From a virus, in IMG/VR virus record IMGVR_UViG_3300043570_001980, positions 124,001 to 188,000 of that record: 64,000 nucleotides of DNA; one strand, written 5' to 3'. The translations under genes and the position numbers were made by a program. Each line of letters begins with the position of its first letter. Positions within the stretch are counted from its first letter, which is position 1. Of the stretch, positions 1 to 64,000 are shown piece after piece. The notes under the pieces are model-generated. The model made no database searches. It was given only the letters and a program-made list of their open reading frames with translations, and was not told where the DNA came from.

Positions 1-1083
1 AAAAAACATCAAGTCATCAGATGTGAAGCATATATCTTTCAAGGAGATACTTTTTCCGTTGAACAGGCTGAAAATTTTCTTAAAGAGTACGACACAGACT
101 GTGATACTATTTTAGCTAGTGTGTGGGAAGTACCTTATTATAAAATGTCTACTAACTGGAGACAAGGGTATAAAAACCTAGTACAAACAGCAAAAAGAAA
201 ATTAAAAGGAAGAATTTTTGTTATACTTGATTCCTGGTATCAACCATATTACCAAGACTTGTTAGATCCAGCTGTTGATGATGTTTTGTTAATTGATTAT
301 TTCTTGGTTAGAATCTATAACGAAGTTGTAGTTAAAAAACTATGCGATTTTAAAAAAATACCCGATGTAAAAAATCCATTTTTATTCTTAACTGGCAAAC
401 CATCTAAACTCAACAGAACTCGATTGTTATATAAGTTACAACAGAAGAATTTGTTAGAAAACAGCATATGGTCGTTTTATCCAATTAAAGATAAAATTAA
501 TCAAGAACATTCAACTGTGCCTGAAATAACAGTTGACGAATACATTGATTTTACAAACAAATATCAACGTCAACCAGATAGTGTTAAATTTAAACCGTCT
601 GGCCACTCTTATTTTTTTCTTCCGGTACCTTACGACGTTAAACTTTATGATAGTACAGGTTTTTCAATTGTACCCGAAACTATATTTAATAATACAAATT
701 CGTTTGATACTGTTTTTTTCACAGAAAAAACCTGGATTCCAATATTAAATAATCATGCTTTTATAATTGCTGGAATTCCTGGTGTACTCAAACAACTATC
801 AACTATGGGGTTCAAAACCTTTGAAGAATATTTGCCAGTTAAATATGACAACATACTTAACCACGAACAACGATTAAATGCAATTGTTGAAAACGTGGAA
901 TTTTTAGTTAATAACATCGATGCCCTAGAGAATGATTTAATTAACGATATCAAACACAATCATCAAAATTTAATAAAATTAGCTTGCAATAATGTTGATA
1001 ATATTCTCAATCTTGCCAAACAGCATCAATGGCAAATTAAACAGTTTGACGACCTAGTTAACACCGCTGATAAAATTCTATAA
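1..1083 (+). CDS. Putative glycosyltransferase, TEKxW family (5' partial)
   Basis: The frame is open from base 1, so the protein starts left of the window; 360 residues are visible. It belongs to a family seen five times in this window. A middle motif has a hydrophobic strand, basic residues and LLENSIWSF. A C-terminal motif, TEKTW near visible residue 241, is followed by a PGVL-type turn, GFKTFEEY and a YDNILNHEQR segment. The TEK block resembles the donor-site region of fucosyltransferase-like (GT10-type) enzymes; that link is inferred from motif shape only. No catalytic residue can be assigned. It is followed by a promoter, a tiny ORF and a terminator, so it closes its transcription unit. 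Confidence 0.6.
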   Translation, partial: KKHQVIRCEAYIFQGDTFSVEQAENFLKEYDTDCDTILASVWEVPYYKMSTNWRQGYKNLVQTAKRKLKGRIFVILDSWYQPYYQDLLDPAVDDVLLIDYFLVRIYNEVVVKKLCDFKKIPDVKNPFLFLTGKPSKLNRTRLLYKLQQKNLLENSIWSFYPIKDKINQEHSTVPEITVDEYIDFTNKYQRQPDSVKFKPSGHSYFFLPVPYDVKLYDSTGFSIVPETIFNNTNSFDTVFFTEKTWIPILNNHAFIIAGIPGVLKQLSTMGFKTFEEYLPVKYDNILNHEQRLNAIVENVEFLVNNIDALENDLINDIKHNHQNLIKLACNNVDNILNLAKQHQWQIKQFDDLVNTADKIL

Positions 1084-1108
1084 CAATTACAGATTATGGA
1101 TATATAAT
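1080..1108 (+). promoter_or_regulatory. Sigma70-like promoter for the 34-aa ORF
   Basis: TATAAT at 1103-1108, with a weak -35 ATAACA at 1080-1085 and 17-nt spacing. The -10 lies only 6 nt before the ATG, so the transcript would be leaderless. Confidence 0.45.
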
Positions 1109-1114
1109 AGTACT

Positions 1115-1219
1115 ATGAACTATCAATCATTGTCCATGTACACCAAGTGTGACGCACGAGATTTCGTGAGTTACAACTATGAGCACATGTGCAATGCGGG
1201 TCTTGGGAAATCTAGATAA
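1115..1219 (+). CDS. Small ORF, 34 aa, unknown
   Basis: A 34-residue ORF starting MNYQSLSMYTKC and ending GLGKSR. It is bracketed by a TATAAT box 6 nt upstream of its ATG and a rho-independent terminator 22 nt after its stop. No ribosome binding site is present, and predicted transcription would begin at or near the A of the ATG. The protein resembles nothing I recognise; it has two cysteines and no membrane segment. The tight promoter-ORF-terminator arrangement is the main reason to call it. It could instead be a small regulatory RNA with a chance ORF. Confidence 0.4.
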   Translation: MNYQSLSMYTKCDARDFVSYNYEHMCNAGLGKSR

Positions 1220-1241
1220 CTAGAAAGTACTGCTAATAAAG

Positions 1242-1269
1242 ACCCGCCAACTAGGCGGGTTTTCTTTTT
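1242..1269 (+). terminator. Rho-independent terminator
   Basis: ACCCGCC / GGCGGGT stem with a 5-nt loop, followed by a T-rich tract. Ends the transcript of the glycosyltransferase and the 34-aa ORF, upstream of the tRNA array. Confidence 0.85.
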
Positions 1270-1274
1270 GTAGG

Positions 1275-1303
1275 TAGACCAGAATTGACAGATCTAGTAC
1301 AAT
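1275..1303 (+). promoter_or_regulatory. Promoter TACAATAGAAAC type
   Basis: -10 TACAAT at 1298-1303 with TAGACC at the 17-nt -35 position. The 12 bases TACAATAGAAAC recur exactly at 2718-2729. A 12-codon ORF starts 6 nt after the -10. Confidence 0.4.
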
Positions 1304-1309
1304 AGAAAC

Positions 1310-1348
1310 ATGAAGGAAGCAATTCCGGGCAACAACAGAGTGTTGTAA
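1310..1348 (+). CDS. Possible 12-aa leader peptide (MKEAIPGNNRVL)
   Basis: A 12-codon ORF begins 6 nt after the TACAAT box. Its stop codon lies inside a 7-bp hairpin, TGTTGTA-AAAA-TACAACA (1341-1358). A similar layout (TACAATAGAAAC, ORF, hairpin across the stop) occurs at 2718-2877. Its position upstream of the tRNA array promoter suggests a leader peptide or a decoy. Coding is uncertain because there is no Shine-Dalgarno sequence and the peptide is very short. Confidence 0.25.
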   Translation: MKEAIPGNNRVL

Positions 1349-1367
1349 AAATACAACAAACAAGTAG

Positions 1368-1396
1368 TTGACAAAAATTGCAAAGTATCATATAAT
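1368..1396 (+). promoter_or_regulatory. Consensus sigma70 promoter of the tRNA array
   Basis: TTGACA (1368-1373), 17 nt, TATAAT (1391-1396): perfect match to both boxes. Drives the structured leader and the first tRNAs. Confidence 0.85.
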
Positions 1397-1690
1397 TGAT
1401 GCATACGTTGAGAAATCAACAATGTTCTTTAACAATGTTAGAGTTTTTGTATAGTAGCCCGCAAGGGTTGCTATATTAAAATGTATTAAAGGTTACCTAC
1501 ACCGTTAGGGATCTACAGCGAGGACAGTGGGGCCGCCCACGCTCAAACTAGGTCTATGAAACCGGGCAGAAATGTCCAGAAAAGCGGCGGAGCATGTAGG
1601 CAGTAATGACCGTGCAGGCCTATACAAGACGGTTGTATAGGTAGACATAGATGCACAATGGTTCCTTTAGTATTTTTTAATATAGTAAAT
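1397..1690 (+). ncRNA. Structured untranslated leader before the first tRNA
   Basis: About 290 bases without a credible ORF, downstream of a consensus promoter. Visible structure: hairpin 1451-1474 with a GCAA tetraloop (10 pairs including wobbles); GTGGG-GCCG-CCCAC at 1527-1540; CCTACA (1496-1501) pairing with TGTAGG (1595-1600); and a perfect 9-bp hairpin at 1619-1641. It could be one folded RNA or a tRNA-precursor leader with processing signals. I do not recognise the family. Confidence 0.5.
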
Positions 1691-1693
1691 TTT

Positions 1694-1783
1694 GGAGCGG
1701 TGGCCGAACGGTAAGGCAGCGGATTGCTAATCCGTACAACGTGTTAAAGCGTTGACTGGGTTCGACTCCCAGTCGCTCCGCCA
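1694..1783 (+). tRNA. tRNA-Ser(GCT)
   Basis: GGAGCGG/tCGCTCCG acceptor, anticodon loop TTGCTAA, long class-II variable arm, T-loop TTCGACT, encoded CCA. Confidence 0.95.
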
Positions 1784-1790
1784 AGTTTTG

Positions 1791-1853
1791 AGAGTCACAT
1801 CGCCTGGATACTTCCTTTGGTAACAAAGCACTAGGTCCTGCAACCGTGGCTCT
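1791..1853 (+). other. Structured spacer hairpin between tRNAs
   Basis: AGAGTCAC (1791-1798) pairs with GTGGCTCT (1846-1853), and an inner CTTTG-GTAA-CAAAG hairpin is present. It lacks an anticodon arm and a T-loop, so it is not a tRNA. Role unknown; possibly a processing element. Confidence 0.4.
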
Positions 1854-1862
1854 CCCTTATTT

Positions 1863-1937
1863 GCTCGATTCGTCTATCGGTTAGGACATGCGGTTTTCAT
1901 CCGCATAAGAGCGGTTCGACTCCGCTATCGAGTACCA
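1863..1937 (+). tRNA. tRNA-Glu(TTC)
   Basis: Acceptor GCTCGAT/ATCGAGT, anticodon loop TTTTCAT, T-arm AGCGG-TTCGACT-CCGCT, encoded CCA. Confidence 0.95.
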
Positions 1938-1942
1938 GACAT

Positions 1943-2028
1943 GGAGATGTGGCCGAGTGGCTGAAGGCGGCAGACTGTAAATCTGTTCTGTAAAAAGCGC
2001 GGTGGTTCGAATCCATCCATCTCCACCA
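1943..2028 (+). tRNA. tRNA-Tyr(GTA)
   Basis: Acceptor GGAGATG/CATCTCC, anticodon loop CTGTAAA, long variable arm, T-loop TTCGAAT, encoded CCA. Confidence 0.95.
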
Positions 2029-2313
2029 GAACGTTCCGGATTAGTCTCTGGATACTGTGACCCACAGGATGAGAAGTAGTGTGACAACTACGGGTGGTAG
2101 TCTTTAAACCCAAAGGCCGCTGGCAATGCGATAACGGTTCCTGTCGGGAAGCGGGTGGAAGGAGTGTGTGATGGGTATGATAGCGTCATATCTTGATACT
2201 CTATAATTACCGCCGGGGGATGCAGAGCATTTTTAAGTACATACCCTACGCCTACTTGGAATAGGAGATAGTGTCCATAGCACTGAAGAAAGGTTTAAAT
2301 GTACTTAAAAATG
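2029..2313 (+). other. Structured gene-free spacer with a 15-bp inverted repeat
   Basis: No ORF or tRNA is supported here. CATTTTTAAGTACAT at 2228-2242 is perfectly complementary to 2299-2313, enclosing 56 nt. Further short hairpins are visible, for example CTGTG-ACC-CACAG near 2060. Probably transcribed as part of the tRNA precursor; identity unknown. Confidence 0.5.
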
Positions 2314-2322
2314 TTTTGTTTT

Positions 2323-2467
2323 TATAGTCAAGCATCGATAAGGTATCGTGTATGGACGCATACACTATTCGGGTCACAGCGGCCGGCGACTGATCCTGAT
2401 ATAACTGCATCGGCTTTGACACGGAAGCACCGGACGTCTAAATTGGCATTCTCGGTGCTTGACTATA
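2323..2467 (+). ncRNA. Candidate structured RNA closed by a 12-bp helix
   Basis: TATAGTCAAGCA (2323-2334) pairs perfectly with TGCTTGACTATA (2456-2467). Inside is a 7-bp hairpin, GTGTATG/CATACAC (2348-2365), and other GC-rich pairings. It ends 8 nt before tRNA-Asp. No ORF with a start signal. A folded domain of about 145 nt of unknown family. Confidence 0.5.
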
Positions 2468-2474
2468 AAAATTT

Positions 2475-2550
2475 GGTCTTAAAGTGTTCATGGACGCACG
2501 ACGGCTTGTCACGCCGTAAGAGTGGGGATCGTTACCCCCTAAGACCGCCA
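2475..2550 (+). tRNA. tRNA-Asp(GTC)
   Basis: Acceptor GGTCTTA/TAAGACC, D-stem GTGT/GCAC, anticodon loop TTGTCAC, encoded CCA. The T-loop ATCGTTA departs from TTCRANY and the outer T-stem pair is mismatched, so a quick search may miss it. Confidence 0.85.
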
Positions 2551-2572
2551 ACATAAAAACTCTAACTTTTAC

Positions 2573-2647
2573 CGCGGGGTACGTCAGTGGTAGACCGCCA
2601 GGCTCATAACCTGGAAGCCGGAGGTTCGAGTCCTTCCCCCGCAACCA
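2573..2647 (+). tRNA. Initiator-like tRNA-Met(CAT)
   Basis: Acceptor CGCGGGG/CCCCGCA keeps the initiator-specific C1:A72 mismatch, and D-stem position 11:24 is purine:pyrimidine (G:C). Anticodon stem CCAGG/CCTGG has A:T at 29:41 instead of the third G:C pair usual in initiators. Encoded CCA. Confidence 0.85.
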
Positions 2648-2655
2648 ACACAGGA

Positions 2656-2675
2656 GTGTTGTATAAATACAACAC
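2656..2675 (+). repeat. AT hairpin GTGTTGTA-TAAA-TACAACAC
   Basis: Perfect 8-bp stem. One of three related hairpins (others at 1341-1358 and 2859-2877). Contains the T4-late-like word TATAAATA. Confidence 0.5.
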
Positions 2676-2694
2676 AAAATTTTTACCTTAGAGG

Positions 2695-2723
2695 TTGACT
2701 CTAAGACATAAATAAAGTACAAT
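2695..2723 (+). promoter_or_regulatory. Sigma70-like promoter
   Basis: TTGACT (2695-2700), 17 nt, TACAAT (2718-2723), followed by AGAAAC as at 1298. Confidence 0.7.
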
Positions 2724-2733
2724 AGAAACTAAG

Positions 2734-2865
2734 ATGAACAAGCATTTCACATTATCGTTGAAACCCATTATGCACCAGACAGCATCTGCCTGGTCACGCG
2801 GTTTTAATTTTAACTGTGGGATTACAATTCCAGGTACGCAGGGGTCCGTAGGAGACAAGATGTAA
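2734..2865 (+). CDS. Small ORF, 43 aa, unknown
   Basis: A 43-codon ORF begins 10 nt after a good promoter. Its stop lies in the AT hairpin 2859-2877, and a strong terminator follows at 2892. The peptide begins MNKHFTLSLKPIMHQ and ends GSVGDKM; it is basic with one cysteine. There is no clear ribosome binding site and the leader would be only a few bases. The DNA also folds (CCAG..CTGG hairpin near 2774), so a small RNA is the alternative. I do not recognise the protein. Confidence 0.4.
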   Translation: MNKHFTLSLKPIMHQTASAWSRGFNFNCGITIPGTQGSVGDKM

Positions 2866-2891
2866 TAAAAATACATCAAATTCTAAAAGGA

Positions 2892-2924
2892 CCCCAGGAC
2901 TAAAAACCCTGGGGTTTTGTTTTT
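2892..2924 (+). terminator. Rho-independent terminator
   Basis: CCCCAGG / CCTGGGG stem followed by TTTTGTTTTT. Confidence 0.85.
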
Positions 2925-2933
2925 AAGGAACAA

Positions 2934-3119
2934 ATGATTAGAGAAGAAAGTAAAACTGAACATAAGTGTGTTTACACAGAAATTGATCAAAGAGCCAACG
3001 AAGGACTAGGGTACGCACTCACTCCCGAGATGACAAAAAAATTGATTGAAGGTAAATTCACAAGAATGCAACTGCTAACAGGCAATCGAAATAGAGTGAT
3101 TGAAACTAGCAAAGCATAA
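2934..3119 (+). CDS. Conserved-looking small phage protein, 61 aa
   Basis: The start is set by TAAGGAA seven bases upstream of the ATG. The protein is soluble and charged, with a YALTPEMTKKLIEGKFTR segment likely to form an amphipathic helix, and no recognisable domain. It follows a terminator and precedes a structured spacer before tRNA-Asn. Hypothetical protein of the tRNA-array region. Confidence 0.6.
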   Translation: MIREESKTEHKCVYTEIDQRANEGLGYALTPEMTKKLIEGKFTRMQLLTGNRNRVIETSKA

Positions 3120-3170
3120 AGTGTGCATAGGCAACGCGAGCCTGACCTGCACTTAAAACATGGGCAAATG

Positions 3171-3273
3171 GGCGGCCTGTAGGATGAAGCTTCTTTTGTG
3201 AAGTGAAAAATTACAGCGTATTAAAGCATTCTTTAAGAACAGGCAGCCTAAGTATTTTAGAGTGCTTTAATAC
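3171..3273 (+). ncRNA. Candidate pseudoknotted RNA
   Basis: Two helices interleave: GGCGGCCTGT (3171-3180) with ACAGGCAGCC (3239-3248, one bulge or mismatch), and the 15-nt element from 3218 (containing AAAGCATTCT) with 3259-3273 (containing AGAGTGCTTT, one G:U). The order A-B-A'-B' gives an H-type pseudoknot. No ORF. It lies directly before tRNA-Asn. Confidence 0.45.
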
Positions 3274-3305
3274 ATACATTCCTCGGAGTGTGTTAACTAT
3301 TTTAT

Positions 3306-3381
3306 TCCTTGATAGCTCAGTTGGTAGAGCACTTGACTGTTAATCAAGTTGTCCCTGGTTCGAGCCCAGGTCGAGGAGCCA
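3306..3381 (+). tRNA. tRNA-Asn(GTT)
   Basis: Acceptor TCCTTGA/TCGAGGA, anticodon loop CTGTTAA, encoded CCA. Confidence 0.95.
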
Positions 3382-3387
3382 GATATA

Positions 3388-3463
<76 letters not shown>

Positions 3464-3468
3464 TTTAT

Positions 3469-3545
3469 ACCACCTTAGCTCATTTGGATAGAGCACCAGG
3501 CTACGAACTTGGGGGTAGGGCGTTCAACTCGCTCAGGTGGTACCA
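3469..3545 (+). tRNA. tRNA-Arg(ACG)
   Basis: Acceptor ACCACCT/AGGTGGT, anticodon loop CTACGAA, encoded CCA. ACG would need host TadA to read all CGN-type codons. Confidence 0.95.
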
Positions 3546-3551
3546 GTTTTT

Positions 3552-3626
3552 GGGGGATTGGTATAGTTGGGAACACAGTAGCTTTGCAAGCTTCAGTCAG
3601 CGGTTCGACCCCGCTATCCTCCACCA
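3552..3626 (+). tRNA. tRNA-Ala(TGC)
   Basis: Acceptor GGGGGAT/ATCCTCC, anticodon loop TTTGCAA, T-loop TTCGACC, encoded CCA. Confidence 0.93.
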
Positions 3627-3679
3627 ACAAATTTTTAAGGAGAGTCCAAATGGACAGTGATAAGAGTGGTAAGATTTGT

Positions 3680-3755
3680 GGGACGTTAGCTCAGTTGGTA
3701 GAGCAGTAGACTTTTAATCTATTGGTCATTGGTTCGAATCCAATACGTCCTACCA
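3680..3755 (+). tRNA. tRNA-Lys(TTT)
   Basis: Acceptor GGGACGT/ACGTCCT, anticodon loop CTTTTAA, encoded CCA. Confidence 0.95.
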
Positions 3756-3870
3756 TATAAAAGCATTCTTGGCGTAAGTCAAAGCGGGAGAAGAAGCTGA
3801 GTATCTGCAGATGCAAAAGTTTCAGCAACTAGATTGCCTCCTAGGCCTGCTGTTGAGAGTGCCTCTATAT
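3756..3870 (+). other. Structured spacer related to the 3171-3273 element
   Basis: No ORF. GCATTCT near 3764 pairs with AGAGTGC near 3856, the same helix halves as in the 3218-3273 element but with a longer insert. Suggests a repeated RNA module in the array. Confidence 0.4.
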
Positions 3871-3946
3871 GGTAATATAGCATAGTGGCTAATGCAGTTG
3901 CTTCATACGCAACCTATCGTTGGTTCGAGTCCAACTATTACCACCA
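3871..3946 (+). tRNA. tRNA-Met(CAT), elongator type (or Ile2)
   Basis: Acceptor GGTAATA/TATTACC fully paired, C11:G24 as in elongators, anticodon loop TTCATAC. Lysidine-modified Ile reading cannot be excluded from sequence. Confidence 0.9.
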
Positions 3947-3954
3947 GGCTTTGT

Positions 3955-4031
3955 TGGAGATTCGCCAAGTTGGTCAAGGCATCGGATTTTGATTCCGACA
4001 CGCATAGGTTCGAATCCTATATCTCCTGCCA
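3955..4031 (+). tRNA. tRNA-Gln(TTG)
   Basis: Anticodon loop TTTTGAT, discriminator G, encoded CCA. First acceptor pair is U1:U72; a weak 1:72 pair is normal for tRNA-Gln. Confidence 0.92.
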
Positions 4032-4037
4032 GATTTT

Positions 4038-4112
4038 AGCCGTGTAGCTCAGAGGAAGAGCATTGTCTTGATAAGGCAAGGGTCGACATTTCGAAACTGT
4101 CCATGGCTACCA
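4038..4112 (+). tRNA. tRNA-Ile(GAT)
   Basis: Acceptor AGCCGTG/CATGGCT, anticodon loop TTGATAA, encoded CCA. Confidence 0.92.
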
Positions 4113-4130
4113 ATATAAGTAAATTACAAT

Positions 4131-4204
4131 GCGGGGTTCGTATAGTGGTAATACCTGAGCCTTCCAAGCTCATGCGGAGAGTTCGATTCTCTTACCCCGC
4201 TCCA
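4131..4204 (+). tRNA. tRNA-Gly(TCC)
   Basis: Acceptor GCGGGGT/ACCCCGC, anticodon loop CTTCCAA, encoded CCA. Confidence 0.95.
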
Positions 4205-4210
4205 GGTTTA

Positions 4211-4285
4211 GGGTGATTAGCTCAGCGGTAGAGTCGCTGCCTTACACGCAGTTTGTCGGGAGTTCGATCCTCTCATCACCCACCA
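4211..4285 (+). tRNA. tRNA-Val(TAC)
   Basis: Acceptor GGGTGAT/ATCACCC, anticodon loop CTTACAC, encoded CCA. Confidence 0.95.
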
Positions 4286-4291
4286 GTTATT

Positions 4292-4368
4292 CGGAGTGTA
4301 GCACAGCCTGGTAGTGCGCCTGGTTTGGGACCAGGAGGTCGTAGGTTCGAATCCTACTATTCCGACCA
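4292..4368 (+). tRNA. tRNA-Pro(TGG)
   Basis: Acceptor CGGAGTG/TATTCCG, anticodon loop TTTGGGA, encoded CCA. Confidence 0.95.
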
Positions 4369-4373
4369 ATTAT

Positions 4374-4451
4374 GCAACGGTGGCAGAGTGGTCAAATGCA
4401 ACGGATTGCAAATCCGTAAAGTCGTGAGTTCAAATCTCACCCGTTGTTCCA
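4374..4451 (+). tRNA. tRNA-Cys(GCA)
   Basis: Acceptor GCAACGG/CCGTTGT, anticodon loop TTGCAAA, discriminator T, encoded CCA. Confidence 0.94.
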
Positions 4452-4455
4452 ATTT

Positions 4456-4529
4456 GTATCCATAGTGTAATGGCAGCATTGCGGTCTCCAAAACCGTCAG
4501 TCTAGGTTCAAGTCCTAGTGGGTACGCCA
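4456..4529 (+). tRNA. tRNA-Trp(CCA)
   Basis: Acceptor GTATCCA/TGGGTAC, anticodon loop CTCCAAA, discriminator G, encoded CCA. Confidence 0.93.
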
Positions 4530-4551
4530 GTATTAAATATAAGAAAGCCAT

Positions 4552-4989
4552 ATGATAAAAGAAACACAAACAAGAACAATAGTAAAAGCAGTTATATACA
4601 GATTTTTCTCAGTGGTAGCTATCATGTTGTTATCACTGCTATTCGGCGCTAGCATGGCATCGGCTGGCATAGTCGGACTAATTGTAATTGTGGTAGGTAC
4701 AGCAATTTATTACGTACATGACAGGTTGTGGTTGCTTACTGGATGGGCAAGAAACGATTCAGGGGTTGACGATATCAAACGTAGTGTAATTAAAACCATT
4801 ATCTATCGTGCAATCACCATGACGGTTTCTTACTTGATTGCAATATTCATTATTAAAAGCAGTGGGTCCAACGCTGTGCTATTTGCAATAGCACAGGCAT
4901 TGACAAATATGACTTTTTTCTTTATTGTTGAGAGAGTATTTAATTTTATTGAATGGGGAAAAATTAAACCTGAATCTCAGGTAAATTAA
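4552..4989 (+). CDS. Tandem DUF2061-like membrane protein
   Basis: The 145-residue protein has two copies of a two-helix unit. Each begins with K..IYR (residues 12-17 and 81-86) followed by a hydrophobic helix; the first ends with YYVHDRLWLLTGW, the second with FFFIVERVFNFIEWG. This is the pattern of the DUF2061 inner-membrane family, normally a single roughly 60-residue domain. Function is unknown in the family. The gene sits between tRNA-Trp and tRNA-Ser, with a weak AAGAAAG ribosome site. The duplicated layout may form a four-helix unit. Confidence 0.75.
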   Translation: MIKETQTRTIVKAVIYRFFSVVAIMLLSLLFGASMASAGIVGLIVIVVGTAIYYVHDRLWLLTGWARNDSGVDDIKRSVIKTIIYRAITMTVSYLIAIFIIKSSGSNAVLFAIAQALTNMTFFFIVERVFNFIEWGKIKPESQVN

Positions 4990-4992
4990 TTA

Positions 4993-5084
4993 GGAAGCGT
5001 GGTCGAGTCAGGTTTATGGCAACAGTCTTGAAAACTGTCGGCTCTTAACAGGGTCCGTGAGTTCGAATCTCACCGCTTCCACCA
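4993..5084 (+). tRNA. tRNA-Ser(TGA)
   Basis: Acceptor GGAAGCG/CGCTTCC, anticodon loop CTTGAAA, long variable arm, encoded CCA. Confidence 0.95.
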
Positions 5085-5098
5085 AATTGGAGTATTCA

Positions 5099-5383
5099 AT
5101 GTCAAACGAAACCGATAAATTCAAACATAGCAAGCGTCTACAGAAAGACAAAAACGCTGTTAACAAACAAATCAAAATTGCCAAAGAATTTGGGATACCA
5201 GTTGAAGAGCCACATAAGTTTGCCAAACATCATGCCATGAACTGTGGCACCCCAAATTGTGTGATGTGCAGTAATCCTAGAAAAACCTTTAAAGAGTTGA
5301 CACAGCAAGAGAAACGAATGTTTCAGGACACCGATACTCCTCGTGATCGACACAGCAATGGATTGCCGCCTGATCAAGATTAA
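5099..5383 (+). CDS. Small Cys-containing phage protein, 94 aa
   Basis: The ATG at 5099 is chosen over an upstream in-frame start inside tRNA-Ser because TTGGAG lies 7-12 bases before it. The protein is highly charged. Its centre, around residues 42-60, reads KFAKHHAMNCGTPNCVMC then SNPRK: a HH plus CxxxxCxxC cluster that could bind a metal. Similar short CGxPNCxMCxNPR proteins are common in large phages and carry no assigned function; that is recollection, not a search. Lies between tRNA-Ser and tRNA-His. Confidence 0.7.
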   Translation: MSNETDKFKHSKRLQKDKNAVNKQIKIAKEFGIPVEEPHKFAKHHAMNCGTPNCVMCSNPRKTFKELTQQEKRMFQDTDTPRDRHSNGLPPDQD

Positions 5384-5388
5384 TCTAT

Positions 5389-5464
5389 GGTGACTATAGT
5401 GTAACGGTCAACACCACGGATTGTGATTCCGTTAATATGGGTTCGATTCCCATTAGTTACCCCA
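5389..5464 (+). tRNA. tRNA-His(GTG)
   Basis: Eight-pair acceptor GGTGACTA/TAGTTACC including the His-specific G-1:C73, anticodon loop TTGTGAT, encoded CCA. Confidence 0.94.
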
Positions 5465-5466
5465 AT

Positions 5467-5542
5467 GCCAAGATAGCTCAGTTGGTAGAGCACCGGACTG
5501 AAAATCCGGGTGTGGGCGGTTCGATCCCGTCTCTTGGTACCA
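5467..5542 (+). tRNA. tRNA-Phe(GAA)
   Basis: Acceptor GCCAAGA/TCTTGGT, anticodon loop CTGAAAA, encoded CCA. Its 3' 26 bases recur at 6063-6088. Confidence 0.95.
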
Positions 5543-5543
5543 A
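5518..5543 (+). repeat. Direct repeat copy 1: 3' end of tRNA-Phe
   Basis: 26 bases from the T-arm to two bases past the CCA. The second copy, 6063-6088, differs at one base. The copies flank a reversed gene. Confidence 0.8.
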
Positions 5544-6008
5544 TTACTGAGTGATCTGGCCTGTTACAGCATCTACATGCACAGGTTGGCGACCATCAAA
5601 TGTAAAATCATAAAAAGGATTTCCTCGATAATCAACAGTTTGACGCAACCTGCAAAACAGCCAGGTGTCTGTAATACCTGCTTTGGTCATGGCCTGCTGT
5701 GCCTGATTACAACTCAGGGTAGGTGGATATACAAATGCCTGACACTCAGCCACACGGGAGTCATCAAACGTGGGGCCAGTAGCATGTCCTGTAATGTCAA
5801 CAGTTATAGCATAAGGTTTGGTATCTTCGGATCCTTGCCAGCAGGTATACATAGTTCCATTACGGTCAGCCTCAGCAAGATAAAATTTAGATCCGTTTTG
5901 ATGTAGATCCATAAGGCTCTTGGCTCCCCAGATCTGTTGATCAAAACTCAAGGGAGACAACAACCCTAGTCGTCGAAAATATTGTCTTATAAGTGTTATT
6001 ATTGACAT
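5544..6008 (-). CDS. PepSY-like small protein, 154 aa
   Basis: The start at 6008 is preceded by AAAAGGAA and by GATAAATA (6039-6032), a T4-type late promoter word. The N-terminus is moderately hydrophobic and basic but not a clear signal peptide. The C-terminus, YDFTFDGRQPVHVDAVTGQI, has the closing strand pattern of PepSY domains (Y.V..DG...V.VDA.TG). Family role is uncertain; PepSY domains often inhibit or bind proteases. It is the only reversed gene in the tRNA array and lies exactly between two copies of the tRNA-Phe 3' end, which suggests insertion as a unit. Confidence 0.6.
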   Translation of the reverse strand: MSIITLIRQYFRRLGLLSPLSFDQQIWGAKSLMDLHQNGSKFYLAEADRNGTMYTCWQGSEDTKPYAITVDITGHATGPTFDDSRVAECQAFVYPPTLSCNQAQQAMTKAGITDTWLFCRLRQTVDYRGNPFYDFTFDGRQPVHVDAVTGQITQ

Positions 6009-6031
6009 AATTACATTTCCTTTTGTTGATA

Positions 6032-6039
6032 TATTTATC
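6032..6039 (-). promoter_or_regulatory. T4-type late promoter GATAAATA
   Basis: On the minus strand, 24 nt upstream of the ATG at 6008; same spacing class as the TATAAATA upstream of the tail-fibre gene at 55705. Confidence 0.45.
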
Positions 6040-6062
6040 TGGTTAGAATAGCGGCCTTTAGA

Positions 6063-6088
6063 GGTTCGATTCCGTCTCTTGGTACCAA
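6063..6088 (+). repeat. Direct repeat copy 2: tRNA-Phe 3' remnant
   Basis: T-arm, 3' acceptor strand and CCA of tRNA-Phe without the 5' part; 25 of 26 bases match 5518-5543. A tRNA fragment left by duplication or insertion. Confidence 0.85.
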
Positions 6089-6238
6089 CAATGGATCAGG
6101 AATAAACTTAGGTTTGGATGTATTCAACAGTGGGTCAGGAACAAATACACGATGTGTACTATGGTAAGTTGGAGAAATATAAGACTGTTTTGCCGATTTC
6201 TCATACAATATGTCAGTAGATGTGTTACAATCAATCAT
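6089..6238 (-). other. Gap with a doubtful reversed ORF
   Basis: A minus-strand frame starts at 6238 and runs leftward through the tRNA remnant to 6035. It includes a twofold PDPLL motif (VFVPDPLL, FIPDPLL) but has no ribosome site. It could be the truncated end of a gene cut by the tRNA-Phe-linked insertion, or a chance frame. Confidence 0.3.
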
Positions 6239-6250
6239 ACTGTATTTAAA

Positions 6251-6327
6251 GCCCCGGTGACGGAATTGGTATACGTGTTGGTCTTAGAAGCCAAATTTTA
6301 GGAGTTCGAGTCTCCTCTGGGGCACCA
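6251..6327 (+). tRNA. tRNA-Leu(TAG), short variable loop
   Basis: Acceptor GCCCCGG/CTGGGGC, Leu-type D-arm, anticodon loop CTTAGAA, T-arm AGGAG-TTCGAGT-CTCCT. The variable region is only about 5 nt instead of the class-II arm expected for Leu. Confidence 0.85.
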
Positions 6328-6360
6328 ATTTAGCATATATAATAGAACAAAGGAAGCATC

Positions 6361-7140
6361 ATGAAGAGACTTTTTGTAATGCTTGTATTACTTGTTAGCA
6401 TACCCTCTTATGCATTTCCTAGCAATTCAAGCATTCTGGTATTGGATGTAAATTCCAACCACCCACGATATGTACATAATGGCGAGCAAGTTCGTTCTAT
6501 TGCCAGCATTACTAAATTAATGACTGCAATGGTAACCCTTGACTACGATAAAGATCTAAGTAGAAAACTTTTGCTCAGTAATCGTGTCACGAGCAGTTTA
6601 CCTAAACAATATTATACCAGACACGAGCTGTTAAATGCAATGTTGGTTCGCAGTGATAATGCCGCTGCCGAAACCATTGCTGAAGATTATCCTGGCGGTA
6701 GACACGCATTTGTTAAACAAATGAACCTACATGCCAAAATGTGGGATATGAACAATACTGCATTTATTGATCCAACTGGCCTGGGCGTGTTCAATGTCAG
6801 CACAGTATATGATGTGGCCAACATGATACAAACAGCATCCAGTTATTGGTTTATCAGAGAAACATCAGTTAAAAAGAATGTTGCCATTGCTACCCTAGCC
6901 AAAAAGAAAACACGAACTGTAAATTTAAACAATACCAATCAATCACTGTTATTTAAATTTGACAATATTGTAATCAGCAAAACTGGTCTTACCAGTGCCG
7001 CCGGTTGGTGTATGAGTTTGTTTGTAACGGAAAAAGACAAAGACTACATAATTGTAGTACTAGGAAGTAAAAACAAAAACGAAAGAACAGCTACAGTAAA
7101 GGACATCATGTATAGCCATGTACTTGATCCCAACTCGTAA
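6361..7140 (+). CDS. D-alanyl-D-alanine carboxypeptidase/endopeptidase-like (S11/PBP7 type)
   Basis: The 259-residue exported serine peptidase has a signal peptide (MKRLFVMLVLLVSIPSYA). The three penicillin-binding motifs are SITK at 49-52 (nucleophile Ser49), SDN at 98-100 and KTG at 207-209. This matches the PBP7/DacF family, which trims or opens peptide cross-links in periplasmic peptidoglycan. The C-terminal membrane-anchoring helix of PBP5-type enzymes is absent. AAAGGAAG lies upstream, and a TATAAT (6338-6343) may give it its own promoter. In a phage it could remodel the wall during infection or resist later phages or lysis; that is inference. Confidence 0.85.
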   Translation: MKRLFVMLVLLVSIPSYAFPSNSSILVLDVNSNHPRYVHNGEQVRSIASITKLMTAMVTLDYDKDLSRKLLLSNRVTSSLPKQYYTRHELLNAMLVRSDNAAAETIAEDYPGGRHAFVKQMNLHAKMWDMNNTAFIDPTGLGVFNVSTVYDVANMIQTASSYWFIRETSVKKNVAIATLAKKKTRTVNLNNTNQSLLFKFDNIVISKTGLTSAAGWCMSLFVTEKDKDYIIVVLGSKNKNERTATVKDIMYSHVLDPNS

Positions 7141-7151
7141 CCAAGGTAACC

Positions 7152-7622
7152 ATGAAAAAAATCAATCTAGAAGAAGTCAAGAGCTTTATTGAAGCACAAG
7201 GGCCAGATACTAAAATTTATCTAGGCTGTGACTCTGAACGTATGCGCATTGATGGTCAATGGCATGCTGACTATGTCTTGGCTGTTGTTGTACACATCAA
7301 CGGAAATAACGGTTGCAAGTTATTTGGTGAAGTACAACGTGAACGTGATTACGATCACAAAGTCCATAGGCCAGCAATGCGCCTTATGTCCGAAGTGTAT
7401 AAGGTCAGCGAGTTGTACCTAAAGCTAGCAGATGTACTTGAAGGTAGACAGGTTGAAGTACACTTAGACATTAACCCCGATGATCAATATGGATCTAGCT
7501 GTGTTATCAGCCAGGCCATTGGCTATATCAAAGGAACATGTAATGTTGTACCGTTTGTTAAACCCGATGCATTTGCTGCCAGCTATGCTGCCGATCGTTT
7601 CAAAAGTTTGAAAGTAGCCTAA
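7152..7622 (+). CDS. RNase H-like protein, DUF458/YkuK type
   Basis: The 156-residue protein has IYLGCDSERM near residues 22-31, a long strand YVLAVVVHI, and VEVHLDINPDDQYGSS near 103-118. This acidic layout matches the RNase H-like DUF458/YkuK family found in Bacillus and many phages. Conserved Asp residues in CDS and LDINPDD could bind metal. No substrate is known for the family. It is tightly spaced after the peptidase gene (TAA, 11 nt, ATG with AAGGTAACC) and before a 50-aa gene, so the three form one unit. Confidence 0.65.
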   Translation: MKKINLEEVKSFIEAQGPDTKIYLGCDSERMRIDGQWHADYVLAVVVHINGNNGCKLFGEVQRERDYDHKVHRPAMRLMSEVYKVSELYLKLADVLEGRQVEVHLDINPDDQYGSSCVISQAIGYIKGTCNVVPFVKPDAFAASYAADRFKSLKVA

Positions 7623-7624
7623 GA

Positions 7625-7777
7625 ATGCCAATGTACGAAACCACTGTTAGAACACCGCAAGGTGAAGAGAAGAAAAGAATATATGCACAGGACGTAAAAG
7701 AAGCCAAAAAGCTTTTTGAACAACTGTATGGTGGACCAAGAGCAGTTCCGTACATTCCACATATGGTGCCAAGTTGA
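7625..7777 (+). CDS. Small phage protein, 50 aa
   Basis: The ATG lies two bases after the stop of the DUF458 gene. The protein starts MPMYETTVRTPQGEE, continues with a basic, helix-prone KRIYAQDVKEAKKLF stretch, then GGPRAVPYIPHMVPS. The 5' part looks like a small beta-alpha unit; no family recognised. Codon use and spacing match its neighbours, and it ends 1 nt before tRNA-Gly. Confidence 0.6.
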   Translation: MPMYETTVRTPQGEEKKRIYAQDVKEAKKLFEQLYGGPRAVPYIPHMVPS

Positions 7778-7778
7778 T

Positions 7779-7852
7779 GCGGGTATGGTGTAATGGTAAC
7801 CCGAAACCTTGCCAAGGTTTAGTTGAGAGTTCGATTCTCTCTGTCCGCTCCA
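7779..7852 (+). tRNA. tRNA-Gly(GCC)
   Basis: Acceptor GCGGGTA/TGTCCGC, anticodon loop TTGCCAA, encoded CCA. Its 3' half overlaps, antisense, the end of the SGNH gene. Confidence 0.94.
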
Positions 7853-8544
7853 AGCTTCATTGACAATCGTTCAGCAAAAACTCGATGCCTGTCAATGCCC
7901 GGATGGCAAAGGTCTCTACCAAGTGAATTAGAGTAGCTTGATGTGAGTGCGTTAGCATTAACTGTAACACACTTGATTCCTTTGGCAGTACACAGCATTT
8001 GTATACCTAATGTATTTTTTTCAGTGTTGAAATAATTGTTATTTTCGTCTACTGTCCAAAGTTTAATAAACTCTTTTGTTGATGGATCTTCAATATCTAC
8101 ATTTTTAATATTATCGTTGGTTACCAGTTCACATCTTATGCCCGGAGGTTGCATAAAAATAACTGTGGTTGGATTAATTTTATCTAGCCATCCATGACAT
8201 AACCTAAATGCTGTATCAGCGGAGGAGCCGGCAATGCCAAGATTAACACATTGTAAATTTAGATTTGTTGATACTAACTCAGGCCAAATTAAGTCTACAG
8301 GTAACCCCATGCCCATTGTAAAACTACACCCAAGAAACATGATACTAGGTTTGTCAGTAAACTCTTTACACCTAAACCCATGTGAGTTAAATTCATATGT
8401 AAAGTGATTATCTATCCAGCCCTGTAGTACTAGATCACCGTGGCGTTTGTCAAGATTTTTCTTGTATAATTCTTCAGTGTCCATGGGCAACCAGTCTACA
8501 GTTTTGTTAGCAAGATTTTTATAAAAGGAATCATAATTAGGCAT
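7819..8544 (-). CDS. SGNH/GDSL-type hydrolase
   Basis: The 241-residue protein carries FLGCSFTMGMG with the presumed nucleophile Ser74, a central N-containing strand (VNLGIAGSSADT), and a C-terminal CHPGIDRHRVFAERL block supplying the catalytic His. This is the GDSL-lipase/acyl-esterase fold. Substrate is unknown; SGNH enzymes often deacylate glycans or polysaccharides. It lies on the minus strand between two tRNAs, and its last 11 codons run antisense across tRNA-Gly. It is one of three SGNH-like genes here (also 23369 and 49501). Confidence 0.7.
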   Translation of the reverse strand: MPNYDSFYKNLANKTVDWLPMDTEELYKKNLDKRHGDLVLQGWIDNHFTYEFNSHGFRCKEFTDKPSIMFLGCSFTMGMGLPVDLIWPELVSTNLNLQCVNLGIAGSSADTAFRLCHGWLDKINPTTVIFMQPPGIRCELVTNDNIKNVDIEDPSTKEFIKLWTVDENNNYFNTEKNTLGIQMLCTAKGIKCVTVNANALTSSYSNSLGRDLCHPGIDRHRVFAERLSMKLGADRENRTLN

Positions 8545-8585
8545 GTTTTTATTTACACTAAAACTTTATCAATATTACAAATTCT

Positions 8586-8659
8586 GCTCTCATAGTATAA
8601 TGGCATTACACGCCCTTGGTAAGGGCGAAACACAAGTTCAATTCTTGTTGAGAGCACCA
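8586..8659 (+). tRNA. tRNA-Thr(GGT)
   Basis: Acceptor GCTCTCA/TGAGAGC, anticodon loop TTGGTAA, encoded CCA. Confidence 0.94.
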
Positions 8660-8662
8660 TAT

Positions 8663-8737
8663 CGGCCCTTGGTGAAATGGATATCATTCCAGGCTTCGAA
8701 CCTGGAGGTGGGAGTTCGATCCTCTCAGGGCCGGCCA
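8663..8737 (+). tRNA. tRNA-Arg(TCG)
   Basis: Acceptor CGGCCCT/AGGGCCG, anticodon loop CTTCGAA, discriminator G, encoded CCA. Last tRNA of the array. Confidence 0.94.
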
Positions 8738-8790
8738 TTATATTAGTCTTTAATATTAAATACACACATAACGTCATATATAAGGTTACC

Positions 8791-9225
8791 ATGCTACACT
8801 TTGTCCAATCATTCACAGATAACATCATTGAACTGCTCAAAGAAGATCCAGTTCGCCCTCACATCCCTACTAGTAGTCGCATAGGCACAAACAGAGATAT
8901 ATTTGTGCTTCGTGATGAAAATGGTAAAGCCAAAGCTATCACTTGTGCTAGCTATCAAAACATTATCCCGCTTGATGAAAGCGAATTATTTGAACCAGTT
9001 ACTGATCCTAGTGTAGTAGTTTTTTATACTATTTGGAGTTATGCACCCGGTGCAGGTCGTGAACTTATTCTAGACGCAGTCAAACACATAAGAGAAAACA
9101 AACCCAATATTAAAAGATTTGTTACTCTGAGTCCTCCCACAGAAATGGCTAAAAAATTCCATATTAAAAACGGTGCAAACACTTTTAGAATTAACAATTT
9201 GACTATCAATTACGAATACCCATGA
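8791..9225 (+). CDS. GNAT-like acetyltransferase-fold protein, 144 aa
   Basis: The ATG at 8791 follows AAGGTTACC; an earlier in-frame start would lie in tRNA-Arg. The protein has an N-terminal helix, a strand pair around DIFVLRDENGKAKAI, then VVVFYTIWSYAPGAGRELILDAV, which resembles the acetyl-CoA pyrophosphate loop region of GNATs. The C-terminus, LSPPTEMAKKFHIKNGA, is typical of GNAT-fold phage proteins. Acceptor unknown. Its stop overlaps the next start (ATGA), so the two are translationally coupled. Confidence 0.55.
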   Translation: MLHFVQSFTDNIIELLKEDPVRPHIPTSSRIGTNRDIFVLRDENGKAKAITCASYQNIIPLDESELFEPVTDPSVVVFYTIWSYAPGAGRELILDAVKHIRENKPNIKRFVTLSPPTEMAKKFHIKNGANTFRINNLTINYEYP

Positions 9226-10397
9226 ACATCACCAACGAAGATGTTGTTAGGTACATTAGAACAAGTCAACAACCAACAGATTACAAAATAGTCTGTAGAA
9301 TTGGCGATGATTTGATATCCAACACTGATACGTTAAATTCGGCTGAATTAAAACAGTTTGTTTTTTCTACACTTGATACATTAACACAACATTTTGATTT
9401 TGGTACAAGTTTTGCACAGCCTGTGGCTATATTGTACCAAGAATACATCAGCGAAGAGTTAATGGTTTATCTGCATCAGTGGTTACGCACAAAATGTGCT
9501 GATATAGAAAACATCACTGTGGTGTTAGGTCAGAGTTTGGGAATGAAAGAATGGTGGAAAGAATGGTGTAGCATTTATCACGAAAAATCTTTTTTAATTG
9601 TTGAGTTGTCTTGGGCCTATTGCGAGTGTGCTTATCGTACTTGTTTTAGCCCGAGTGAATTTGTTAGTCATCCAGACATAGTCTCTGAAAAAAATAAAAT
9701 GATGCAATATCATTTTAGTTACTGGGCAGGTGGTACAAAACACTACAATGATAGATCATACATTGCCATGCGAGTATTGGAGTTTTTAGATTATTGTTTA
9801 TTTGATAGTCTGTATAAATTACCATCAAAACAACTGCTATTAGACTATGCAGAACAAATCACTTATTTTAAAAGTCAGGACACTATTGATTTAATATCAT
9901 CATTGTATGACACAAAAGTCAACAGCGATGGTGAGGTTAAAATAAAAAATATCAACAACAATACTGCAATTAAAAAAAGAGTTCAGCAATTTTGTTTTGT
10001 TGATAGTTTTACATGGAATAACAACCGCTGTTGCTTTGCTTCGGTGATCAGAGAAACAAAAAACAATGATTTACATCAAGAATTCACAGAGAAAACTATG
10101 AGAGCTTTTTGGCATCATTTGGTAGCTATACCTCTTTGTTATAATGCAGTAAGTAATTTAGAAGCACAAGGATTTTGGTTCCCGCATGACTTGATTGATT
10201 ACAGATATCAAGGAGTGCGTGATTTTCACGAAAGGGTATCATTGGCAATGCAATCAGTTAAAAAGTTAATTGCAGATCACAGCATTAATGATTTAAAAAA
10301 CTATTACAACAATCACACAGAACACTTTTATTACAATGCTAAATTAATAAAAGACTTAGGCGATGACTCGCAACGCCTACATCAAAAATACATTTAA
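9222..10397 (+). CDS. Putative glycosyltransferase, TEKxW family (divergent)
   Basis: 391 residues, coupled to the GNAT-like gene by ATGA. The N-terminal two thirds have no recognised domain. From residue 289 the protein shows TEKTMRAFWHHLVAIPL followed by LEAQGFWFPHDLIDYRY and a FHERVSLAM segment. This is the same order (TEKT, hydrophobic P strand, GF.x, D..Y, R) as the other four family members in this window. The region is rich in aromatic residues. Function is inferred from the shared C-terminal block only. Confidence 0.5.
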   Translation: MNITNEDVVRYIRTSQQPTDYKIVCRIGDDLISNTDTLNSAELKQFVFSTLDTLTQHFDFGTSFAQPVAILYQEYISEELMVYLHQWLRTKCADIENITVVLGQSLGMKEWWKEWCSIYHEKSFLIVELSWAYCECAYRTCFSPSEFVSHPDIVSEKNKMMQYHFSYWAGGTKHYNDRSYIAMRVLEFLDYCLFDSLYKLPSKQLLLDYAEQITYFKSQDTIDLISSLYDTKVNSDGEVKIKNINNNTAIKKRVQQFCFVDSFTWNNNRCCFASVIRETKNNDLHQEFTEKTMRAFWHHLVAIPLCYNAVSNLEAQGFWFPHDLIDYRYQGVRDFHERVSLAMQSVKKLIADHSINDLKNYYNNHTEHFYYNAKLIKDLGDDSQRLHQKYI

Positions 10398-10405
10398 GGA
10401 TTAAC

Positions 10406-10654
10406 ATGGCAAGAATTACATCAGAAGATGCAGTAGAACAAGTTGGTAATCGATTTGATCTTGTGCTAATTGCAAGTCGCAGAGTTAGAGAACTTCGCAA
10501 CGGCTATCGCTCTCACATTGCTTCCACAAATGGAGCATTGGTTACTGCTCTTAAGGAAATTGAAACAGGACATGTGGGTAGAGAGTATTTGTTAAAACCT
10601 ACAGAAGTGAAAAATCCCGACCGTCGACCCAGACGTTCAGACAAAGTTTTTTAA
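10406..10654 (+). CDS. rpoZ: RNA polymerase omega subunit homologue
   Basis: 82 residues. The N-terminus [21 protein letters not shown] followed by IASRRVREL matches the bacterial omega signature ([29 protein letters not shown] in E. coli) almost position by position. [14 protein letters not shown] corresponds to the conserved TVIALREIEEGLI helix. Omega folds beta-prime and helps sigma choice and ppGpp binding. The C-terminal tail differs and ends in a basic RRPRRSDK segment. Start is set by AAGGATTAAC. It is followed by a structured RNA rather than spoT, so this is not a host gene neighbourhood. Confidence 0.88.
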   Translation: [82 protein letters not shown]

Positions 10655-10657
10655 TGC

Positions 10658-10859
10658 AATAGTTAAAGGCGTGAGCGAAAGAAAGCCTAGCCAGCAGATC
10701 CTAACTACCAGGGAAGTGATCACCCATAGCCTACTGTAGCCGATATACTGGCCGAGCCAAGTGGCACTTGGTTGAACATGCTGATGGGAGTGTTACGGCA
10801 ACGCTGATACCGTTGATAAAACCTAATGCTTTAAACACAGGGTAGTGCCTTTAACTATT
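10658..10859 (+). ncRNA. Candidate structured RNA, about 200 nt, downstream of rpoZ
   Basis: AATAGTTAAAGGC (10658-10670) is perfectly complementary to GCCTTTAACTATT (10847-10859), which is followed by a T run, so the closing helix may also terminate transcription. Inside is a perfect CCAAGT-GGC-ACTTGG hairpin (10757-10771). No ORF. Length and long closing helix recall 6S RNA, but I see no specific match. Confidence 0.55.
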
Positions 10860-10876
10860 TTTTATTACAAAAACAG

Positions 10877-10905
10877 TTGACTGGTAACTCAAACAATTGT
10901 ATAAT
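10877..10905 (+). promoter_or_regulatory. Sigma70-like promoter
   Basis: TTGACT (10877-10882), 17 nt, TATAAT (10900-10905), upstream of the metallophosphoesterase gene with a GGAGGG ribosome site. Confidence 0.8.
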
Positions 10906-10926
10906 TTAAGTTAAAGAAAGGAGGGC

Positions 10927-11517
10927 ATGATGCCTAGTGTATTTTTAGTCAGCGACACGCACTTTGGTCACATGGGTGTCTGCCGCTTCACACGAGATGA
11001 CGGAGTTACAAAACTTCGTCCCTGGGATGATGCTGACGAAATGGATGAGGAAATGATCCGACGTTGGAACGACCGTGTGCGTCCCAGTGACAAGGTGTAT
11101 CACCTGGGCGATGTTGTTATCAATCGTCGAGCATTAAAGACATTACATCGATTAAACGGAGACAAGGTGTTGATCCGTGGAAACCATGATATCTTCCGCG
11201 ATGACGAATACAGAGAGTACTTTCGTGAACTTCGGGCATACCATGTGATGAACGGAATGATATTGAGTCATATCCCTATCCATACAGCAAGCCTGGGCAG
11301 ATTTGGTGTCAACATACATGGTCACCTTCATGCCAATCGTGTGATGATGGAACCTGTGGGCAAGTATGGCATCCCTGTAGTCGACGTTCGCTATCATTGT
11401 GTATGCGTGGAACAAACAGACTTTACACCTATCTTGTTTGAAGATGTGATCAAACGCATTGAGGCAGAAGGCGGTGTAGTTGGTTTTAAAAACGGCAACG
11501 GACCAAGTGTGGACTAA
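10927..11517 (+). CDS. Calcineurin-like metallophosphoesterase
   Basis: 196 residues with the full two-metal motif set: SDTHFGH (9-15), GD (61-62), GNHD (85-88), a SHIP His (about 114-117) and HGHLH (131-135). Small phosphoesterases of this kind act on nucleotides, cyclic nucleotides or 2',3'-cyclic ends; the substrate cannot be read from sequence. AAGGAGGG gives very strong initiation at either of two adjacent ATGs. The next gene starts one base after its stop, so the two are co-translated. Confidence 0.85.
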   Translation: MMPSVFLVSDTHFGHMGVCRFTRDDGVTKLRPWDDADEMDEEMIRRWNDRVRPSDKVYHLGDVVINRRALKTLHRLNGDKVLIRGNHDIFRDDEYREYFRELRAYHVMNGMILSHIPIHTASLGRFGVNIHGHLHANRVMMEPVGKYGIPVVDVRYHCVCVEQTDFTPILFEDVIKRIEAEGGVVGFKNGNGPSVD

Positions 11518-11518
11518 T

Positions 11519-11956
11519 ATGAAAGAAAAATTTATTCAAGCCTACATGGATGTTGCTAAAACATTTGCAGAACTCAGCCATGCTCGTAGATTACATGTGG
11601 GTGCTATTGTGGTCAAGGATGATAGAATTATCAGTATTGGCTACAATGGCATGCCTGCTGGTTGGGATAACAACTGTGAAGATGAGATTTGGGATAAAAC
11701 TGGTGATTATGAATTGAAAACAAAGCCAGAAGTACTTCACGCAGAAACCAACGCCATTGCAAAATTAGCCAAGAGCACAGAAAGCGGAGACGGTGCTGAT
11801 TTGTTTGTTACTCATGCTCCGTGCATTGAATGTGCCAAACTGATTTATCAATCCGGCATACGCAGAGTATTTTATGGCAAAGCATACCGAGATGATTCAG
11901 GCATAAAGTTTTTAGAGAAATCAGGAGTAACAGTCAATAAAACTGTTGACGTATAA
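11519..11956 (+). CDS. Deoxycytidylate (dCMP) deaminase
   Basis: 145 residues counted from the ATG at 11519, which lies one base past the upstream stop. Zinc site: HAE at 74-76, where Glu76 is the proton shuttle, and PCIECAK with Cys102 and Cys105. The family converts dCMP to dUMP, the substrate of thymidylate synthase; ThyX is encoded at 22705, so the two steps of dTMP supply are both here. The N-terminus (AKTFAELSHARRLHVGAI) matches phage and bacterial dCMP deaminases rather than cytidine deaminase. Confidence 0.85.
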   Translation: MKEKFIQAYMDVAKTFAELSHARRLHVGAIVVKDDRIISIGYNGMPAGWDNNCEDEIWDKTGDYELKTKPEVLHAETNAIAKLAKSTESGDGADLFVTHAPCIECAKLIYQSGIRRVFYGKAYRDDSGIKFLEKSGVTVNKTVDV

Positions 11957-11957
11957 T
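11952..11957 (+). promoter_or_regulatory. Possible -10 box for the tmRNA
   Basis: TATAAT overlapping the stop of the dCMP deaminase gene, just before the tmRNA acceptor piece; no good -35. Confidence 0.35.
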
Positions 11958-11964
11958 CAATAAG

Positions 11965-12320
11965 TAAGAGTTATTGCTGTATGAAGCAAAGAGAAAAGTG
12001 TTCTGGACGGGGGTGCGAATCCCCCCAGGTCCACCAAAAGGATTTTTATGTTTGAGAATTGGCATTGGGTTTATATGTGGGGCATCTTAGTTGTAGTCAA
12101 CTATATGTTTTGGATTATAAAAAGTCTTTTTGATGGGCCTGACCTAGATTCGACAGGGCAACAAGTAAATTAGTGGACAGCTCGGCAATGCAGAAGCCGT
12201 AGGACAGGGGTAACCCGGTTGTAGAAGCAAAAAAAGTAAACGCAAACGACTCACAGTTCGCATTGGCAGCTTGATAAAAGCCGTCTAGGGTAAGACATAC
12301 CTCGTAACAGAAACTCAGAG
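11965..12320 (+). ncRNA. ssrA: Circularly permuted (two-piece) tmRNA
   Basis: The 3' tRNA-like half lies upstream: TTCTGGACG, a T-arm GGGGG-TGCGAAT-CCCCC and CAGGTCC-A-CCA ending at 12036. The 5' half lies downstream and starts GGGCCTG at 12135, which pairs with CAGGTCC over all 7 positions. CTAGATTCGACAGGG then matches the D-loop region of ssrA. The tag frame at 12242-12271 reads ANDSQFALAA followed by TGA TAA. This is the permuted gene order known from alpha- and beta-proteobacteria and cyanobacteria. The 5' boundary of the acceptor piece is approximate. Role: rescue of stalled ribosomes and tagging for proteolysis. Confidence 0.88.
12048..12173 (+). CDS. Possible 41-aa membrane peptide within the tmRNA intervening segment
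   Basis: AAAGGA lies 6 bases before an ATG that opens a 41-codon frame. The peptide is aromatic and strongly hydrophobic (MFENWHWVYMWGILVVVNYM then FWIIKSLF), one clear transmembrane helix. Its first 29 codons fill the 98-base segment between the two tmRNA pieces; the last 12 run into the tmRNA coding piece. Translation and tmRNA processing would compete. It may be a real small phage gene fused into the intervening sequence, or chance. Confidence 0.35.
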   Translation: MFENWHWVYMWGILVVVNYMFWIIKSLFDGPDLDSTGQQVN

Positions 12321-12343
12321 ACCCGCTTCGGCGGGTTTTCTTT
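12321..12343 (+). terminator. tmRNA terminator
   Basis: ACCCGC-TTCG-GCGGGT stem followed by TTTCTTTT. Confidence 0.9.
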
Positions 12344-12440
12344 TGACCAAAATACCCCAAATTTTAATTGATGTTACCACAAACTCTAATACATAGTAGC
12401 GAATGATTTAAAGCTCATTCTCTTTTTAAGGAAAACAAAA

Positions 12441-12995
12441 ATGAAGAAAATTTTAGCAATTATTTCTATTGCGATCAGTAGCACAGCGTTTGCTGGTTCA
12501 ATTACAATTGAAGGCGGAAAAGGCGACACCATTGGCGGTAACGACCAAATGGGCACTAACTTTACATTGAGTGAAAGTATCAACAACACATTCAGTGTTC
12601 ACACGCAACTTGCATCTAGTCAGACTGATAACACAAATTCAGTTAGCACACGCTTAGAAGTCGGTGGTACTGCAACTACTCCATTGTTTGGTTCTGTCAA
12701 AGGTTATACCAAAGTAGCACTAGGCCAAAGATATGGCACTAGCGGTCAGTTTACATACTACTCTATTGAGCCTGGTATTGCTGTTCCTTTAACTCCTAGT
12801 CTAACAGCTAGAGTTGCTTACCGTTATCGCACAGCCACAGACAATGCCAATGTAAACAAAGACACTACTAATACAGTACGTGCTGGCGTAGCATATGCAA
12901 TCAACAAAAAGGATGCTGTGGGTTTTAGATTTGATAGAATCACCGGTGATTCACGTCAGAATGGTTACAATATGTTCTACACACGCAGTTTCTAA
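12441..12995 (+). CDS. Outer-membrane beta-barrel protein
   Basis: 184 residues with a signal peptide (MKKILAIISIAISSTAFA) and then alternating strands with aromatic girdles (FTYYSIEPGIAV, ARVAYRYR, VRAGVAYAI, VGFRFDRI). It ends in YTRSF, the C-terminal Phe that BamA recognises. Size suits an eight-stranded OmpX/Opa-like barrel. TTTTTAAGGAAAA precedes the ATG and a terminator follows. A phage-made surface barrel could mask receptors (superinfection exclusion) or change permeability; inference only. Confidence 0.75.
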   Translation: MKKILAIISIAISSTAFAGSITIEGGKGDTIGGNDQMGTNFTLSESINNTFSVHTQLASSQTDNTNSVSTRLEVGGTATTPLFGSVKGYTKVALGQRYGTSGQFTYYSIEPGIAVPLTPSLTARVAYRYRTATDNANVNKDTTNTVRAGVAYAINKKDAVGFRFDRITGDSRQNGYNMFYTRSF

Positions 12996-13018
12996 TTTCT
13001 AGTAGATTAGATTAAACA

Positions 13019-13043
13019 AGCCCACTAATTGGTGGGCTTTTTC
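13019..13043 (+). terminator. Rho-independent terminator
   Basis: AGCCCAC / GTGGGCT stem and T run after the beta-barrel gene. Confidence 0.88.
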
Positions 13044-13073
13044 TTGACTGTGCATTCTTGTCTATGTTATACT
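13044..13073 (+). promoter_or_regulatory. Sigma70-like promoter
   Basis: TTGACT (13044-13049), 18 nt, TATACT (13068-13073). Only 8 nt separate the -10 from the ATG at 13082. Confidence 0.7.
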
Positions 13074-13081
13074 AGTTGAGT

Positions 13082-13315
13082 ATGAAGTTAAATAGACAAG
13101 CAATAATCGAATGGACTGCTACCACAATTTCAATTGCTGGTGCGGTCTGCGTGTCTTTAGACTTTTATCCACTGGGTGCAATCATGTGTTTTTTAGAAAC
13201 CGGGTTGTGGTTGGCTGTTAGCATACAAATGCGTCACAAGTCAATGATCACATCCAATAGTGTATTGCTAACCATTTACACAGCTGGTATGTTATACAAA
13301 TATTATGTTGGATAA
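13082..13315 (+). CDS. Small membrane protein, 77 aa
   Basis: Starts at ATG 13082 (a TTG six bases earlier is in frame). Predicted transcription begins about 13080, so the message is leaderless or nearly so. Three hydrophobic segments: TATTISIAGAVCVSL, PLGAIMCFLETGLWLAV and SVLLTIYTAGMLY. The LWLAVSIQMRHKSMITSN loop recalls PnuC- or SemiSWEET-like small transporters in phages, but the match is too weak to name. Stop and a following ATG overlap as TAATG. Confidence 0.6.
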   Translation: MKLNRQAIIEWTATTISIAGAVCVSLDFYPLGAIMCFLETGLWLAVSIQMRHKSMITSNSVLLTIYTAGMLYKYYVG

Positions 13316-13476
13316 TGTTTGGCAAAAAACTTATTTTCCGTGACAAACTTGTGCGTGTACGCACAAGTTCAGTTGATTTCTTGTTGACTGCATCAGTAGA
13401 AACACTATATACTACACTAGTTAATTTAAAGGAATATTATGACTACAACAATTACAATCAAAGACAAAGCAGTTAA
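13315..13476 (+). CDS. Doubtful 53-aa ORF
   Basis: Begins in the TAATG overlap with the membrane-protein gene and contains a basic MFGKKLIFRDKLVRVRT start. It runs through a palindrome and through the promoter of the next gene, and overlaps that gene by 38 bases. Coupled translation is possible; the 3' part is probably non-coding. Confidence 0.2.
   Translation: MFGKKLIFRDKLVRVRTSSVDFLLTASVETLYTTLVNLKEYYDYNNYNQRQSS
13346..13369 (+). promoter_or_regulatory. Palindrome, possible operator or hairpin
   Basis: AACTTGTGCG-TGTA-CGCACAAGTT: 10-bp perfect stem, 14 nt upstream of the -35 box at 13384 and without a T run, so an operator is as likely as a terminator. Confidence 0.4.
13384..13413 (+). 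promoter_or_regulatory. Sigma70-like promoter
   Basis: TTGACT (13384-13389), 18 nt, TATACT (13408-13413). Confidence 0.75.
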
Positions 13477-14338
13477 TGCCACTTACCAAAATGTTACAGG
13501 CCTAACAGGCGGTACAGGCACTGGCGCCGCGTTTGATGTTACTAAAACTGATGGAGTATACTCCGTTGTTCTTGACAGCTTGGTAGCCAGTGCAGGCTCA
13601 GGTTATGCGGCAGGTGACACAATCACTCTTGCGGGTACAGCGTTGGGCGGTACAAGTACAAACAACTTGATCGTCACAGTTGCCACAGTTGGTACTGCTG
13701 GCAAAGTTGCTACATTCGGTGTAGTAGGTACCGGCCGTGTTGGTGATGGCACAGTTGACGTTGTTGTTGATGTTACTGGTACCGCTGGCATTGACACCTA
13801 CGCAATGGGCGGTAAAAGCACTGAGTTCACAACAACCAAAACTGCCGCTAAAGTCACTTTGGCCAGCACATTAGTCAGCAACATGGAATTCAATCTTGCT
13901 GACCATGAGCGTGTGGTGTTCACAGACAAAGCCGTTGCTTATGATGCCGCGGGTCGTGCAGGTGATGTATACGCTTTGTTAGCTGCCGCATTGGGCACAG
14001 CAGATGTAACCAACGCATACAAAGGTATTGGTATTCATCTTGCCGACGCAGGATGGACCAACAAGCAGTTGGCAGAAGTCCTGTTGAATACTTCAGTTTA
14101 CAAAGCAGATGCGGGTGGCATTAGCGATGAAACATTCATCAAGCACGTTTACAAAAATGTGTTCGGTACAGATGCTACATTGGCACAGGTCACAGACTAT
14201 ACAGCATGGATGACTAACAGCAAGTTGAGTCAAGCCGATGTACTAGTTGCTGCCAGTGAGTTGGCAGCGTTTGAAACCACTATTGGCCTAGTTGGCTTGG
14301 CCACAACAGGTATTGAATACACTCCGTTTGTAGCTTAA
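13439..14338 (+). CDS. Gly/Thr-rich secreted or structural protein with DUF4214-like C-terminus
   Basis: 299 residues, single-gene unit with its own promoter and terminator. Residues about 20-80 form a glycine-rich beta unit (GTGTGAAFDVT, YSVVLDSLVASAGSGYAAGD, ITLAGTALGGT), the same unit as in the giant virion protein at 56532 (near 63.1-63.25 kb). The C-terminus, FIKHVYKNVFGTDATLAQ and W..SKLSQADVLVAASELAAFE, fits DUF4214, common in S-layer, RTX and secreted proteins of beta-proteobacteria. There is no N-terminal signal peptide. It may be a virion decoration or a surface protein using a host secretion route. Confidence 0.6.
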   Translation: MTTTITIKDKAVNATYQNVTGLTGGTGTGAAFDVTKTDGVYSVVLDSLVASAGSGYAAGDTITLAGTALGGTSTNNLIVTVATVGTAGKVATFGVVGTGRVGDGTVDVVVDVTGTAGIDTYAMGGKSTEFTTTKTAAKVTLASTLVSNMEFNLADHERVVFTDKAVAYDAAGRAGDVYALLAAALGTADVTNAYKGIGIHLADAGWTNKQLAEVLLNTSVYKADAGGISDETFIKHVYKNVFGTDATLAQVTDYTAWMTNSKLSQADVLVAASELAAFETTIGLVGLATTGIEYTPFVA

Positions 14339-14344
14339 ATTAAA

Positions 14345-14370
14345 AAGCCCACCGAAGTGGGCTTTTTTTT
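14345..14370 (+). terminator. Rho-independent terminator
   Basis: AAGCCCAC-CGAA-GTGGGCTT and T run. Confidence 0.9.
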
Positions 14371-14439
14371 GACCAGGTTATTTCAGTTTATAAATAATTT
14401 TGCAACGCCGGCAGGGCCGACGTCAGATCAAATCGACGC

Positions 14440-14469
14440 TTGACATAGTGATGTCTTTACTGTTATACT
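14440..14469 (+). promoter_or_regulatory. Sigma70-like promoter
   Basis: TTGACA (14440-14445), 18 nt, TATACT (14464-14469). A TATAAATA word at 14389-14396 could be an extra late promoter. Confidence 0.75.
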
Positions 14470-14540
14470 ATAACAGAACGCCTACTGTAAGTGGAATTCT
14501 TTCACAAGCATTACAATTCAACTTTTTAAGGAAATATTAC

Positions 14541-15476
14541 ATGATTAAAAAATCATTATCATTTTGTTTTGGTTTATTGCTGTGCGCACTTTCAATGTCC
14601 AGCATGGCTAACCAGCCGCCCAAAGAAATCAAAATTATGGTGCAGTACTCCGCAGGCGGAAGTGCTGACCGTGTTGCTCGTGTGATTGAGTCAGCTATTG
14701 ACAAAAATCGATATCGAGTTCAAATTGAATACAAACTGGGAGCAGGTGGCGGGATTGCCCACGCTCACATGGCCACGCTAAAAACTCCAGGGGAAACTGT
14801 ACTGTTGGTTGCCGGACCTTCTTTGGTTAGTTTGCCTATTTTAAATCCAAGCACCAACGCTTATGATCCAAGCACGGATTTTGTTACTGTAGCGCATCTA
14901 GGAACAGAGCCTTCAGTAATAGTGGTTAATTCTCAAACTGGAATAAAGAATTGGCAGGACTTTGTGACCTATACCAAAACTAGAGAGGTAAACTACGGAA
15001 GCTCAGGGCTCGGTGGTGCTGGGCATACTATATCAGCATTGGTTGCTGGCGACAAAAAAAACTTTGTTCATATACCGTACAAAGGTCCTGCTATAGCAGA
15101 TCTTTTGGGAGGCCAATTAACTTATCTTAACGAATCCGCAATGTTGCTTGATCAGCACATCAGCTCTGGCAAACTAGTGCCTGTGGCTGTGGGTAGTCCT
15201 GCTAGAGTAGACGCTTTTAAAAATGTTCCTACCCTTCAAGAACTCAAAATCAACGATCATCAATACTACAGATGGTCATTGTTAATAGCCAATCGAGGAG
15301 CCGATCCTGAAGTTTTACAACATGTCAGGACCGTAGCCAGTTCTGCAGAAGTTCAACGTGAGTTAAAATCTCTATACATGGCACCTGCAAAAGACTTTTC
15401 CCCAGCTGAGTTCTTAAAAGAAGAGAAGAGAAAATTCTTAATTATTTCTAAACAGCTTAATTTACCAATTCAATGA
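14541..15476 (+). CDS. TctC/Bug-family periplasmic solute-binding protein
   Basis: 311 residues. ATG at 14541 follows AAGGAAA; an upstream in-frame start would lie before the promoter. Signal peptide ends near SMSSMA. Family signatures: IKIMVQYSAGGSADRVAR near the mature N-terminus, VNYGSSGLGGAGH, and HIPYKGPAIADLLGGQL. These receptors feed tripartite tricarboxylate transporters and bind small carboxylates in the periplasm. Burkholderiales carry hundreds, which hints at the host. Metabolic auxiliary gene or repurposed receptor are both possible. Stop overlaps the next start (ATGA). Confidence 0.85.
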   Translation: MIKKSLSFCFGLLLCALSMSSMANQPPKEIKIMVQYSAGGSADRVARVIESAIDKNRYRVQIEYKLGAGGGIAHAHMATLKTPGETVLLVAGPSLVSLPILNPSTNAYDPSTDFVTVAHLGTEPSVIVVNSQTGIKNWQDFVTYTKTREVNYGSSGLGGAGHTISALVAGDKKNFVHIPYKGPAIADLLGGQLTYLNESAMLLDQHISSGKLVPVAVGSPARVDAFKNVPTLQELKINDHQYYRWSLLIANRGADPEVLQHVRTVASSAEVQRELKSLYMAPAKDFSPAEFLKEEKRKFLIISKQLNLPIQ

Positions 15477-16642
15477 TTAATGGTATCAATCCCAAACTTG
15501 GGTTTTATACAGTTGGTGACCAGCAATACAGAAGCAAAATAGATGCATGTATTGCTGGGACCAAAATAAACAACTACCCACAGTGGCAGTTTTGTGATAA
15601 CGTCTGGAATACCGCTAATTGGACACACGAACCAGAGATTAGTATACTAGATCTGTATAAGATTCGAGCTCGACAGATACGAGAAAAATACGACTATGTT
15701 ATAGTAAATTATAGCGGTGGGAGTGACAGCCAAACTCTAGTTGATGCTTTTTTTGATGCTGGATGTCATATTGATGAAATTGTAACCATCTGGAATAGGT
15801 CACACACTCCTACTGTTATTGCCAATCGTGGTGTGACTGATGCAAGAAACATCGAAGCAGAATTTGAGTTAACAACTCGTATGGGACTAGACCAAATACG
15901 ATCTCGCAGTCCCAATACAAAAATAACCTATTACGATGTGTCGCAGGCAACTGTCAGTAGTTTTCAAAACTACGACGGGGAAGAGTGGTTAAAAACAACT
16001 AGAGAACATCTTAATCCTCACTTTGTAACTCGTTATTCAAACACTCGAGAAAAAGGACAATTAGTAAACTTGGACCGAGGATTAAAAACTGCAATTGTTG
16101 TGGGTATCGATAAACCTCGGGTGTGTATCAAGGACAACAAATATGCTGTTTATTTCCTAGATACTCTAGTTAACAATTGCCAAGGTGGACTGAATAATCA
16201 AGACTATGATAATGCAGAGTTGGTATTATTTTATTGGAGTCCAGACCTGCCTGAAATTATAATTAAACAGTCGCACATGATCATGACATGGTTTGAACAA
16301 AATCCAATGTTAAAATCTATACTGACCTGGCCCACTCCTGGTTTTGCAAGTCGACAAGCCTATGAAGTCATTTCTCGCGGTATAATCTATCCAAATTGGA
16401 AATTAGACACATTTCAAGTTCAAAAATCATCCAGCCCAATTTGGTGCGAGTGGGACGACTGGTTTTTTCAAGGGTTCAAAGATACCAAAGAGTATCAATG
16501 TTGGTTCAAGGGCATAGAACATATTGAAAAAAATATTGATAAAAAATATTTAAAATATACTTTTGACAACAAGTTTGATGGATTTGTGGGCATGCTAAAC
16601 GGTCATTTTTATCTACAAAAACATGGTCATTTAATGGCATAG
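15473..16642 (+). CDS. PP-loop (adenine nucleotide alpha-hydrolase) ATPase
   Basis: 389 residues. YDYVIVNYSGGSDSQTLVDAF at about 74-94 holds the PP-loop SGGSDS (81-86) used by ATP-pyrophosphatases such as asparagine synthase, PAPS reductase and tRNA thiolases. The remainder (IWNRSHTP, WCEWDDWFF) resembles phage-specific PP-loop proteins without a known substrate. Translationally coupled to the TctC-like gene by ATGA and followed by a terminator. Confidence 0.7.
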   Translation: MINGINPKLGFYTVGDQQYRSKIDACIAGTKINNYPQWQFCDNVWNTANWTHEPEISILDLYKIRARQIREKYDYVIVNYSGGSDSQTLVDAFFDAGCHIDEIVTIWNRSHTPTVIANRGVTDARNIEAEFELTTRMGLDQIRSRSPNTKITYYDVSQATVSSFQNYDGEEWLKTTREHLNPHFVTRYSNTREKGQLVNLDRGLKTAIVVGIDKPRVCIKDNKYAVYFLDTLVNNCQGGLNNQDYDNAELVLFYWSPDLPEIIIKQSHMIMTWFEQNPMLKSILTWPTPGFASRQAYEVISRGIIYPNWKLDTFQVQKSSSPIWCEWDDWFFQGFKDTKEYQCWFKGIEHIEKNIDKKYLKYTFDNKFDGFVGMLNGHFYLQKHGHLMA

Positions 16643-16676
16643 ATTTGACAGACTGTTGCATTAAACCCACACACAA

Positions 16677-16702
16677 AACCCTACAAAATGTAGGGTTTTT
16701 TG
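16677..16702 (+). terminator. Rho-independent terminator
   Basis: AACCCTACA / TGTAGGGTT stem and T run. Confidence 0.9.
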
Positions 16703-16728
16703 TTGCAAAAATACCACAATTCCTGTGG

Positions 16729-16757
16729 TTGACCAGAATTTGCCCATTTGCTATAAT
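16729..16757 (+). promoter_or_regulatory. TTGACC-N17-TATAAT promoter
   Basis: Boxes at 16729-16734 and 16752-16757. First of five near-identical promoters up to 20129. Confidence 0.85.
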
Positions 16758-16788
16758 ATACACATGTTAACACAAAAGGGAGCGAGAA

Positions 16789-17172
16789 ATGACTACAGTA
16801 AACTATGACAACTTTGCTAGTTTTGACATTAACGAGTGCTGTGACCACTTTGACAGTGAGAAGCAGAGCAACTGGAAGAAGATAAACAAGTTCATCGTGG
16901 CAGATGGACAAGAGTTTGCCCACATTATGGAAACAGAGTTTGACTTTGATGAAACAGGCGCAAACGAGTACGAGGCCTTCCAAGCAGGCGTTAAGTATGC
17001 CCTTACCAAAATGAACATTGCATTTGAAGCGGCCGCGGTGGACCTGCAGGTATGCGAGGTGGACTTGGTAGAGAGCATGGGCTTTGTGCTAGTCCGTGCA
17101 GATGACGAGCCCGAGGACTTTGTCAAACGAGTGATGAAGAAGCCCGTTATGATGGTTGACAGCTGGGTTTAA
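16789..17172 (+). CDS. Hypothetical acidic protein, 127 aa
   Basis: Own promoter and an AAAGGGAGCG ribosome site. Strongly acidic, with FDFDETGANEYEAFQAG and a C-terminal RADDEPEDFVKRVMKKPVM segment; soluble. No family recognised. First of a run of small, individually promoted genes, an arrangement typical of early phage regions that take over host functions. Confidence 0.65.
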   Translation: MTTVNYDNFASFDINECCDHFDSEKQSNWKKINKFIVADGQEFAHIMETEFDFDETGANEYEAFQAGVKYALTKMNIAFEAAAVDLQVCEVDLVESMGFVLVRADDEPEDFVKRVMKKPVMMVDSWV

Positions 17173-17178
17173 TTTTGG

Positions 17179-17207
17179 TTGACCGATATTTCCCAATTTG
17201 CTATAAT
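17179..17207 (+). promoter_or_regulatory. TTGACC-N17-TATAAT promoter
   Basis: Boxes at 17179-17184 and 17202-17207. Confidence 0.85.
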
Positions 17208-17236
17208 ATAGCATAGTTTAACAAAGAGGAGCCAGT

Positions 17237-17416
17237 ATGCAGACAATCACAGCAATTAAAGTTATACAAAAAGATGCAGAGTTTCTGGGTATGGGATTTT
17301 TGGAAATGATGCAATTTATCCAAAAAAGCCCACTTGCCCAAACACAAAAAACAATGGAAGCATATCGTGTAGTCATGGAAAACGGTAGCAAGATGTTTGC
17401 ACCAGTTGACCAGTAA
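17237..17416 (+). CDS. Hypothetical protein, 59 aa
   Basis: Promoter 30 nt upstream and AGAGGAGCC before the ATG. The protein begins MQTITAIKVIQKDAEFLGMG, is Met- and Gln-rich, and ends APVDQ. The last codons double as the -35 box of the next promoter. Unknown function. Confidence 0.65.
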   Translation: MQTITAIKVIQKDAEFLGMGFLEMMQFIQKSPLAQTQKTMEAYRVVMENGSKMFAPVDQ

Positions 17417-17434
17417 TTCTAATTCTATTATAAT
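17406..17434 (+). promoter_or_regulatory. TTGACC-N17-TATAAT promoter overlapping a stop codon
   Basis: -35 at 17406-17411 lies in the last codons of the upstream gene; -10 at 17429-17434. Confidence 0.8.
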
Positions 17435-17458
17435 ATACATATATTAAAGGAGTAGACT

Positions 17459-17689
17459 ATGACAGTTACACTTGAAATGCTACCACAGTTTGATCGCAAG
17501 CGCCACGGATCCTTGTACGATCGTGGTAGTGCCGATTCTTACTATCATCGCGACCGTAATCCTCACTGGTTCCCTGAAGGAACATACAATGGTGACAAGG
17601 TTACTGCTATGTCAGATGAAGAAATTGCAGAATACAATGCCGGTTACGACTGGAACGAACAATACGGTGACAAAAAGGACTGGGGTTAA
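17459..17689 (+). CDS. Conserved hypothetical phage/bacterial protein, 76 aa
   Basis: AAAGGAG lies before the ATG. The sequence holds FDRKRHGSLYDRGSADSYY, PHWFPEGTYNGDKVTAMSD and YNAGYDWNEQYGDKKDWG, a pattern I recall in small uncharacterised proteins of many marine and freshwater phages. Tyr/Trp/Asp-rich and probably compact. No function known. Confidence 0.7.
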   Translation: MTVTLEMLPQFDRKRHGSLYDRGSADSYYHRDRNPHWFPEGTYNGDKVTAMSDEEIAEYNAGYDWNEQYGDKKDWG

Positions 17690-17692
17690 ACT

Positions 17693-17860
17693 ATGAGTAG
17701 AATGGCAGAATTATCAATCGAGATCAATGACTTGCTCGAAGAAGGCTACCTGCCTGTGACAGTGGCAAGAATTTTAGAAGTGCCGATTACATGGGTTTAT
17801 GAAGCTTCTGACTCTGACAGCGCCGAGGAACTTAGCCCTTATCAAACTGTTAACTCTTAA
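17693..17860 (+). CDS. Small protein with HTH-like segment, 55 aa
   Basis: The start is 4 nt after the previous stop. INDLLEEGYLPVTVARILEV then PITWVYEA has the spacing of a helix-turn-helix (helix, turn, VARIL..P..WV), so it may be a small DNA-binding regulator. The acidic tail (SDSDSAEELS) argues for a protein partner as well. Low certainty on function. Confidence 0.6.
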   Translation: MSRMAELSIEINDLLEEGYLPVTVARILEVPITWVYEASDSDSAEELSPYQTVNS

Positions 17861-17869
17861 GGAATTGGT

Positions 17870-18301
17870 ATGACAATGCCCGCAGGAAAATATTACGTTG
17901 GTGATCTGTGCTATGTCATGCACGATGCCTGGGACGAATGTGTTGGTTTGTTCTTTCCGCCTGGATCACCAGGGCGGGGTGTAGAAGGTGAGTTTACACT
18001 AAAAGATGGTCGACGCTTTGCCAGTTTTGGTACTGCATACGGTGACGGTACTTACGGTTCCAATATGCGAACTAGTCACTCAGTGGATTCGGGCAGTATT
18101 GGTTGCATTCGTATCGAAGACATCCAAGATGAGGAATACTCACAAGAATTTTTGCAGGAACTTGGTGCATTCGTTGAATTTGAATACCCGTTTGAAGTTT
18201 CTGCAGATGCCGGGTTGCTCAAGTTTGGTCATATAGAAATTGAAACCTCTAGTGACTCAGACTGGGACAATGAAGAAGAAGAACTTGCAGAAAACAGTTG
18301 A
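17870..18301 (+). CDS. Conserved hypothetical protein, 143 aa
   Basis: Start after TAAGGAATTGGT. The N-terminus PAGKYYVGDLCYVMHDAWDE is a recurrent opening of phage and bacterial proteins of unknown function (PGxYYxGDxCYV). The middle has FGTAYGDGTYGS, a beta-rich core, and the C-terminus is very acidic. The TGA stop is itself part of the TTGACC box of the next promoter. Confidence 0.65.
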   Translation: MTMPAGKYYVGDLCYVMHDAWDECVGLFFPPGSPGRGVEGEFTLKDGRRFASFGTAYGDGTYGSNMRTSHSVDSGSIGCIRIEDIQDEEYSQEFLQELGAFVEFEYPFEVSADAGLLKFGHIEIETSSDSDWDNEEEELAENS

Positions 18302-18326
18302 CCAGTAAAACAGATTTTTGTATAAT
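18298..18326 (+). promoter_or_regulatory. TTGACC-N17-TATAAT promoter overlapping a stop codon
   Basis: -35 at 18298-18303 contains the upstream TGA; -10 at 18321-18326. Confidence 0.85.
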
Positions 18327-18362
18327 ATTAGTATTGTAACAACTTAAGAAAGAAATAGCCCT

Positions 18363-19463
18363 ATGCCAAAAGTATCAGCATCAGATCACCGTACAGTTAC
18401 CTCAGAAGGTGCTCGTCGTGCAATTAAAAAATGTTTTGCTAAAAAACGTCCCTTGTTCTTGTGGGGTCCTCCCGGCATTGGCAAGTCCGACGTTGTTGCA
18501 GAGATTACCAAGGATCTCGGCGGCTTTATGATCGACCTTCGCTTGGGTCAAATGGATCCTACAGATATTCGAGGTATTCCGTTCTATAACAAAGAACTTG
18601 GTAAGATGGATTGGGCACCGCCCATTGACTTGCCCGATGAAGAGTTGGCCAGTAAGTATCCAGTTGTGGTTTTGTTCATGGATGAAATGAACTCGGCGGC
18701 TCCTGCTGTACAGGCCGCGGCTTACCAACTTGTTTTGAATCGTCGTATCGGCAAATATAAATTGCCCGACAATGTTGTAATGATTGCCGCAGGTAATCGT
18801 GAAAGCGACAAAGGTGTTACATATCGTATGCCTACTCCATTGGCAAACCGTTTTGTTCACGTGGAGATGCGTGTGGACTTTTCAAGCTGGCAAGACTGGG
18901 CTGTTCGCAATCAAATCCACAAAGACGTTGTTGGCTACATTACATTTGCCAAACAAGACTTGTACGACTTTGATGCCAAGAGCTCCAGCCGTGCCTTTGC
19001 TACACCACGTTCGTGGACCTTTGTTAGCGAACTGTTGGCAGACGAGGACACAGACGACACCACACTTACAGACTTAATTGCAGGTAGTGTTGGTGAAGGA
19101 CTTGCTGTTAAGTTTATGGCTCATCGCAAGATTGCTAGTAAACTGCCCAAGCCGGAAGATATCTTGCGTGGCAAAGAGACAGAACTAAAAGTCAAAGAAG
19201 TAAGTGCCATGTATTCGTTGGTAGTGTCAATGTGCTACGAACTTAAAGATGCTGTTGAGGCCAAGGTCGATGACAAGAAGTTCCATGAAATGGCAGACAA
19301 CTTTATTGGCTACATGATGAAAAACTTTGAAACAGAGTTGGTTGTTATGGGTGCTAGAATTGCGCTTACCACATACAACTTGCCGTTCATGCCTACCAAG
19401 CTCAAGAACTTTGACGAGTTTCATCAACGTTACGGCAAGTACATCTTGCAGGCTAACGGCTAA
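18363..19463 (+). CDS. MoxR-type AAA+ ATPase
   Basis: 366 residues. Walker A GPPGIGKS (35-42), Walker B VVVLFMDE (101-108) and a sensor region VVMIAAGNRESDKG, followed by NRFVHVEM, match the MoxR/RavA branch of AAA+ proteins. MoxR ATPases work with VWA-domain partners to remodel or insert metals into other proteins; the VWA partner is encoded at 20156. Own promoter TTGACC/TATAAT. The substrate in a phage is unknown. Confidence 0.85.
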   Translation: MPKVSASDHRTVTSEGARRAIKKCFAKKRPLFLWGPPGIGKSDVVAEITKDLGGFMIDLRLGQMDPTDIRGIPFYNKELGKMDWAPPIDLPDEELASKYPVVVLFMDEMNSAAPAVQAAAYQLVLNRRIGKYKLPDNVVMIAAGNRESDKGVTYRMPTPLANRFVHVEMRVDFSSWQDWAVRNQIHKDVVGYITFAKQDLYDFDAKSSSRAFATPRSWTFVSELLADEDTDDTTLTDLIAGSVGEGLAVKFMAHRKIASKLPKPEDILRGKETELKVKEVSAMYSLVVSMCYELKDAVEAKVDDKKFHEMADNFIGYMMKNFETELVVMGARIALTTYNLPFMPTKLKNFDEFHQRYGKYILQANG

Positions 19464-19470
19464 GTGTTTG

Positions 19471-19522
19471 GAGTCTGTTCAACTTCCTAAACGAAGGCAT
19501 AGGGCTATGCATGAACAGACTC
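19471..19522 (+). promoter_or_regulatory. 11-bp inverted repeat spanning a start codon
   Basis: GAGTCTGTTCA (19471-19481) and TGAACAGACTC (19512-19522). The right arm covers the first codons of the 78-aa gene, so folding would hide its start: possible attenuator of readthrough from the MoxR gene. Confidence 0.5.
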
Positions 19523-19743
19523 CCTCTTATGCTACTGTACGGATTAGTTTTGATCCGTACAGTCACCACCAGGTCCAGACTTTTCTCAAAAAAGTCTACC
19601 AAGATTTTGGCAGAGATAAAAGTCGTTGGTACTACCAAAGCCCAATCCTAAATATGGATACTCAAGTTGATACATGGACTGTGGATTTTATTTTTAGAGA
19701 TCCACACGATGCTACTTTATTTGGCCTTAAATATCTAAGATGA
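19507..19743 (+). CDS. Hypothetical protein, 78 aa
   Basis: The start is placed at the ATG inside the inverted repeat. The protein has FDPYSHHQVQTFLKKVYQDF and WYYQSPILN..VDTWTVDFIFRD, an alpha-beta pattern with many aromatics. No clear ribosome site. It is coupled to the next gene by ATGA and lies between the two MoxR-VWA partners, so it may belong to that complex. Confidence 0.55.
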   Translation: MHEQTPSYATVRISFDPYSHHQVQTFLKKVYQDFGRDKSRWYYQSPILNMDTQVDTWTVDFIFRDPHDATLFGLKYLR

Positions 19744-20111
19744 AATACAATATATACAAATTAGACGGCCGCTATAGATACCGTAGTTGGTTTGAATACT
19801 ACGTTGGATTTAGTCAGCGCATGAGCAACGGAGAAGGGCCGTTGGCCTACAATCAAGCATTGCAATTTCTAACAGAAGCATATGGCTGGAGTGCCGAAGT
19901 TAGGCAATATGAAGAGATTCACAGTTGGTTAGTAACCAAAGTACCAATGATGGCAGTCAAAGGTGGTTGGGTTAAACCAAACTCCAAAGACCTACCTGTA
20001 GAATGTAATCCGCACTGGTCCTGGACCAATTGCTACAATGATTTGAGAATTTACCTGGCCACAGACAAAGAACTGGCCTATTTTCAACTGGCACATACAG
20101 TTGACCAATAA
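19740..20111 (+). CDS. Hypothetical protein, 123 aa
   Basis: Overlaps the previous gene (ATGA). Rich in Tyr and Trp (KYNIYKLDGRYRYRSWFEYY, WVKPNSKDL, NPHWSWTNCYNDLRIYLATD). Part of the MoxR-VWA segment. Its last codons (VDQ, stop) contain the -35 box of the VWA promoter. No family recognised. Confidence 0.6.
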   Translation: MKYNIYKLDGRYRYRSWFEYYVGFSQRMSNGEGPLAYNQALQFLTEAYGWSAEVRQYEEIHSWLVTKVPMMAVKGGWVKPNSKDLPVECNPHWSWTNCYNDLRIYLATDKELAYFQLAHTVDQ

Positions 20112-20129
20112 ATCAATAATTGCTATAAT
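20101..20129 (+). promoter_or_regulatory. TTGACC-N17-TATAAT promoter overlapping a stop codon
   Basis: Boxes at 20101-20106 and 20124-20129. Confidence 0.85.
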
Positions 20130-20155
20130 ACAGTATAGTTAAACAAGGAGCCTAA

Positions 20156-21448
20156 ATGAGTACTGCAACTACCGAAAACAAAAAAGAACTTTCTAAGAAG
20201 TTTAAAAATCTAATTGGACCGACAGATCCTAAATTGGATAGAGAAGTTCGTGAATTACTTGTTACTGCAAGAGTTGGCATGTTGCTCCGGACCAGTTTCT
20301 TTGGCAACCTGGCAACTCGTTTAAAACTTATCAATGCCGATGAGTGGTGTAGTACTGCCGCCACAGATGGCCGCAACTTCTACTATAATAGTCGCTTTAT
20401 TAAACTTTTGAAACCTAAAGAAATTGAGTTCTTGTTTGGACACGAAGTACTACATTGTGTCTACGATCACTTTGGACGTAAAGGCAACAGAGATCATCAA
20501 CTTTGGAATATTGCAAACGATTATTGTGTTAATGCAGACTTAAAGAAACACAAAGTAGGTGAATTCATCACCAGCGTACCATGTTTGTATGATCAAAAAT
20601 ATGAAGGTAAAAGTTCGGAAGAGATCTATGATATCTTGTACGAAAACGCAGAAAAACTCAATATAGATCAGCTCATTGACAAAATGCTCGATGAACACAT
20701 GGATGGCGATGATGAAAGTGACGGCAGTGGCGATGACGATGGTGATGGCGACAAAGAAGGCAAAGGACGACCAAAGCTTTCGCAAGAAGAAAAAGATCGC
20801 ATTCGTGACGAGATCAAGTCTGCTGTTTTAAGCGCCGCACAAACCTGCGATGCTGGCAATTTACCCGCAGGTGTCAAACGCATGCTTCAAGAATTGACAG
20901 AGCCTGTGATGGACTGGCGTGAGATGCTTCGTATGCAATTAGAAAGCACTATCAAAAGTGACTACTCCTGGATGCGTACCAGCCGCAAAGGTTGGGACAT
21001 GGATGCTGTAATGCCTGGCATGAAGACCAATGACGCCATTGACATTGCTGTGGCCATTGACACGTCGGGTTCAATTAGTACAGAACAATGCAAAGACTTC
21101 CTAAGTGAGATTCAAGGCATTATGGAATCGTTTGACTCGTATCGTATTCATGTGTTTACATTTGACACAGACACATACAACCCACAACAGTATGACAGCG
21201 ACAACTTGGAAGATATCACAGAATACAACATCCAAGGTGGTGGTGGTACAGAATTTGGCGCTATTTTTAAGTACCTCAAGGGTGCCGAAATTGAGCCTAA
21301 AAAACTTGTGGTATTCACAGACGGCTATCCGTTTGGTAGCTGGGGCGATCCCAATTACTGTGACACGCTATGGATCATACACGGTGACCGCAATCCTGAA
21401 CCACCATTTGGTGTTTGGGCATTGTACGGTGAAGGCGACCAAGACTAA
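20156..21448 (+). CDS. VWA-like protein with HExxH metallopeptidase-like domain
   Basis: 430 residues. FLFGHEVLHCVYDHFGR has a zincin-type HEVLH at 96-100 followed by DYCVNADLK, the layout of the DUF2201 N-terminal (putative metallopeptidase) domain. Residues about 183-205 are an acidic DG-rich linker. The C-terminal third is a VWA domain with MIDAS DTSGS (302-306) and VVFTDG. Partner of the MoxR ATPase at 18363. AAGGAGCC precedes the ATG and a terminator follows. Confidence 0.82.
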   Translation: MSTATTENKKELSKKFKNLIGPTDPKLDREVRELLVTARVGMLLRTSFFGNLATRLKLINADEWCSTAATDGRNFYYNSRFIKLLKPKEIEFLFGHEVLHCVYDHFGRKGNRDHQLWNIANDYCVNADLKKHKVGEFITSVPCLYDQKYEGKSSEEIYDILYENAEKLNIDQLIDKMLDEHMDGDDESDGSGDDDGDGDKEGKGRPKLSQEEKDRIRDEIKSAVLSAAQTCDAGNLPAGVKRMLQELTEPVMDWREMLRMQLESTIKSDYSWMRTSRKGWDMDAVMPGMKTNDAIDIAVAIDTSGSISTEQCKDFLSEIQGIMESFDSYRIHVFTFDTDTYNPQQYDSDNLEDITEYNIQGGGGTEFGAIFKYLKGAEIEPKKLVVFTDGYPFGSWGDPNYCDTLWIIHGDRNPEPPFGVWALYGEGDQD

Positions 21449-21468
21449 TTTGTCCAAAACCCGTAATA

Positions 21469-21500
21469 AACCCGGAGGATTTTATTCTTCCGGGTTTTTT
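21469..21500 (+). terminator. Rho-independent terminator
   Basis: AACCCGGA / TCCGGGTT stem with a long loop and T run. Confidence 0.85.
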
Positions 21501-21517
21501 ATTCAGTAAATATCAGT

Positions 21518-21721
21518 ATGGATGATACCGACAATCAAATTAAAATCACAGATCTTATTGTGATAAAGAACATCATAGATTTGGCTTGTAGCCGAGGCGC
21601 TTTTAGAGCCGACGAGATGAAATCAATTGGTGACGTATATGACAAACTTACTATTTTTGTAAACTCAGTTATATCACGTGCAGAGGCATCAATTGCCGAA
21701 GAAAACAACAAAGGAGAATGA
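21518..21721 (+). CDS. Hypothetical protein, 67 aa
   Basis: Helical, acidic protein (IKITDLIVIKNIIDLACSRG, YDKLTIFVNSVISRAEASIA). No ribosome site seen before the ATG. Its stop overlaps the next start by ATGA, with AAAGGAG for the downstream gene inside its last codons. Unknown function. Confidence 0.55.
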   Translation: MDDTDNQIKITDLIVIKNIIDLACSRGAFRADEMKSIGDVYDKLTIFVNSVISRAEASIAEENNKGE

Positions 21722-22410
21722 ATATGATCAAACATATTGGTAAACACGGTGACCGTAAGGTTGCTATTGTATTTCGAGAAGTGCCAGGAGAAGAGCACAT
21801 GGCGTTGGTTGTCTACCCAGACACCCTGGCAGTACATTTACATGATTCTATCATGCGTACATTAGAATCACCAGAGGGTCAGTCAGCAGAAAATCTTGGG
21901 GATGCATTATTCCGTACATTGTTTTCTGATGGTCGTCCCATGCTACAAACTTTACATGCAGAAGGCATGATTAAAAAGGTGCAGGCAAAACAGGTCACTG
22001 TTACTGCTAGTGCATCTAGCCATGTCAATCTTGAAGAAATGAATGGCATCATTCGTAAGATGAGGTTGGGAGAAAGTGCTATTCGTGAAATGGCCGACCT
22101 TGACAAAAATCGTGGAATGACTGGAAAAGTAAATCGCCGAGACGACTTTGGTCGTGAAGTTGGCTCAGGATCAAACCTACAACGAGGATCAAATGTTGCA
22201 GGATCTGATGCCGCACTAGCACTAGACGATGTACAACTTGCCCGTGATCGATTGGCTCAAGCAGATCGCATGGAAAGGGAAGCACAAGGCTTATTGGCTG
22301 AGAGTGCCAGATTAAAGTCTGAAGCCGCACAAATGTCAGGAGTACCACAAACTAAAACTACCACCAAACGCACTAGAACAAAAAAGGCGGTAGCGGATGC
22401 AACGAGGTGA
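21718..22410 (+). CDS. Hypothetical phage protein with coiled coil and basic tail, 230 aa
   Basis: The N-terminal about 110 residues are a beta-rich domain (HGDRKVAIVFREVPGEEHMA, MALVVYPDTLAVHLHD). Residues about 115-150 are polar; about 165-210 form a likely coiled coil (LARDRLAQADRMEREAQGLL). The tail TTTKRTRTKK is basic. The layout suits a virion- or DNA-associated accessory protein. Strong AAAGGAG site; overlaps the next gene. Confidence 0.6.
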   Translation: MNMIKHIGKHGDRKVAIVFREVPGEEHMALVVYPDTLAVHLHDSIMRTLESPEGQSAENLGDALFRTLFSDGRPMLQTLHAEGMIKKVQAKQVTVTASASSHVNLEEMNGIIRKMRLGESAIREMADLDKNRGMTGKVNRRDDFGREVGSGSNLQRGSNVAGSDAALALDDVQLARDRLAQADRMEREAQGLLAESARLKSEAAQMSGVPQTKTTTKRTRTKKAVADATR

Positions 22411-22699
22411 GGACTTTTTAAAAAAGTGGGAGGCGATTATCAATGATGTTGATTTAAATCATATTCCTCTTGAGTGTGTTAAGAAAATGGTTTTTAAACT
22501 TGTTGATAAAAAGCAAAAAACCATCAACTTTCAAACGTTAAAAAAGCAAGGCCTTAACATTGATGATATTCATGTAGTTGTTGAACGTTTTATTCAAGAA
22601 AACCAAGATGACATTGTTAACATGGATTTTATTCTTGACATTGAGGCTGTGGCTGATATTCTTCAACCCGAAACAGATAAACTATTAGGCAACTTATAA
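22397..22699 (+). CDS. Hypothetical protein, 100 aa
   Basis: Overlaps the preceding gene by 14 bases. All-helical, charged protein (FLKKWEAIINDVDLNHIP, VHVVVERFIQ-like core, ILDIEAVADILQ). No recognised family. A TATAAATA word at 22695-22702 lies at its 3' end, just before thyX. Confidence 0.55.
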   Translation: MQRGEDFLKKWEAIINDVDLNHIPLECVKKMVFKLVDKKQKTINFQTLKKQGLNIDDIHVVVERFIQENQDDIVNMDFILDIEAVADILQPETDKLLGNL

Positions 22700-22702
22700 A
22701 TA
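22695..22702 (+). promoter_or_regulatory. T4-type late promoter word TATAAATA
   Basis: Two bases before the thyX ATG; if used it could not give thyX a leader, so it may serve the SGNH gene downstream or be chance. Confidence 0.25.
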
Positions 22703-22704
22703 TC

Positions 22705-23376
22705 ATGGATGTTCAACTATTATCCTATTCACAGCCAACAGAGAGATTTGCAGATATGGGCATTGCAGATGCGCAAGAACTCATTGCGTATTGCGCCCGT
22801 GTCAGCAATCCCTCCAATCAGCTCAACACAGATACATCAGAAAAACTCATCCGATACTTGGTCAAGCACCAACACTGGAGCCCACTCGAAATGGTGTCAG
22901 CCTGCATGGAAATCACCACAACAAGAGACATTGCAAGACAAATCTTGCGACACAGAAGTTTTAGTTTTCAAGAATTCTCCCAGCGTTACGCTGATCCAAC
23001 AAAGGATCTTAACTTCGTACATAGAGAAGCACGACTCCAAGACACAAAGAATAGACAAAACAGCATAGAAACCGAAGACACCTTGTTGCAAAATGAATGG
23101 TTTCGTGCGCAACAACGAGTTATCTATGCGGCCCAACGTGAATACGAATGGGCTATTAAAAACGGCATAGCCAAAGAACAAGCCCGAGCTGTGTTACCCG
23201 AAGGACTAATTGAAAGTCGCTTGTACATGAATGGTACCTTGCGCTCATGGATTCACTTTATTGAATTGCGTTCAGCCAACGGCACACAAAAAGAACATCA
23301 AGAAATTGCAAGAGCTTGTGCTCAAGCCATCACAGCAATCTTCCCAATGGCGGATGATTTAGTAAAAAATGTTTAA
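22705..23376 (+). CDS. thyX: FAD-dependent thymidylate synthase ThyX
   Basis: 223 residues with the ThyX signature RHRSFSFQEFSQRY (82-95), family pattern RHRxxSxxExSxR. It methylates dUMP to dTMP using methylene-THF and FADH2/NADPH. Further conserved parts: HWSPLEM near 57-63 and LYMNGTLRSW in the C-terminal half. Together with the dCMP deaminase at 11519 it supplies thymidylate for phage DNA. The downstream gene starts inside its last codons. Confidence 0.92.
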   Translation: MDVQLLSYSQPTERFADMGIADAQELIAYCARVSNPSNQLNTDTSEKLIRYLVKHQHWSPLEMVSACMEITTTRDIARQILRHRSFSFQEFSQRYADPTKDLNFVHREARLQDTKNRQNSIETEDTLLQNEWFRAQQRVIYAAQREYEWAIKNGIAKEQARAVLPEGLIESRLYMNGTLRSWIHFIELRSANGTQKEHQEIARACAQAITAIFPMADDLVKNV

Positions 23377-24343
23377 CTTATTTGTTGGTGATGTGTTTGA
23401 GGAGTTAGCCACAGAGGCTAAAAATTTTGATCCTACAGCATACTTACTAACATTTGAGAATATAGATTCTTTCATAAACAATCCAATCGGTGCAACTGTC
23501 TATACGTCGGCAGCCGATATGGGTAATTTAAAAGAACTTGATAAAGTTTGCCGCAAGGCTGATAAGATATTTTATCGGCCGCCCAATGGCGTCTGGAGTG
23601 ACGAAACAAAAGATCATTTCAGCAAGCAAAGAGAATCCCTGCATACAATCTTACTTTTTCACGCACAAAGTGGAAAGGTCGATAATGCTGGTAAGTTATC
23701 TACGCCATATGATTTTTTGGCCGCAGATTTTCTGCAAGATCAAAGAGTAGCCAGTAAGCAATTTTGGGCAGTAGGATGCAGTATATCCTACGGAGTTGGT
23801 GTAACACAATTACAAACATGGAAACATCTAGTTTCACAAAAATTAAACTTACCATATAGTGATTTAACACTACCCGGTAGTAGTATTATATGGCAAAGTG
23901 ATCAGATTTCAAGATCTGACCTACGTCCCGGTGATATTGTCTTTTGGGGGATAACTACACAAAATAGAATGCCAGTGGTTACCGCCGACAAAACAATTTT
24001 GCATTTAAACCGTTCCAGATATGAACTCATTCCAACACTCAACAATGCTTTTCCTATTAACTTGATTGATAATCCTACGTTGTATTGGCAGAACGTTCTT
24101 GCTGTTAGAAGGGCTAGTAATTTTTGCCAAAAAGCAGGTGCAAAGTTAGTGGCAGTTGGATTGATGTTTGATCCACTGAGTATATATAAGCATTATAACA
24201 TACCTGAATTTGTTCAACTTCAATATCAGTATGACTTTTTAGATTTTGGTAGCGATAATGCTCATCCAGGACCGTTACAACATCAACATTACGCAGAACT
24301 TTATTTAAAATTATATAACACCAATTTAATTGCAAATAACTAA
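23369..24343 (+). CDS. SGNH-like protein, 324 aa
   Basis: The N-terminal 125 residues are of unknown fold. Then come FWAVGCSISYGVGVTQLQTW (presumed nucleophile Ser in GCSIS), LPGSSIIWQ (N-block variant), and a C-terminal DNAHPGPLQHQHYAELY with the catalytic-type His. GDSL hydrolase fold with low identity to the other two copies. Overlaps the end of thyX by 8 bases. Confidence 0.6.
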   Translation: MFNLFVGDVFEELATEAKNFDPTAYLLTFENIDSFINNPIGATVYTSAADMGNLKELDKVCRKADKIFYRPPNGVWSDETKDHFSKQRESLHTILLFHAQSGKVDNAGKLSTPYDFLAADFLQDQRVASKQFWAVGCSISYGVGVTQLQTWKHLVSQKLNLPYSDLTLPGSSIIWQSDQISRSDLRPGDIVFWGITTQNRMPVVTADKTILHLNRSRYELIPTLNNAFPINLIDNPTLYWQNVLAVRRASNFCQKAGAKLVAVGLMFDPLSIYKHYNIPEFVQLQYQYDFLDFGSDNAHPGPLQHQHYAELYLKLYNTNLIANN

Positions 24344-24353
24344 ATCTTTGTGC

Positions 24354-24359
24354 TATAAT
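24354..24359 (+). promoter_or_regulatory. -10 box of a leaderless promoter
   Basis: TATAAT 5 nt before the ATG at 24365; TTGCAA 18 nt upstream as a weak -35. Confidence 0.55.
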
Positions 24360-24364
24360 AGCAT

Positions 24365-24688
24365 ATGGCAATAACAAGCACTTATCCAGACGAATACAAG
24401 CAATGGCAACCCGAACGTACCGAGATCATTGGGGACCGAGCAGTAACGTTCCGTGATGTGTGTGTACACCAGATCCGTATGGGAGACGTAGACGATCCTG
24501 ATTTGTATGTGGCACAACCTATATATGAGTGGCAGGAATCTGATGCCGGCAAGTTCATCATGGAACATGCTGTGGAGAAACCTTACTGGACTCGTCAAGC
24601 AGATATTTCTAGTTATGGGCACTTGTATCGTATAATGGCAAGACTAAGTGAACAAGATCAAACTTTTTGGAAACTCAAATGGGGATAA
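24365..24688 (+). CDS. Hypothetical protein, 107 aa
   Basis: The promoter -10 lies 5 nt before the ATG, so the mRNA would be leaderless. The protein is soluble and acidic (YPDEYKQWQPERTEI, FRDVCVHQIRMGDVDDPDLY, QADISSYGHLYRIMARL). No recognised family. It heads the plus-strand transcription unit running towards the sugar genes, each following gene overlapping or abutting. Confidence 0.6.
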   Translation: MAITSTYPDEYKQWQPERTEIIGDRAVTFRDVCVHQIRMGDVDDPDLYVAQPIYEWQESDAGKFIMEHAVEKPYWTRQADISSYGHLYRIMARLSEQDQTFWKLKWG

Positions 24689-24927
24689 ATATCTTTAGGT
24701 TTTTCAAATCAATTGAAAGTCCTGAGCCTTTGGTGGATGGAATGTACGCTGATCAATACAGTAATCAGCAGATTCGAGACTATATTCTTTCTAGCTATCA
24801 AAAAAGATTTCCAATACCTGCAGAAACTCCAGAAACACATCCCTGGAAGTTTGATCCGCTTGATCCGCCGCAGGACTGGAGATTTGACCCTTACTACGAA
24901 CTTTGGATAAAAGAAAAAAATGAATAA
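24679..24927 (+). CDS. Hypothetical protein, 82 aa
   Basis: Start taken at the ATG overlapping the previous stop. Contains MYADQYSNQQIRDYILSSYQ and HPWKFDPLDPPQDWRFDPYY: aromatic and proline rich, soluble. Overlaps the TauE-like gene by 8 bases. Unknown function. Confidence 0.5.
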   Translation: MGINIFRFFKSIESPEPLVDGMYADQYSNQQIRDYILSSYQKRFPIPAETPETHPWKFDPLDPPQDWRFDPYYELWIKEKNE

Positions 24928-25870
24928 ACAAATAATTTGGCCCGTTTGGGCAGGCGCAGTACTAATCTCATGGTTATACTTGATCTTGACTGGACCTGGA
25001 TTTGTGTTGTATGACACGCACTGGTTGTATGCGTTAATGATGGTGTTTGGTTCGGCCATTGCAGGGTTTACACCTGAAGGCGGTGGTGCAGTTGCTTTTC
25101 CAATCTTGAGTCTATATTTTAAAATTACTCCTATGGCAGCTAGAGACTTTAGTCTGGCTATACAAAGTATCGGCATGGTGTCTGCGGCTATTTGGATTCT
25201 AACTAGAAAAGGTCATAGTCTATCAACTTTCAAATGGGTTCCTTTTTATGCACTAGTTAACTTTGCTGGATTTATCTTTATGTCTAGCCTTTATCATTTA
25301 ATTGCGTTCAAAGTAGTTCAGATGCTGTTTGTGAGTATGGCGCTTTCGTTTATTGTAGCATATTTGGTAACACGCAATACCAGTGATCAAGATAGTGTAG
25401 ACATAGACAGCAAAGAACGATTGTTAAGTTTTAGTATTTGGTCATTTATTGGTGGATGTGCTAGTGCTATGTTTGGCACAGGATCTGACATGTTGATTTA
25501 TATTGCTCTTACATGTTATTATGGCATGAAGGAGAAAATCAGCACTGACATCAGTATTGTTCTCATGGCAGTTGTTACTGTGTTTGGTATTGCCTACAGA
25601 GGATTAGTGCTTGATGATGTACAGCCTGAAGTATATTACATGTGGTTGGCAGCGGCACCTGTGGTGTTATTTTTTGCACCATTTGGTAATATTTTATTAG
25701 GGTGGGTCAAGAAAGAAACAATGTTATGGACTGTGCTTGCTATGAATGGTGTAAACTATTTTTACTTCATGAGTAAAAATCTTCCATTGGTTGTTCCTGC
25801 AGTAGTAACTCTATGTACAATGTTAGCTATATTTGTAGGTAGCTTTTATCTGAAAAAGAAATTACAATAA
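24920..25870 (+). CDS. TauE/SafE-family membrane transporter
   Basis: 316 residues with about eight hydrophobic segments and two similar halves. First half: AIAGFTPEGGGAVAFPILSL; second half: FIGGCASAMFGTGSDMLIY. Paired GG(x)A..G.G motifs are the mark of the TauE/SafE (sulfite/anion exporter) family. It would sit in the inner membrane. Substrate unknown; sulfite, sulfoacetate and other organic anions are reported for relatives. It starts the sugar-modification unit and may export a pathway by-product or be an independent metabolic gene. Confidence 0.78.
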   Translation: MNKQIIWPVWAGAVLISWLYLILTGPGFVLYDTHWLYALMMVFGSAIAGFTPEGGGAVAFPILSLYFKITPMAARDFSLAIQSIGMVSAAIWILTRKGHSLSTFKWVPFYALVNFAGFIFMSSLYHLIAFKVVQMLFVSMALSFIVAYLVTRNTSDQDSVDIDSKERLLSFSIWSFIGGCASAMFGTGSDMLIYIALTCYYGMKEKISTDISIVLMAVVTVFGIAYRGLVLDDVQPEVYYMWLAAAPVVLFFAPFGNILLGWVKKETMLWTVLAMNGVNYFYFMSKNLPLVVPAVVTLCTMLAIFVGSFYLKKKLQ

Positions 25871-25881
25871 GGCAATATAAA

Positions 25882-26850
25882 ATGAAAATATTAGTAACAG
25901 GTGGGTTGGGCCTTATTGGTCATAACGTCATCTCAAGATTACAAAATCTTGACCACACAACCTCAATCATTGATAACAAAACAACCTACGGAATTATTCC
26001 GCAGAGTGAGTTGGATTACTTGATGGAAGAGCGTATTAAAAAAATCCACCATCCTGGTTTTTATAATGCATCTATCGAGACTGCAGACACAGTTGATTAT
26101 GTGATGCAGGTGCAACAACCCGAAGTAGTTGTACACATGGCCAGTTTCCCCCGACAAAAAGTAGTCAATGCCAATCCAGCAAATGGCAGTCGTGTTATGA
26201 TGGAAGGCTTGATCAATCTGCTTGAGAGTGCCAAAAAGCATGGTGTTCGTCGATTTGTTTACATTAGTAGCTCAATGGTATATGGCGACTTTACTGATCA
26301 AGTCGAAGAAGATGCTGTGTGTAACCCACAGGGTCAGTATGGTATTATGAAGCTGGCAGGAGAGTGGTTGGTCAAAGACTATGCTCGACGAACTGGCATG
26401 GAATTTGTTATCATTCGTCCCAGTGCTGTGTACGGACCCTTGGATGTGGAAGATCGTGTGGTTGCTAAATTTATGCTTACTGCCATGCGTGGTGGGACGT
26501 TAAAAGTAAACGGTGCCAACGAAACACTAGACTTTACCTATGTTGACGATGCCGCCGATGGCATTGTCGCCGCGGCCACCATGCCCGGTGCTAAAAATCA
26601 CACATTCAACATTACTAAATCACACTCTGTGTCTTTATTGCAAGCGGCAGAAATGATTGTAAGTATAGTAGGCAGCGGCGAGATCGAGTGTAGAGATAGA
26701 GATGCAGACTTTCCCAGTCGCGGTGCGTTAAATATTAATCAGGCTCGTGCCATGTTAGGTTACGATCCCAAAGTTGATGTTCATGAAGGATTTCAAAATT
26801 ACTACAGCTGGCTTAACAATTCCCTTTACTGGGCTCCGAAAACAGTATAA
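25882..26850 (+). CDS. NAD-dependent nucleotide-sugar epimerase/dehydratase (extended SDR)
   Basis: 322 residues. Rossmann motif TGGLGLIG (6-13), VVVHMAS strand, YISSSMVYGD and the catalytic Tyr153/Lys157 in QYGIMK. IIRPSAVYGP follows. Typical extended SDR acting on dTDP-, UDP- or GDP-sugars. Next to two sugar aminotransferases and a DesII-like enzyme, it probably makes a keto or epimerised sugar for them. The next gene overlaps by about 68 bases. Confidence 0.85.
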   Translation: MKILVTGGLGLIGHNVISRLQNLDHTTSIIDNKTTYGIIPQSELDYLMEERIKKIHHPGFYNASIETADTVDYVMQVQQPEVVVHMASFPRQKVVNANPANGSRVMMEGLINLLESAKKHGVRRFVYISSSMVYGDFTDQVEEDAVCNPQGQYGIMKLAGEWLVKDYARRTGMEFVIIRPSAVYGPLDVEDRVVAKFMLTAMRGGTLKVNGANETLDFTYVDDAADGIVAAATMPGAKNHTFNITKSHSVSLLQAAEMIVSIVGSGEIECRDRDADFPSRGALNINQARAMLGYDPKVDVHEGFQNYYSWLNNSLYWAPKTV

Positions 26851-27880
26851 CAACATCAAAGAAGAAATTCTAGATGCCACAGATCGTGTATTGCGATCTG
26901 GTAATCTCATGAATGGAATCTATACCAAAGAATTTGAAACATGGTTAGCCAAGAAAAACAATAGCAAATATGCTATAACATGTCATAGCGGAACACAGGC
27001 ATTAGAAATAATCGCCCAATACTACATAACAAGAGACTGGGATAGCCGTTGCCATGTGTTAGTTCCAGCAATTACATATCCAGCTACCATCAATGCATTT
27101 TTGCGCTCAGGATGGGACGTTACTATTGTTGATACAGATGCATATGGGATAATGGATCGAGATCATGCCATGCCTGAATTAGTTAATTACAATGCTATTG
27201 TGTTAGTTGGACTGTACGGTGCACCTATACGCAACGGTTGGGAACTTATGGCAAATATCATAATTGAGGATGCCGCACAACATTGGCTAAGTGACCGTGG
27301 TCGACGAAAAGGTCATGCGGCAGCTATTAGTTTTGATCCAATGAAAAATCTAAGTTGTTACGGCAATGGTGGTGCAGTAATCACGGACGACCCAAAGTTA
27401 CACGAATATGCGCTGGGGTGGAGAGACAATGGAAAACCTGGACATACCATGACTGGCAGCAATAGTCGTATGAGTGAAGTTGATTGTGCAACAATGATGG
27501 TTAAAACAAAATACATTGATCAATGGCAACAGCGTAGAAGTAAAATTGCAGGATATTGGATTGAACATTTTTCAAAACAAAACATTAGAACATTAACTGA
27601 CAAATCAAATTATGTCGATCATTGTAATCACAAGTTTGTTGTTGACATAGACAGTCGAAACGAAGTTAAAAAAGAACTAATGCTTAGAAAAATTGAAACA
27701 AAAGTACACTACGAACTTCCGTTACACGAAATTCCATTATATGAATCAATTGTCGGCCCTGGAATGTTTTCTAAAGCCAGTGCATTGGCCAGACGAGTAT
27801 TGAGTTTACCCATATACCCTGAGCTGACAGACTTAGAAGTGGAATACATTGCAGATCAACTGATTGATATAGTTAAATGA
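26783..27880 (+). CDS. DegT/DnrJ/EryC1-family sugar aminotransferase 1
   Basis: 365 residues counted from ATG 26783 (an ATG six bases earlier is possible). IPFTGLRKQYNNIKEEI opens the fold; HSGTQALEI binds PLP phosphate; IIEDAAQHWL has the ring-stacking and Asp residues; FDPMKNLSCYGNGGAV carries the Schiff-base Lys188. These enzymes transfer an amino group from Glu to a keto-sugar nucleotide. Overlaps the epimerase end and the next start. Confidence 0.87.
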   Translation: MKDFKITTAGLTIPFTGLRKQYNNIKEEILDATDRVLRSGNLMNGIYTKEFETWLAKKNNSKYAITCHSGTQALEIIAQYYITRDWDSRCHVLVPAITYPATINAFLRSGWDVTIVDTDAYGIMDRDHAMPELVNYNAIVLVGLYGAPIRNGWELMANIIIEDAAQHWLSDRGRRKGHAAAISFDPMKNLSCYGNGGAVITDDPKLHEYALGWRDNGKPGHTMTGSNSRMSEVDCATMMVKTKYIDQWQQRRSKIAGYWIEHFSKQNIRTLTDKSNYVDHCNHKFVVDIDSRNEVKKELMLRKIETKVHYELPLHEIPLYESIVGPGMFSKASALARRVLSLPIYPELTDLEVEYIADQLIDIVK

Positions 27881-29259
27881 CAAGATTAGGTTACACACAC
27901 AGCAAAGTCGAAGGCCCGACAAATGCAGACATTTTGCACCTAGACCCTGTGTCTCAACAGGTGTGTAAGTTACTGTCAGATGATCCATTTATTACTCAAA
28001 GAGAAATTGCAAAACAGCTATCAATCTCTGCCAACGAACTACTAGTAATATCTAGTAAGATCAGAGAAGATCAACCAGCTCAGAATTACATATTGTATCA
28101 TGGTGGCGGCACAAAATATTGGACCAATACAATCACTCCATTGCTGACAAACGGATCATTACATGCGGCCATTGATCACAGTTACATGTACCCAAATCGT
28201 ATCGGACTGTACACTGGTATGAGCTGTATGTTCTACTGCAACTTTTGCGGACGAAATCCTGTGGCCAAATACGAAAAGAAATTTGAGCAATATGGATTTG
28301 ATGTTTTCAAACAGATTATTGATCAAGACATTAAAACTGATGCATTCTGGGATGACCGATTTCGTATCAGTGGGGGCCTAGAGCCGCTGACCAACAAGTA
28401 TCTAGGCAACATTATTACCTACGGTGCCGAACGTGGATATAAAATGCAATTATACACCAACGGCTATATGATGACTCGGAAATACATAGAACAACATCCA
28501 GGAATGAAAGACCTTCATGCTGTTCGTTTTAGTTTGTATGGTGTTGATGAACAAAGTGCATTTAAAGTAACTCGTCATTCTGAGAGTTATCATCGTATTG
28601 TTGAAAATATCATTGAGTATATCAATTCAACACACAATGTTCGTGTGGGAGTTAATTGGATCATACTGCCTGGCCACTCAAAGGATGTTGTTAAGTTATT
28701 AAACATCATTGACTATATTAATTCACGGACCGTGCGTCCTGTGGATTTTGTAACATTGAGAGAAGACTTTAGTCAAAATGTGCGCATCATCAGCGACGAA
28801 GAAAGAGTGCATCTTGTTGATATTTTTAATTTGATTAAAGATTTTAAAACAAATAAATGGCCGGCCACACATTGGGATTTTGGATATGCACTAGAACCGC
28901 TGGTGCATGGAAAAAATTCTGGACCATTGTCAATGATTTCCTGGAAAGAAATGGTGCCAACTAGCTTTCCTCAAGTGGCTGTAGCAGTTGACGTCAAGGG
29001 AGATGTATATGTCTATCACGAAAGTGGATTCTTAGATCGACCAGGTGCTGAAAGATATATAATTGGAAACACAGTTAACAGTAGCATAGAAACCGTAGTG
29101 CAAGAATTTGTTAACTCTAAAAAAACAATAAGACCGTCGCCACCTGATGTTGGATATTTAGATGCATTCGACCATGTGGTAAGTAGATTAATCAATCAAG
29201 CTCGAGACGATGAAAAATTTGGAATCTCGTGGAACCAAGGACCAGTAAAATGTCGATAA
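27877..29259 (+). CDS. DesII-like radical SAM enzyme (amino-sugar deaminase type)
   Basis: 460 residues. Cluster motif CMFYCNFC with Cys117, Cys121 and Cys124 binds [4Fe-4S] and SAM, followed by GR. The N-terminal about 75 residues contain a helix-turn-helix-like segment (ITQREIAKQLSISANELL). Length, GMSC..CxFCGRNP context and two flanking DegT aminotransferases match dTDP-4-amino-4,6-dideoxyglucose ammonia-lyase (DesII), which removes C4-NH2 to give a 3-keto sugar. The DesII assignment is inference; the radical SAM fold is directly supported. Confidence 0.72.
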   Translation: MTRLGYTHSKVEGPTNADILHLDPVSQQVCKLLSDDPFITQREIAKQLSISANELLVISSKIREDQPAQNYILYHGGGTKYWTNTITPLLTNGSLHAAIDHSYMYPNRIGLYTGMSCMFYCNFCGRNPVAKYEKKFEQYGFDVFKQIIDQDIKTDAFWDDRFRISGGLEPLTNKYLGNIITYGAERGYKMQLYTNGYMMTRKYIEQHPGMKDLHAVRFSLYGVDEQSAFKVTRHSESYHRIVENIIEYINSTHNVRVGVNWIILPGHSKDVVKLLNIIDYINSRTVRPVDFVTLREDFSQNVRIISDEERVHLVDIFNLIKDFKTNKWPATHWDFGYALEPLVHGKNSGPLSMISWKEMVPTSFPQVAVAVDVKGDVYVYHESGFLDRPGAERYIIGNTVNSSIETVVQEFVNSKKTIRPSPPDVGYLDAFDHVVSRLINQARDDEKFGISWNQGPVKCR

Positions 29260-30347
29260 CAATACCATACGCAAATTTATATAGCGAATACCTAGAAGTA
29301 AAAATTCCAGTTGACCAAGCCATTGAACGTTGTATTACAAACAGTTCATTCATTGGCGGGGAAGAAGTTTTAAAATTTGAAACTGCCTGGAAAGACTACA
29401 CGCAGTCAGAAGATTGTGCCGGAGTAAGCAGTGGCACAAGTGCATTGATGTTGTCTTTGTGGGCCGTGGGAGTTCGTCCCAGCGACGAAGTGCTTGTTCC
29501 AAGTATGAGCTTTGTTGCGTCAGCTGAGTGCGCTAGTCAACTAAATGCTCGTCCTCGTTTTATTGACATTGATCAATACTATACTATGGACCTTGATCAA
29601 ATTGAGTCAAAACTTACAAATAAAACCAAAGCAATTATTGTGGTGGATCTTTATGGTCAAACTGTGGATATAAAGAAGCTCAAGGAGATTGCCAACGGCA
29701 TCCCAATCATACAAGATGCGGCTCAAAGTTCTGGATGCAGGTACCTTGGAAATTCAATTGGCAGCCAGGCAGATTTAACATGTTTTAGTTTTTACCCAGG
29801 AAAAAATTTAAGTGCCATGGGAGATGCAGGTGCAGTTACAGGTCGTCAGGAATTAGTTAAACTTGTTAAAATGCTTAGAGATCACGGAAGAAAAGAAAAA
29901 TACGTACACGAGACTATTGGCTGGAATGAAAGACTAGATTCTATGCAGGCAGCGATTTTATCAGCCAAACTAGATCATTTAGATACCTGGAATCAACGAC
30001 GTATAGAAAATGCATCTGTTTATTACAATATGTTATCTAACTGTGACAAAATACAATTGCCAAAAGTAAACAGTAATGTGAGTACCCACGTTTATAATCA
30101 ATTTGTTATTGCAACAGATTGTAGAAATGAATTAAAAGAATTTCTTTCAAGTCGTGGAATTGAAACTGGTATACAATTTCCACTGGCATTACATAAACAA
30201 CCGGTGTATGCTAGAATGGCAGGTACGGATAGTTTTCCAAATAGTGAACGGCTAGCAGACTCGTGTTTGAGTTTGCCAGTACATGCACAAATTACCACTG
30301 CACAGGCAGAAACTGTGGCCAAAGCTGTAATAGATTTTTTTAACTAA
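29250..30347 (+). CDS. DegT/DnrJ/EryC1-family sugar aminotransferase 2
   Basis: 365 residues; ATG 29250 overlaps the radical SAM gene's stop. Motifs: SSGTSALML, IIQDAAQSSGC, FSFYPGKNLSAMGDAGAV with Schiff-base Lys185, and DHGRKEKYVHETIGWNERLD. Closer to the classical ArnB/DesV type than copy 1. In a DesI-DesII-DesV-like order it would aminate the 3-keto product. Its 3' end overlaps 8 bases with the convergent gene at 30340. Confidence 0.87.
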   Translation: MSITIPYANLYSEYLEVKIPVDQAIERCITNSSFIGGEEVLKFETAWKDYTQSEDCAGVSSGTSALMLSLWAVGVRPSDEVLVPSMSFVASAECASQLNARPRFIDIDQYYTMDLDQIESKLTNKTKAIIVVDLYGQTVDIKKLKEIANGIPIIQDAAQSSGCRYLGNSIGSQADLTCFSFYPGKNLSAMGDAGAVTGRQELVKLVKMLRDHGRKEKYVHETIGWNERLDSMQAAILSAKLDHLDTWNQRRIENASVYYNMLSNCDKIQLPKVNSNVSTHVYNQFVIATDCRNELKEFLSSRGIETGIQFPLALHKQPVYARMAGTDSFPNSERLADSCLSLPVHAQITTAQAETVAKAVIDFFN

Positions 30348-31971
30348 CGTTGCCGTAACGTTCTGAGAAATAATTTCTTAACCATTGCCAGTTAAAACTA
30401 TTTTTTCTGTATTCATAGTTGTCTTTATATGCTAGATAAAATTCTCGGCCGTCTTTGGCTCCTATCAATGCCCACTCAGCATAGTCGCCGTCAGCAACTG
30501 TTTCCCAAATATTAATTCTATAATCAGTTTCAATTGTTGGAGTTCGAGACTGTATATCATATAATTTACTGACTTCTCTAAATGCAGTTCTCCAGGTGTG
30601 GTATGGACTTGTGTTAAAATTACCATAGGTGCTGATAATTGGCACAACTTCGTGTGGGAAACTCATTGTATAATCTAGTCCAAATTCCTGGCCAATGTTA
30701 TCTAGTATAAGATTACAATTGTACATGATAACAGCCATTTCTCCGTAGACTAATTTGTTTACACGATTCTCGCTGTAAAAGATATAGTGTTTAGGCTGTT
30801 GAAAATAGTCAGGCTGGAATGTAAAATCAAAATCTGGGTGTAACTCTGTCTTGCCAAATACTGCAAAGTACCAGGGTGTTTGACTAGCCTTAGCAGCCTC
30901 GGCCAGAGCATTCTCCATTCCAACCACACCATGCACACGTTTAGCTCGAGGAAATTTTGTTAACAATTTTTCATAGTTTACATCTGCCTCGGGCTCATCG
31001 TAGCTAATAAACACAATATCTTGCAATGCAAGATCATGACTAATCTGAGTTTTATCAATGTACGGATAGTCGTAGACTTGTGTGTTAATTGTAGACAATG
31101 CTGTTCGTGGAATTAATGCACAATCGTTATTTGGGGACAATGTAATAACTGTCTTAGTTAGTTCTCTCCATAGATTAACAGTTGGGTACACCATTGGAGG
31201 ATTTTGAACAGTAAACAATCCTACCGGACCATAAAAAGAGTCAGGATCTAATGCAGTAACTTGTGTGTCGCAGGAATGTTGTATTACTGGTACTGGCCTG
31301 CGTTTAACTTGCAAGTCAACAAAGTTTAAATCATACCACTCGAGTAATTCTTTACCCTTAATTCTTTCAATAAACGTTGGCACATGCATTAAAAATGTAT
31401 CACCAAACTTTTGTTCATTGCTAGGAAATACATGTAACAACTCTTTTTGCCAAGGATCAGGATGCCATGTAAAATCAAAATTAGTATAATCACAGATTGT
31501 AGAGCAAATCCAAATGTATTCAAGATTGTCATTGCTAGCTGTTTTAGCAATGCGTGTTAGAGTGTCAAGATAATTGTCAAAATATCTAACCACTTTTTTA
31601 ATTGTGATTTTTTCCGACAGAGTATTCAATGCTAATTCTAGAGAATTATCCATATGATCTATTAAGTATATATCGCTAGATTGTCTAGTGAGAACAACCA
31701 TGTCTGTATGGTAATTGGTATCCGTGAATCCAGTTTTTGGTACTAGATAAGTACCCGAATCTTTTTGCCACTGACTAGGAAATACATGCTGTTGATTTGC
31801 TTGCCAGGGTGCTGGTTCCCAAAGAAAATTAAACTCAGAATAGCTCGATAAGTAATTTACGACCCAACAATATCGAGTGCGACTTAGTTCGCAGGCCTGC
31901 TCCGTGCTTGTTACTGCACGTTCATGCACAAACAATCCTGGTTTTTTTCCTATATAGAATATATCAAACAT
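30340..31971 (-). CDS. Three-repeat phage protein with SYDEP domain, 543 aa
   Basis: Three copies of a 60-residue unit: residues about 20-79 (FLWEPAPWQANQQHVFPSQW), 135-198 (FTWHPDPWQKELLHVFPSN) and 350-416 (FTFQPDYFQQPKHYIFYSEN). Before the third comes IVFISYDEPEADVNYEKLL..FPRAKRVHGVVGMENA, shared with the protein at 50067. The SYDEP/KRV.GV pattern suggests a nucleotide-sugar-type (GT-A like) fold, but no DxD is clear. It is the only minus gene in this plus unit; its ATG overlaps the ATG of the next plus gene in CATG. Confidence 0.6.
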   Translation of the reverse strand: MFDIFYIGKKPGLFVHERAVTSTEQACELSRTRYCWVVNYLSSYSEFNFLWEPAPWQANQQHVFPSQWQKDSGTYLVPKTGFTDTNYHTDMVVLTRQSSDIYLIDHMDNSLELALNTLSEKITIKKVVRYFDNYLDTLTRIAKTASNDNLEYIWICSTICDYTNFDFTWHPDPWQKELLHVFPSNEQKFGDTFLMHVPTFIERIKGKELLEWYDLNFVDLQVKRRPVPVIQHSCDTQVTALDPDSFYGPVGLFTVQNPPMVYPTVNLWRELTKTVITLSPNNDCALIPRTALSTINTQVYDYPYIDKTQISHDLALQDIVFISYDEPEADVNYEKLLTKFPRAKRVHGVVGMENALAEAAKASQTPWYFAVFGKTELHPDFDFTFQPDYFQQPKHYIFYSENRVNKLVYGEMAVIMYNCNLILDNIGQEFGLDYTMSFPHEVVPIISTYGNFNTSPYHTWRTAFREVSKLYDIQSRTPTIETDYRINIWETVADGDYAEWALIGAKDGREFYLAYKDNYEYRKNSFNWQWLRNYFSERYGNVS

Positions 31972-33085
31972 GATTAGAATCGACGAAATTTATGGTAATA
32001 CTTTTTGGCCATTTATAAAAAATCAAGTGTCAAATACAAAATTGTACTGTTGTGATCCTCCAGGCAATACCAACCCTGACAGTTTGATTCACTTTGGCGG
32101 TAATAGCATAGATATGATTAATTATATATTCTTTCACGACCAAGAGCCAATTCATTTGGACATATACGCTGATTTATTTGCTGAGGTTTATGATAGAAAT
32201 CCATTGGATAACATTAGTTATGTTGATGCACAGAGGCGCCACGGAATAGTAACCAGTGAGTCTAACAGTGAATCAGTGGAGGAGCTGTGTAAAAAATACA
32301 ATTGGGAATTTTATTATTATTTTTTTCATGGATGGGCCGCGCTGGATTGGTATCGTGGGTACGACAAAACATTCCTGATTTCTCCTGCTAGCAAGCGCAA
32401 GATCACCAAAACATTTATTGCTCCAAATCGTATTATTGCCGGAGAACGTAAACACCGACTTGAAATGTTATATCATATATTTAAAAACCGTATGCTAGAC
32501 AATCATATCAGTTGTCCCGATACTTGTCCTGTAGAAAATATCAGTATACATGAAGCTATCAAACCCCTGGCAGAACGTTATCCTGACATTGAGTCGGTGT
32601 TTTCTCGCACACCTTTACCTATACAATTTGCTGGCGAGACTGATCATCCAATGCATTCGTGTTGGCTAAGCTTATTTGACGAAGCTGCCGAGAGTTTATT
32701 ATATTTGGTTACAGAAACTGTGTACACAGGACGCAGACATCATTTGACTGAAAAAACATTCAAACCCATAGCTCTGAGAATGCCGTTTGTGATTGTGGGT
32801 ACCAAAGGCAGCTTAAAGTACTTACGAAGTTATGGGTTTCGCACATTTGAAGGAATATGGGACGAAAGTTACGACGATTCAGAAGATGAAGATAGGATTA
32901 AGCACATTGCCAACCTATTGCGCAACCTTAACGAATTACCGCTGTCGGGCAAACAGGATCTATTTAATATGGCACAGGAAGTTATAGAGCACAATTGGAA
33001 TCACTTTTATAATGGCGGGTTTGAAGCTGTACTTTGGGCAGAGCTACAAGGAATGTTAGCAAAAATAAAAAAAGACTTTTATTAA
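31970..33085 (+). CDS. Putative glycosyltransferase, TEKxW family
   Basis: 371 residues. The C-terminal block TEKTFKPIALRMPFVIVG (from Thr260), then LKYLRSYGFRTFEGIWDESYDD, matches the family. The N-terminal half is variable and rich in Tyr/His/Asp (YYYFFHGWAALDWYRGYD). Start codon overlaps, on the other strand, the start of the 543-aa gene. Joined to the next member by TAATG. Confidence 0.6.
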   Translation: MIRIDEIYGNTFWPFIKNQVSNTKLYCCDPPGNTNPDSLIHFGGNSIDMINYIFFHDQEPIHLDIYADLFAEVYDRNPLDNISYVDAQRRHGIVTSESNSESVEELCKKYNWEFYYYFFHGWAALDWYRGYDKTFLISPASKRKITKTFIAPNRIIAGERKHRLEMLYHIFKNRMLDNHISCPDTCPVENISIHEAIKPLAERYPDIESVFSRTPLPIQFAGETDHPMHSCWLSLFDEAAESLLYLVTETVYTGRRHHLTEKTFKPIALRMPFVIVGTKGSLKYLRSYGFRTFEGIWDESYDDSEDEDRIKHIANLLRNLNELPLSGKQDLFNMAQEVIEHNWNHFYNGGFEAVLWAELQGMLAKIKKDFY

Positions 33086-34245
33086 TGATAAACTTTTGTT
33101 ACGATGAATTGTCTACTCCAAATATTGGATATCCAAATCTAGCAACTCTTAAAGCAGTTCCTTACACACCCAGTTGGAGAAAATTTGATAGCCAATGGCC
33201 TTATACTGTGCCATTGCGTCTTTTATATTATTTTCATTGCTATAAAATTCCTTACAACGTACATCTAGTGTCTAGTGCTCCACAGGGGTCAGTATACCCA
33301 ATATCAATAGGATGGTTTGATTTTCAATGCGATTATTTTTCTTTAATTCCTGTTAATACATTAAAAAAGATAAAAGACAAAGAAATACATGTTTTATTTT
33401 ATTATCACGAAGGCGATAACCCAACTAGAATAACACAAAGACTAGACAACTTGTGTCATCGACATAATATTGATATAAAATGTTACACATTTATAAGTGC
33501 TAATTCAGCGGCTGAAAATTACTTTTCAGACCATGAGTTTTTCTTTCGCTACATCAATAGAGATCAGGTGGCCGTTCCTATAACCACAGAAAAACGTCAG
33601 TATACATTTACTGCACTATGTAGGACTCACAAGTGGTGGAGGGCCACCTGCTTGGCAGACTTAGAACGCAAAGGATTATTAGAAAACAGTTTATGGAGTT
33701 ACAATACAAAATGCGTCATCGATGATAACTTTGATGATAACCCAATTCAAATTGATCACATAGAAATAAGAAATGAACTAGATTTTTTTATTAACAATGG
33801 TCCATATAGTTGTGACGATCAATCAGAAAAAGAACACAATGATCATCACATTGTCAATGCAAGTTTATACACACAATCCTACATACATATTATACTAGAA
33901 ACACATTTTGATGCTGATCAGAGTGGTGGCACATTTTTAACAGAAAAAACATGGAAGGCAATTAAATTTGGTCAGCCTTTTATAATTGTTGGTCCACCAA
34001 ATAGTCTAGCAACTCTTAGAGAACGTGGTTATAAAACCTTTGATCATTGTATTAACAACAAGTATGATAGTATACAGGATAATACTAATCGATGGATGGC
34101 AATTGTTGATACACTAACACAACTCAATTCTAATCCAGAATTGATTTATCAACAATGCATAGAAGATGTCAGACACAACCAGAGATTGTTTTTGTCCACA
34201 GGACATGAAGAGTTAAATAGAATAATAGGAAAATTAAATGTCTAA
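33085..34245 (+). CDS. Putative glycosyltransferase, TEKxW family
   Basis: 386 residues from the TAATG start. It has both family motifs: YTFTALCRTHKWWRATCL..LLENSLWSYN in the middle, and TEKTWKAIKFGQPFIIVG (from Thr286) plus LRERGYKTFDH..NKYDSIQDNTNRW at the C-terminus. It directly follows another member, so the pair may have arisen by duplication. Overlaps the amidinotransferase by 8 bases. Confidence 0.62.
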   Translation: MINFCYDELSTPNIGYPNLATLKAVPYTPSWRKFDSQWPYTVPLRLLYYFHCYKIPYNVHLVSSAPQGSVYPISIGWFDFQCDYFSLIPVNTLKKIKDKEIHVLFYYHEGDNPTRITQRLDNLCHRHNIDIKCYTFISANSAAENYFSDHEFFFRYINRDQVAVPITTEKRQYTFTALCRTHKWWRATCLADLERKGLLENSLWSYNTKCVIDDNFDDNPIQIDHIEIRNELDFFINNGPYSCDDQSEKEHNDHHIVNASLYTQSYIHIILETHFDADQSGGTFLTEKTWKAIKFGQPFIIVGPPNSLATLRERGYKTFDHCINNKYDSIQDNTNRWMAIVDTLTQLNSNPELIYQQCIEDVRHNQRLFLSTGHEELNRIIGKLNV

Positions 34246-35299
34246 TATTATTAATAGTTACACCAGTTGGCAACCACTTGAAGAAGTAATTGTTGGTTGT
34301 GTTTATACGCCAGAATATTTTAACTTTATCCAGGATGAACAAGTTAAAGGTCAAATGACTAAAATACTCGAAGAGTCGGCTGAAGATTTGGATAATCTAC
34401 AAAAAGTAATTGAATCGTACGGAGCAGTAGTTAAGAGGCCAGATCTTCCAAAAATTAAACAATGGCAAAGTTTGCAAATAACAGATCAAGGTGTCCCAAT
34501 CCCACCACTAACACCTAGAGATTGGCAAATTACCCTGGGTGAAAAATTATTAAGAGTATTAAATGTTGCGGAAATGAATACTATATGTCGTGACTACGAA
34601 CAGAAACAACCAGGTAGCATAATTGATCCGCACAATAAAAATTCTGAATCACGCAATAACATATATGACCCTGACCACGTTATGGTAGACGCAGTGGCCA
34701 GTTGTATTGTTCGTGTGGGCACAGATGTATTCTTTGACAACAGCGAGTGGCTAACTGACGGTCAGATGGAATGGATTCGAAATAATGTACTAGATAGTCG
34801 ATATCGAATTCGTAGAGCTGTCACAAATGGGCACGGGGATAGTGTGTTTGCTATATTAAAACCGGGGGTAATATTAAGTACCATGCACGATGGTGATATC
34901 AACTACAAAGAAAATTTTCCCGGATGGGAAGTGTGTAAGATTTGGGACGCAAGTATTTTTGCTGCCATGGAGGTTGGAAAATTTCGTCAAGAAAACTTTA
35001 ATGGACGCTGGTATGTACAAGGTCAGAATCCAACTACTGAGTTTGCTAAGTTTGTTGACACTTATCTGACCAAATGGACTGGGTATGTTAAAGAAACTGT
35101 GTTTGATGTTAACTGTTTGGTGTTAGACGAGCAACATGTTATCTTTAGTTCTTACAACAAGATGGTTTTTGATTTTTGCAAAAAACATAACATTGAACCA
35201 ATAATTTCAGAGTTACGACACAAGTATTTCTTTGACGGGGGCATCAGTTGTTGCACTCAGGATATTCGTCGTCGAGGCGGATTAGAAACTTATCTATAA
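34238..35299 (+). CDS. Glycine/inosamine-type amidinotransferase
   Basis: 353 residues. SYTSWQPLEEVIVG at the N-terminus is the family opening; VTNGHGDSV supplies His199 and Asp201; a further STMHDGD follows; GGISCCTQDIRRRG holds the catalytic Cys338. Arginine:glycine and scyllo-inosamine-phosphate amidinotransferases share this set, moving an amidino group from arginine to an amine. Here the acceptor could be an aminosugar made by the DegT enzymes. The family's usual HC pair reads SC here. It ends 1 nt from the convergent halogenase gene. Confidence 0.82.
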   Translation: MSNIINSYTSWQPLEEVIVGCVYTPEYFNFIQDEQVKGQMTKILEESAEDLDNLQKVIESYGAVVKRPDLPKIKQWQSLQITDQGVPIPPLTPRDWQITLGEKLLRVLNVAEMNTICRDYEQKQPGSIIDPHNKNSESRNNIYDPDHVMVDAVASCIVRVGTDVFFDNSEWLTDGQMEWIRNNVLDSRYRIRRAVTNGHGDSVFAILKPGVILSTMHDGDINYKENFPGWEVCKIWDASIFAAMEVGKFRQENFNGRWYVQGQNPTTEFAKFVDTYLTKWTGYVKETVFDVNCLVLDEQHVIFSSYNKMVFDFCKKHNIEPIISELRHKYFFDGGISCCTQDIRRRGGLETYL

Positions 35300-35300
35300 A

Positions 35301-36539
35301 TTACAACAACTCAAAATGCTTGGCTTTGCTCCACCAATTAAAAGGTGAAAACATTCTTGTTAGTTCCCAGGCACCAACATCGGGTTGGCTGGCCCAAAAA
35401 CGTGTTAGTTCTTTAGTGTTTATTCTGCGTTCAAGGTCCTGATAATACTGCCAATGCTCAGTGTCGTTGCGTTGAGTCAATGTGTAATTGGTCAATACAA
35501 AATCATATAACTGCTTGGTTAGATTCAATGTTGCTTTGTTGTAGACTTTTGGATCTCGGCCAGTGTTGACAAATCTTGCAAACGCTTCAAGATAGTATTG
35601 CACAAGATATATGCTGGTTGCTTCCAATGGTTCCATAAATCCCGATGACAGCCCGACTGCCAGCACATTCTTTTCTAAAGGGTTATGTGAATACATGCTG
35701 TCATACTTGATAACTCGCAGTTTGTCCACATTTGTGTTAGGAAAATATGTTAAGTATTCAGCACGAGCTTGTTCGTCTGTGATAAACTGACTGCTGTAAG
35801 TATAACCACAACCTCTTCTATGAGCTAGCCCTGTGTCCCAGAGCCAGCCAGCTTTGCCTGCATAGGTAATTGTATACTGCGGTTGTGGGCCTGGATCAAG
35901 TTGTTGTGGACAAACCACAGCACGATCATTGAGTATGTCTCCATACTTGCTGAATTTAATTCCAACTTTATCTGCAAAAAGTCTAGCAGGACCTGAACAG
36001 TCAATATAAAAGTCTGCGCTTAATGTTTGCCCGTTGTCTAATAGCAAACCGCTGACATACCCATTTTCGTGTTGTTTGATATCAACAATGTGCGCTTGTA
36101 GATATTTTACTCCGGCTGGGTCAGCGACTCTGCGCTTTAGCATTTGTCCAAACGCTATTGCATCAATATGATAAGCATACTTGCCTTCTTTGACTGGCGG
36201 CAATATTCCCGACTCTAAATAATATTGTCCATTACAATTATTACGATCATAGCAGAAGAAGTGTTTCCATACAGTATCTTTTTCTCTAAGCCAATTGTAA
36301 TGGAAGATCCCTATTTTATGTCTGGCATTTGCTTCAGGCATCCATTCCTCTTCTTTTAATCCAAGAGAATCACAGAAAATACCGATTGCAGGCAAACAAC
36401 TTTCACCTACACCAATGGTAGGAACATCAGGACTTTCAACTAATGTTACATCAAATCCTTGCTTAACCATATAGCATGCACTCATCCAGCCAGCTGTACC
36501 ACCGCCTACAACCACAATGGATTTGATTTGATTGTTCAT
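35301..36539 (-). CDS. Flavin-dependent halogenase (tryptophan-halogenase family), divergent copy
   Basis: 412 residues. FAD motif GGGTAGWM (12-19), GVGESCLP (43-50) and a conserved Lys75 in the active-site tunnel region. The hallmark WxWxIP motif reads WLWDTG (232-237), so the IP part is lost. The rest (RRGCGYTYSS, GFMEPLEATSIYL) is standard. The family uses FADH2 and O2 to make HOCl or HOBr for aryl halogenation. Last gene of the 18-kb minus-strand unit; coupled by ATGA to its paralogue. It may have altered substrate or activity. Confidence 0.85.
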   Translation of the reverse strand: MNNQIKSIVVVGGGTAGWMSACYMVKQGFDVTLVESPDVPTIGVGESCLPAIGIFCDSLGLKEEEWMPEANARHKIGIFHYNWLREKDTVWKHFFCYDRNNCNGQYYLESGILPPVKEGKYAYHIDAIAFGQMLKRRVADPAGVKYLQAHIVDIKQHENGYVSGLLLDNGQTLSADFYIDCSGPARLFADKVGIKFSKYGDILNDRAVVCPQQLDPGPQPQYTITYAGKAGWLWDTGLAHRRGCGYTYSSQFITDEQARAEYLTYFPNTNVDKLRVIKYDSMYSHNPLEKNVLAVGLSSGFMEPLEATSIYLVQYYLEAFARFVNTGRDPKVYNKATLNLTKQLYDFVLTNYTLTQRNDTEHWQYYQDLERRINTKELTRFWASQPDVGAWELTRMFSPFNWWSKAKHFELL

Positions 36540-37795
36540 GTTTGTTCTGCAGGAATCAGTTCATAACCATTTAACATTGCCCACCAACTGCATGGGAAAA
36601 ATAAATTGGTTGAATTCCATTGTTCGACATCTTTTTCTGCCGCTTTTTGTTTGACATAGTTCAGCGTGTTGATCTTTTTCTCAAGATCATTGTAATATCT
36701 CCAGTACTCAGTGTCGGTTCTGCCCGACAATGTATAATGACAAAGAACAAATTTTGCTGTGTGATCAAATACTTTTTTCTGGGATCTGTTAATAGCCCCA
36801 GCAGGACGTTCCCCTGATGCAAACATTTCTGATTGTACAATCATATACTGAGTTAAAAATATACTAGTAGCTTCTAATGGTTCAATAAATCCGCCAGCAA
36901 GTCCAACACAGATAACATTTTGATTTATAGGATTTAAACAAACTTCAGGTACAAATTTTAAAAAATTAATTTTGCTCTTATCGGTTCCTGGATAATGTTC
37001 ACAATATTCTTCAACGGCCTGCTCATCAGATATGTGTTTACTTGAATAAACATAACCACAGCCTCGTCTTGTGGTCAACGGTATTTCCCAAATCCATCCA
37101 GCTGATTTAGCAATTGTTGTTGTATATCTATTAATAGTAGGTAGACTTGGCTGTGCTGTTGTAACTGCACGATCGTTGAGCAAATGTTCGTAACGATGAT
37201 ATTCCATGCCAACTTTGCTTGCTAATAATTTGCGCCAACCAGTACAATCAATGTATAAATCAGCAGACAATTCAAGGCCAGTGCTGGTTATTAATTTTTC
37301 TATCCCTGATTCAGGGTTTCCAATAACATCAGTCACGTGACCAACAATGTGTTTACATCCGTGCTTGAGTGCAGTTGTTTTAGCAATAGTGTCGCCAAAT
37401 TTAAATGCATCAACATGATATCCGTATTCTAATTTTTCACGAGGGGGTAATGTGTTATTTTTTAAGTGCTCAAATTGTTCTTCATGTGTTGTACGATCAT
37501 AGATAAACCAATGCCACCAGTTTGAGTCTCGATTGTTCCAGCCTTCGTGCTTGATTGCCATTTTAAAAACTGAATCACTAAGTGGCATCCATTCTTCTTC
37601 TTCCATGCCTAAAAAATTTGCAAACCAGTTCATAGCAGGTAACGTGCTTTCTCCTACCCCTACTACATTAACGTCGGGACTTTCTATCAGCGTAACTGGG
37701 TATCCTTTTTTACTATAATATCCAGCGGCCATCCAGCCAGCTGTGCCGCCCCCAACTACTAAAATTGATTTATTTTGATTGTTCATATGTTTCAT
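36536..37795 (-). CDS. Flavin-dependent halogenase (tryptophan-halogenase family)
   Basis: 419 residues (a start three codons later is also possible). GGGTAGWM (15-22), GVGESTLP, Lys78 and an intact WIWEIP motif (234-239) followed by RRGCGYVYSS; EPLEATSIFL near 305. All catalytic features are present. A viral halogenase of this family (VirX1, a cyanophage enzyme) is known to act on many aromatic substrates. Overlaps the acyl-adenylate ligase gene by 26 bases, so halogenation may act on an activated aryl acid. Confidence 0.9.
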   Translation of the reverse strand: MKHMNNQNKSILVVGGGTAGWMAAGYYSKKGYPVTLIESPDVNVVGVGESTLPAMNWFANFLGMEEEEWMPLSDSVFKMAIKHEGWNNRDSNWWHWFIYDRTTHEEQFEHLKNNTLPPREKLEYGYHVDAFKFGDTIAKTTALKHGCKHIVGHVTDVIGNPESGIEKLITSTGLELSADLYIDCTGWRKLLASKVGMEYHRYEHLLNDRAVTTAQPSLPTINRYTTTIAKSAGWIWEIPLTTRRGCGYVYSSKHISDEQAVEEYCEHYPGTDKSKINFLKFVPEVCLNPINQNVICVGLAGGFIEPLEATSIFLTQYMIVQSEMFASGERPAGAINRSQKKVFDHTAKFVLCHYTLSGRTDTEYWRYYNDLEKKINTLNYVKQKAAEKDVEQWNSTNLFFPCSWWAMLNGYELIPAEQT

Positions 37796-39260
37796 TTAGC
37801 AAGTACCTTTGTATTTTTCCATTGGTATTTTTGGGTAATTCCTTGGTTACACGAATGTACCTAGGGCACTTAAAATAATCCAATTTGTGTTTTATCAACG
37901 ATTTTAATTGGTGATCAAAATTTTCTGGGATTTCTACATCGGGTGCTAGTACAATGTATGCAACGATTTCTGTTAACCCATCACTGTTCTCAATACCCGA
38001 CACACCAGCTTCAAATACCAATTCGTGCGATATTAATAAATTTTCTATTTCTACTGGGCTGACCCAGTTGGCATTCACTTTTAGCATATCTTTAGAACGC
38101 CCAACAAACTGATATGTATCACCTTGTTGTATAAATTTGTCTCCTGTTTTACACCATTTACCTATAAAAGTTTCCTGGGACTTTTTGGTTTCATTTTGAT
38201 ATCTAAGAGCCATCGACGGACCATCAATATACAATTCTCCCACTTGATTTTGTACAACACAATCATTGGCATCTTTTACCATTCCTGAAAATCCTGGTAA
38301 TAATTTTCCTGACACAATAACCGGTGCTAGTAATTCGGTACTACCGTACCCGTCAACGATAGGTAATTTTGTTAACTCCTGCCATCGTTGTTGCATGGTA
38401 GATGTTATTGCCTCACCAGCACTTACGCACAATCTTAAAGACCCATAGTTAATTGGTAAATTTTCATTTAACAATCCAACATAAAAAGACGGAACTGATC
38501 CAAATAACGTGGGTTTGTGTTTTTTAAATATCCTTGCCGCAGTACTAGGAGTATGTAATTTACCATGCAATATTGTTGTGGCTCCCACAGTCAATGGAGA
38601 TATAAATGCACTACTTATTCCCCAACTAAAAAACAATTTTGATGTGGCAAAAACAATATCGTCGGACTTATAACCTACATCGATCCCGTAGCCTAACCCT
38701 ACACCAATCATTGATCTATGAGAATGTACAACTGATTTAGATTCTCCTGTACTGCCCGAGGTAAACAACCAAAATGCTTCGCCGTCTCTTAGAGTTGTTG
38801 GGGGATCAAAACTTGATGGAGTACTCAATATATTTAGTTGTTCAATAGATAACACATGCTTGGGCTTGTGTGTAGTTTCAGCAAGGTAACTGTCAATGGA
38901 TTGATTTTGTGTTGTTCTATTATTTGCAAAAATAATAACTTTTGCGGCGCTGGATTCAATAAAGTGACAAATAGTTTTTTTAGGCGACCACGGATTTCCG
39001 ATAACCGGAACAAATCCTCCTAATATACAGCCTAGTATTGCAATGCCGCATTCGATAGTGTCCGGCATTAATATTAACACACGATCTTCTCTTGTTAACC
39101 CCATGTCTGTGAGACTTTTAGCAAATCCCCGAGATCTATGCTCAAGCATTTCATAACTAATCGAGCTGGTATCATCAATTAATGCAATCTTATTTCCTAA
39201 TTTTTTTCCAAAAATGTGTTTGGCAAAATTAAATTTAACAGGTATATCTGTTAACTGCAT
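37770..39260 (-). CDS. AMP-binding acyl/aryl ligase (ANL superfamily)
   Basis: 496 residues. Core motifs: TSGSTGESK (167-175), GYGSTE, CKTGDKF, GRSKDMLKVNANWVSP and the C-terminal catalytic Lys482 in TNGKIQR. Overall pattern is nearest benzoate-CoA-ligase-type enzymes, which adenylate a carboxylic acid and pass it to CoA or a carrier thiol. No carrier protein is visible nearby. Position between carbamoyltransferase and halogenases suggests it activates an aryl or short acyl group for attachment. Substrate unknown. Confidence 0.82.
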   Translation of the reverse strand: MQLTDIPVKFNFAKHIFGKKLGNKIALIDDTSSISYEMLEHRSRGFAKSLTDMGLTREDRVLILMPDTIECGIAILGCILGGFVPVIGNPWSPKKTICHFIESSAAKVIIFANNRTTQNQSIDSYLAETTHKPKHVLSIEQLNILSTPSSFDPPTTLRDGEAFWLFTSGSTGESKSVVHSHRSMIGVGLGYGIDVGYKSDDIVFATSKLFFSWGISSAFISPLTVGATTILHGKLHTPSTAARIFKKHKPTLFGSVPSFYVGLLNENLPINYGSLRLCVSAGEAITSTMQQRWQELTKLPIVDGYGSTELLAPVIVSGKLLPGFSGMVKDANDCVVQNQVGELYIDGPSMALRYQNETKKSQETFIGKWCKTGDKFIQQGDTYQFVGRSKDMLKVNANWVSPVEIENLLISHELVFEAGVSGIENSDGLTEIVAYIVLAPDVEIPENFDHQLKSLIKHKLDYFKCPRYIRVTKELPKNTNGKIQRYLLNETYEQSK

Positions 39261-40747
39261 ACAGTTACTCCATATAATTTTTCAAATCTATCAGCATCGA
39301 CTCTATCATTAACCATGGGCTCTCCACGTATGTTTAAGCTGGTGTTTAACAGCATTGGGCAACCAGTCATCACGTACCACTTTGCCAACAATTGTCTAAT
39401 TCCCGATCCATCATTCGGAACTGTCTGAACACGACTAGTGCCATCAACGTGAACGATAGCAGGAAATATGTGAGGATGCCTGCAACGAGCGATGACTTGC
39501 ATATACCTACTGTCACTGAAGCCACGAGGCATATCAAAATACATATCAACATGCTCCTCCAGAATGACTGGCGCAAATGGTCTGAATTTTTGTCTGCGTT
39601 TGATTTCATTTACACGATCCTTTATTTCTGATCCTCTTGGGTCGGCCAATAAACTGCGGTTGCCCAGTGCTCTAGGACCAAACTCTGCTCTACCGCTAGC
39701 CACTCCAACAATTTGATTTTTAAGTAGCTCATCAAGTATACTGTTAACTGGATACGGTCCAGGAATGTCATGCCCAAGAAAAGCACTAGTCCAATTAACT
39801 CTGTGACCGTATGCCAAAGCGGCAGCGCCAAGACTGCTGCCTGCGTCGCCAGGATTAGGCATAATCCAAATATTATTAAAATAGTTTCCAAGATGTCTAT
39901 TTGCAAGGCAATTTAATGCCACGCCTCCCATGTATACAAGATTATCGCTCCAATTTAAAGACTTGGCACGTTTCATTACATTGACAATTAATTCTTCTAC
40001 TAGCTGTTGTGCTGATGCGGCAATGTCTTCATTGGTGGCAGCTTCTAAGTAAGTTGCATCTAATCCAGTGTGAAGATTATCTTTAAACTTGATAGTATCA
40101 AGATCTTCAATAAGACCCTGATTCATTTTTTCATACCACGAGGATTTCCCCCATCCCGACATGCCCATGGTAATGTATTCTTCGTCCATTGGGTGTAGTC
40201 CAATACGTTTAGTTATTGCACTATAAAACAACCCTATACTATGAGGATACCGTTGGCTCCACAACTTTTTATAAGTTGCTCGATGTGTAGAATCGTACAT
40301 TGCTCCCCAGATACTAATAGTATCCCATTCACCTATTGCGTCTATAACGACAACGGTGGCCTTGGTAAAGGGACTGGTTTGGAATCCTGCGGCAGCATGG
40401 GACAAATGATGTCCAGCATGTAAAAATAATGGCTCTTTATGAAAAGATACAGGTACATGTTTATGCAAATACTTACGAACAGTAATATCGGTAAAATCCA
40501 ACGCTTCATTATATTGTCCTGCGTAAAAGTTTCTTAGCTTTTTAAGCCAAGGTTTTTCGTAAAAAGCAACAACGTCTGGCTCGCCATACGATAATGCCTC
40601 TGCTACCAAGTCTTGATTGATATGAGGATCATGCTTGCTTTTACTGTAGCGTTCGGCGTGGCCGGCAAATAAAATATCGCCTTGATTAGCAATTACCGAT
40701 ACGGCAGCGTCATGAAAACCAGCACTTATACCTAGGTATTTTTTCAT
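39251..40747 (-). CDS. NodU/CmcH-family O-carbamoyltransferase
   Basis: 498 residues. YrdC-like/Kae1-type motifs HAGHHLSHAAAGF (His113, His114, His117 bind Fe and carbamoyl-AMP), IDAIGEWDT, GGVALNC (274-280) and the C-terminal FGPRALGNRS (356-362). Such enzymes move carbamoyl from carbamoyl phosphate, via AMP, to a hydroxyl of sugars or antibiotics. A phage relative is reported to carbamoylate 5-hydroxymethylcytosine in DNA. Coupled by ATGA to a 33-aa gene upstream. Slightly shorter than NodU (about 560). Confidence 0.9.
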   Translation of the reverse strand: MKKYLGISAGFHDAAVSVIANQGDILFAGHAERYSKSKHDPHINQDLVAEALSYGEPDVVAFYEKPWLKKLRNFYAGQYNEALDFTDITVRKYLHKHVPVSFHKEPLFLHAGHHLSHAAAGFQTSPFTKATVVVIDAIGEWDTISIWGAMYDSTHRATYKKLWSQRYPHSIGLFYSAITKRIGLHPMDEEYITMGMSGWGKSSWYEKMNQGLIEDLDTIKFKDNLHTGLDATYLEAATNEDIAASAQQLVEELIVNVMKRAKSLNWSDNLVYMGGVALNCLANRHLGNYFNNIWIMPNPGDAGSSLGAAALAYGHRVNWTSAFLGHDIPGPYPVNSILDELLKNQIVGVASGRAEFGPRALGNRSLLADPRGSEIKDRVNEIKRRQKFRPFAPVILEEHVDMYFDMPRGFSDSRYMQVIARCRHPHIFPAIVHVDGTSRVQTVPNDGSGIRQLLAKWYVMTGCPMLLNTSLNIRGEPMVNDRVDADRFEKLYGVTVCS

Positions 40748-40845
40748 TTGTAGATAAATGGATCTCGTTTACGTAACTCTTTGAGTTTTTTTCTATATCT
40801 TATTTCAAGTTTAATTCTATTGATTAAGTTTTTTAACCAGTTCAT
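40744..40845 (-). CDS. 33-aa basic peptide coupled to the carbamoyltransferase
   Basis: Starts at 40845, begins MNWLKNLINRIKLEIRYRKK and ends LRKRDPFIYK. Its TGA overlaps the ATG of the carbamoyltransferase. Basic amphipathic helix plus a conserved-looking RDPFIY tail. I recall short peptides of this kind next to phage carbamoyltransferases, but cannot verify it here. The placement argues for a partner or stabilising subunit. Too short for most gene callers. Confidence 0.65.
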   Translation of the reverse strand: MNWLKNLINRIKLEIRYRKKLKELRKRDPFIYK

Positions 40846-40846
40846 A

Positions 40847-41935
40847 TTAGTTCTTTCGATTGATTATGTTTATCTGACGGTCTATAAAGTCTGAGTCTGA
40901 CCAATGATAGTCGTATATAGCACAACTACTGCTGGTACTCACGCTGTATACATCTAGACTATTATTTAATTGATTCCAAACGGTCAGGTAATCTTCTGTG
41001 TTAAAACTACGTTTTAAATCTACTTGTCCCACTTGAGGATGCCCAATGGTTAATAGTTTATCATTAGGGTCAAACCCATTGACTATTAACCATTCTTTAA
41101 ATTCAGCTAGTTTAATTTGTTGCCAGCTGTGATTACCTGGATTATTTGCCCACTCAATATCAAAATCTCCAGCGGCTTCAGTCTGACTGCGCATAGAGGT
41201 AGTGACTAATTCACTAACTCGACTGTCACGGCCTTCGTCCATGAATACTTCCCAATGATGTTTTCCAATTGCCTTGTTAACTCCAACAAACACTCCTCCA
41301 AGACTGCGGTTTATTGTTTCAATACCAAATAAATCATAGTCATTTTCGTCAAGAGTAAATCTTGGCGCATTTAACCAACACATTAGTTGGCTGGGTCGTT
41401 GCCACTCAGGTGCTTCTATTTCTTTACGATAACTCAATGCCCATGTTTCAAACTCATGACAGAGTAAATTTAATTGTCTTATATGCCAGCGTATGTCAGC
41501 ACTGGCGTGATTAAAATAAACCGACATGCTACCGCTTACGCCCTGAAGGTCTTCAAAATAACGATGCAACCAATTCAAGCGTTCATGAATCATATTCCTA
41601 CCAACTGTTCTTGATCCTACAGGATCATCAGTGATAGTGTTTTCCATTGTAAAATAATCATCAATGGTATATCCAATATTTGCTTGATTAATTGCATTTA
41701 TTGATTTGTTTACCTGTTCAAGAATGTACCACCCATTGCGCTGACTTTGAGTAAATCCTAAAAAACAAAAATTTTTTTCTAAATGAGAGTCATTTGTTAA
41801 CAAACCGTTTAATGCATTTAACCATTTACGAGATAATGAACTATCATAGACGTCAATATAAACTGAGTGAAGATTATCTGTATTTCTATTTTTAAGTTCA
41901 ATTTTAATCTGTTCTAATATTTTTCCACCAGCCAT
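40847..41935 (-). CDS. Conserved phage protein of unknown function, 362 aa
   Basis: Soluble protein with GGVFVGVNKAIGKHHWEVFMDEGRD near residues 212-236, rich in Trp, His and Asp, plus FLGFTQSQRNGWYILEQVNK. I know no function; similar sequences with the GVNKAIGKHHWEVF pattern occur in large phages near carbamoyltransferase and radical SAM genes (recollection). It overlaps the neighbouring radical SAM gene by 32 bases, a sign of linked expression. Confidence 0.6.
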   Translation of the reverse strand: MAGGKILEQIKIELKNRNTDNLHSVYIDVYDSSLSRKWLNALNGLLTNDSHLEKNFCFLGFTQSQRNGWYILEQVNKSINAINQANIGYTIDDYFTMENTITDDPVGSRTVGRNMIHERLNWLHRYFEDLQGVSGSMSVYFNHASADIRWHIRQLNLLCHEFETWALSYRKEIEAPEWQRPSQLMCWLNAPRFTLDENDYDLFGIETINRSLGGVFVGVNKAIGKHHWEVFMDEGRDSRVSELVTTSMRSQTEAAGDFDIEWANNPGNHSWQQIKLAEFKEWLIVNGFDPNDKLLTIGHPQVGQVDLKRSFNTEDYLTVWNQLNNSLDVYSVSTSSSCAIYDYHWSDSDFIDRQINIINRKN

Positions 41936-43208
41936 ATATTTTGTTATCCTGTTGTAGTATTTGGTCTAGCCCAAATGTATCATTTCTAATAGATTCCAAT
42001 TGTAACATTCTGAACTTTCCTCTTGCAAGACCTTTTTCCCAGGTGTCGGGCCATTGTTCTGCAAAAGTTGGGCGTGATTTTAGTTGTAGTAACACATCCT
42101 TCAACGCACCTGGAGGTAAGTTAGTTACTAGACGATCTACTGTGCTGTCTAATAACTCACGAGGCAATGCCAATGGACTCATAATGATGTCCGGGCTAAA
42201 ACTAAAAATCACCTTGGCTAATATATCAACCCCAAGCTCATTTGATAACTGCTGTATATTACCAACTTCAAATAGTCCAGGTAATGTGAGAGTAAAATCA
42301 ATTCGCATTTGCCTGCGATGTTTTTGTATCTCAATTCCCTGTTTAAAGTTTTTTAGAAAGGTGGAATATTCAAGCCCTGTGCGGATGTATTCTCCTGTGG
42401 CTCCTGTTCCGTCGAGGCTGGCACAGATTTGCCAATCGCGAACATTAGATAAAATATCACGATATAGATTAATACCCCGAAAATCAACGCGACTAAGATT
42501 GGTGTTATACCTGGCATATAATTGTCCTCCATCATTTAATTCAATAATACGTTTCATATACCGCCAATGTTGTTCATACATTAGAGGTTCACCGCCTACC
42601 CAATAGACTTCTTCAACTCTGTGTTCTTCTACTGCTTCTGCAAATTCTTTTTCAATTTGCGTGTCCTGGAATTTACTAATTTCTGTTCTTACTGCTGGTT
42701 TCATCCAGTTATTTCTTGGATCCGAATAGTCAATAAGATTGTGTTGACGTTCTTCGCTTTCCCAACTACTAGACAACATATCCCCACACATGCGACATTT
42801 GAAATTGCAAAGATTGCTAAATCTATAATCCCAACTTATTGGTTTCATAGTTGTAGATCCGTTAGGCTGTGTTTTTTCCATGGCCTCTTCATAACGATGT
42901 TTGAATAGGTGCCAGAAATATGTTCGATAGACATCAGTATTTAACAGTTTACTGTTACAAACATCACATTCGGGCAAAATTTCTCCTGCCATCATACGTT
43001 GTCTAACACTTTTCATATGATCGCTATTCCAGTGTTGATCTAGTGTGAGTGGAATATATTTTCCTGTGCCTGCTGATGTGTCAATGTACTGTTGAAAATT
43101 TTGTGCAGGTTCGCGGCTAGCACAACACATTCTGCGTTCGGTTTGAGGACTTAGATAGGTATGCACCCAGGGTGCCATACACAAAGATTCAGGTTTATTC
43201 ATAAGCAA
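41904..43208 (-). CDS. Twitch-type radical SAM protein 1
   Basis: 434 residues. N-terminal auxiliary-cluster cysteines: Cys10, CC at 28-29, and CDVC (81-84). Radical SAM motif Cys134-xxx-Cys138-xx-Cys141 in FSNLCNFKCRMCG, then WVGGEPLMYEQHW for SAM binding. Large insert of about 35 residues before the SAM core. Belongs to the CC subtype with proteins 2 and 3. Substrate unknown; SPASM/twitch relatives modify peptides, sugars or anaerobic enzymes. Confidence 0.85.
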   Translation of the reverse strand: MLMNKPESLCMAPWVHTYLSPQTERRMCCASREPAQNFQQYIDTSAGTGKYIPLTLDQHWNSDHMKSVRQRMMAGEILPECDVCNSKLLNTDVYRTYFWHLFKHRYEEAMEKTQPNGSTTMKPISWDYRFSNLCNFKCRMCGDMLSSSWESEERQHNLIDYSDPRNNWMKPAVRTEISKFQDTQIEKEFAEAVEEHRVEEVYWVGGEPLMYEQHWRYMKRIIELNDGGQLYARYNTNLSRVDFRGINLYRDILSNVRDWQICASLDGTGATGEYIRTGLEYSTFLKNFKQGIEIQKHRRQMRIDFTLTLPGLFEVGNIQQLSNELGVDILAKVIFSFSPDIIMSPLALPRELLDSTVDRLVTNLPPGALKDVLLQLKSRPTFAEQWPDTWEKGLARGKFRMLQLESIRNDTFGLDQILQQDNKIYGWWKNIRTD

Positions 43209-44400
43209 TTGTTTTAGCCAACTCTGAATGATGTTGATTTAAATCTTGGCTTCTTCGTAGATCTATTTCTTTAATTTTTTCACGTAGTAAAGAACCATCA
43301 AGACTTGTTCCTTGCATCATAAATTGAATAATTTTTTCAAACTCCTGTTTTGTATTACCTAGAGTTGCTGTACTTTCCAATTTTTGTTTGACATATTGTT
43401 TTGACAGTTCAGGCAATGATCCTATGCTAAAATAATATGCTTCGTGCAACATATTCCAATAGATAAAATCAAAACTAGCCAACTTGTGCCAGGCCGCAAG
43501 CTCTTCAAGATACAGCACATTAAAAACATTAACAGTACTACAACATTGTAACTGTAGGTTAGGCATTGTAGATTGTAACAATTTAAACTTGTTAATGTTT
43601 TCGTTTACTTCTTTCCAACTAGCATTCATGCGTTGGTATTCAAATCTTGGTCCTACGTCATCTATGCTAAATGCAACTTCAACTGTTTTAAAGTGTCGCC
43701 AAATGTCAGGCGCACGTTCAGGAACTATGGTTCCGTTTGTATTGTAATGTATCTCTACTTGTCCAGCAATTCCTCTGTCTATAATTCCTTGTAACATATC
43801 AAAATGTTCGCTGATCATAAAAGGTTCGCCACCGGTGAATTCTATATAGTGTATGTCAGATAGGCATTGATCAATTTGTTGCCAAAATTGTTTATTTTCT
43901 CTTGGCCAACTACCAGCACGTAGCATCTGATAGGCAAATGTTTTTTTACGATCTTGGTGTGGTACAGCCATCATTTCTTCTGTTGCATACGAACTTGATG
44001 ACCACGAACCACATATACGGCATTTAAGATTACAGATATTTCCTAGTTTTAAATCCAAGAACATCATTGGTTTTTCATCTTCACTCCAGGACTGATTGCC
44101 AACAATATGTTTTAATCGATCAATAGTGTGCATTCGTTTACTTGTTCTACCTGAATCTTCTTCGTTCCAACACTTCTTACAGGTATTAGGTTTTTGTCCT
44201 GTCAGGAATTGCTGTCTAAGATTTTTCATGTAATCTGAATTTCTTATTTCAACGAAGTCGGCTTTGGTCAATTCAAATTTATTGCCATCATTGTCAATTA
44301 TTTCATCTTCGGCAAGACAGCAAGGACGTACAGTCCCGATGGGACTAGCTTCTAAACTGATCCAAGGCAGTACACAAAATTTATCCTGTGGTAATTTCAT
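43195..44400 (-). CDS. Twitch-type radical SAM protein 2
   Basis: 401 residues. FCVLPWISLEASP and RPCC (26-28) open the N-terminal cysteine block; CKKC at 74-77; radical SAM motif Cys123, Cys127, Cys130 in LGNICNLKCRICG; FTGGEPFMISEHF. Most compact of the five. Overlaps protein 1 by 14 bases and protein 3 by ATGA, so stoichiometric expression is likely. Confidence 0.85.
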   Translation of the reverse strand: MKLPQDKFCVLPWISLEASPIGTVRPCCLAEDEIIDNDGNKFELTKADFVEIRNSDYMKNLRQQFLTGQKPNTCKKCWNEEDSGRTSKRMHTIDRLKHIVGNQSWSEDEKPMMFLDLKLGNICNLKCRICGSWSSSSYATEEMMAVPHQDRKKTFAYQMLRAGSWPRENKQFWQQIDQCLSDIHYIEFTGGEPFMISEHFDMLQGIIDRGIAGQVEIHYNTNGTIVPERAPDIWRHFKTVEVAFSIDDVGPRFEYQRMNASWKEVNENINKFKLLQSTMPNLQLQCCSTVNVFNVLYLEELAAWHKLASFDFIYWNMLHEAYYFSIGSLPELSKQYVKQKLESTATLGNTKQEFEKIIQFMMQGTSLDGSLLREKIKEIDLRRSQDLNQHHSELAKTIAYE

Positions 44401-45662
44401 TTTAATGCCGTTAATTCTGGGATGATATCCAAGATGTTTTCGTTTCTAATACCGTCCAGATCATGCGTCTTACGCCAAAATTGATCTATTAACTGTGTGT
44501 TATCCGTGGCATTCATAAAGGTGATTGCACTTTTAAAACCTTGTGTGGCACGACCCAACGGATCTCCTACTTGTGTCAACCATTCGATATGATCATAATA
44601 CTGTGCTGTGAGTCTCTCTTTGTAGTTAGCAGGAGCAATATCAATTCTATAATGCACAGGATCTTGTAAAATGTTTACATTAAGATCCTGTGGTTTTAGT
44701 AGGCCTTGTTGTACCCATGCACGATGGAATTGTGTTAAATGCATGGCATTCATAATACTTAATGTAGGACTGATATAAAAATCCACGCCTGGACAGATTT
44801 CAATCATGTCTCTGCGATTTTGTTCTACCACTGCCCAATCAGTGCCTTTGCGTATGTATTCCGCACGTGGTCCCATTGCATCTAAACTTGCGCCAACTGC
44901 AACCGAATTAAATTGTTTCCAGTACTCAAATACGCTATTACCTTTAAGGTCTGTGTGCGTGAAGTTGGTGTTGTATATCAGTCTAACATCAAAGCGGCCA
45001 CGTTTGACCAGTTCGTCAAGAATGTTATAGTGCTCTTCCATCAGCAAGGGTTCGCCGCCAGCAAAGTAAATCTGCTCCACATAGTCCAGGTGTGGCTCTA
45101 GTTGTTGCCACATGTCTGTTTCGGTGCGGCCGGCATAGTTGAGTACTTTATTACGATCTTTCCAATCACCGCCGGCCAGTTTGGCCTGGTCTTGATACCA
45201 CTGTGAACTAAAGATGTGTCCACATGATCTGCACTTTAAGTTGCACAAATTACTAAAGCGAATGTCCCAGTAAGTCATTTCAAAGGGATTTTCTTCCAGT
45301 TTCTTTATCTGATGTCCGTGATGCTTGTTGGCGCTTTTGCGGCCACTAAAGAATCCAGATTCTTCTTGTTCATAACAGCGTGTGCAGGCGGCGTGTGGAG
45401 TTTCGCTCAACATGTCTGCACGTAGTTTCTGCATGGGTTTGTCGCGCCATATTTCTTCTAGTGTGTTTGTGCGACAATTACCCACAACACCGGGCTTCAT
45501 TTCAGCATGACAGCAAGGATATGCTTCTCCGGTGGGATAAGCGTGTAAATGTATCCAGGGATAGATGCAGAACGTTTTAGAATCTTCTAATAGAAAACGC
45601 TCACGCTCGGTGAGTTCTGTAGAACGCACTAGGTCTGTACTGTTATACTTGTATTGAGTCAT
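44397..45662 (-). CDS. Twitch-type radical SAM protein 3
   Basis: 421 residues from ATG 45662, chosen because the earlier in-frame codons lie deep in the upstream gene and lack similarity to the paralogues. FCIYPWIHLHAYPTGEAYPCC (31-51), CTRC (93-96), radical SAM Cys140, Cys144, Cys147 in FSNLCNLKCRSCG, and FAGGEPLLMEEHY. Classical CC subtype. Confidence 0.85.
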   Translation of the reverse strand: MTQYKYNSTDLVRSTELTERERFLLEDSKTFCIYPWIHLHAYPTGEAYPCCHAEMKPGVVGNCRTNTLEEIWRDKPMQKLRADMLSETPHAACTRCYEQEESGFFSGRKSANKHHGHQIKKLEENPFEMTYWDIRFSNLCNLKCRSCGHIFSSQWYQDQAKLAGGDWKDRNKVLNYAGRTETDMWQQLEPHLDYVEQIYFAGGEPLLMEEHYNILDELVKRGRFDVRLIYNTNFTHTDLKGNSVFEYWKQFNSVAVGASLDAMGPRAEYIRKGTDWAVVEQNRRDMIEICPGVDFYISPTLSIMNAMHLTQFHRAWVQQGLLKPQDLNVNILQDPVHYRIDIAPANYKERLTAQYYDHIEWLTQVGDPLGRATQGFKSAITFMNATDNTQLIDQFWRKTHDLDGIRNENILDIIPELTALK

Positions 45663-46974
45663 ACCATTCTTTAAGATTAGGAAATGCCTGAGCAAAATCT
45701 TTACCGCGGCGCTGATCATATTGTGCATGAAACTTGTAAAAATCATTCAGCAATTTAGGCATGTCAAACGCATCCGAGTGCGGAGTTTTTACCACGTCTA
45801 GATAATCAATTAATCGCTGAGTGTGATTAATTTCGTGTTCGTGCAAATAGCTGTGACCTTTGTGTTTACCCATCCAGTCAATTAAATCTTGTTTGTATTG
45901 ATTTCTTAAAGATTCACCGAGTACCAATGCACTTTGGAAACTGGGGAATCGCAGGATATTCAGTGTAAAATTAATATAGTCACGACCGTAGATTTTTTTC
46001 CATTCAATCAGTTGGTCTAAATGTTTAGGAAGGCTATCCAGGCACAAAGCATTAATAGTACACATACAATGTACCACTATACCAGCATCCAATAGTTTCA
46101 GCACATTAGCACACCACGCTTGATAGTCTAGACCGTCTCGAATGTATTCTGCTTGTGTACCCACTGCTTCCATGCTTGTGTATATTTCTACTTGCAAGCC
46201 TTTAATACTGTCTAGTAAACGATCTATGTCTACTTCAGCACCTAAATTTGAATTAATTGCCAATTGTGTGTGGCTACGCCCGGGATTGTTTTTAAACCAG
46301 TCAATCAGTTTCCAGGTCTCACCTGACATCAATGGCTCACCACCGGTTATTCTGAGCTCCTGAAGAGTTTGGTGGAGGTCGCTTTCCCACCAAGCAAAGA
46401 ATGCGTCCACATAAGGATTTTGTTCTCCAAACTTGTAAAGTTGGGAGGCAGCGTGATCATGAGTAAAATGATTCCTGCCATCGCTAACCAAGCCCTGGTA
46501 AGCGCCGTTGTTTCGTATATCTTTAACCCATGTACTACTAAAAGCAGGATTACAGTAGCTACAAGCAAACTGGCAAGTGCGATCAAACGCAATCTCTAGT
46601 GTTCGAAGATTGATGTCATTGCTGGCCGGAGTGCGGAAAGCATGATTTAAGTCCTCTATAGGGTAAATTTTACTTTTGTATACACGGTCACTGATTGCAT
46701 CTCGGCCAATGTCTTCAATTTTCCAGCAGTATTCACAACCGCTAGGACGCTCACCTTTCTGCATCATTTCTCTATCGGCTTTTTTTCTCTGTGTGTTATG
46801 TAACGCTGATGGGTTGCGTTTAATATCATCTACATCAATAGCGTGTGCCGGTGGATGATGACAGCTAGTTGTTTGGCCTGATCCTAGCCATATAGTAGCA
46901 TTGTACCATTTGGCCGCACAGAAACTAGAACTTTTGGTATCTAATATTTGTTGTCGGAATTCTAAATCATTCAT
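45643..46974 (-). CDS. Twitch-type radical SAM protein 4 (SCHHPP subtype)
   Basis: 443 residues from ATG 46974. Second subtype: FCAAKWYNATIWLGSG then SCHHPPAHAI in place of the PW..CC opening; NPSALHNTQRKKADREMM; CEYC (80-83); radical SAM Cys134, Cys138, Cys141 in FDRTCQFACSYCNPAFSSTW; LRITGGEPLMSGETW. Shares SxxHPP, NPxALHNT and AFSSTW features with protein 5. Confidence 0.85.
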   Translation of the reverse strand: MNDLEFRQQILDTKSSSFCAAKWYNATIWLGSGQTTSCHHPPAHAIDVDDIKRNPSALHNTQRKKADREMMQKGERPSGCEYCWKIEDIGRDAISDRVYKSKIYPIEDLNHAFRTPASNDINLRTLEIAFDRTCQFACSYCNPAFSSTWVKDIRNNGAYQGLVSDGRNHFTHDHAASQLYKFGEQNPYVDAFFAWWESDLHQTLQELRITGGEPLMSGETWKLIDWFKNNPGRSHTQLAINSNLGAEVDIDRLLDSIKGLQVEIYTSMEAVGTQAEYIRDGLDYQAWCANVLKLLDAGIVVHCMCTINALCLDSLPKHLDQLIEWKKIYGRDYINFTLNILRFPSFQSALVLGESLRNQYKQDLIDWMGKHKGHSYLHEHEINHTQRLIDYLDVVKTPHSDAFDMPKLLNDFYKFHAQYDQRRGKDFAQAFPNLKEWYDSIQV

Positions 46975-48118
46975 CGAAGTGACTTTGTTTAATAAATTGC
47001 AGGAATCGTCTAGGAAATTCTTTACGCACAGTTTGGCGCATTTCAAGCAGATGTTGTTGATTGTATTTACATACATTATAACACGATTTGAGGAATTCAT
47101 CAAGATCTTGCTTACACAAATCTTCAACTATTTGTGTAATACGTGTGAGTCTATCCTGCGTATTGTCAATTTCATCAAAACTTTCATCAATCACATGTGA
47201 AAATGTTTGAAATCCTAGATTGCGCATGTCTCGATAGTATCCTCGATTGGCTGCCGCTATCCACGGGTGTCCAATAGCCACAGGTTTCCAAATTTTTTCA
47301 GTTCTAAAACTATACGGATAGTCACATACTGTTTCGGAAACTAGACTAAAATATGTATCAATATAAGGTTCTGCTTTGAGATAGATTTCTCCCCATTCTT
47401 GATCAAACAGATTGTGTTTAATAAAGCCTAATTTGGGCACTAGATCAATGTTGTTACAATAACGATCAACTTCGTATTTGGATGGCAACAGGTGTGGTTC
47501 TCTCAAAGTAAACATCTGATCCTGCCCATTAAATGGCACAGATAAATTTGAGTACATACTTTTTCTTGATTCAAGACTAGTCCACAGACTTTGATCTAAC
47601 AGTCCCATTAAATCAAGTTTTTCTATTAGGAATTTTCTATGTCCTCTCAAGCGGCCATTTAAAAACAAAAATTTAAAAGGCTTGTTGGGCGTGGAGTACA
47701 AGGCCTCTGACCGATTAATCTCTATTAGATTTTGTTTATAGTCATGTATCTTGGGCAAGAAACTATCATAGACTAAACACGGCCAGTCTGGCTCCATGTC
47801 TCCGCCACCGATTAATAAAATACGCCCTTGCACAACAAGATCGGCAATGTTATGCACACTCTCACAATGTGCTTTTAACGTTTCGCTACCTTCAGCTGGA
47901 TTGCTTAATACAACACGTATAGTGTCAGATTCAACTAACTCACGAATTCTCTCTTTATTCAAATTAAATTGTGTTCGACCTATAATATAAATTGCACCCG
48001 GAACAATAGTGTGATTACTAAAATCATAAAAAGACTCATCTTCCCAGGGTAGTAGTTGATCGTAGACTTCGCAAAATGTATCTAGAATAAGTTTACGTTT
48101 GTCTAGCATGGTACTCAC
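46967..48118 (-). CDS. Putative glycosyltransferase, TEKxW family
   Basis: 383 residues. FKFLFLNGRLRGHRKFLIEKL and LLDQSLWTSL (148-182) and TEKIWKPVAIGHPWIAA (from Thr273) with YRDMRNLGFQTFSH..ESFDEIDNTQDRL: both family motifs are complete. Sits between the two SCHHPP-type radical SAM genes, overlapping both, which ties glycosyl transfer to the radical chemistry. Confidence 0.65.
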   Translation of the reverse strand: MSTMLDKRKLILDTFCEVYDQLLPWEDESFYDFSNHTIVPGAIYIIGRTQFNLNKERIRELVESDTIRVVLSNPAEGSETLKAHCESVHNIADLVVQGRILLIGGGDMEPDWPCLVYDSFLPKIHDYKQNLIEINRSEALYSTPNKPFKFLFLNGRLRGHRKFLIEKLDLMGLLDQSLWTSLESRKSMYSNLSVPFNGQDQMFTLREPHLLPSKYEVDRYCNNIDLVPKLGFIKHNLFDQEWGEIYLKAEPYIDTYFSLVSETVCDYPYSFRTEKIWKPVAIGHPWIAAANRGYYRDMRNLGFQTFSHVIDESFDEIDNTQDRLTRITQIVEDLCKQDLDEFLKSCYNVCKYNQQHLLEMRQTVRKEFPRRFLQFIKQSHFDE

Positions 48119-49508
48119 ATTCTTTCCACCAATCTGACATTTCAGGAAATGTTTTTAAAAAATCTGTTCCTCGTCGAGAGTCGTGTTCGTTAAAAAATCT
48201 ATAAAAATCAGCACGATTTTTATTAACGTAACCTTGTTGCAACTTCTGTCCATCTTTCATCCAGGCAATATCTCTGCGCAGGCGTTGTACTTCGTAGTCT
48301 TTAAATCCGTGAAATGGGTTGCTAGGGGTTTCTAAATTAATTTCCATCCAATCAGCAATTCGTTCAAGTATGCTTGCATAGGCTGGTGGAAGTATTTGTA
48401 GACTTTGCCAGGTTGGTTGTCTAAGAAGAGGCGTATCAAACCAAACACGCTGATAGGTATGGCTATGTTGTTTTCGTAATTCTAATATCCATTCCAATTG
48501 TGTTTTTAACCCTAACACACTTAGATTGTTCATGGTAATAATAAATGTCAAACTATTACGATTAGGAATGTCCAACAAGAAATGATTTACACGGCTTTGC
48601 ACACGATAAAAATCCATGCCATGGCGAATGTATTCAGCATGCTCTGGTATGCCTGAATCCAAACTAACATACTGCATAAAATGTTCAATGTTGGTGTTAC
48701 ATAACTGTTTAACATAATCAAAATACTTGTTCCATAACTGCGGTTCTACGCTAAAGTTACTGGTAACATTTAAATGCAACTCAGGGTTGGGTAGTGCTAG
48801 CACATAGTCAAATACCTTGTAGGTATTTTTATCCATTAGAGGCTCGCCACCAGTCATGCGAAAATGTTTTAGTTTAGGATATAATGTAGGCCACCACTTC
48901 CAGAACGCTTCCACATAAGGGTTCTCGTGACTAGCTGGTATAGGTCGATTGCGGCCAGTGAAGTGGCTAGGATCATTATGGATAATACTAGTAGGATATC
49001 CGCCTGAGCGTTGTACTTCTGCTTGCCAGGTGCTACTAAATTGTGGACTGCAATAGCTACAAGATAGATTACAAGCGTGATTAAAATTAACTTCGACATA
49101 ACTAGGCACAACATCTTCATTGCCTGTTGAGTTTTTTATTTGTTCAAAATCCATTGCGGCCCAAGGTTCACCGCTACGATAGTGTCTATCACTTAGTTTT
49201 CCTAGATCCTCCATGGTCCAGCAATAACTACACTCCGAAGGTCGCTCGCCGTTGAGCATCATTTTACGCTGTTCTTTTTTATATGGAGTATTGTGTAATG
49301 CTCCAGGATTATGTCCAATTTCTTCTATGGGTATTCTATGCAATGGTGGATGATAACAACTGTTGTTCATTCCGGTGGGCAGATGAAGGCTAACTTGTTT
49401 CCACTTGGCCAAACACAAGCTAGGTCCTAGCACAGTTTTCATATCTTCTGCAGAACTTAAAAATTCAGATTTAAAGTCTGTTAATTTTGTGTCAACTTTA
49501 TTATTCAT
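48093..49508 (-). CDS. Twitch-type radical SAM protein 5 (SCYHPP subtype)
   Basis: 471 residues. LCLAKWKQVSLHLPTGMNNSC and YHPPLHRIPIEEIGHNPGALH; CSYC (93-96); radical SAM Cys146, Cys150, Cys153 in FNHACNLSCSYCSPQFSSTW; FRMTGGEPLMDKNTY. Longest of the set, with a C-terminal YRFFNEHDSRRGTDFLKTFPEM block also present in protein 4 (FHAQYDQRRGKDFAQAFPNL). Confidence 0.85.
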   Translation of the reverse strand: MNNKVDTKLTDFKSEFLSSAEDMKTVLGPSLCLAKWKQVSLHLPTGMNNSCYHPPLHRIPIEEIGHNPGALHNTPYKKEQRKMMLNGERPSECSYCWTMEDLGKLSDRHYRSGEPWAAMDFEQIKNSTGNEDVVPSYVEVNFNHACNLSCSYCSPQFSSTWQAEVQRSGGYPTSIIHNDPSHFTGRNRPIPASHENPYVEAFWKWWPTLYPKLKHFRMTGGEPLMDKNTYKVFDYVLALPNPELHLNVTSNFSVEPQLWNKYFDYVKQLCNTNIEHFMQYVSLDSGIPEHAEYIRHGMDFYRVQSRVNHFLLDIPNRNSLTFIITMNNLSVLGLKTQLEWILELRKQHSHTYQRVWFDTPLLRQPTWQSLQILPPAYASILERIADWMEINLETPSNPFHGFKDYEVQRLRRDIAWMKDGQKLQQGYVNKNRADFYRFFNEHDSRRGTDFLKTFPEMSDWWKECEYHARQT

Positions 49509-50073
49509 TTAAAATATTTTGTAAAAAATCAAAAAGTTGCTCGGTACCTTTAACATTTAGATGTCCGTCATCAAGTCGACCATTTGGACCAATCATGGGA
49601 TATTCTAACTGGCGAACCGTTTTTCTGTTTTCCCAGGAAAATCCAAGAACTTTTTTGTTACAAGAATTTAAAAAACTAATTGATGTGTCGATTAACATGT
49701 CACTTAAATTTTCACTATACGGAGGACCAAAAACAGAATAAAAATATTTGTACATCTCAGTGTGTGCAATATCAAGTGTTGCTGGCTCAAGAGCCAGTCC
49801 TTTACCGTGAAACCCTGTAAAAAAATCTAAATTCTGATCGTTATATTTTAATCCAAATCTAGACGAATATGTAAAACCTAATACAAATATATCGGCATTT
49901 TGAAAATTTTGATAAGCATCAAATGCAATAGACATATTACTTTTACCTTGCCTTGAGTTGTCAATTACTTGATACCCGCCGCGAGTATTAAATAGGCTTC
50001 CTAAAGAATCTTGTCTTTTAAGACCTTGCCCGTAGGTCAAACTACATCCGTCAAGGTATAATCGTGTTACCAT
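49501..50073 (-). CDS. SGNH/GDSL-type hydrolase, 190 aa
   Basis: YLDGCSLTYGQGL with presumed nucleophile Ser11 at the very N-terminus, DNSRQGKSNMSIAF as the Asn block, and DDGHLNVKGTEQLFDFL with the catalytic-type Asp/His pair near residue 170. Minimal SGNH domain without extra domains. In a glycan-modifying cluster it could be an O-acyl esterase or transferase. Overlaps both neighbours by 7-8 bases. Confidence 0.68.
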   Translation of the reverse strand: MVTRLYLDGCSLTYGQGLKRQDSLGSLFNTRGGYQVIDNSRQGKSNMSIAFDAYQNFQNADIFVLGFTYSSRFGLKYNDQNLDFFTGFHGKGLALEPATLDIAHTEMYKYFYSVFGPPYSENLSDMLIDTSISFLNSCNKKVLGFSWENRKTVRQLEYPMIGPNGRLDDGHLNVKGTEQLFDFLQNILNE

Positions 50074-50993
50074 CCTTCTTGTTCCCTTATTACATCTAGT
50101 TCGCGTGTCATTATACCTCGGTTGTGCCAGTTGCTCAGATAATGATGTTTAAAAAATTCACTTTCTTCTCGACCCAACACAATGACAGGTAAATCCAGTT
50201 GTTGATTTAGATCGGCAGCAATTCTATCAAACACGATTTCTGGAGTGTGATCTTTGACAGTATCCCACAAAGTTGCTAACGCATCAAAATTTTGAACTAG
50301 CCGATAATCCCAGTCGGTTAGCATGGTCATGTAAGTGCCCATTCTGCTGCCGGCAATGGCCCAGGCACCGTTTTCAGCATCAGTTCCTACATTATGCCAA
50401 ATTGTAAGATGATCAAAATTACGTTTATGCACACGATCTCTAAATTCAGCCACTGATGGTTTATGACCTTTGTCTAGGCACATCTTGACACCTTCTCTAA
50501 ATCCTGCTCGCCAGGCCTGGAACGGTGTTCCGTTTGGATAGGTAGTACTGTAACAATCATACATGGCAAAGTAATTAGGCTCAAAACAAAACTCAACAAG
50601 ACTTTCATCTCGTCCATCTGTGTTTTCATGAGTTTTCATATTCCACACAAACTCTCGAGTCCAAGAACTTAATCCTCCATTACCATACATTAATCCGTTG
50701 ATATGATTACGTGCTCTCCAACGAAACACTGAATTGTGTTTATCATCATCTTTAAAATCTAATGTTAGATTAAAAAATTTCGAATCTGGCAAATTGTCGC
50801 CGTCGATTAAAATAAATCGTTCTGTTTCGCTGACATCACCAGCGGCTTTGTGTGCGGCATCTGAGCCTTTAACACCATCCACACGTTTGGCCCAGGGAAC
50901 CATGTTTTTAATCTTGACCCAGAATTCTTCTTTCTGTGGTTCATCATAGCTGAGGTAAATCACATCAAGATCAGCAATATCAACTTGTTTCAT
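50067..50993 (-). CDS. SYDEP-domain protein, putative glycosyltransferase-like, 308 aa
   Basis: LDVIYLSYDEPQKEEFWVKI, PWAKRVDGVKGSDAAHKAA and RFILIDGDNLP: the last is a DxD-like IDGD that fits metal and nucleotide-sugar binding in GT-A folds. The same SYDEP and KRV.GV.G segments precede repeat three of the 543-aa protein. Function inferred; the shared family in this window is clear. Confidence 0.58.
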   Translation of the reverse strand: MKQVDIADLDVIYLSYDEPQKEEFWVKIKNMVPWAKRVDGVKGSDAAHKAAGDVSETERFILIDGDNLPDSKFFNLTLDFKDDDKHNSVFRWRARNHINGLMYGNGGLSSWTREFVWNMKTHENTDGRDESLVEFCFEPNYFAMYDCYSTTYPNGTPFQAWRAGFREGVKMCLDKGHKPSVAEFRDRVHKRNFDHLTIWHNVGTDAENGAWAIAGSRMGTYMTMLTDWDYRLVQNFDALATLWDTVKDHTPEIVFDRIAADLNQQLDLPVIVLGREESEFFKHHYLSNWHNRGIMTRELDVIREQEGW

Positions 50994-51327
50994 TAGTTCT
51001 TAAACTCCATTTTATATTAGGTATAGAATTATCTACAACAACACAGATATCCCTAGGATCACAGGGTATTCCTGTGTCTCCTGGCACCAATTTATTAGTG
51101 ATAGTGTGTTTTATATAGATTAATTTATTGTCGACTACTCGAACATTACTTGGCAACAAGGAAAATGTTTCTCTGTCGATTTCAATATAATTACCTGGCA
51201 CATCCTCCATGCTATAAAATAAAGGAAAGCCTGCATCATCATGATATAAACGATAAAATATTGGTTTTGGTGTCGGTAGATCCCATTCGTTGAATGCTTT
51301 CCAAAAATTTTCTGTAGTTTCATTCAT
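50980..51327 (-). CDS. Conserved phage protein of unknown function, 115 aa
   Basis: Beta-rich: PIFYRLYHDDAGFPLFYSME, GNYIEIDRETF, VRVVDNKLIYIKHTITNKLVP, GIPCDPRDICVVVDN. I recall similar proteins next to glycosyltransferases in T4-like cyanophages, without known function. Overlaps both neighbours; part of the same minus-strand unit. Confidence 0.6.
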   Translation of the reverse strand: MNETTENFWKAFNEWDLPTPKPIFYRLYHDDAGFPLFYSMEDVPGNYIEIDRETFSLLPSNVRVVDNKLIYIKHTITNKLVPGDTGIPCDPRDICVVVDNSIPNIKWSLRTNETS

Positions 51328-52099
51328 TGGCTGTGGCCCAATCTTTTATATGATAATGAAAGAATCCACTTTGTGTAATTGTGTGTATCCTTAATCCAGG
51401 GTCTGCATTTTCCCAGACTAGTTCTTTGCTCCAATTGCCGGTATGTGTGGGTATAATATAACGCTTCATATGAACAATTGTAGGACCAAAATTTGTTGGT
51501 AATACACAATTCTCAATGCCGACTATTTTGGCAGCCATGGCATATACTAAATCAGTTGTAGGGATATCGTCGGGGAATTTTAATAATTTTTTAAAGGACT
51601 CCCAGTCAGAAAATATTGCCCTTACTAAATCAAAAAATTCCTTGGCTGTTTTACTCACACGCCAGTAAGTTATAGCATTGTAAACATCAGGCAAGTTGTT
51701 AGAATCAAAAACTTTTCTGTAATATCTTGACTTACTTATCTGTCCGTAAAAATCTCTACAGCCTTGACTGATTGCCACATCTTGGTGTTCAAACAATGTC
51801 CACCAGTGGTCCACAGCACTTGTGGCAATCATGTCTGCTTCTAGTTTAATAGTTTGTCTATAAGGACTAGCGGCAAATACTTGCCAGTCGTTGGCATATC
51901 CTCCTAGGTCACCGTGTGGCAACGGAATCACATGATCGAACACAGGGTCACTGCATTGTTTTACTGACAGTACAGAGATATTGGCATCTGGATGCCACTG
52001 GCGAATAGATCTAGCAAGTTGTACAGCACAACCCAAGTAGTCAACAGAGTCAGTGTCAATTGCCGGAATAAGATAACCACGTTCAGCAAGGATTGGCAA
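51320..52099 (-). CDS. GT-A-like nucleotide-sugar transferase, 259 aa
   Basis: N-terminal YLIPAIDTDSVDYLGCAVQL and SIRQWHPDANISVLSVKQC resemble the nucleotide-binding start of GT8/GT-A transferases; TIKLEADMIATSAVDHWW provides an E-A-D in place of DxD. FFHYHIKDW closes the fold. Sister gene at 52083 has a fuller DxD. Together they look like tandem glycosyltransferases of the kind seen in T4-like cyanophages. Confidence 0.62.
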   Translation of the reverse strand: MPILAERGYLIPAIDTDSVDYLGCAVQLARSIRQWHPDANISVLSVKQCSDPVFDHVIPLPHGDLGGYANDWQVFAASPYRQTIKLEADMIATSAVDHWWTLFEHQDVAISQGCRDFYGQISKSRYYRKVFDSNNLPDVYNAITYWRVSKTAKEFFDLVRAIFSDWESFKKLLKFPDDIPTTDLVYAMAAKIVGIENCVLPTNFGPTIVHMKRYIIPTHTGNWSKELVWENADPGLRIHTITQSGFFHYHIKDWATANE

Positions 52100-52889
52100 C
52101 GATGGCTCCTAGTTGTTGTTTGCCCATGGCGTGAAAGTCACAGTTTTTAATATCCACCCAACGAGGTTTTCCTTCACTGTTATTAAAATCAATTCTATAA
52201 TAGTCTTGACTAACTTGTGACAGTTTATGTGAAGGTGTTACACTGGCCAAACTCCAGGGAATTGCTGGATGATCCGTTGTGTGTCCATTTAACATGCAAA
52301 GAGAAATACTTAGTGCATGGTCGTTACGATAAACAGACCTACCTGTTCCGTAGATATTTTTATAATGTTGCCAATTTTGTTTAATCATTGTCATTGACTC
52401 AAATAGCAATTGTGATTCTTGGCTGCGTTTAAAATACATCACTGTGGCCCACCACATGGGCATTTTATGTCGACCGAAATAATTTAAATCTTCAAAGTCT
52501 TGTGTGCCTGTGAGGTCGTAGGCCCACCGATGACATAAAAAATTTTGAGTTGTATTCAATGCACATTTTAATTGATTACTAGCTACTACATAATCGGCGT
52601 CAAGCACTAATGTGTTATCCCAGGGACTTAGACTATATGCATCGGTTCTGTTAGAATTAAACCACGGTACAGACTTACCAATGTCATCAAAGAAACGATA
52701 GCCGCCGGCATCAGTTGATGCAGTGATCACTTGATCAAACTTATTAAGATAACCCGAATCGGACACGTTGGTGACCACTGCTACCGGAATACCCAGGTGA
52801 CGTTTTATATTATCAGCTGACCAGGCCGCTAGGGCAAGATAATCAATGTTGCTGTTGTTGAATGCAAAGATCAACGCACCAGTTGTCAT
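52083..52889 (-). CDS. GT-A-like nucleotide-sugar transferase, 268 aa
   Basis: GALIFAFNNSNIDYLALAAW, GIPVAVVTNVSD and TLVLDADYVV: the DADY motif is a DxD-type metal site. FNNSNIDY..LA and the later RNDHALSIS and DFHAMGKQQL match phage glycosyltransferases of this subgroup. Overlaps the sister gene by 17 bases. Confidence 0.66.
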   Translation of the reverse strand: MTTGALIFAFNNSNIDYLALAAWSADNIKRHLGIPVAVVTNVSDSGYLNKFDQVITASTDAGGYRFFDDIGKSVPWFNSNRTDAYSLSPWDNTLVLDADYVVASNQLKCALNTTQNFLCHRWAYDLTGTQDFEDLNYFGRHKMPMWWATVMYFKRSQESQLLFESMTMIKQNWQHYKNIYGTGRSVYRNDHALSISLCMLNGHTTDHPAIPWSLASVTPSHKLSQVSQDYYRIDFNNSEGKPRWVDIKNCDFHAMGKQQLGAIVANPC

Positions 52890-53194
52890 CTTTTTTTGCC
52901 TAATTCTTCATACTCGAGTAACCATGCATTCATTTGTTCCTGCCAGCGACCAAGGGCCAAGTATTGTAATTCTGTTGGATTGATTTTTACAGGATTACCA
53001 TACAAATCTAAAATTACAATATCATCGTCCACTGAGCAGGCATGTAACAATGTCAATAACTCAGGACCTGCCTGCCACATTCCTCCGTTATAAGCAAATA
53101 TCATTTTGCCCTGGTACTTTTCTTTAAGGATGCGTTTTGTGGCCGCATGTTCAAAACGGGCACGTGAGTGTGCAATCAAGTTGTCATTATTCAT
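52886..53194 (-). CDS. Conserved phage protein, 102 aa, first gene of the minus unit
   Basis: NLIAHSRARFEHAATKRILK then GKMIFAYNGGMWQAGPELLTLL and a DDDIVILDLYGNPVKI strand pair. Similar short proteins are common in T4-like phages; function unknown (recollection). A TATAAT box ends 7 nt before its ATG, so its mRNA would be leaderless. It heads the unit that runs about 18 kb to the halogenases. Confidence 0.68.
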   Translation of the reverse strand: MNNDNLIAHSRARFEHAATKRILKEKYQGKMIFAYNGGMWQAGPELLTLLHACSVDDDIVILDLYGNPVKINPTELQYLALGRWQEQMNAWLLEYEELGKKR

Positions 53195-53201
53195 ATAGTC
53201 A

Positions 53202-53230
53202 ATTATACAGGGTATATTGAAAAAAGTAAA
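53202..53230 (-). promoter_or_regulatory. Promoter of the 18-kb minus-strand unit
   Basis: On the minus strand TTTACT (53230-53225), 17 nt, TATAAT (53207-53202). The -35 overlaps the virion-operon terminator. Confidence 0.65.
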
Positions 53231-53248
53231 GGGCCCAGAGGCCCTTTT
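53221..53248 (-). terminator. Rho-independent terminator of the virion genes
   Basis: Minus strand AAAGGGCC-TCTG-GGCCCTTT followed by ACTTTTTT. Confidence 0.85.
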
Positions 53249-53266
53249 GGTAAGATCGTTACAATA

Positions 53267-54253
53267 TTAAGATACTGTTGCAGCCACAGTTGGGGTTCCC
53301 CAGGCGGCCGTAGTAAGATAAGTTGTTGATGGTGGAATATACGATACCAGTGTAGCCGGAGCAGAGCCAAAAGATACACCAGAGCTGTCAGTCCCGCCAC
53401 TGATGTTATCAGGACCAAAGCTACTGCCCGGATCAACCCAGGTTGTTGTTAATACCAACTGTGTTCCTGATCCAGCTGTTCTAGCATTAAGTTCAATATA
53501 TTGATTGGTATATGGTGCAGTATCAGCAAACTGTTTATATAGTACAGTATTACTGGTTGTTAATTGATACCATCCAGTGGTAGTTGCTAGTGTAGTAGGC
53601 GATCCTGATCCACCAGATTTTGTAGTGCCAGTATAACTTGTGCCATTGATAGTCTGGGCGGCACTATTAACTCGTCCTGTGATAAAAATACTACCGCACA
53701 GGGTTGAAGCCAAGTCATTCCATTCAGTATCAGCAACTGTGCCAGTTGACGACTTGCCAACTTGCCATTTAACTATGCCGCCAGCATTCCAAAAGTAACG
53801 TGCGGCATCTGCTGATGCAAATGTAACAGTATTAGTAAATGTAATTGTCCAAGCAGACGCACCTGAACCAGTTCCTGAAGTTTTTGCACTTGTGCCTGTC
53901 CAGGCAGTATACTGAGTTCCACTGCCGACTGCATTACCTCTGTTGGTGGTTAAATTGGTCAAGTCTGTGTTTAAATTTGATAAGATGTTAATTGTATCAC
54001 CAGCAGTAGGCGCTGATCTCGATGTAATTCCTGTGCCTTGGTGGCTGGCCATGCTTGATATGTTATTAACCAGTGTTGCCCACTGAGTGGCTGATACTAT
54101 TCCCAAGGCACTCACTGTTGACACAGCACTCTGACCGTATCCCTTGTCAGTTGACCCTGCCGCCCAAATATCGTTAACGTTGGCACCTGCTGTAGTGCTA
54201 ACAAAACCGTTGTAGTCGGTTGCCTGAATTAATCCACCTGATGAGTACGTCAT
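53267..54253 (-). CDS. Virion structural/tail-fibre-like protein, 328 aa
   Basis: Low-complexity Gly/Ser/Thr protein typical of tail adhesins: MTYSSGGLIQATDYNGFVST at the start, SSTGTVADTEWNDLAS, GSGTQLVLTTTWVDPGSS and a YIPPSTTYL tail. No enzymatic domain. Similar proteins close the structural region of T4-like cyanophages. Last gene of the virion block, directly before the terminator. Confidence 0.65.
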   Translation of the reverse strand: MTYSSGGLIQATDYNGFVSTTAGANVNDIWAAGSTDKGYGQSAVSTVSALGIVSATQWATLVNNISSMASHQGTGITSRSAPTAGDTINILSNLNTDLTNLTTNRGNAVGSGTQYTAWTGTSAKTSGTGSGASAWTITFTNTVTFASADAARYFWNAGGIVKWQVGKSSTGTVADTEWNDLASTLCGSIFITGRVNSAAQTINGTSYTGTTKSGGSGSPTTLATTTGWYQLTTSNTVLYKQFADTAPYTNQYIELNARTAGSGTQLVLTTTWVDPGSSFGPDNISGGTDSSGVSFGSAPATLVSYIPPSTTYLTTAAWGTPTVAATVS

Positions 54254-54274
54254 TTTCTGTTGTCCTAGTTATTT

Positions 54275-55705
54275 TTATTTGGTTGCAACAATGGCTTCCA
54301 CTGTGCCTTCGTTGATGTCTAATTTGTCTTCCAAGGAACGACCGATAACATTAAATGCTGACGCTTCTCCAGGTTTGGCTGAACGAGCTAACCCAAAACC
54401 TGCTGAAACTAATCTGTCGCCTTTACGAACCATACCAACCACACGAACCGGAACTCGACCTGTCATTGCAATTGGTGGATGTGTTTCGTCTGTGCCGGCA
54501 GCTGAATTCATTAGATAGGCTGCTTGTGTACTTATAACACCAAACACATTTTCTGACAATTCAGTAAGAGAAACAGTGATTTCGGCAATGCCGCCGAGCT
54601 CAACAACTGTTCCAGCTGGGTAGGTAGTGTCTGAAGCAAAACGTTCAGCAACGTCAGCATATTGAGCTGAAGTAGCCTTGGCAAATACAGTATTAAAGTA
54701 ACCACTGCTTGAACCAATATTGCCAACACCGTTGCCGGCAGCATTGACAATGCTACCAAGCGTCACAGAACCAGTGGTTACACTTAGGTTTCCACCAGTG
54801 ACATTACCTGTTACTGCAAGAGTGGTTGGAATAGACACAGCAGAAGTTGCACCATTTACTGCCAGTACTGTGGTTACTACGCCTCCATCATTGACTTTGA
54901 GTGTTAGGTTGGCATCTTGTGTTTGATTCTGAAGAACAACTTCTGAAGTGGCTGTTGTAACAGAAATCTTTGCATCCTGGTCAGCGCCGACAGTTAACCC
55001 TGTGTCATTTAAGATACCCAGTGTTCCTGAAGTTGTATCATTGCTGACGGCACTTAAAAAGTCTGTGCTGTCAAGTCCATCTAGAGTTTGTGCATTAGTA
55101 GCACTTCCACGGAACAATGCGCTTGTAACAGTGGTGCTTAGTTGTATACCTGGACCAACTGTGCTGAATCCAGTGATTGCAACTTGGGGAGTGAATGTTG
55201 CATCTTTTGAAACAATACCAACAACAGTATCTTCAACGTATAGTTTAACAACCACGTGATCTATTGAAACGTTATCTGTTACTGTTTCGACCACAGCACC
55301 CGACGTTCCTTGGCCAGCAGTTGATGCTGGACCAATTAAAATAAAGGCGCTACCGTTGTAGGCTTTAAGTTGTTGATTTACTGTGTCAAACCATAAATCT
55401 CCAGCTACGTTACTAGTTGGTGCTGTAGAACTTGCAGTTGAAGCTGAGATAACTTTAAATGTTGTACCATTGTACACTTTCATTGTGGCGGTAGTTTTAT
55501 CCCACCAAAGTTGTCCAGTTAAAGGTGCACCTGGTGCAACAGTATTTGCTCCACTTTCTAACAAGTGTATAAAGTTTTCGTCTAAAAACTCACCGTAACC
55601 AGCATAGTTTTTACCCACTAGGGTCATGCTAGAACTAGTATTGATGGTACCATCTGCAATTGTTGCAAAGATTGATCCATCAGTTAAATTGATTGTATAT
55701 GCCAT
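54275..55705 (-). CDS. Tail-fibre protein, 476 aa
   Basis: N-terminal MAYTINLTDGSIFATI and LTGQLWWDKTTATMKVYNGT plus AGDLWFDTVNQQLKAYNGS are tandem tail-fibre repeats. The middle has LDGLDSTDFL, a common fibre motif. The C-terminus, YADVAERFASDTTYPAGTVV, ENVFGVISTQAAYLMNS and GRVPVRVVGMVRKGD, is the receptor-side domain of many phage fibres. Upstream lie GGATGGAG and TATAAATA (55740-55733), a late-promoter word, as expected for a virion gene. Confidence 0.8.
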   Translation of the reverse strand: MAYTINLTDGSIFATIADGTINTSSSMTLVGKNYAGYGEFLDENFIHLLESGANTVAPGAPLTGQLWWDKTTATMKVYNGTTFKVISASTASSTAPTSNVAGDLWFDTVNQQLKAYNGSAFILIGPASTAGQGTSGAVVETVTDNVSIDHVVVKLYVEDTVVGIVSKDATFTPQVAITGFSTVGPGIQLSTTVTSALFRGSATNAQTLDGLDSTDFLSAVSNDTTSGTLGILNDTGLTVGADQDAKISVTTATSEVVLQNQTQDANLTLKVNDGGVVTTVLAVNGATSAVSIPTTLAVTGNVTGGNLSVTTGSVTLGSIVNAAGNGVGNIGSSSGYFNTVFAKATSAQYADVAERFASDTTYPAGTVVELGGIAEITVSLTELSENVFGVISTQAAYLMNSAAGTDETHPPIAMTGRVPVRVVGMVRKGDRLVSAGFGLARSAKPGEASAFNVIGRSLEDKLDINEGTVEAIVATK

Positions 55706-55732
55706 TTTTAATTCACTCCATCCTGATAATAG

Positions 55733-55740
55733 TATTTATA
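55733..55740 (-). promoter_or_regulatory. T4-type late promoter TATAAATA
   Basis: Minus strand, 27 nt upstream of the tail-fibre ATG, with a ribosome site between them. Confidence 0.6.
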
Positions 55741-55760
55741 GCAGAATTCTCTACTCATAT

Positions 55761-56366
55761 TTATGCTGAACTCAAGTTAGTTAGAGTCTGGATTCGTACA
55801 GTATAGTCGATTTGAATCTGCCTATTCAAACTCTTTTGTACTGGGTGAAAAATAACATGAGTAATTAACATCAAGTTATCATTTGCACCTTCCCAGGCTT
55901 TTAATCCTAGTTCGTCAAACACAAATTCGCCATTGAAATTAGTTGAATTATCAAAGGCCTGTTGTCCAGCTGGCTCACCGTAGTCTAGTAAACAAGTTAC
56001 TAAAACGTCGGTATAAACTTTGCCAGATGTATGTAAAACTGTTAAATTGTTTCTTGTTGGATCCGTGTTAGCAGGAGAATTATTATCTACTACTTTTAGG
56101 TATGTTTGATTATATAAGTCAGCATTTTGTCCGGTGGTATTTGGCGGCAAATATGTAATTACACCTGTGGGGTCTACGGATGCTCCACCATTACCAAATG
56201 CCATGGCATAGATGAAACCAAGATTTTTATTGGCAATGCTCTGTGCCAGCGCAATACTCATATTTTCATAATGAATAGCATTATGCTTGTCTACAAATAT
56301 TTCTTTAGAATTAGGATCGTGGATCTTTAAGAATCCTTCGACCAAAACAGGACCCAAAGACATCAT
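55761..56366 (-). CDS. Virion structural protein, 201 aa
   Basis: VLVEGFLKIHDPNSKEIFVDKHNAIHYEN opens the protein, then FIYAMAFGNGG, ITYLPPNTTGQ and a C-terminal YTVRIQTLTNL. T4-like phages carry similar structural proteins in the baseplate/fibre region. Its N-terminal motif is repeated in the 50-aa protein encoded just upstream. The start codon overlaps the stop of that gene. Confidence 0.68.
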   Translation of the reverse strand: MMSLGPVLVEGFLKIHDPNSKEIFVDKHNAIHYENMSIALAQSIANKNLGFIYAMAFGNGGASVDPTGVITYLPPNTTGQNADLYNQTYLKVVDNNSPANTDPTRNNLTVLHTSGKVYTDVLVTCLLDYGEPAGQQAFDNSTNFNGEFVFDELGLKAWEGANDNLMLITHVIFHPVQKSLNRQIQIDYTVRIQTLTNLSSA

Positions 56367-56515
56367 GCTCGTTTCTCCACAAAAGTTTCTTTAGTGTTTG
56401 GGTCAAATATTTTGATATGACCTTCTATGCTGAACGCCCCGGTTTCGTTGGGTTTTGGAGCAGGATTTTGCGCCTGCTGTCCAGCGGGTTTATTTGGTTG
56501 CGTTTGTTGAATCAT
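56363..56515 (-). CDS. 50-aa protein sharing the N-terminal motif of its neighbour
   Basis: Starts at 56515; Pro/Gln-rich first half (QQTQPNKPAGQQAQNPAPKP), then FSIEGHIKIFDPNTKETFVE ending KRA. The second half parallels residues 9-28 of the 201-aa neighbour (VEGFLKIHDPNSKEIFVDK). TGA overlaps the neighbour's ATG. Either a small virion linker or a remnant of a duplicated gene. Confidence 0.6.
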   Translation of the reverse strand: MIQQTQPNKPAGQQAQNPAPKPNETGAFSIEGHIKIFDPNTKETFVEKRA

Positions 56516-56531
56516 ACTTTATTTACCACGT

Positions 56532-59500
56532 TTATTCACCCATGATAAACCTTGCTGCCTGCGTATTGGTAACTTGTAGTGCTTGCCCGTTGCTTGCAGT
56601 AGTTGTTCCTGGTTCGTACCAACTCTTTCCTTGACGTACTCGTATAGAAACTTGATAATTTTGCACAGGTGCGGTATTGAACTCAACAGTAACCGGCGCA
56701 ATAGAAGTTACTGTGTATCCACCAGCTTGTAGTGTTCCTGCAACATACACCTGTACAGCATTTTCAAGTAAGTCTATATCTCCAGTCAAGCTGATGTTTT
56801 CTGCAACAAACACAGTTTGGGTACCAGCAGATAGGTAATTTTGATAAACTATTTTATCTTGATATTCCAATGGCAGGGCATTTGAAAAACCTGAATTAAT
56901 TACATCATCTCCAACGGAGTGACTGGCAACAGCAGTACCGGCTGTGCCTCGACGCAGACCGCTGATGGTGTTTAATCCTGTGTCTTTAGATCTGTAGGTA
57001 ATTCGTTCACCTTCGATTATTACAATACCAAAAATACCATTTGGTAAATCTGGATCACTTAAATGTGACGCATCATCAACATAAATTATGTCAGCATTTT
57101 CCTGTACCGACTGTACTAGAACAGTTGACGTGTTGGTAGTGACTCGATAGGTAGTTTGTAGGCCTCTCATGTCTTGGAATATACGGAATTCAGTGCCGCC
57201 TGGGATAACGCTGTCTGTATAACTAGCAATAGTCACAACTGAGGCAGCGCCAATTGGTGGGCCTGCAATGATAATGTATTGTCCGTCAACATAATAGTCA
57301 TTGTTTTCAAACAAGTATCTTCCGTCAAGTGTTACGCTCACGCGGGCGCCGTTGGCAATAGGTCTACCAGTATCAAATTTATTAGTTTGAATTAAAATAC
57401 CTTGGCTATAATCATACGACCCTGGATCATTATTAATTGTTCCTAAATCATAGACTGTTTCGTCATAACTTTCTGTTATCACTGCGCCTTGTGTTTCAGG
57501 ACCAACAAACACCTGAGTTAACAATTCTTGTTGTGCTGTATCGTTAAATGTTGTAACACTGATTACATCGCCAAGCACTGGGATAACTCCACCATTGGGT
57601 TTGAAGATCAGTTGGTTGCCGTTGAGGTAATACGGAGATGCAGTTCTGACTGAGATTAACACCGTTGATCCTATGGCAGGCAATGAACTCAGAGTAATAG
57701 TTCTATCGTTTCCAGCAACATACGGATCAACTACATAACCAACTCCAAGAATTAACGGTACTGTGTCAATGTAAACTGCTACATCGTTGTCAGCCACTAG
57801 TGATTGACTATATGCTCCTCGACTTGGCAAATAATACTGTAGACTTGATCCATCTGAAATATATTCGGCCCCTTCGGCTGGTCTTACTCGAATACCATTT
57901 TTCTCAACAATGATGTTTGCTGGATTAGTTCCTGACAAACTCTCAGATAGTGTAAACGATAGTGCTGTTCCATTAGACACAAAATATTGTGTCAGTGGAG
58001 TGCTCCATTGATATGTGTAGTTTGTGGTACCAGCTGTGTACCCCATTGCAGTTACTACCACAAGGTCGGACACTTGATAGGTATTGTTCAATGTCAACAA
58101 TGTTGATGGCAGACCGCGAACATCTGCTGTGGGTGTAAATGTAAAGTCTGTGTCTAATTCTCCATTGACAAAAATTGCAAATGTTGCTATTAAACTATAA
58201 CCAATTGGAATTACAATTCCGTTATTGACCACTGCACCATTAAATGCATATTTGTACAATTGATTGCCGCCACCAATGCCGTATACGCTGATAGAAACAT
58301 TATCACCAGTGGAAATATTTGATGTAACTGTTATTGTTCTTGCTACCCAATTAACAATATAGTGGTCTCCAAGAATCAACTGTTGCCCAGTTGTTGCATT
58401 CCACACACGTACTTGATCTGGATAATCAACCAGGCCAGCAAAACTGAAGTTATTGTCAATGCCGTCATATGCGTAGGCAACATCAACTTTTGGGAATCCA
58501 TGCCCGTTAAGGTCCCAGTCTGATCCAGGCGTAGTTACCACACGAATGTCCAGAGTGTCAAAAATTGCACCTGGTACTAATTCTTCTGGGGCATAACTTG
58601 AATAAGTGTCAATAAATTCTCCGCCAACTACATTGACATCAGTTGGACGAATGCCCAGATAACTGTCTATAAATTCGCTTTCATAGATTGCATCAAGTAT
58701 AGAAGGGTCATAACTTGGCTGTCCGTCAGGTCCAACTGAGATGTTATCAAACGGGTTAATATCATAATTACCAACATCGTACCCTGTATTTGATGCAAAG
58801 CTGGGCGCGGCAACTTGTACTCCAGGATACGTTACTCCTGAGATTAATAGTCCAAGATCAAGTCCTGGTTCATTGGCAGTTGGAACATAATATCCCATGG
58901 TACGGTCAGCACCTTGCAACTCACCAGCTGGTCTTATCTCCCACTCTGATGGGTCAAATGTACTGCTTTGCACTCCTGTGCTGTCGCTTGAATCAGCTAT
59001 CCAAACACGATTATCATAACGCACTAATGTGCCGTTGCTGTAATTAACGTTGGGTTCCCAAGCAACCACTATACTGCTGTATTGACAACGATCGTATTTA
59101 ATTGTGGTGGTTAACTCACGCACCATTGCGTTGCCCATCACAGCAACAACAATGGCACCAGATCCGTTGCCGCCAGACAAGGTAATAATTGCAGTGGTTT
59201 GATATCCAACGCCTGGATTGATAATTTCAATTGCAACCACTTGACCGGCACTATTGATTAATGCTGTCATCACTGCTGGCGTCTGGCAATCACCTGTGAC
59301 AATTACATCAGGTGCAATGGTATAACCCGAACCGCCATTGACAATGGTAACATCTTCTATGCTTAATAGATAATTATTAACCCACTGAGTAAACGGCCAG
59401 GTTGACCACACTGGGTCAGTAATAGGAGCCAGTGATTCTGAGTCAGAATAAATTAGGCCGTTGTACTCGAGTATTGGACTGATAAATTTATTCAGAGCTG

Positions 59501-62500
59501 TGTTATAGTATGCTGGAACGTCAAAGTCAGTCAAGTTGCCTTGGAAAATATCGTCTCCTTGGTAACGCAGGTTAAACTCTCTGATCTGTGTGTGGTAGGG
59601 TTTTACTTCTTGAATATAGTTTAACACAAAGTCTTGATTGTCCGCACGGTAAACCTGGTATGGTTCAAGATTACGCACAGTATGATCAACGTCAATTAAA
59701 CTGGTCTTGGTTAGCCAAAGTGGTGCTTCTTGTTCAGATAATATATAATTAAACATTAATATCAATAGACGATTACGTTCAATTAATAAATCACCAACAA
59801 ATAATTCTTGATTTATACTCTGTATAATTTTGCGTGTTTCGGTAACTGGTTCTTGGTCGTAATATTGAGCATCAAAAACCTCAACGTCAAATCCAAAACG
59901 TCCAATTGAGTAATTCCATAGCGTGGCTGAAAATTCAATTGTTCCGTCTTGCAATCCAACTCTATTCCACACTCCATTTTCAAGCAAATAAATTTCCCAT
60001 TTGCCCTGAGCATTTGCAGTAACTTTAATACTACTTCCATTAGGAACTGAAATTGTTGTTAACGCAGAATATGTTGGGACTTCTATTAAAATTCTAGTCA
60101 ACGGGTTATAACCCGGAAGGTACCAGTCGATATAATTCCAATATTTTTTAGTATTATAACTTTGTACACGAACCAACGACAATACTTTCTCTCCTGGGAT
60201 AAATCCCGGAGTTGTTTCGTAGATTGTCCATAAACCATTGTTGGTACTATCGCTGTCTACTAGATACGTGTATCCATACGGTACTTCGGCCAGATTCTGA
60301 TAGCTTAATTCTTCAATATTGGCAACACGTTTATCCCATGTGCCAGAAGCCACCGACGGCTGTGGTTCTTCGCTGTTTAACAAAGATAAATTTCTGTTTT
60401 CAGAAATTGGATACTGAGCTAAAATTATATTACTACGTTGCAGATAGTTTTGTAAAGCCAAAAATCTGTTGACAAACATACTCTGGCGTGGGCGAAACTG
60501 AACGCCATATTGGTCGCTTGGGCTCAAGAACGGGTCAGGTACAGGACTACCTGCGGTGTCTTCTCCACAGAAACTGTCTTGTAGTTTACGATACAGTGAA
60601 TCAATCAAGAAACCATCAGGACGATCTTGAGGGATCAACTGATACTCAATGTGAATTTCGTTTTCTGTTCGTTCTCTGTCAAATTCAACGTGTAGCACAG
60701 TATCTTGTGCTGAAATAAAATCCAGGCCGTTGTAAATTGCAATAGTGCTTGCATTAATTGGAGCAATGTATGGAATTCCACTGGCACGTGGATTTTCAAT
60801 GTATCGTGTGATTGCTTCAGGACTTAGTGTTTTTCTTGCAGTCTTACTAACTGTGGTAATTCCTTTTACCCAGAAGTAATAAGTTGTAACAAACACACCT
60901 TGCTCATTCAACGAAGAAGTGACTACATATTGGTCAGTGGCATACACAGTTCCTGGTCCTGTATAGTTAACTGGTGCTACATCAGTGGCAGTCCACTGGT
61001 AAACATCAACAGAGCTACCTGGGAAAATCTGTCCCCATCGTCGACTTGCATATACAATATCGTCCTGGTTGGGGTCAATGAATCGAACATTGGTTGTGTT
61101 CCACCAGATTTTTCCAACACGTTCCTGAGCCCAACTACTTCCATAATTATTCACTGTGCCAACATTATATGCGGCAGGATCAACTGCTCCTGTGTAATCA
61201 ATGTTCTGTTCAATTACTCCCAACATTCGTCCCTGCAATGGATTAAAGTAGTCAAAATAATTCTTGGCAGCACCAGTCACACGATCATACATGAATACTG
61301 TGTTCATTGATGCTATATCAACCATTGGTTGTTGAATATGTTTAACTGCCCAGGCCTGTGATCTTGTTGGGTTTTCGATCTGCAATACTTTACCATAGTT
61401 AACCTGGCTATCGCCTAGATCTGCACCGGGTGCTCCAATAAAAATATGCCCTGAAGTATAATCGACTGCCGCTCCTAGTGCATCTAGTGGCTGAATTGTA
61501 TCTTCAAATATCTGCTGACCAAATACCCATTTTCCAGGATTTGTGGCACTTGGGTTGGCCGACGGCAAGAAATCATACTCGTAGACAACTCCGCTTTGTT
61601 TAACAGGATCAAAGAAATTACTGCTGTAATCATCAAAGTACGTGGTGCCATTATCAAATGTTGTTGGTGCAACAATTGATCCATTTGGTGCGCCAATGAT
61701 TAACATTGTACTTTCGGTGTTGATAGAAATTGCCTTGCCAAAATTAGCATAATCTTGTATCACTGGCGGTGAGATATCTTGCAACCAGACATACGTATTA
61801 ATTCCAAGACTATCAAATAAAGTACCATGACATGGTAATACTGTTAGTCTATAAGAAGGAGTTGATGCTTCAAAGTTTTTAACTCCAATGGTTAATCTTC
61901 CTGCTACAACTCTGATGGGATCGTATAACCCAGGAGCAAGCATGAATGTAATCTGTTTGTTATCACTGCTATAAGTGTAGTTAACATTCAACGTTTGCAA
62001 TACATTTCTTACATACACCACCGGGGTGTACGAATATGCGTCTGAGTATATGTTTCCAACATCAAATATTTTTGTTGTTCCATCTCCAAATAATTCAACA
62101 TCAGGAATAGTCAAAACTGTCACATTTGGAATGTCAGCGGCAATAATATCGTCTGCTAACTCTGCAACAGTTGTTCCTGAGCACTCGACCACAGTATTGT
62201 TAATACGTATAGAATCTCCCGGAGTCAATGTTGGATTGGCCACAGTAGTGGTGGTGGTTCCGTACATTCCGCTCTGATTAATGTAATATTCAACTGCGCC
62301 ACCCTGTGGACTACGATCGCCATTTAATGGCGCTCCCACAAACAAATTACAACCACTTAAACATTGTTCAACTGTGTATCCAAAATTAGCAAATGCTGGT
62401 TGATCTTCATCTTCAACAGTTTGGATTAGATTAAATTGATTTGTATCAATTTCTATGATGTCACCAACATTTAACGCGGCTGTGATTGTTACAGTATTTC

Positions 62501-64000
62501 CAGCCACTGAGAATGTTCCGTTGATGTTTTCGTCGGTGTTTAATAAGAACGCACCATTTAAAGTAACTGCGGTTGGACCAACAAGGGTTTCTGCAGTTGT
62601 ATACGAAGTAACTGCTGAATCAGTAACAATAAATCTTTCCACTGCTCGATCAAACACATAGGCCTGGCCAGCATTGGTTGCATTTGGTGCTCCGATAATC
62701 ACAGTACCACCTGTCTTTGGTGTGACCACACTCTGGCCAAATCTTGCTGTGTTGACTAATCCAGGAACAGTAAGCGCAGTTACAAATGTATAGTAAGTTT
62801 TACTTGTTACTGTAATCGACGAGTCTGCAGGTGGAATGGTGTTGAACACCAAATCCAGTGAGCTCAGTGCGCTGTCACTATTGAAATCATAGTCAATGAA
62901 CGGTCTGTACAGTTGTCCGTTAACTGTGACAGTGAATGAAAAGATATCTGTAGCGGTGTACAAATAAGGATCAAGTGGAAATACTGAAGTATTTGAAACT
63001 CCACTGCCTGACTGTGTGAATGAGACTATGCCTCCTGTTACCACTTCAGTTACGGTGATTGTCAGGTCATTGGCAGGGCTTGTACCACCACCAATGGTTG
63101 CGGCATCAATGACAATTGTGTTTGCAACTGCATAGGCTGTACCCGGTGAAGTCAATGTTACATAGTATACACCGCGATTTCTCCAGATGGTAAATTCAGC
63201 TCCTGATCCTGATCCTGAAGTTACATCTTGTGTGACATTATAATAAACCTGTTGATCAAGATTAACCGAACTATTACGTGTAACAACTAGTGGAAGACCA
63301 GCAGTTGGAACAGTACCAAGTACCACATTTTCTAGCGTTACTGTATAATCATCACCGTACACTAAAATTTCATCGCCAAGGGTTACTGTTATTTGTTCGT
63401 CGCTGTCAATAATAATACTGTTACTGTAGTTGTAAACATAGCTCACGCCGTCAGTGACATATCTGACTCTTTGTTCTGGTATATCAACTTGAGTAAACGC
63501 ATATACTTTATTGTTGCCCGGGGCACCAATGTACATCCATTGGTCGTTGGCGCTGACTACAACGCTGTGACCAAACTCGCCTTGGCCAAAATCCTGGTCA
63601 GGTGAAACCAATAGTTGTCTCTGTTCAAATACATTGCTAGAAGGATATTGATAAATTACACCAACATAACCTTGATTGTTATTGCTTTGACTGGCGCCGG
63701 CTGCGGCCCAATTTTCTCCGCCGATGTCAATGGCATTTCCATAGCCAACAGTTCCGGTGGCTCCTAGTTGAAGTAGTGTGTTCTGAATATATTGATCATT
63801 TTCAGCTTTGACATAGCTGTACACTCCGCCCGGGGCATCAACATTGTTGTTGGGATTGTATCCTGGAGCACCAACTAGAGCACCAATATTTTCAAAACCT
63901 TGGCTTACGCTAGCACCGAATCGTGAATTTTCAACGCTAACTGCTGGTGTTAAAATTGTCTTGAGTGCAAATGGACTTGTTTTTTCAATTACTATCCAGT
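56532..64000 (-). CDS. Giant virion structural protein (5' partial)
   Basis: The frame is open to the right edge, so at least 2,488 residues and no start in view. Between about 61.4 and 63.95 kb seven FG-GAP-like units occur, each FG..V followed by a strand and GAP (for example FGHSVVVSAND..IGAPGN, FGKAISIN..IIGAPNG), the pattern of integrin-alpha beta-propellers. Further on there are glycine-rich units (SGSGAEFTIWRNRGVYYV, GGSGYTIAPDVIVTG), an AREFNLRYQGDDIF-type middle part and many repeated NG..L..G.DY.V beta units. No enzyme motif seen. Typical of tail or fibre proteins of large myoviruses; the propeller could bind a host surface ligand. Confidence 0.78.
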   Translation of the reverse strand, partial: WIVIEKTSPFALKTILTPAVSVENSRFGASVSQGFENIGALVGAPGYNPNNNVDAPGGVYSYVKAENDQYIQNTLLQLGATGTVGYGNAIDIGGENWAAAGASQSNNNQGYVGVIYQYPSSNVFEQRQLLVSPDQDFGQGEFGHSVVVSANDQWMYIGAPGNNKVYAFTQVDIPEQRVRYVTDGVSYVYNYSNSIIIDSDEQITVTLGDEILVYGDDYTVTLENVVLGTVPTAGLPLVVTRNSSVNLDQQVYYNVTQDVTSGSGSGAEFTIWRNRGVYYVTLTSPGTAYAVANTIVIDAATIGGGTSPANDLTITVTEVVTGGIVSFTQSGSGVSNTSVFPLDPYLYTATDIFSFTVTVNGQLYRPFIDYDFNSDSALSSLDLVFNTIPPADSSITVTSKTYYTFVTALTVPGLVNTARFGQSVVTPKTGGTVIIGAPNATNAGQAYVFDRAVERFIVTDSAVTSYTTAETLVGPTAVTLNGAFLLNTDENINGTFSVAGNTVTITAALNVGDIIEIDTNQFNLIQTVEDEDQPAFANFGYTVEQCLSGCNLFVGAPLNGDRSPQGGAVEYYINQSGMYGTTTTTVANPTLTPGDSIRINNTVVECSGTTVAELADDIIAADIPNVTVLTIPDVELFGDGTTKIFDVGNIYSDAYSYTPVVYVRNVLQTLNVNYTYSSDNKQITFMLAPGLYDPIRVVAGRLTIGVKNFEASTPSYRLTVLPCHGTLFDSLGINTYVWLQDISPPVIQDYANFGKAISINTESTMLIIGAPNGSIVAPTTFDNGTTYFDDYSSNFFDPVKQSGVVYEYDFLPSANPSATNPGKWVFGQQIFEDTIQPLDALGAAVDYTSGHIFIGAPGADLGDSQVNYGKVLQIENPTRSQAWAVKHIQQPMVDIASMNTVFMYDRVTGAAKNYFDYFNPLQGRMLGVIEQNIDYTGAVDPAAYNVGTVNNYGSSWAQERVGKIWWNTTNVRFIDPNQDDIVYASRRWGQIFPGSSVDVYQWTATDVAPVNYTGPGTVYATDQYVVTSSLNEQGVFVTTYYFWVKGITTVSKTARKTLSPEAITRYIENPRASGIPYIAPINASTIAIYNGLDFISAQDTVLHVEFDRERTENEIHIEYQLIPQDRPDGFLIDSLYRKLQDSFCGEDTAGSPVPDPFLSPSDQYGVQFRPRQSMFVNRFLALQNYLQRSNIILAQYPISENRNLSLLNSEEPQPSVASGTWDKRVANIEELSYQNLAEVPYGYTYLVDSDSTNNGLWTIYETTPGFIPGEKVLSLVRVQSYNTKKYWNYIDWYLPGYNPLTRILIEVPTYSALTTISVPNGSSIKVTANAQGKWEIYLLENGVWNRVGLQDGTIEFSATLWNYSIGRFGFDVEVFDAQYYDQEPVTETRKIIQSINQELFVGDLLIERNRLLILMFNYILSEQEAPLWLTKTSLIDVDHTVRNLEPYQVYRADNQDFVLNYIQEVKPYHTQIREFNLRYQGDDIFQGNLTDFDVPAYYNTALNKFISPILEYNGLIYSDSESLAPITDPVWSTWPFTQWVNNYLLSIEDVTIVNGGSGYTIAPDVIVTGDCQTPAVMTALINSAGQVVAIEIINPGVGYQTTAIITLSGGNGSGAIVVAVMGNAMVRELTTTIKYDRCQYSSIVVAWEPNVNYSNGTLVRYDNRVWIADSSDSTGVQSSTFDPSEWEIRPAGELQGADRTMGYYVPTANEPGLDLGLLISGVTYPGVQVAAPSFASNTGYDVGNYDINPFDNISVGPDGQPSYDPSILDAIYESEFIDSYLGIRPTDVNVVGGEFIDTYSSYAPEELVPGAIFDTLDIRVVTTPGSDWDLNGHGFPKVDVAYAYDGIDNNFSFAGLVDYPDQVRVWNATTGQQLILGDHYIVNWVARTITVTSNISTGDNVSISVYGIGGGNQLYKYAFNGAVVNNGIVIPIGYSLIATFAIFVNGELDTDFTFTPTADVRGLPSTLLTLNNTYQVSDLVVVTAMGYTAGTTNYTYQWSTPLTQYFVSNGTALSFTLSESLSGTNPANIIVEKNGIRVRPAEGAEYISDGSSLQYYLPSRGAYSQSLVADNDVAVYIDTVPLILGVGYVVDPYVAGNDRTITLSSLPAIGSTVLISVRTASPYYLNGNQLIFKPNGGVIPVLGDVISVTTFNDTAQQELLTQVFVGPETQGAVITESYDETVYDLGTINNDPGSYDYSQGILIQTNKFDTGRPIANGARVSVTLDGRYLFENNDYYVDGQYIIIAGPPIGAASVVTIASYTDSVIPGGTEFRIFQDMRGLQTTYRVTTNTSTVLVQSVQENADIIYVDDASHLSDPDLPNGIFGIVIIEGERITYRSKDTGLNTISGLRRGTAGTAVASHSVGDDVINSGFSNALPLEYQDKIVYQNYLSAGTQTVFVAENISLTGDIDLLENAVQVYVAGTLQAGGYTVTSIAPVTVEFNTAPVQNYQVSIRVRQGKSWYEPGTTTASNGQALQVTNTQAARFIMGE

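Follow-up and report, generated by a model that had tools for sequence, protein, structure and literature searches.

A phage gene island of radical SAM enzymes, a carbamoyltransferase and glycosyltransferases beside tail genes may encode a decoration of virion tail proteins

The fibrils of Megavirinae are associated with glycan clusters of 6–33 genes (PMC10117803). Like the phage studied here, these are large DNA viruses with clustered nucleotide-sugar enzymes and glycosyltransferases, and their clusters make unusual amino-sugars of the virion surface; however, they are viruses of eukaryotes, and the abstract does not mention a core of twitch radical SAM, carbamoyltransferase or amidinotransferase genes (PMC10117803). 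By contrast with the Megavirinae clusters, the acceptor and product of the phage island are putative. Virion proteomics detected glycoproteins in the Xanthomonas jumbo phage XacN1, which has its own glycosyltransferases; however, these are only two, and radical SAM and carbamoyltransferase genes are not mentioned (PMC5852040). PF04820 halogenases of cyanophages, such as VirX1 of Syn10 (PMC8407142), also lie among structural genes and share about 30% identity with those of the island. Unlike in the studied phage, no twitch radical SAM island is annotated around them. The 5-hydroxymethylcytosine system also includes a phage carbamoyltransferase, with Pfam families common to that of the island (PMC8670742); however, its partner thymidylate-synthase homolog was not found in the studied record, and the island enzyme has glycosyltransferase neighbours instead. 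Several twitch-type radical SAM genes lie together in the isolated Vibrio jumbo phages K566/K567, but they share 21–25% identity with those of the island, these phages have no u40 (the core protein described below), and no carbamoyltransferase is annotated in the stretch read. Aminoglycoside and deoxysugar natural-product clusters (StrB1, TobZ, DesI/DesII/DesV, NovN) share the enzyme logic of the island, with DegT, DesII-like, amidinotransferase, O-carbamoyltransferase and glycosyltransferase genes. Unlike them, the island is phage-borne, lies beside tail genes and contains no recognised scaffold or cyclitol synthase. The preliminary description of this DNA knew of no phage system combining these families, and none was found in a literature search of incomplete coverage. 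A near-identity DNA search of isolate phages gave no match.

IMGVR_UViG_3300043570_001980 is a 342-kb uncultured phage with a cluster of about 20 enzyme genes next to its tail genes. The window, which is the whole stretch of 64,000 nucleotides that was analysed, contains the island at positions 24365–53194 as two convergent units, plus and minus. The decoration system in two opposing units proposed in the preliminary description agrees with the presence of the convergent unit downstream of u40 in 71/71 lineages, with a separate sigma-70-type promoter for each unit, distinct from the late promoter that serves the tail genes, and with tail genes as island neighbours in 15/15 phages read. The genes had also been described as overlapping at almost every junction, which is the case for 15 of the 16 junctions of the minus unit after refinement of start codons by hand; the sole gap, of 99 bp, separates u40 from the carbamoyltransferase. 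Broken genes would have spoken against a working system; however, all the island genes are open, and a dN/dS of 0.04–0.14 for nearly all those with a close relative indicates purifying selection. Profile searches verified nearly all of the enzyme families named at first reading. The plus unit contains the following genes:

24365–24688, plus strand: first gene of the unit, 107 aa, with the extended −10 promoter TGCTATAAT ahead of it
24920–25870, plus strand: TauE/SafE-type membrane exporter, accessory (PF01925, 1.8e-13; 7 hydrophobic segments)
25882–26850, plus strand: extended SDR nucleotide-sugar epimerase/oxidoreductase (PF01370, 1.5e-44; TIGR01181 below cut-off)
26783–27880, plus strand: DegT PLP aminotransferase 1, in DesI-like position, QdtB/DesV/WbpE family (ATG picked by hand)
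27877–29259, plus strand: DesII-like radical SAM protein with CMFYCNFC (TIGR04426, 339.7 bits)
29250–30347, plus strand: DegT PLP aminotransferase 2, DesV-like (PF01041, 2.8e-98)
30340–31971, minus strand: 543-aa glycosyltransferase-like protein inside the plus unit, found in 60/80 related loci
31970–33085, plus strand: GT-B-like glycosyltransferase with an E...TEKxxKP motif, from alignment (predicted model, pLDDT 91.6)
33085–34245, plus strand: second glycosyltransferase of the same family, from alignment
34238–35299, plus strand: arginine:X amidinotransferase, AGAT/StrB1-type (PDB AGAT, E 9.6e-23; also HsvA, SxtG and StrB1)

Although this had been described as the plus unit, the gene of the 543-aa protein is on the minus strand; Pfam and PHROG searches gave no match for that protein. 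Relatives of the 107-aa first gene occur in 23/80 loci, and TauE was not found in the related loci read. The Asp-Glu pair found in 4,6-dehydratases is missing from the epimerase (SSSMVYG). The DesII-like protein misses the TIGR04426 equivalog cut-off of 450 bits and is therefore called DesII-like only; its gene accompanies the DegT pair in relatives. Aminotransferase 2 is nearest to DesV and QdtB (PDB 2oga, 1.8e-75; 7b0d, 2.2e-78). The assignment of the amidinotransferase combines homology with the invariant catalytic residues Cys338 and His199.

The minus unit ends against the plus unit and starts next to the tail genes:

35301–36539, minus strand: flavin-dependent halogenase 2, accessory (PF04820, 1.3e-91)
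36536–37795, minus strand: flavin-dependent halogenase 1, accessory (PF04820, 3.8e-92; RebH, 1e-59; VirX1, 1.1e-49)
37770–39260, minus strand: aryl-CoA/acyl-adenylate ligase, benzoate-CoA-ligase-like, accessory (PF00501, 7.2e-59)
39251–40747, minus strand: O-carbamoyltransferase, NodU/TobZ-type, core (PF16861, 6.8e-48; PF02543, 4.5e-36)
40847–41935, minus strand: u40, 362-aa phage-only core protein, fold without solved relative
41904–43202, minus strand: twitch radical SAM 1, core, the next gene upstream of u40 (NF033640, 284.7 bits)
43195–44400, minus strand: twitch radical SAM 2, core (NF033640, 339.9 bits)
44397–45665, minus strand: twitch radical SAM 3, core (NF033640, 394.8 bits)
45643–46974, minus strand: twitch radical SAM 4, core (NF033640, 299.6 bits)
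46967–48109, minus strand: glycosyltransferase of the family of 31970–33085, from alignment
48093–49508, minus strand: twitch radical SAM 5, in 72/80 loci (NF033640, 317.1 bits)
49501–50073, minus strand: SGNH-hydrolase-like protein with DGCSLTYGQG (motif read; no Pfam match)
50067–50993, minus strand: GT-A-like protein with DLDVIYLSYDEP ... DGD (motif read), in 45/80 loci
50980–51327, minus strand: 115-aa protein without family call
51320–52099, minus strand: glycosyltransferase-like (phrog_1903, 2.9e-6, no function given)
52083–52889, minus strand: glycosyltransferase-like
52886–53194, minus strand: first gene of the unit, 102 aa, in 12/15 intervals read
53195–53260, minus strand: terminator hairpin AAAGGGCC..GGGCCCTTT, then sigma-70 promoter TTTACT-17-TATAAT, splitting the tail genes from the minus unit

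The five N-terminal-twitch radical SAM proteins all contain CxxxCxxC and, at 284–395 bits, exceed the curated NF033640 cut-off of 170 bits. The carbamoyltransferase, related to NovN, GdmN and TobZ, has both Pfam domains and keeps the HHxxHA and GPRALGxR motifs. Both halogenases pass the PF04820 cut-off (308–310 bits) and have the FAD-binding GxGxxG motif as GGGTAGW; halogenase 1 has the catalytic Lys and Glu motifs and a WxWxIP motif (GWIWEIP), which is altered to GWLWDTG in halogenase 2. The nearest PDB entry to the acyl ligase is benzoate-CoA ligase (2v7b, E 4.8e-87), and its 372.6 bits fall just under the TIGR02262 cut-off of 375.25. The SGNH-hydrolase-like gene, judged from its motif, may encode an acyltransferase or esterase. 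The hairpin and promoter arrangement at 53195–53260 is kept in most close relatives.

The conserved u40 was missing from the gene list of the preliminary description. The u40 family is seen only in phages. Its predicted fold is confident; however, comparison with the PDB gave no match by sequence and none by fold at E ≤ 0.001, Pfam gave chance-level matches only, and a sequence search of isolate phages gave no match. Agrobacterium phage Atu_ph07, suggested as a carrier by a BFVD fold match, was rejected because it had no match in the profile search. A u40 profile searched against viral contigs matched at least 528 of them. Synteny was counted in 93 dereplicated lineages, with those having enough flank as denominators. 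A twitch radical SAM gene is directly upstream of u40 in 89/90 lineages, at least four are upstream in 73/73, and the carbamoyltransferase is directly downstream in 84/87. Together with glycosyltransferases, 4–5 twitch radical SAM enzymes, u40 and the carbamoyltransferase make up the conserved core, to which exchangeable accessory enzymes are added. Co-occurrence at chance level would have refuted the preliminary description; instead, the combination of twitch radical SAM, u40 and carbamoyltransferase genes is nearly invariant. The inclusion of halogenases in this co-occurring core was wrong: together with the acyl ligase, they are found in 1/71 lineages. The 4/80 loci that carry them are two near-identical pairs, and these genes are therefore classed as accessory. 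The amidinotransferase is common (39/71). In relatives, a swappable slot is occupied by methyltransferase, APS-kinase-like and additional radical SAM genes, as would be anticipated for glycan loci.

Two u40 matches were found among 84,980 genomes. Contigs of the first bin, TMED46, match proteins of the studied phage at 61–72%, and the second contig shares phage proteins weakly; both are likely misbinned viral DNA, and a bacterial source of the island was dropped. Strong twitch radical SAM matches occur in 2/245 bacterial genomes, once in long phage-looking contigs and once as a lone chromosomal gene, a context which is uninformative about substrate.

The island is located 28–39 kb downstream of the baseplate wedge gene and co-oriented with it in 22/22 records having a match. 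A giant virion protein of 4,200–5,070 aa precedes it in 15/15 intervals, all of which contain fibre-like genes, Ser/Thr-rich in the studied phage:

53267–54253, minus strand: fibre-like protein, 31% Ser+Thr, candidate acceptor
54275–55705, minus strand: fibre-like protein, 23% Ser+Thr, candidate acceptor (PHROG virion/tail fiber matches), preceded by the late promoter TATAAATA
56532–64000, minus strand: C-terminal part of the giant virion protein (4,760 aa in full; phrog_10938), which runs past the window end

Adjacency to these genes and the solubility of the island enzymes favour virion tail proteins as the probable target. Every island enzyme but TauE, which alone has multiple hydrophobic segments, scores as soluble or nearly so, and no flippase, polymerase, lipid-linked glycosyltransferase or lipid-carrier enzyme was recognised among the island genes, which fits a cytoplasmic acceptor. 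Glycosyltransferases are clustered with nucleotide-sugar enzymes, as is characteristic of virion glycosylation clusters, and the island lacks the combination of membrane flippase and membrane glycosyltransferase that defines Gtr-type O-antigen seroconversion. It is quite unlikely that the island instead modifies host-surface glycans, blocking adsorption of sister phages through altered nucleotide sugars or LPS or capsule precursors (superinfection exclusion). The sigma-70-type promoters of both units and the reliance of nucleotide-sugar enzymes on host precursors agree with such superinfection exclusion, but the lack of a recognised flippase, polymerase or lipid-carrier enzyme, and the confinement of multiple hydrophobic segments to TauE, which was not found in relatives, argue against it.

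Expression from the sigma-70-type promoters would not depend on the late genes; this agrees with DNA or host targets too and is counted against a tail glycan. Hypermodification of phage DNA with a carbamoylated sugar-like group, evading host restriction, is considered unlikely. A phage-type carbamoyltransferase making 5-carbamoyloxymethylcytosine is known (PMC8670742), the island promoters are not late-type, and some relatives have a dCMP-deaminase-like gene in their variable slot. In a Foldseek search of the PDB, the predicted model of the glycosyltransferase at 31970–33085 best matched GT-B glycosyltransferases with weak TM-scores of 0.3–0.4, T4 DNA beta-glucosyltransferase (BGT) being top (8e-4), with WaaG and BshA also matched; the T4 match, although its TM-score is low, weighs against a tail glycan. 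However, the ThyA/dCMP-hydroxymethylase family (PF00303) is absent from the record, which may be incomplete, and the thymidylate synthase present is ThyX-like. Furthermore, the carbamoyltransferases flanked by glycosyltransferases were those of unmodified contigs in PMC8670742, and a DNA target would account less well for the position on the tail side and for the large number of exchangeable decorating enzymes.

Another explanation, rather unlikely, is a diffusible small molecule, for example an inhibitor, or a RiPP-like peptide modified by radical SAM enzymes, made during infection. Natural-product clusters typically contain genes for aryl-CoA ligases, halogenases, carbamoyltransferases, amidinotransferases and DesII-like enzymes, and the island has a TauE-type exporter; however, neither the ligase nor the halogenases nor the exporter belong to the core, and tail adjacency would be left unexplained. 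SPASM/twitch radical SAM enzymes commonly act on peptides and proteins, and peptides could be the substrates here, but the conserved gene order includes no evident gene for a short precursor peptide. Such activity is also compatible with radical SAM enzymes modifying the backbone or side chains of tail proteins directly, with a separate role for the glycosyltransferases, which is the least probable of the alternatives. Giant and fibre proteins are adjacent, and the paralogs, at least four, are invariant whereas glycosyltransferases vary among lineages; however, the interleaving of radical SAM genes with glycosyltransferase and carbamoyltransferase genes suggests a common substrate.

The reading held with moderate confidence is that the island is a cytoplasmic assembly line for a guanidino-, carbamoyl- and radical-SAM-remodelled glycan on tail proteins. 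The AGAT, DesV and TobZ/NovN homologies match amino-, guanidino- and carbamoyl-sugar chemistry, and the GT-B-like fold predicted for a core glycosyltransferase is also counted in favour. The enzymes would be made in the cytoplasm early in infection, and the epimerase, DegT and DesII-like enzymes would convert host nucleotide sugars to amino-deoxysugars; soluble glycosyltransferases would assemble an oligosaccharide or attach it. Guanidino groups would be made by the amidinotransferase, the twitch enzymes may oxidise, epimerise or deoxygenate unactivated C–H positions, and the carbamoyltransferase would cap hydroxyls; a halogenated aroyl group is possibly added in the studied phage. The adjacent late genes, which would be expressed later, encode the most likely acceptor, either a Ser/Thr-rich tail-fibre protein or the giant virion protein, and the decoration may mask the virion or tune adsorption. 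A sugar nucleotidyltransferase was not found in the phage record, which is counted against this tail-glycan reading.

To our knowledge, radical SAM enzymes have not been recognised as virion-decorating tools. We propose only tentatively that the island represents a new kind of decoration, a radical SAM pathway with u40 at its centre that produces a hypermodified glycan or amino-acid change on tail proteins. Should the product sit on the virion, this would mean that phages conceal or direct their tails with glycans of natural-product grade; the island would then link both the N-terminal-twitch radical SAM enzymes, which are uncharacterised, and the fold of u40 to substrates, and offer a plausible role for the long-puzzling halogenases of cyanophages. 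Such a decoration, bearing guanidino, carbamoyl and halo-aroyl groups, would give a large group of uncultured phages a virion coat without chemical precedent.

The enzyme-gene island (window 24365–53194) is real, widespread, phage-only and biosynthetic, with an invariant radical SAM core. Matches in PHROGs to a portal, baseplate wedge, tail-lysozyme hub and late sigma factor identify the record, by gene content, as a tailed phage; at DNA level, none of 50,697 isolate phage records is closely related to it. The window encodes 25 tRNAs plus one tmRNA (tag ANDSQFALAA) at 1694–8737 and 11944–12365, and a ThyX-like thymidylate synthase (phrog_85) at 22705–23376; a ThyA family member is absent from the record. 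Three more twitch radical SAM genes lie beyond the island, at record 14322–15560, 302119–303231 and 303260–304312, and two of them are convergent neighbours.

Record 124001–188000: the window, part of the 341,990-base virus record
Window 34238–35299: amidinotransferase, grouping with the arginine amidinotransferases AGAT, HsvA, SxtG and StrB1
Window 40847–41935, minus strand: u40, previously unnamed 362-residue protein
Window 41904–46974, minus strand: radical SAM 1–4, core twitch radical SAM genes

The enzyme families named in the preliminary description are present in the island, according to profile and sequence comparison. The second DegT protein is nearest to DesV- and QdtB-type sugar 3-aminotransferases, and the radical SAM enzyme between both DegT genes is DesII-like, with a score below the DesII cut-off. 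The catalytic Cys and His of the amidinotransferase are invariant. The carbamoyltransferase is nearest to NovN, GdmN and TobZ, the ligase to benzoate-CoA ligases, and five twitch radical SAM proteins score above the NF033640 cut-off. An SGNH-hydrolase-like gene (23369–24343) is positioned just 5′ of the plus unit, and a few relatives have homologs adjoining the island. Near-universal gene overlap, as initially described, was borne out for the minus unit, in which 15 of 16 junctions overlap when start codons are refined by eye on translations; the remaining one is a 99-bp gap between u40 and the carbamoyltransferase. Gene breakage, which would have spoken against the system, was examined through dN/dS: values of mostly 0.04–0.14 for island genes with a counterpart in one relative (mostly 86–98% protein identity) show that these genes are functional. 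The dS of neighbouring genes spans 0.12–1.55, which suggests gene exchange within the island.

The island carbamoyltransferase matches 272 viral contigs, and about 70 of the best 80 keep radical SAM 1–4 and u40 in the same order. A u40 profile, run as an independent search, identified at least 528 confirmed viral relatives. The pooled loci, dereplicated at 90% u40 identity, form 93 lineages, with denominators varying by feature. The proposed co-occurrence of twitch radical SAM, carbamoyltransferase and halogenase genes holds for the first two, since radical SAM 1 is immediately upstream of u40 in 89/90 lineages and the carbamoyltransferase immediately downstream in 84/87, but not for the halogenases, found with the ligase in 1/71. 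In 73/73 lineages, u40 has four or more twitch radical SAM genes upstream; a 543-residue-type GT-like gene downstream and the convergent unit are each kept in 71/71. DegT, epimerase and amidinotransferase genes occur in 56, 53 and 39 of 71. These counts define the core as the radical SAM–u40–carbamoyltransferase block plus the GTs. The slot between the carbamoyltransferase and the opposing unit varies: it contains the ligase and halogenases in the window phage, and methyltransferases, APS-kinase-like proteins, dCMP-deaminase-like proteins or additional radical SAM enzymes in relatives. APS-kinase-like and dCMP-deaminase-like genes occupy it in two compared stretches (L067 12132–14394, L084 12087–14203), and sequences resembling them occur in 45/160 and 27/160 loci. 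Three further, more distant contigs also carry a DegT–DesII–DegT cassette. A jumbo-phage-like stretch (L218) of a 335-kb contig from a bacterial genome bin shares the island's GT families and encodes four twitch radical SAM enzymes; neither u40 nor the carbamoyltransferase was found in the 20 kb covered.

No sequence relatives of u40 were detected in Pfam, PHROG, NCBIfam or the PDB. Its AlphaFold2 model, based on 47 homologs (pLDDT 88.3, pTM 0.87), matched nothing in the PDB at E ≤ 0.001 and 10 uncharacterised phage proteins in BFVD (Foldseek). Numerous invariant polar residues (H124, E128, H160, E161, E163, D233, E234, D259, E261) make u40 look like an enzyme. No isolate phage record matched it, and it was detected in 2 of 84,980 bacterial genomes, both contigs probably being misbinned viral DNA.

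The baseplate wedge gene, detected in 22 of 24 related records, is located 28–39 kb from the island core gene on its upstream side in all 22. In 15/15 intervals the order begins with the wedge, a 4,191–5,066-residue virion protein, a 200-residue protein and at least one fibre-like protein; the first minus-unit genes come next inside the stretch in 12/15. The virion protein of the window phage (4,760 residues; window 56532–64000, continuing to record base 194814) has a weak carbohydrate-binding-module match. ATAAATA is about 16-fold enriched upstream of genes in the window phage, which fits a T4-type late promoter served by the phage's own late sigma factor; the motif precedes the fibre gene 54275–55705. 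The minus unit begins, beyond a hairpin terminator, with TTTACT-17-TATAAT in place of the ATAAATA-type late promoter; an equivalent sigma-70 promoter is retained in most upstream stretches of relatives. At the start of the plus unit stands TGCTATAAT; either this sequence or TGCTATACT occurs in several relatives. These promoter calls, which are consensus matches as opposed to measured transcripts, indicate that the island may be expressed independently of the tail genes, and probably earlier.

Enzyme families, conserved architecture, position, promoters and selection are directly supported, and the pathway steps and target are what we infer. No sugar nucleotidyltransferase was found in the record; the host would supply nucleotide sugars for conversion to amino-deoxysugars, which would be guanidinylated and assembled by soluble GT-B-like GTs. 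Twitch radical SAM enzymes could then remodel C–H positions, and the product could be O-carbamoylated. Neither a lipid-carrier step nor a flippase or polymerase step was recognised, which makes a cytoplasmic acceptor probable; TauE is the only island protein with several hydrophobic segments. DNA is the leading rival target, given the known phage carbamoyltransferases that modify 5-hydroxymethylcytosine (PMC8670742); however, the thymidylate-synthase homolog required for that route was not found in the record, whose own thymidylate synthase is ThyX-like. The most parsimonious candidate acceptors are the adjacent tail proteins; Ser and Thr make up 31% and 23% of the window's two fibre-like proteins.

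No description of the island's enzyme combination was found in the literature searched, whose coverage excluded most subscription journals. At the enzyme level the island resembles aminoglycoside and deoxysugar tailoring, and it may work like the virus-encoded glycan clusters of Megavirinae (PMC10117803). Virion glycoproteins have been reported for jumbo phage XacN1 (PMC5852040). The island halogenases belong to the family of the cyanophage halogenase VirX1 (PMC8407142), and cyanophage halogenases are also placed among structural genes. In Synechococcus phage Sf-CH11 (L222 7844–11123), prolyl-hydroxylase/2OG oxygenase genes flank the halogenase and a structural gene adjoins, a context that suggests virion protein modification there too. 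The isolated Vibrio phage K566 has a separate cluster with several twitch-type radical SAM genes (L085 19986–26722) and offers a cultivable system for testing this family. In kind, the island is best read as a viral self-encoded decoration system with tail proteins as a candidate target, and the chance that it is more than that is credible.

Follow-up and report, generated by a model that had tools for sequence, protein, structure and literature searches.

DesII is a model radical-SAM deaminase and, to our knowledge, was previously known only from macrolide-producing actinobacteria. In the erythromycin pathway, the radical-SAM homologue is EryCV, and EryCII is a P450-like helper of the glycosyltransferase; the name 'EryCII-like', used in an earlier note on the present DNA, should thus read EryCV. 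The structural study of the Streptomyces venezuelae enzyme (PDB 8HZV/8HZY; profile TIGR04426, which includes EryCV) names C141/C145/C148, G187–E190, R238/S240/Y242, D323/Y324, E408 and D456, with E408 as the proposed general base and a D456A variant that is inactive; the E408A and E408Q variants were still active, and the mutants gave no clear answer on the switch between deamination and dehydrogenation (PMC11434129). DesI (PDB 2PO3; TIGR04427) is a C4-aminotransferase and DesV (PDB 2OGA) a C3-aminotransferase; here the C3 or C4 assignments of DesV, WbpE and PerA are those of PMC7725333. Here we describe a viral branch of the DesII family, located within a conserved sugar module, which is new for this known enzyme family.

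A sugar module in a jumbo-phage genome

The analysed stretch of 64,000 nucleotides (hereafter referred to as the window) covers positions 124001 to 188000 of a 341,990-bp IMG/VR virus record. This 342-kb jumbo-phage record is a virus, as indicated by its IMG/VR entry, the 25 tRNAs and tmRNA in the window, and the virion structural and tail-fibre genes that PHROG matches locate at 54–64 kb of the window. An AAA ATPase encoded upstream of the sugar module shares 52% identity with its counterpart in PA5oct-type Pseudomonas jumbo phages. The phage also encodes a TctC/Bug-type periplasmic solute receptor (14400–15476; PF03401), which, together with the tmRNA tag ANDSQFALAA, we take as a hint of a betaproteobacterial host, and a D-alanyl-D-alanine carboxypeptidase with its own signal-like N terminus (6361–7140; PF00768). 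No Rfam family matched within 20–36 kb of the window.

The module consists of four plus-strand genes arranged head to tail, with overlaps of a few to about 70 bases and the Pfam domains PF01370, PF01041, PF04055 and PF01041 in this order. The first gene (25882–26850) encodes a GalE-like SDR sugar epimerase/reductase (152.7 bits), and the second (26783–27880) encodes AT1, a DegT-family PLP sugar aminotransferase (195.9 bits) with its lysine in an SFDPMKN motif; the ATG at 26783 is the start given in the earlier note, and the open reading frame opens at a TTG at 26774. The third gene (27877–29259) encodes a DesII-family radical-SAM enzyme, which by sequence and model is a probable NDP-amino-sugar ammonia-lyase. 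The fourth (29250–30347) encodes AT2, a DesV-like PLP sugar C3-aminotransferase, which starts at the ATG at 29250 or at the GTG at 29229 that opens its reading frame. The open reading frames and Pfam matches thus bear out the positions, the overlaps and the layout of an epimerase followed by a radical-SAM gene between two PLP aminotransferases, as previously described.

The module has a GC content of 0.399, identical to that of the window, and every module gene is under purifying selection, with dN/dS values of 0.015–0.08 against the related contig L003 (0.015 for the SDR gene). The order SDR, AT1, radical SAM and AT2 is repeated in L002–L006 and L088, which, together with the low dN/dS throughout, argues against a chance arrangement.

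A DesII-family protein in a virus

The test proposed for refuting the DesII assignment, a profile search placing the radical-SAM protein outside that group together with missing active-site residues, did not do so: DesII was by far the best NCBIfam match (TIGR04426, 339.7 bits; next family, 41 bits). This score lies under the equivalog cut-off of 450 bits, and the sampled actinobacterial DesII members score 780–866 bits. Among all PDB sequences, the sole strong match is DesII 8HZV (E = 2.4e-68), and the identity to DesII is about 31%. The AlphaFold model (pLDDT 90.6), for which 36 window and locus sequences served as input, superposes on 8HZV with TM-scores of 0.88/0.85 and a root mean square deviation of 1.7 Å, as compared with TM-scores of 0.42–0.46 for the next folds, and contains the N-terminal helical, radical-SAM and C-terminal hairpin domains of DesII.

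Residue numbering was anchored on a 485-residue actinobacterial DesII, in which all of the reported positions fit. The window protein keeps 13 of the 14 positions, and the exception is a conservative Y-to-F change (Y324 to F298). The CX3CX2C motif occupies exactly the residues claimed earlier (117 to 124), with C117, C121 and C124 (codons at 28225–28248) corresponding to the [4Fe-4S] ligands C141, C145 and C148 of DesII. The SAM motifs are GGLE (G166–E169), R217/S219/Y221 (DesII R238/S240/Y242) and D297 (D323), and the residues corresponding to E408 and D456 are E382 (29020–29022) and D429 (29161–29163), respectively. At two further positions, all of the sampled actinobacterial DesII sequences have another residue: Y184, just before GGLE, is replaced by R163, and R407, beside E408, by H381. 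Among solved structures, DesII is therefore nearest in both sequence and fold, and, judged by profile, residues and predicted structure, the window protein belongs to the DesII family as a viral representative. It shares with DesII the three-domain fold, the CX3CX2C and SAM motifs, E408, D456 and the pairing with a DesV-like aminotransferase, whereas, unlike DesII, it resides in viruses that have no macrolide pathway. A distinct viral branch with a complete active site offers natural variants around the switch between deamination and dehydrogenation.

Viral lineages and gene neighbourhoods

Four viral scans, three with protein or alignment queries and one with an alignment of lineage g3, identified the DesII-like family in 37 viral contigs besides that of the window. 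The family comprises four lineages: g1 (the window, L002–L007 and L050–L053), g2 (L084–L089), g3 (L091–L100) and g4 (L127–L133 and L135), the last with proteins of 350–366 residues that lack the N-terminal domain. L090 and L054 fall outside these lineages; in L054, two diverged DesII-like genes (1326–2816 and 4549–5784) flank an opposite-strand C4-type aminotransferase gene, and one copy has lost E408. A tblastn search of deposited phages with three viral queries gave no match, and a tblastn search of plasmids matched three Streptomyces plasmids and none outside Streptomyces.

In the DesII tree, a branch with 100/100 support separates the 30 sampled actinobacterial sequences, which are its cellular rows, from every virus, and the window protein falls in g1; as the tree is unrooted, it does not show the direction of transfer. 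The CX3CX2C and GGLE motifs, the R/S/Y ribose motif, D323, E408 and D456 are kept in nearly every viral row. The sampled rows retain the catalytic residues except for L054_1326, in which E408 is replaced by G, and replacements occur at the L189 and Y324 positions. This recurrence in 37 further contigs and four lineages, along with the conserved gene order, the GC content equal to that of the window and dN/dS values below 0.1, makes it extremely improbable that the locus results from mis-assembly of the metagenome or is an antibiotic gene fragment that was captured recently and has no function, an explanation for which only the oddity of the finding speaks.

At all g1 and g2 loci, a DesV-like aminotransferase gene is found no more than about 3 kb from the radical-SAM gene, and an SDR gene is present wherever the contig extends far enough. 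The AT1 gene is more variable: it is present in the window, L002–L007 and L088, takes a diverged form in L085 and is absent beside the radical-SAM gene in L052/L053, L084, L086/L087 and L089. In g3, Gfo/Idh/MocA-type oxidoreductase genes adjoin the DesII-like gene, and five contigs encode, within 5–8 kb, a GDP-mannose 4,6-dehydratase (Gmd) that exceeds the TIGR01472 cut-off (417–430 versus 415 bits). L093, L094 and L097 encode a DegT enzyme that the aminotransferase tree places on the C4 side, and the closest family of those in L094 and L097 is RfbH/PseC. Separately, a conserved short DegT family of about 205–239 residues occurs in L018 (9987–10688; G000, about 106 kb) and L132 (8234–8938). 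In the window phage its gene adjoins a B12-binding radical-SAM gene, and in L132 it is found close to the DesII-like gene.

The g1–g3 genes thus lie among nucleotide-sugar genes, which, together with the fully kept active site of the window protein, speaks against a different substrate for the same fold, namely radical deamination, dehydration or epimerization of a glycan-bound or non-nucleotide sugar. Such a substrate would accommodate the scores under the DesII equivalog cut-off, the g4 proteins without an N-terminal domain, encoded mostly outside sugar clusters, and the two L054 copies with their E408-to-G change; we consider it quite improbable.

Aminotransferases, sugar supply and a candidate pathway

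Both PDB similarity and the trees support AT2 as a DesV-like C3-aminotransferase. Its best match among solved structures is DesV (E = 1.3e-75), followed by QdtB (6e-68), WbpE (4e-61), PerA (1.5e-41) and DesI (1e-21); its lysine motif, SFYPGKN, is that of actinobacterial DesV, and AT2 itself lies within its own viral clade.

AT1 shares with DesI the DegT family and the gene position, and its PLP residues are kept, but it scores 65.2 bits against a cut-off of 650 with the DesI profile TIGR04427, and its best solved relatives are the C3-aminotransferases QdtB and DesV (QdtB, E = 4.5e-38; DesI 2PO3, 8.5e-11). Profile and PDB similarity rule out its identity as DesI, and by sequence similarity AT1 would group with C3-aminotransferases. 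The surroundings of the PLP lysine are a suggestive sequence marker for C3 or C4 specificity (SFYP in DesV; SFH in DesI, WecE and ArnB), with PerA-type enzymes breaking the rule, and His196 of the SFH motif lies beside the substrates (PMC5936713); AT1 has SFDPMKN where DesI has SFHxTK. Placement of AT1 with the C4-aminotransferases gave AU-test p values of 0.47 with fewer rows and 0.026 with more rows, so that the trees disagree on its specificity. In the relative G009 (L053), a DegT gene 20 kb from the radical-SAM gene has a DesI-like MHATK motif and groups with DesI (88/98), on a long branch. Of the DesI–DesII–DesV triad proposed earlier, the DesII and DesV members hold and the DesI member, which also lies outside the conserved core, does not; in sequence terms, the module is a DesII–DesV-like pair with an SDR rather than a clear triad. 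The 4-amino substrate is not assured, given that AT1 is not DesI-like and is missing beside the gene in several relatives.

The SDR carries ISSSMVYG and, in place of the TDE motif of 4,6-dehydratases, YGIMK; it scores 117 bits with TIGR01181 (dTDP-glucose 4,6-dehydratase) against a cut-off of 365, which rules out DesIV. The other two PF01370 proteins of the window genome are GalE-like. Gmd is encoded in the window phage, 126 kb from the module, and in a 345-kb relative (404–407 bits, just under the TIGR01472 cut-off). No PF00483 (RmlA/DesIII-type nucleotidylyltransferase) was found in the 342-kb record, and the host may supply this activity; as regards the N,N-dimethyltransferase DesVI, SAM methyltransferases are present elsewhere in the genome. 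On this gene content, a 4-keto-6-deoxy sugar of the phage's own would be GDP-linked and the host would have to provide any TDP sugar, so the TDP nucleotide implied by the desosamine analogy does not follow.

With moderate confidence, we propose that viral synthesis runs through a nucleotide-linked 3-keto-4,6-dideoxy sugar, formed by radical deamination, to a 3-amino-3,4,6-trideoxy sugar, formed by AT2, which glycosyltransferase-like neighbours would probably use for glycosylation. The analysis establishes the family membership and fold, the conservation of the catalytic residues and of the operon, and purifying selection; we infer the substrate, the order of the steps, the nucleotide (TDP or GDP) and the destination. 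A 4-amino substrate would be supplied by AT1 or the host, and the SDR may set or reduce one ring position. Using its [4Fe-4S] cluster and SAM, the radical-SAM enzyme would abstract the C3 hydrogen of a nucleotide-linked 4-amino-4,6-dideoxyhexose, with elimination of the C4 ammonia yielding the 3-keto-4,6-dideoxy sugar. AT2 would then transaminate C3 to give a 3-amino-3,4,6-trideoxyhexose, and the neighbours would transfer it, probably to a putative target on the virion (tail fibre) or in a host-surface glycan. Gmd, as a source of 4-keto-6-deoxy sugar in both near-complete genomes and the five g3 contigs, counts for the deaminase pathway; the missed TIGR04426 cut-off, an AT1 that is absent or not DesI-like, R163 and H381, and the distance to Gmd count against it.

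The reaction cannot be read from the family fold, as DesII itself converts TDP-quinovose into the 3-keto sugar by dehydrogenation only (PMC11434129). The viral enzyme could likewise act as a C3 dehydrogenase on an SDR-made 6-deoxy (4-hydroxy) NDP-sugar, with AT2 forming a 3-amino-3,6-dideoxyhexose and AT1 as an accessory. This main alternative would explain why AT1 is dispensable, since the constant set is the SDR, the radical-SAM enzyme and AT2. However, an oxidation that uses up SAM is costly where NAD enzymes suffice, the strict retention of the deamination-tied E408 and D456 is left unexplained, and an AT1-family gene is retained in the window, L002–L007, L085 and L088; we regard a dehydrogenase as unlikely.

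From its resemblance to desosamine biosynthesis, the module probably equips the virus to make a rare amino sugar itself. The deaminase pathway that we favour would mean that rare amino sugars of the 4-deoxy type are built by phages, and it connects the sugar chemistry of antibiotics with viral glycans in a way that can be tested. Viruses might even hold much of the DesII-type diversity, acting on GDP-linked sugars, with the macrolide DesII as one cellular offshoot. In that case, GDP-mannose would be converted by the phage Gmd into GDP-4-keto-6-deoxymannose, from which GDP-perosamine would form, followed by radical deamination and C3 transamination; we hold this joint proposal as tentative and rather doubtful. 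The window phage, the 345-kb relative and the five g3 contigs share Gmd with the Gmd/Per route to GDP-perosamine, and three g3 loci have the DegT enzyme on the C4 side. We know of no pathway that joins this route to a DesII-type deaminase, and a literature search pairing 'GDP-perosamine' with 'radical SAM' found no paper with both terms. If true, GDP-linked radical deamination would be a previously undescribed nucleotide-sugar route that decorates virions or host glycans.

The minus-strand gene at 30340–31971 encodes a putative repeat-domain GT-A glycosyltransferase-like partner, conserved near the radical-SAM gene in L002–L007, L050–L054, L084–L086 and L089. Foldseek returned glycosyltransferase matches with TM-scores of about 0.2 for a weak model (pLDDT 75, pTM 0.44), which makes the GT-A label tentative; with the nearby tail-fibre genes, the modelled protein suggests virion glycosylation. 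The partner proteins (window, L005, L050, L086 and L089) differ in how many repeated domains they contain and accordingly range from 430 to 1139 residues, a pattern suggestive of repeat gain and loss.

Further enzymes are encoded beyond the module. Five consecutive radical-SAM proteins (41904–49508), some with an N-terminal SPASM/twitch domain, lie after the sugar module and ahead of the tail-fibre genes; this placement is conserved in many relatives, and the proteins have distant kin in Vibrio phages K566/K567. A NodU/CmcH-type carbamoyltransferase (39251–40747) is a neighbour of the module that most g1 and g2 phages share. The amidinotransferase at 34238–35299, which has glycine amidinotransferase, SxtG and StrB-type enzymes among its relatives (E values down to 1e-12) and carries a C-terminal Cys motif, could amidinate an amino sugar. 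It is followed by two tandem tryptophan-halogenase-family flavoproteins (35301–37795; PF04820, about 310 bits each), which are represented by a single copy in L003/L004. A benzoate-CoA ligase-family AMP ligase adjoins them, with a score of 372.6 bits for a cut-off of 375.25.
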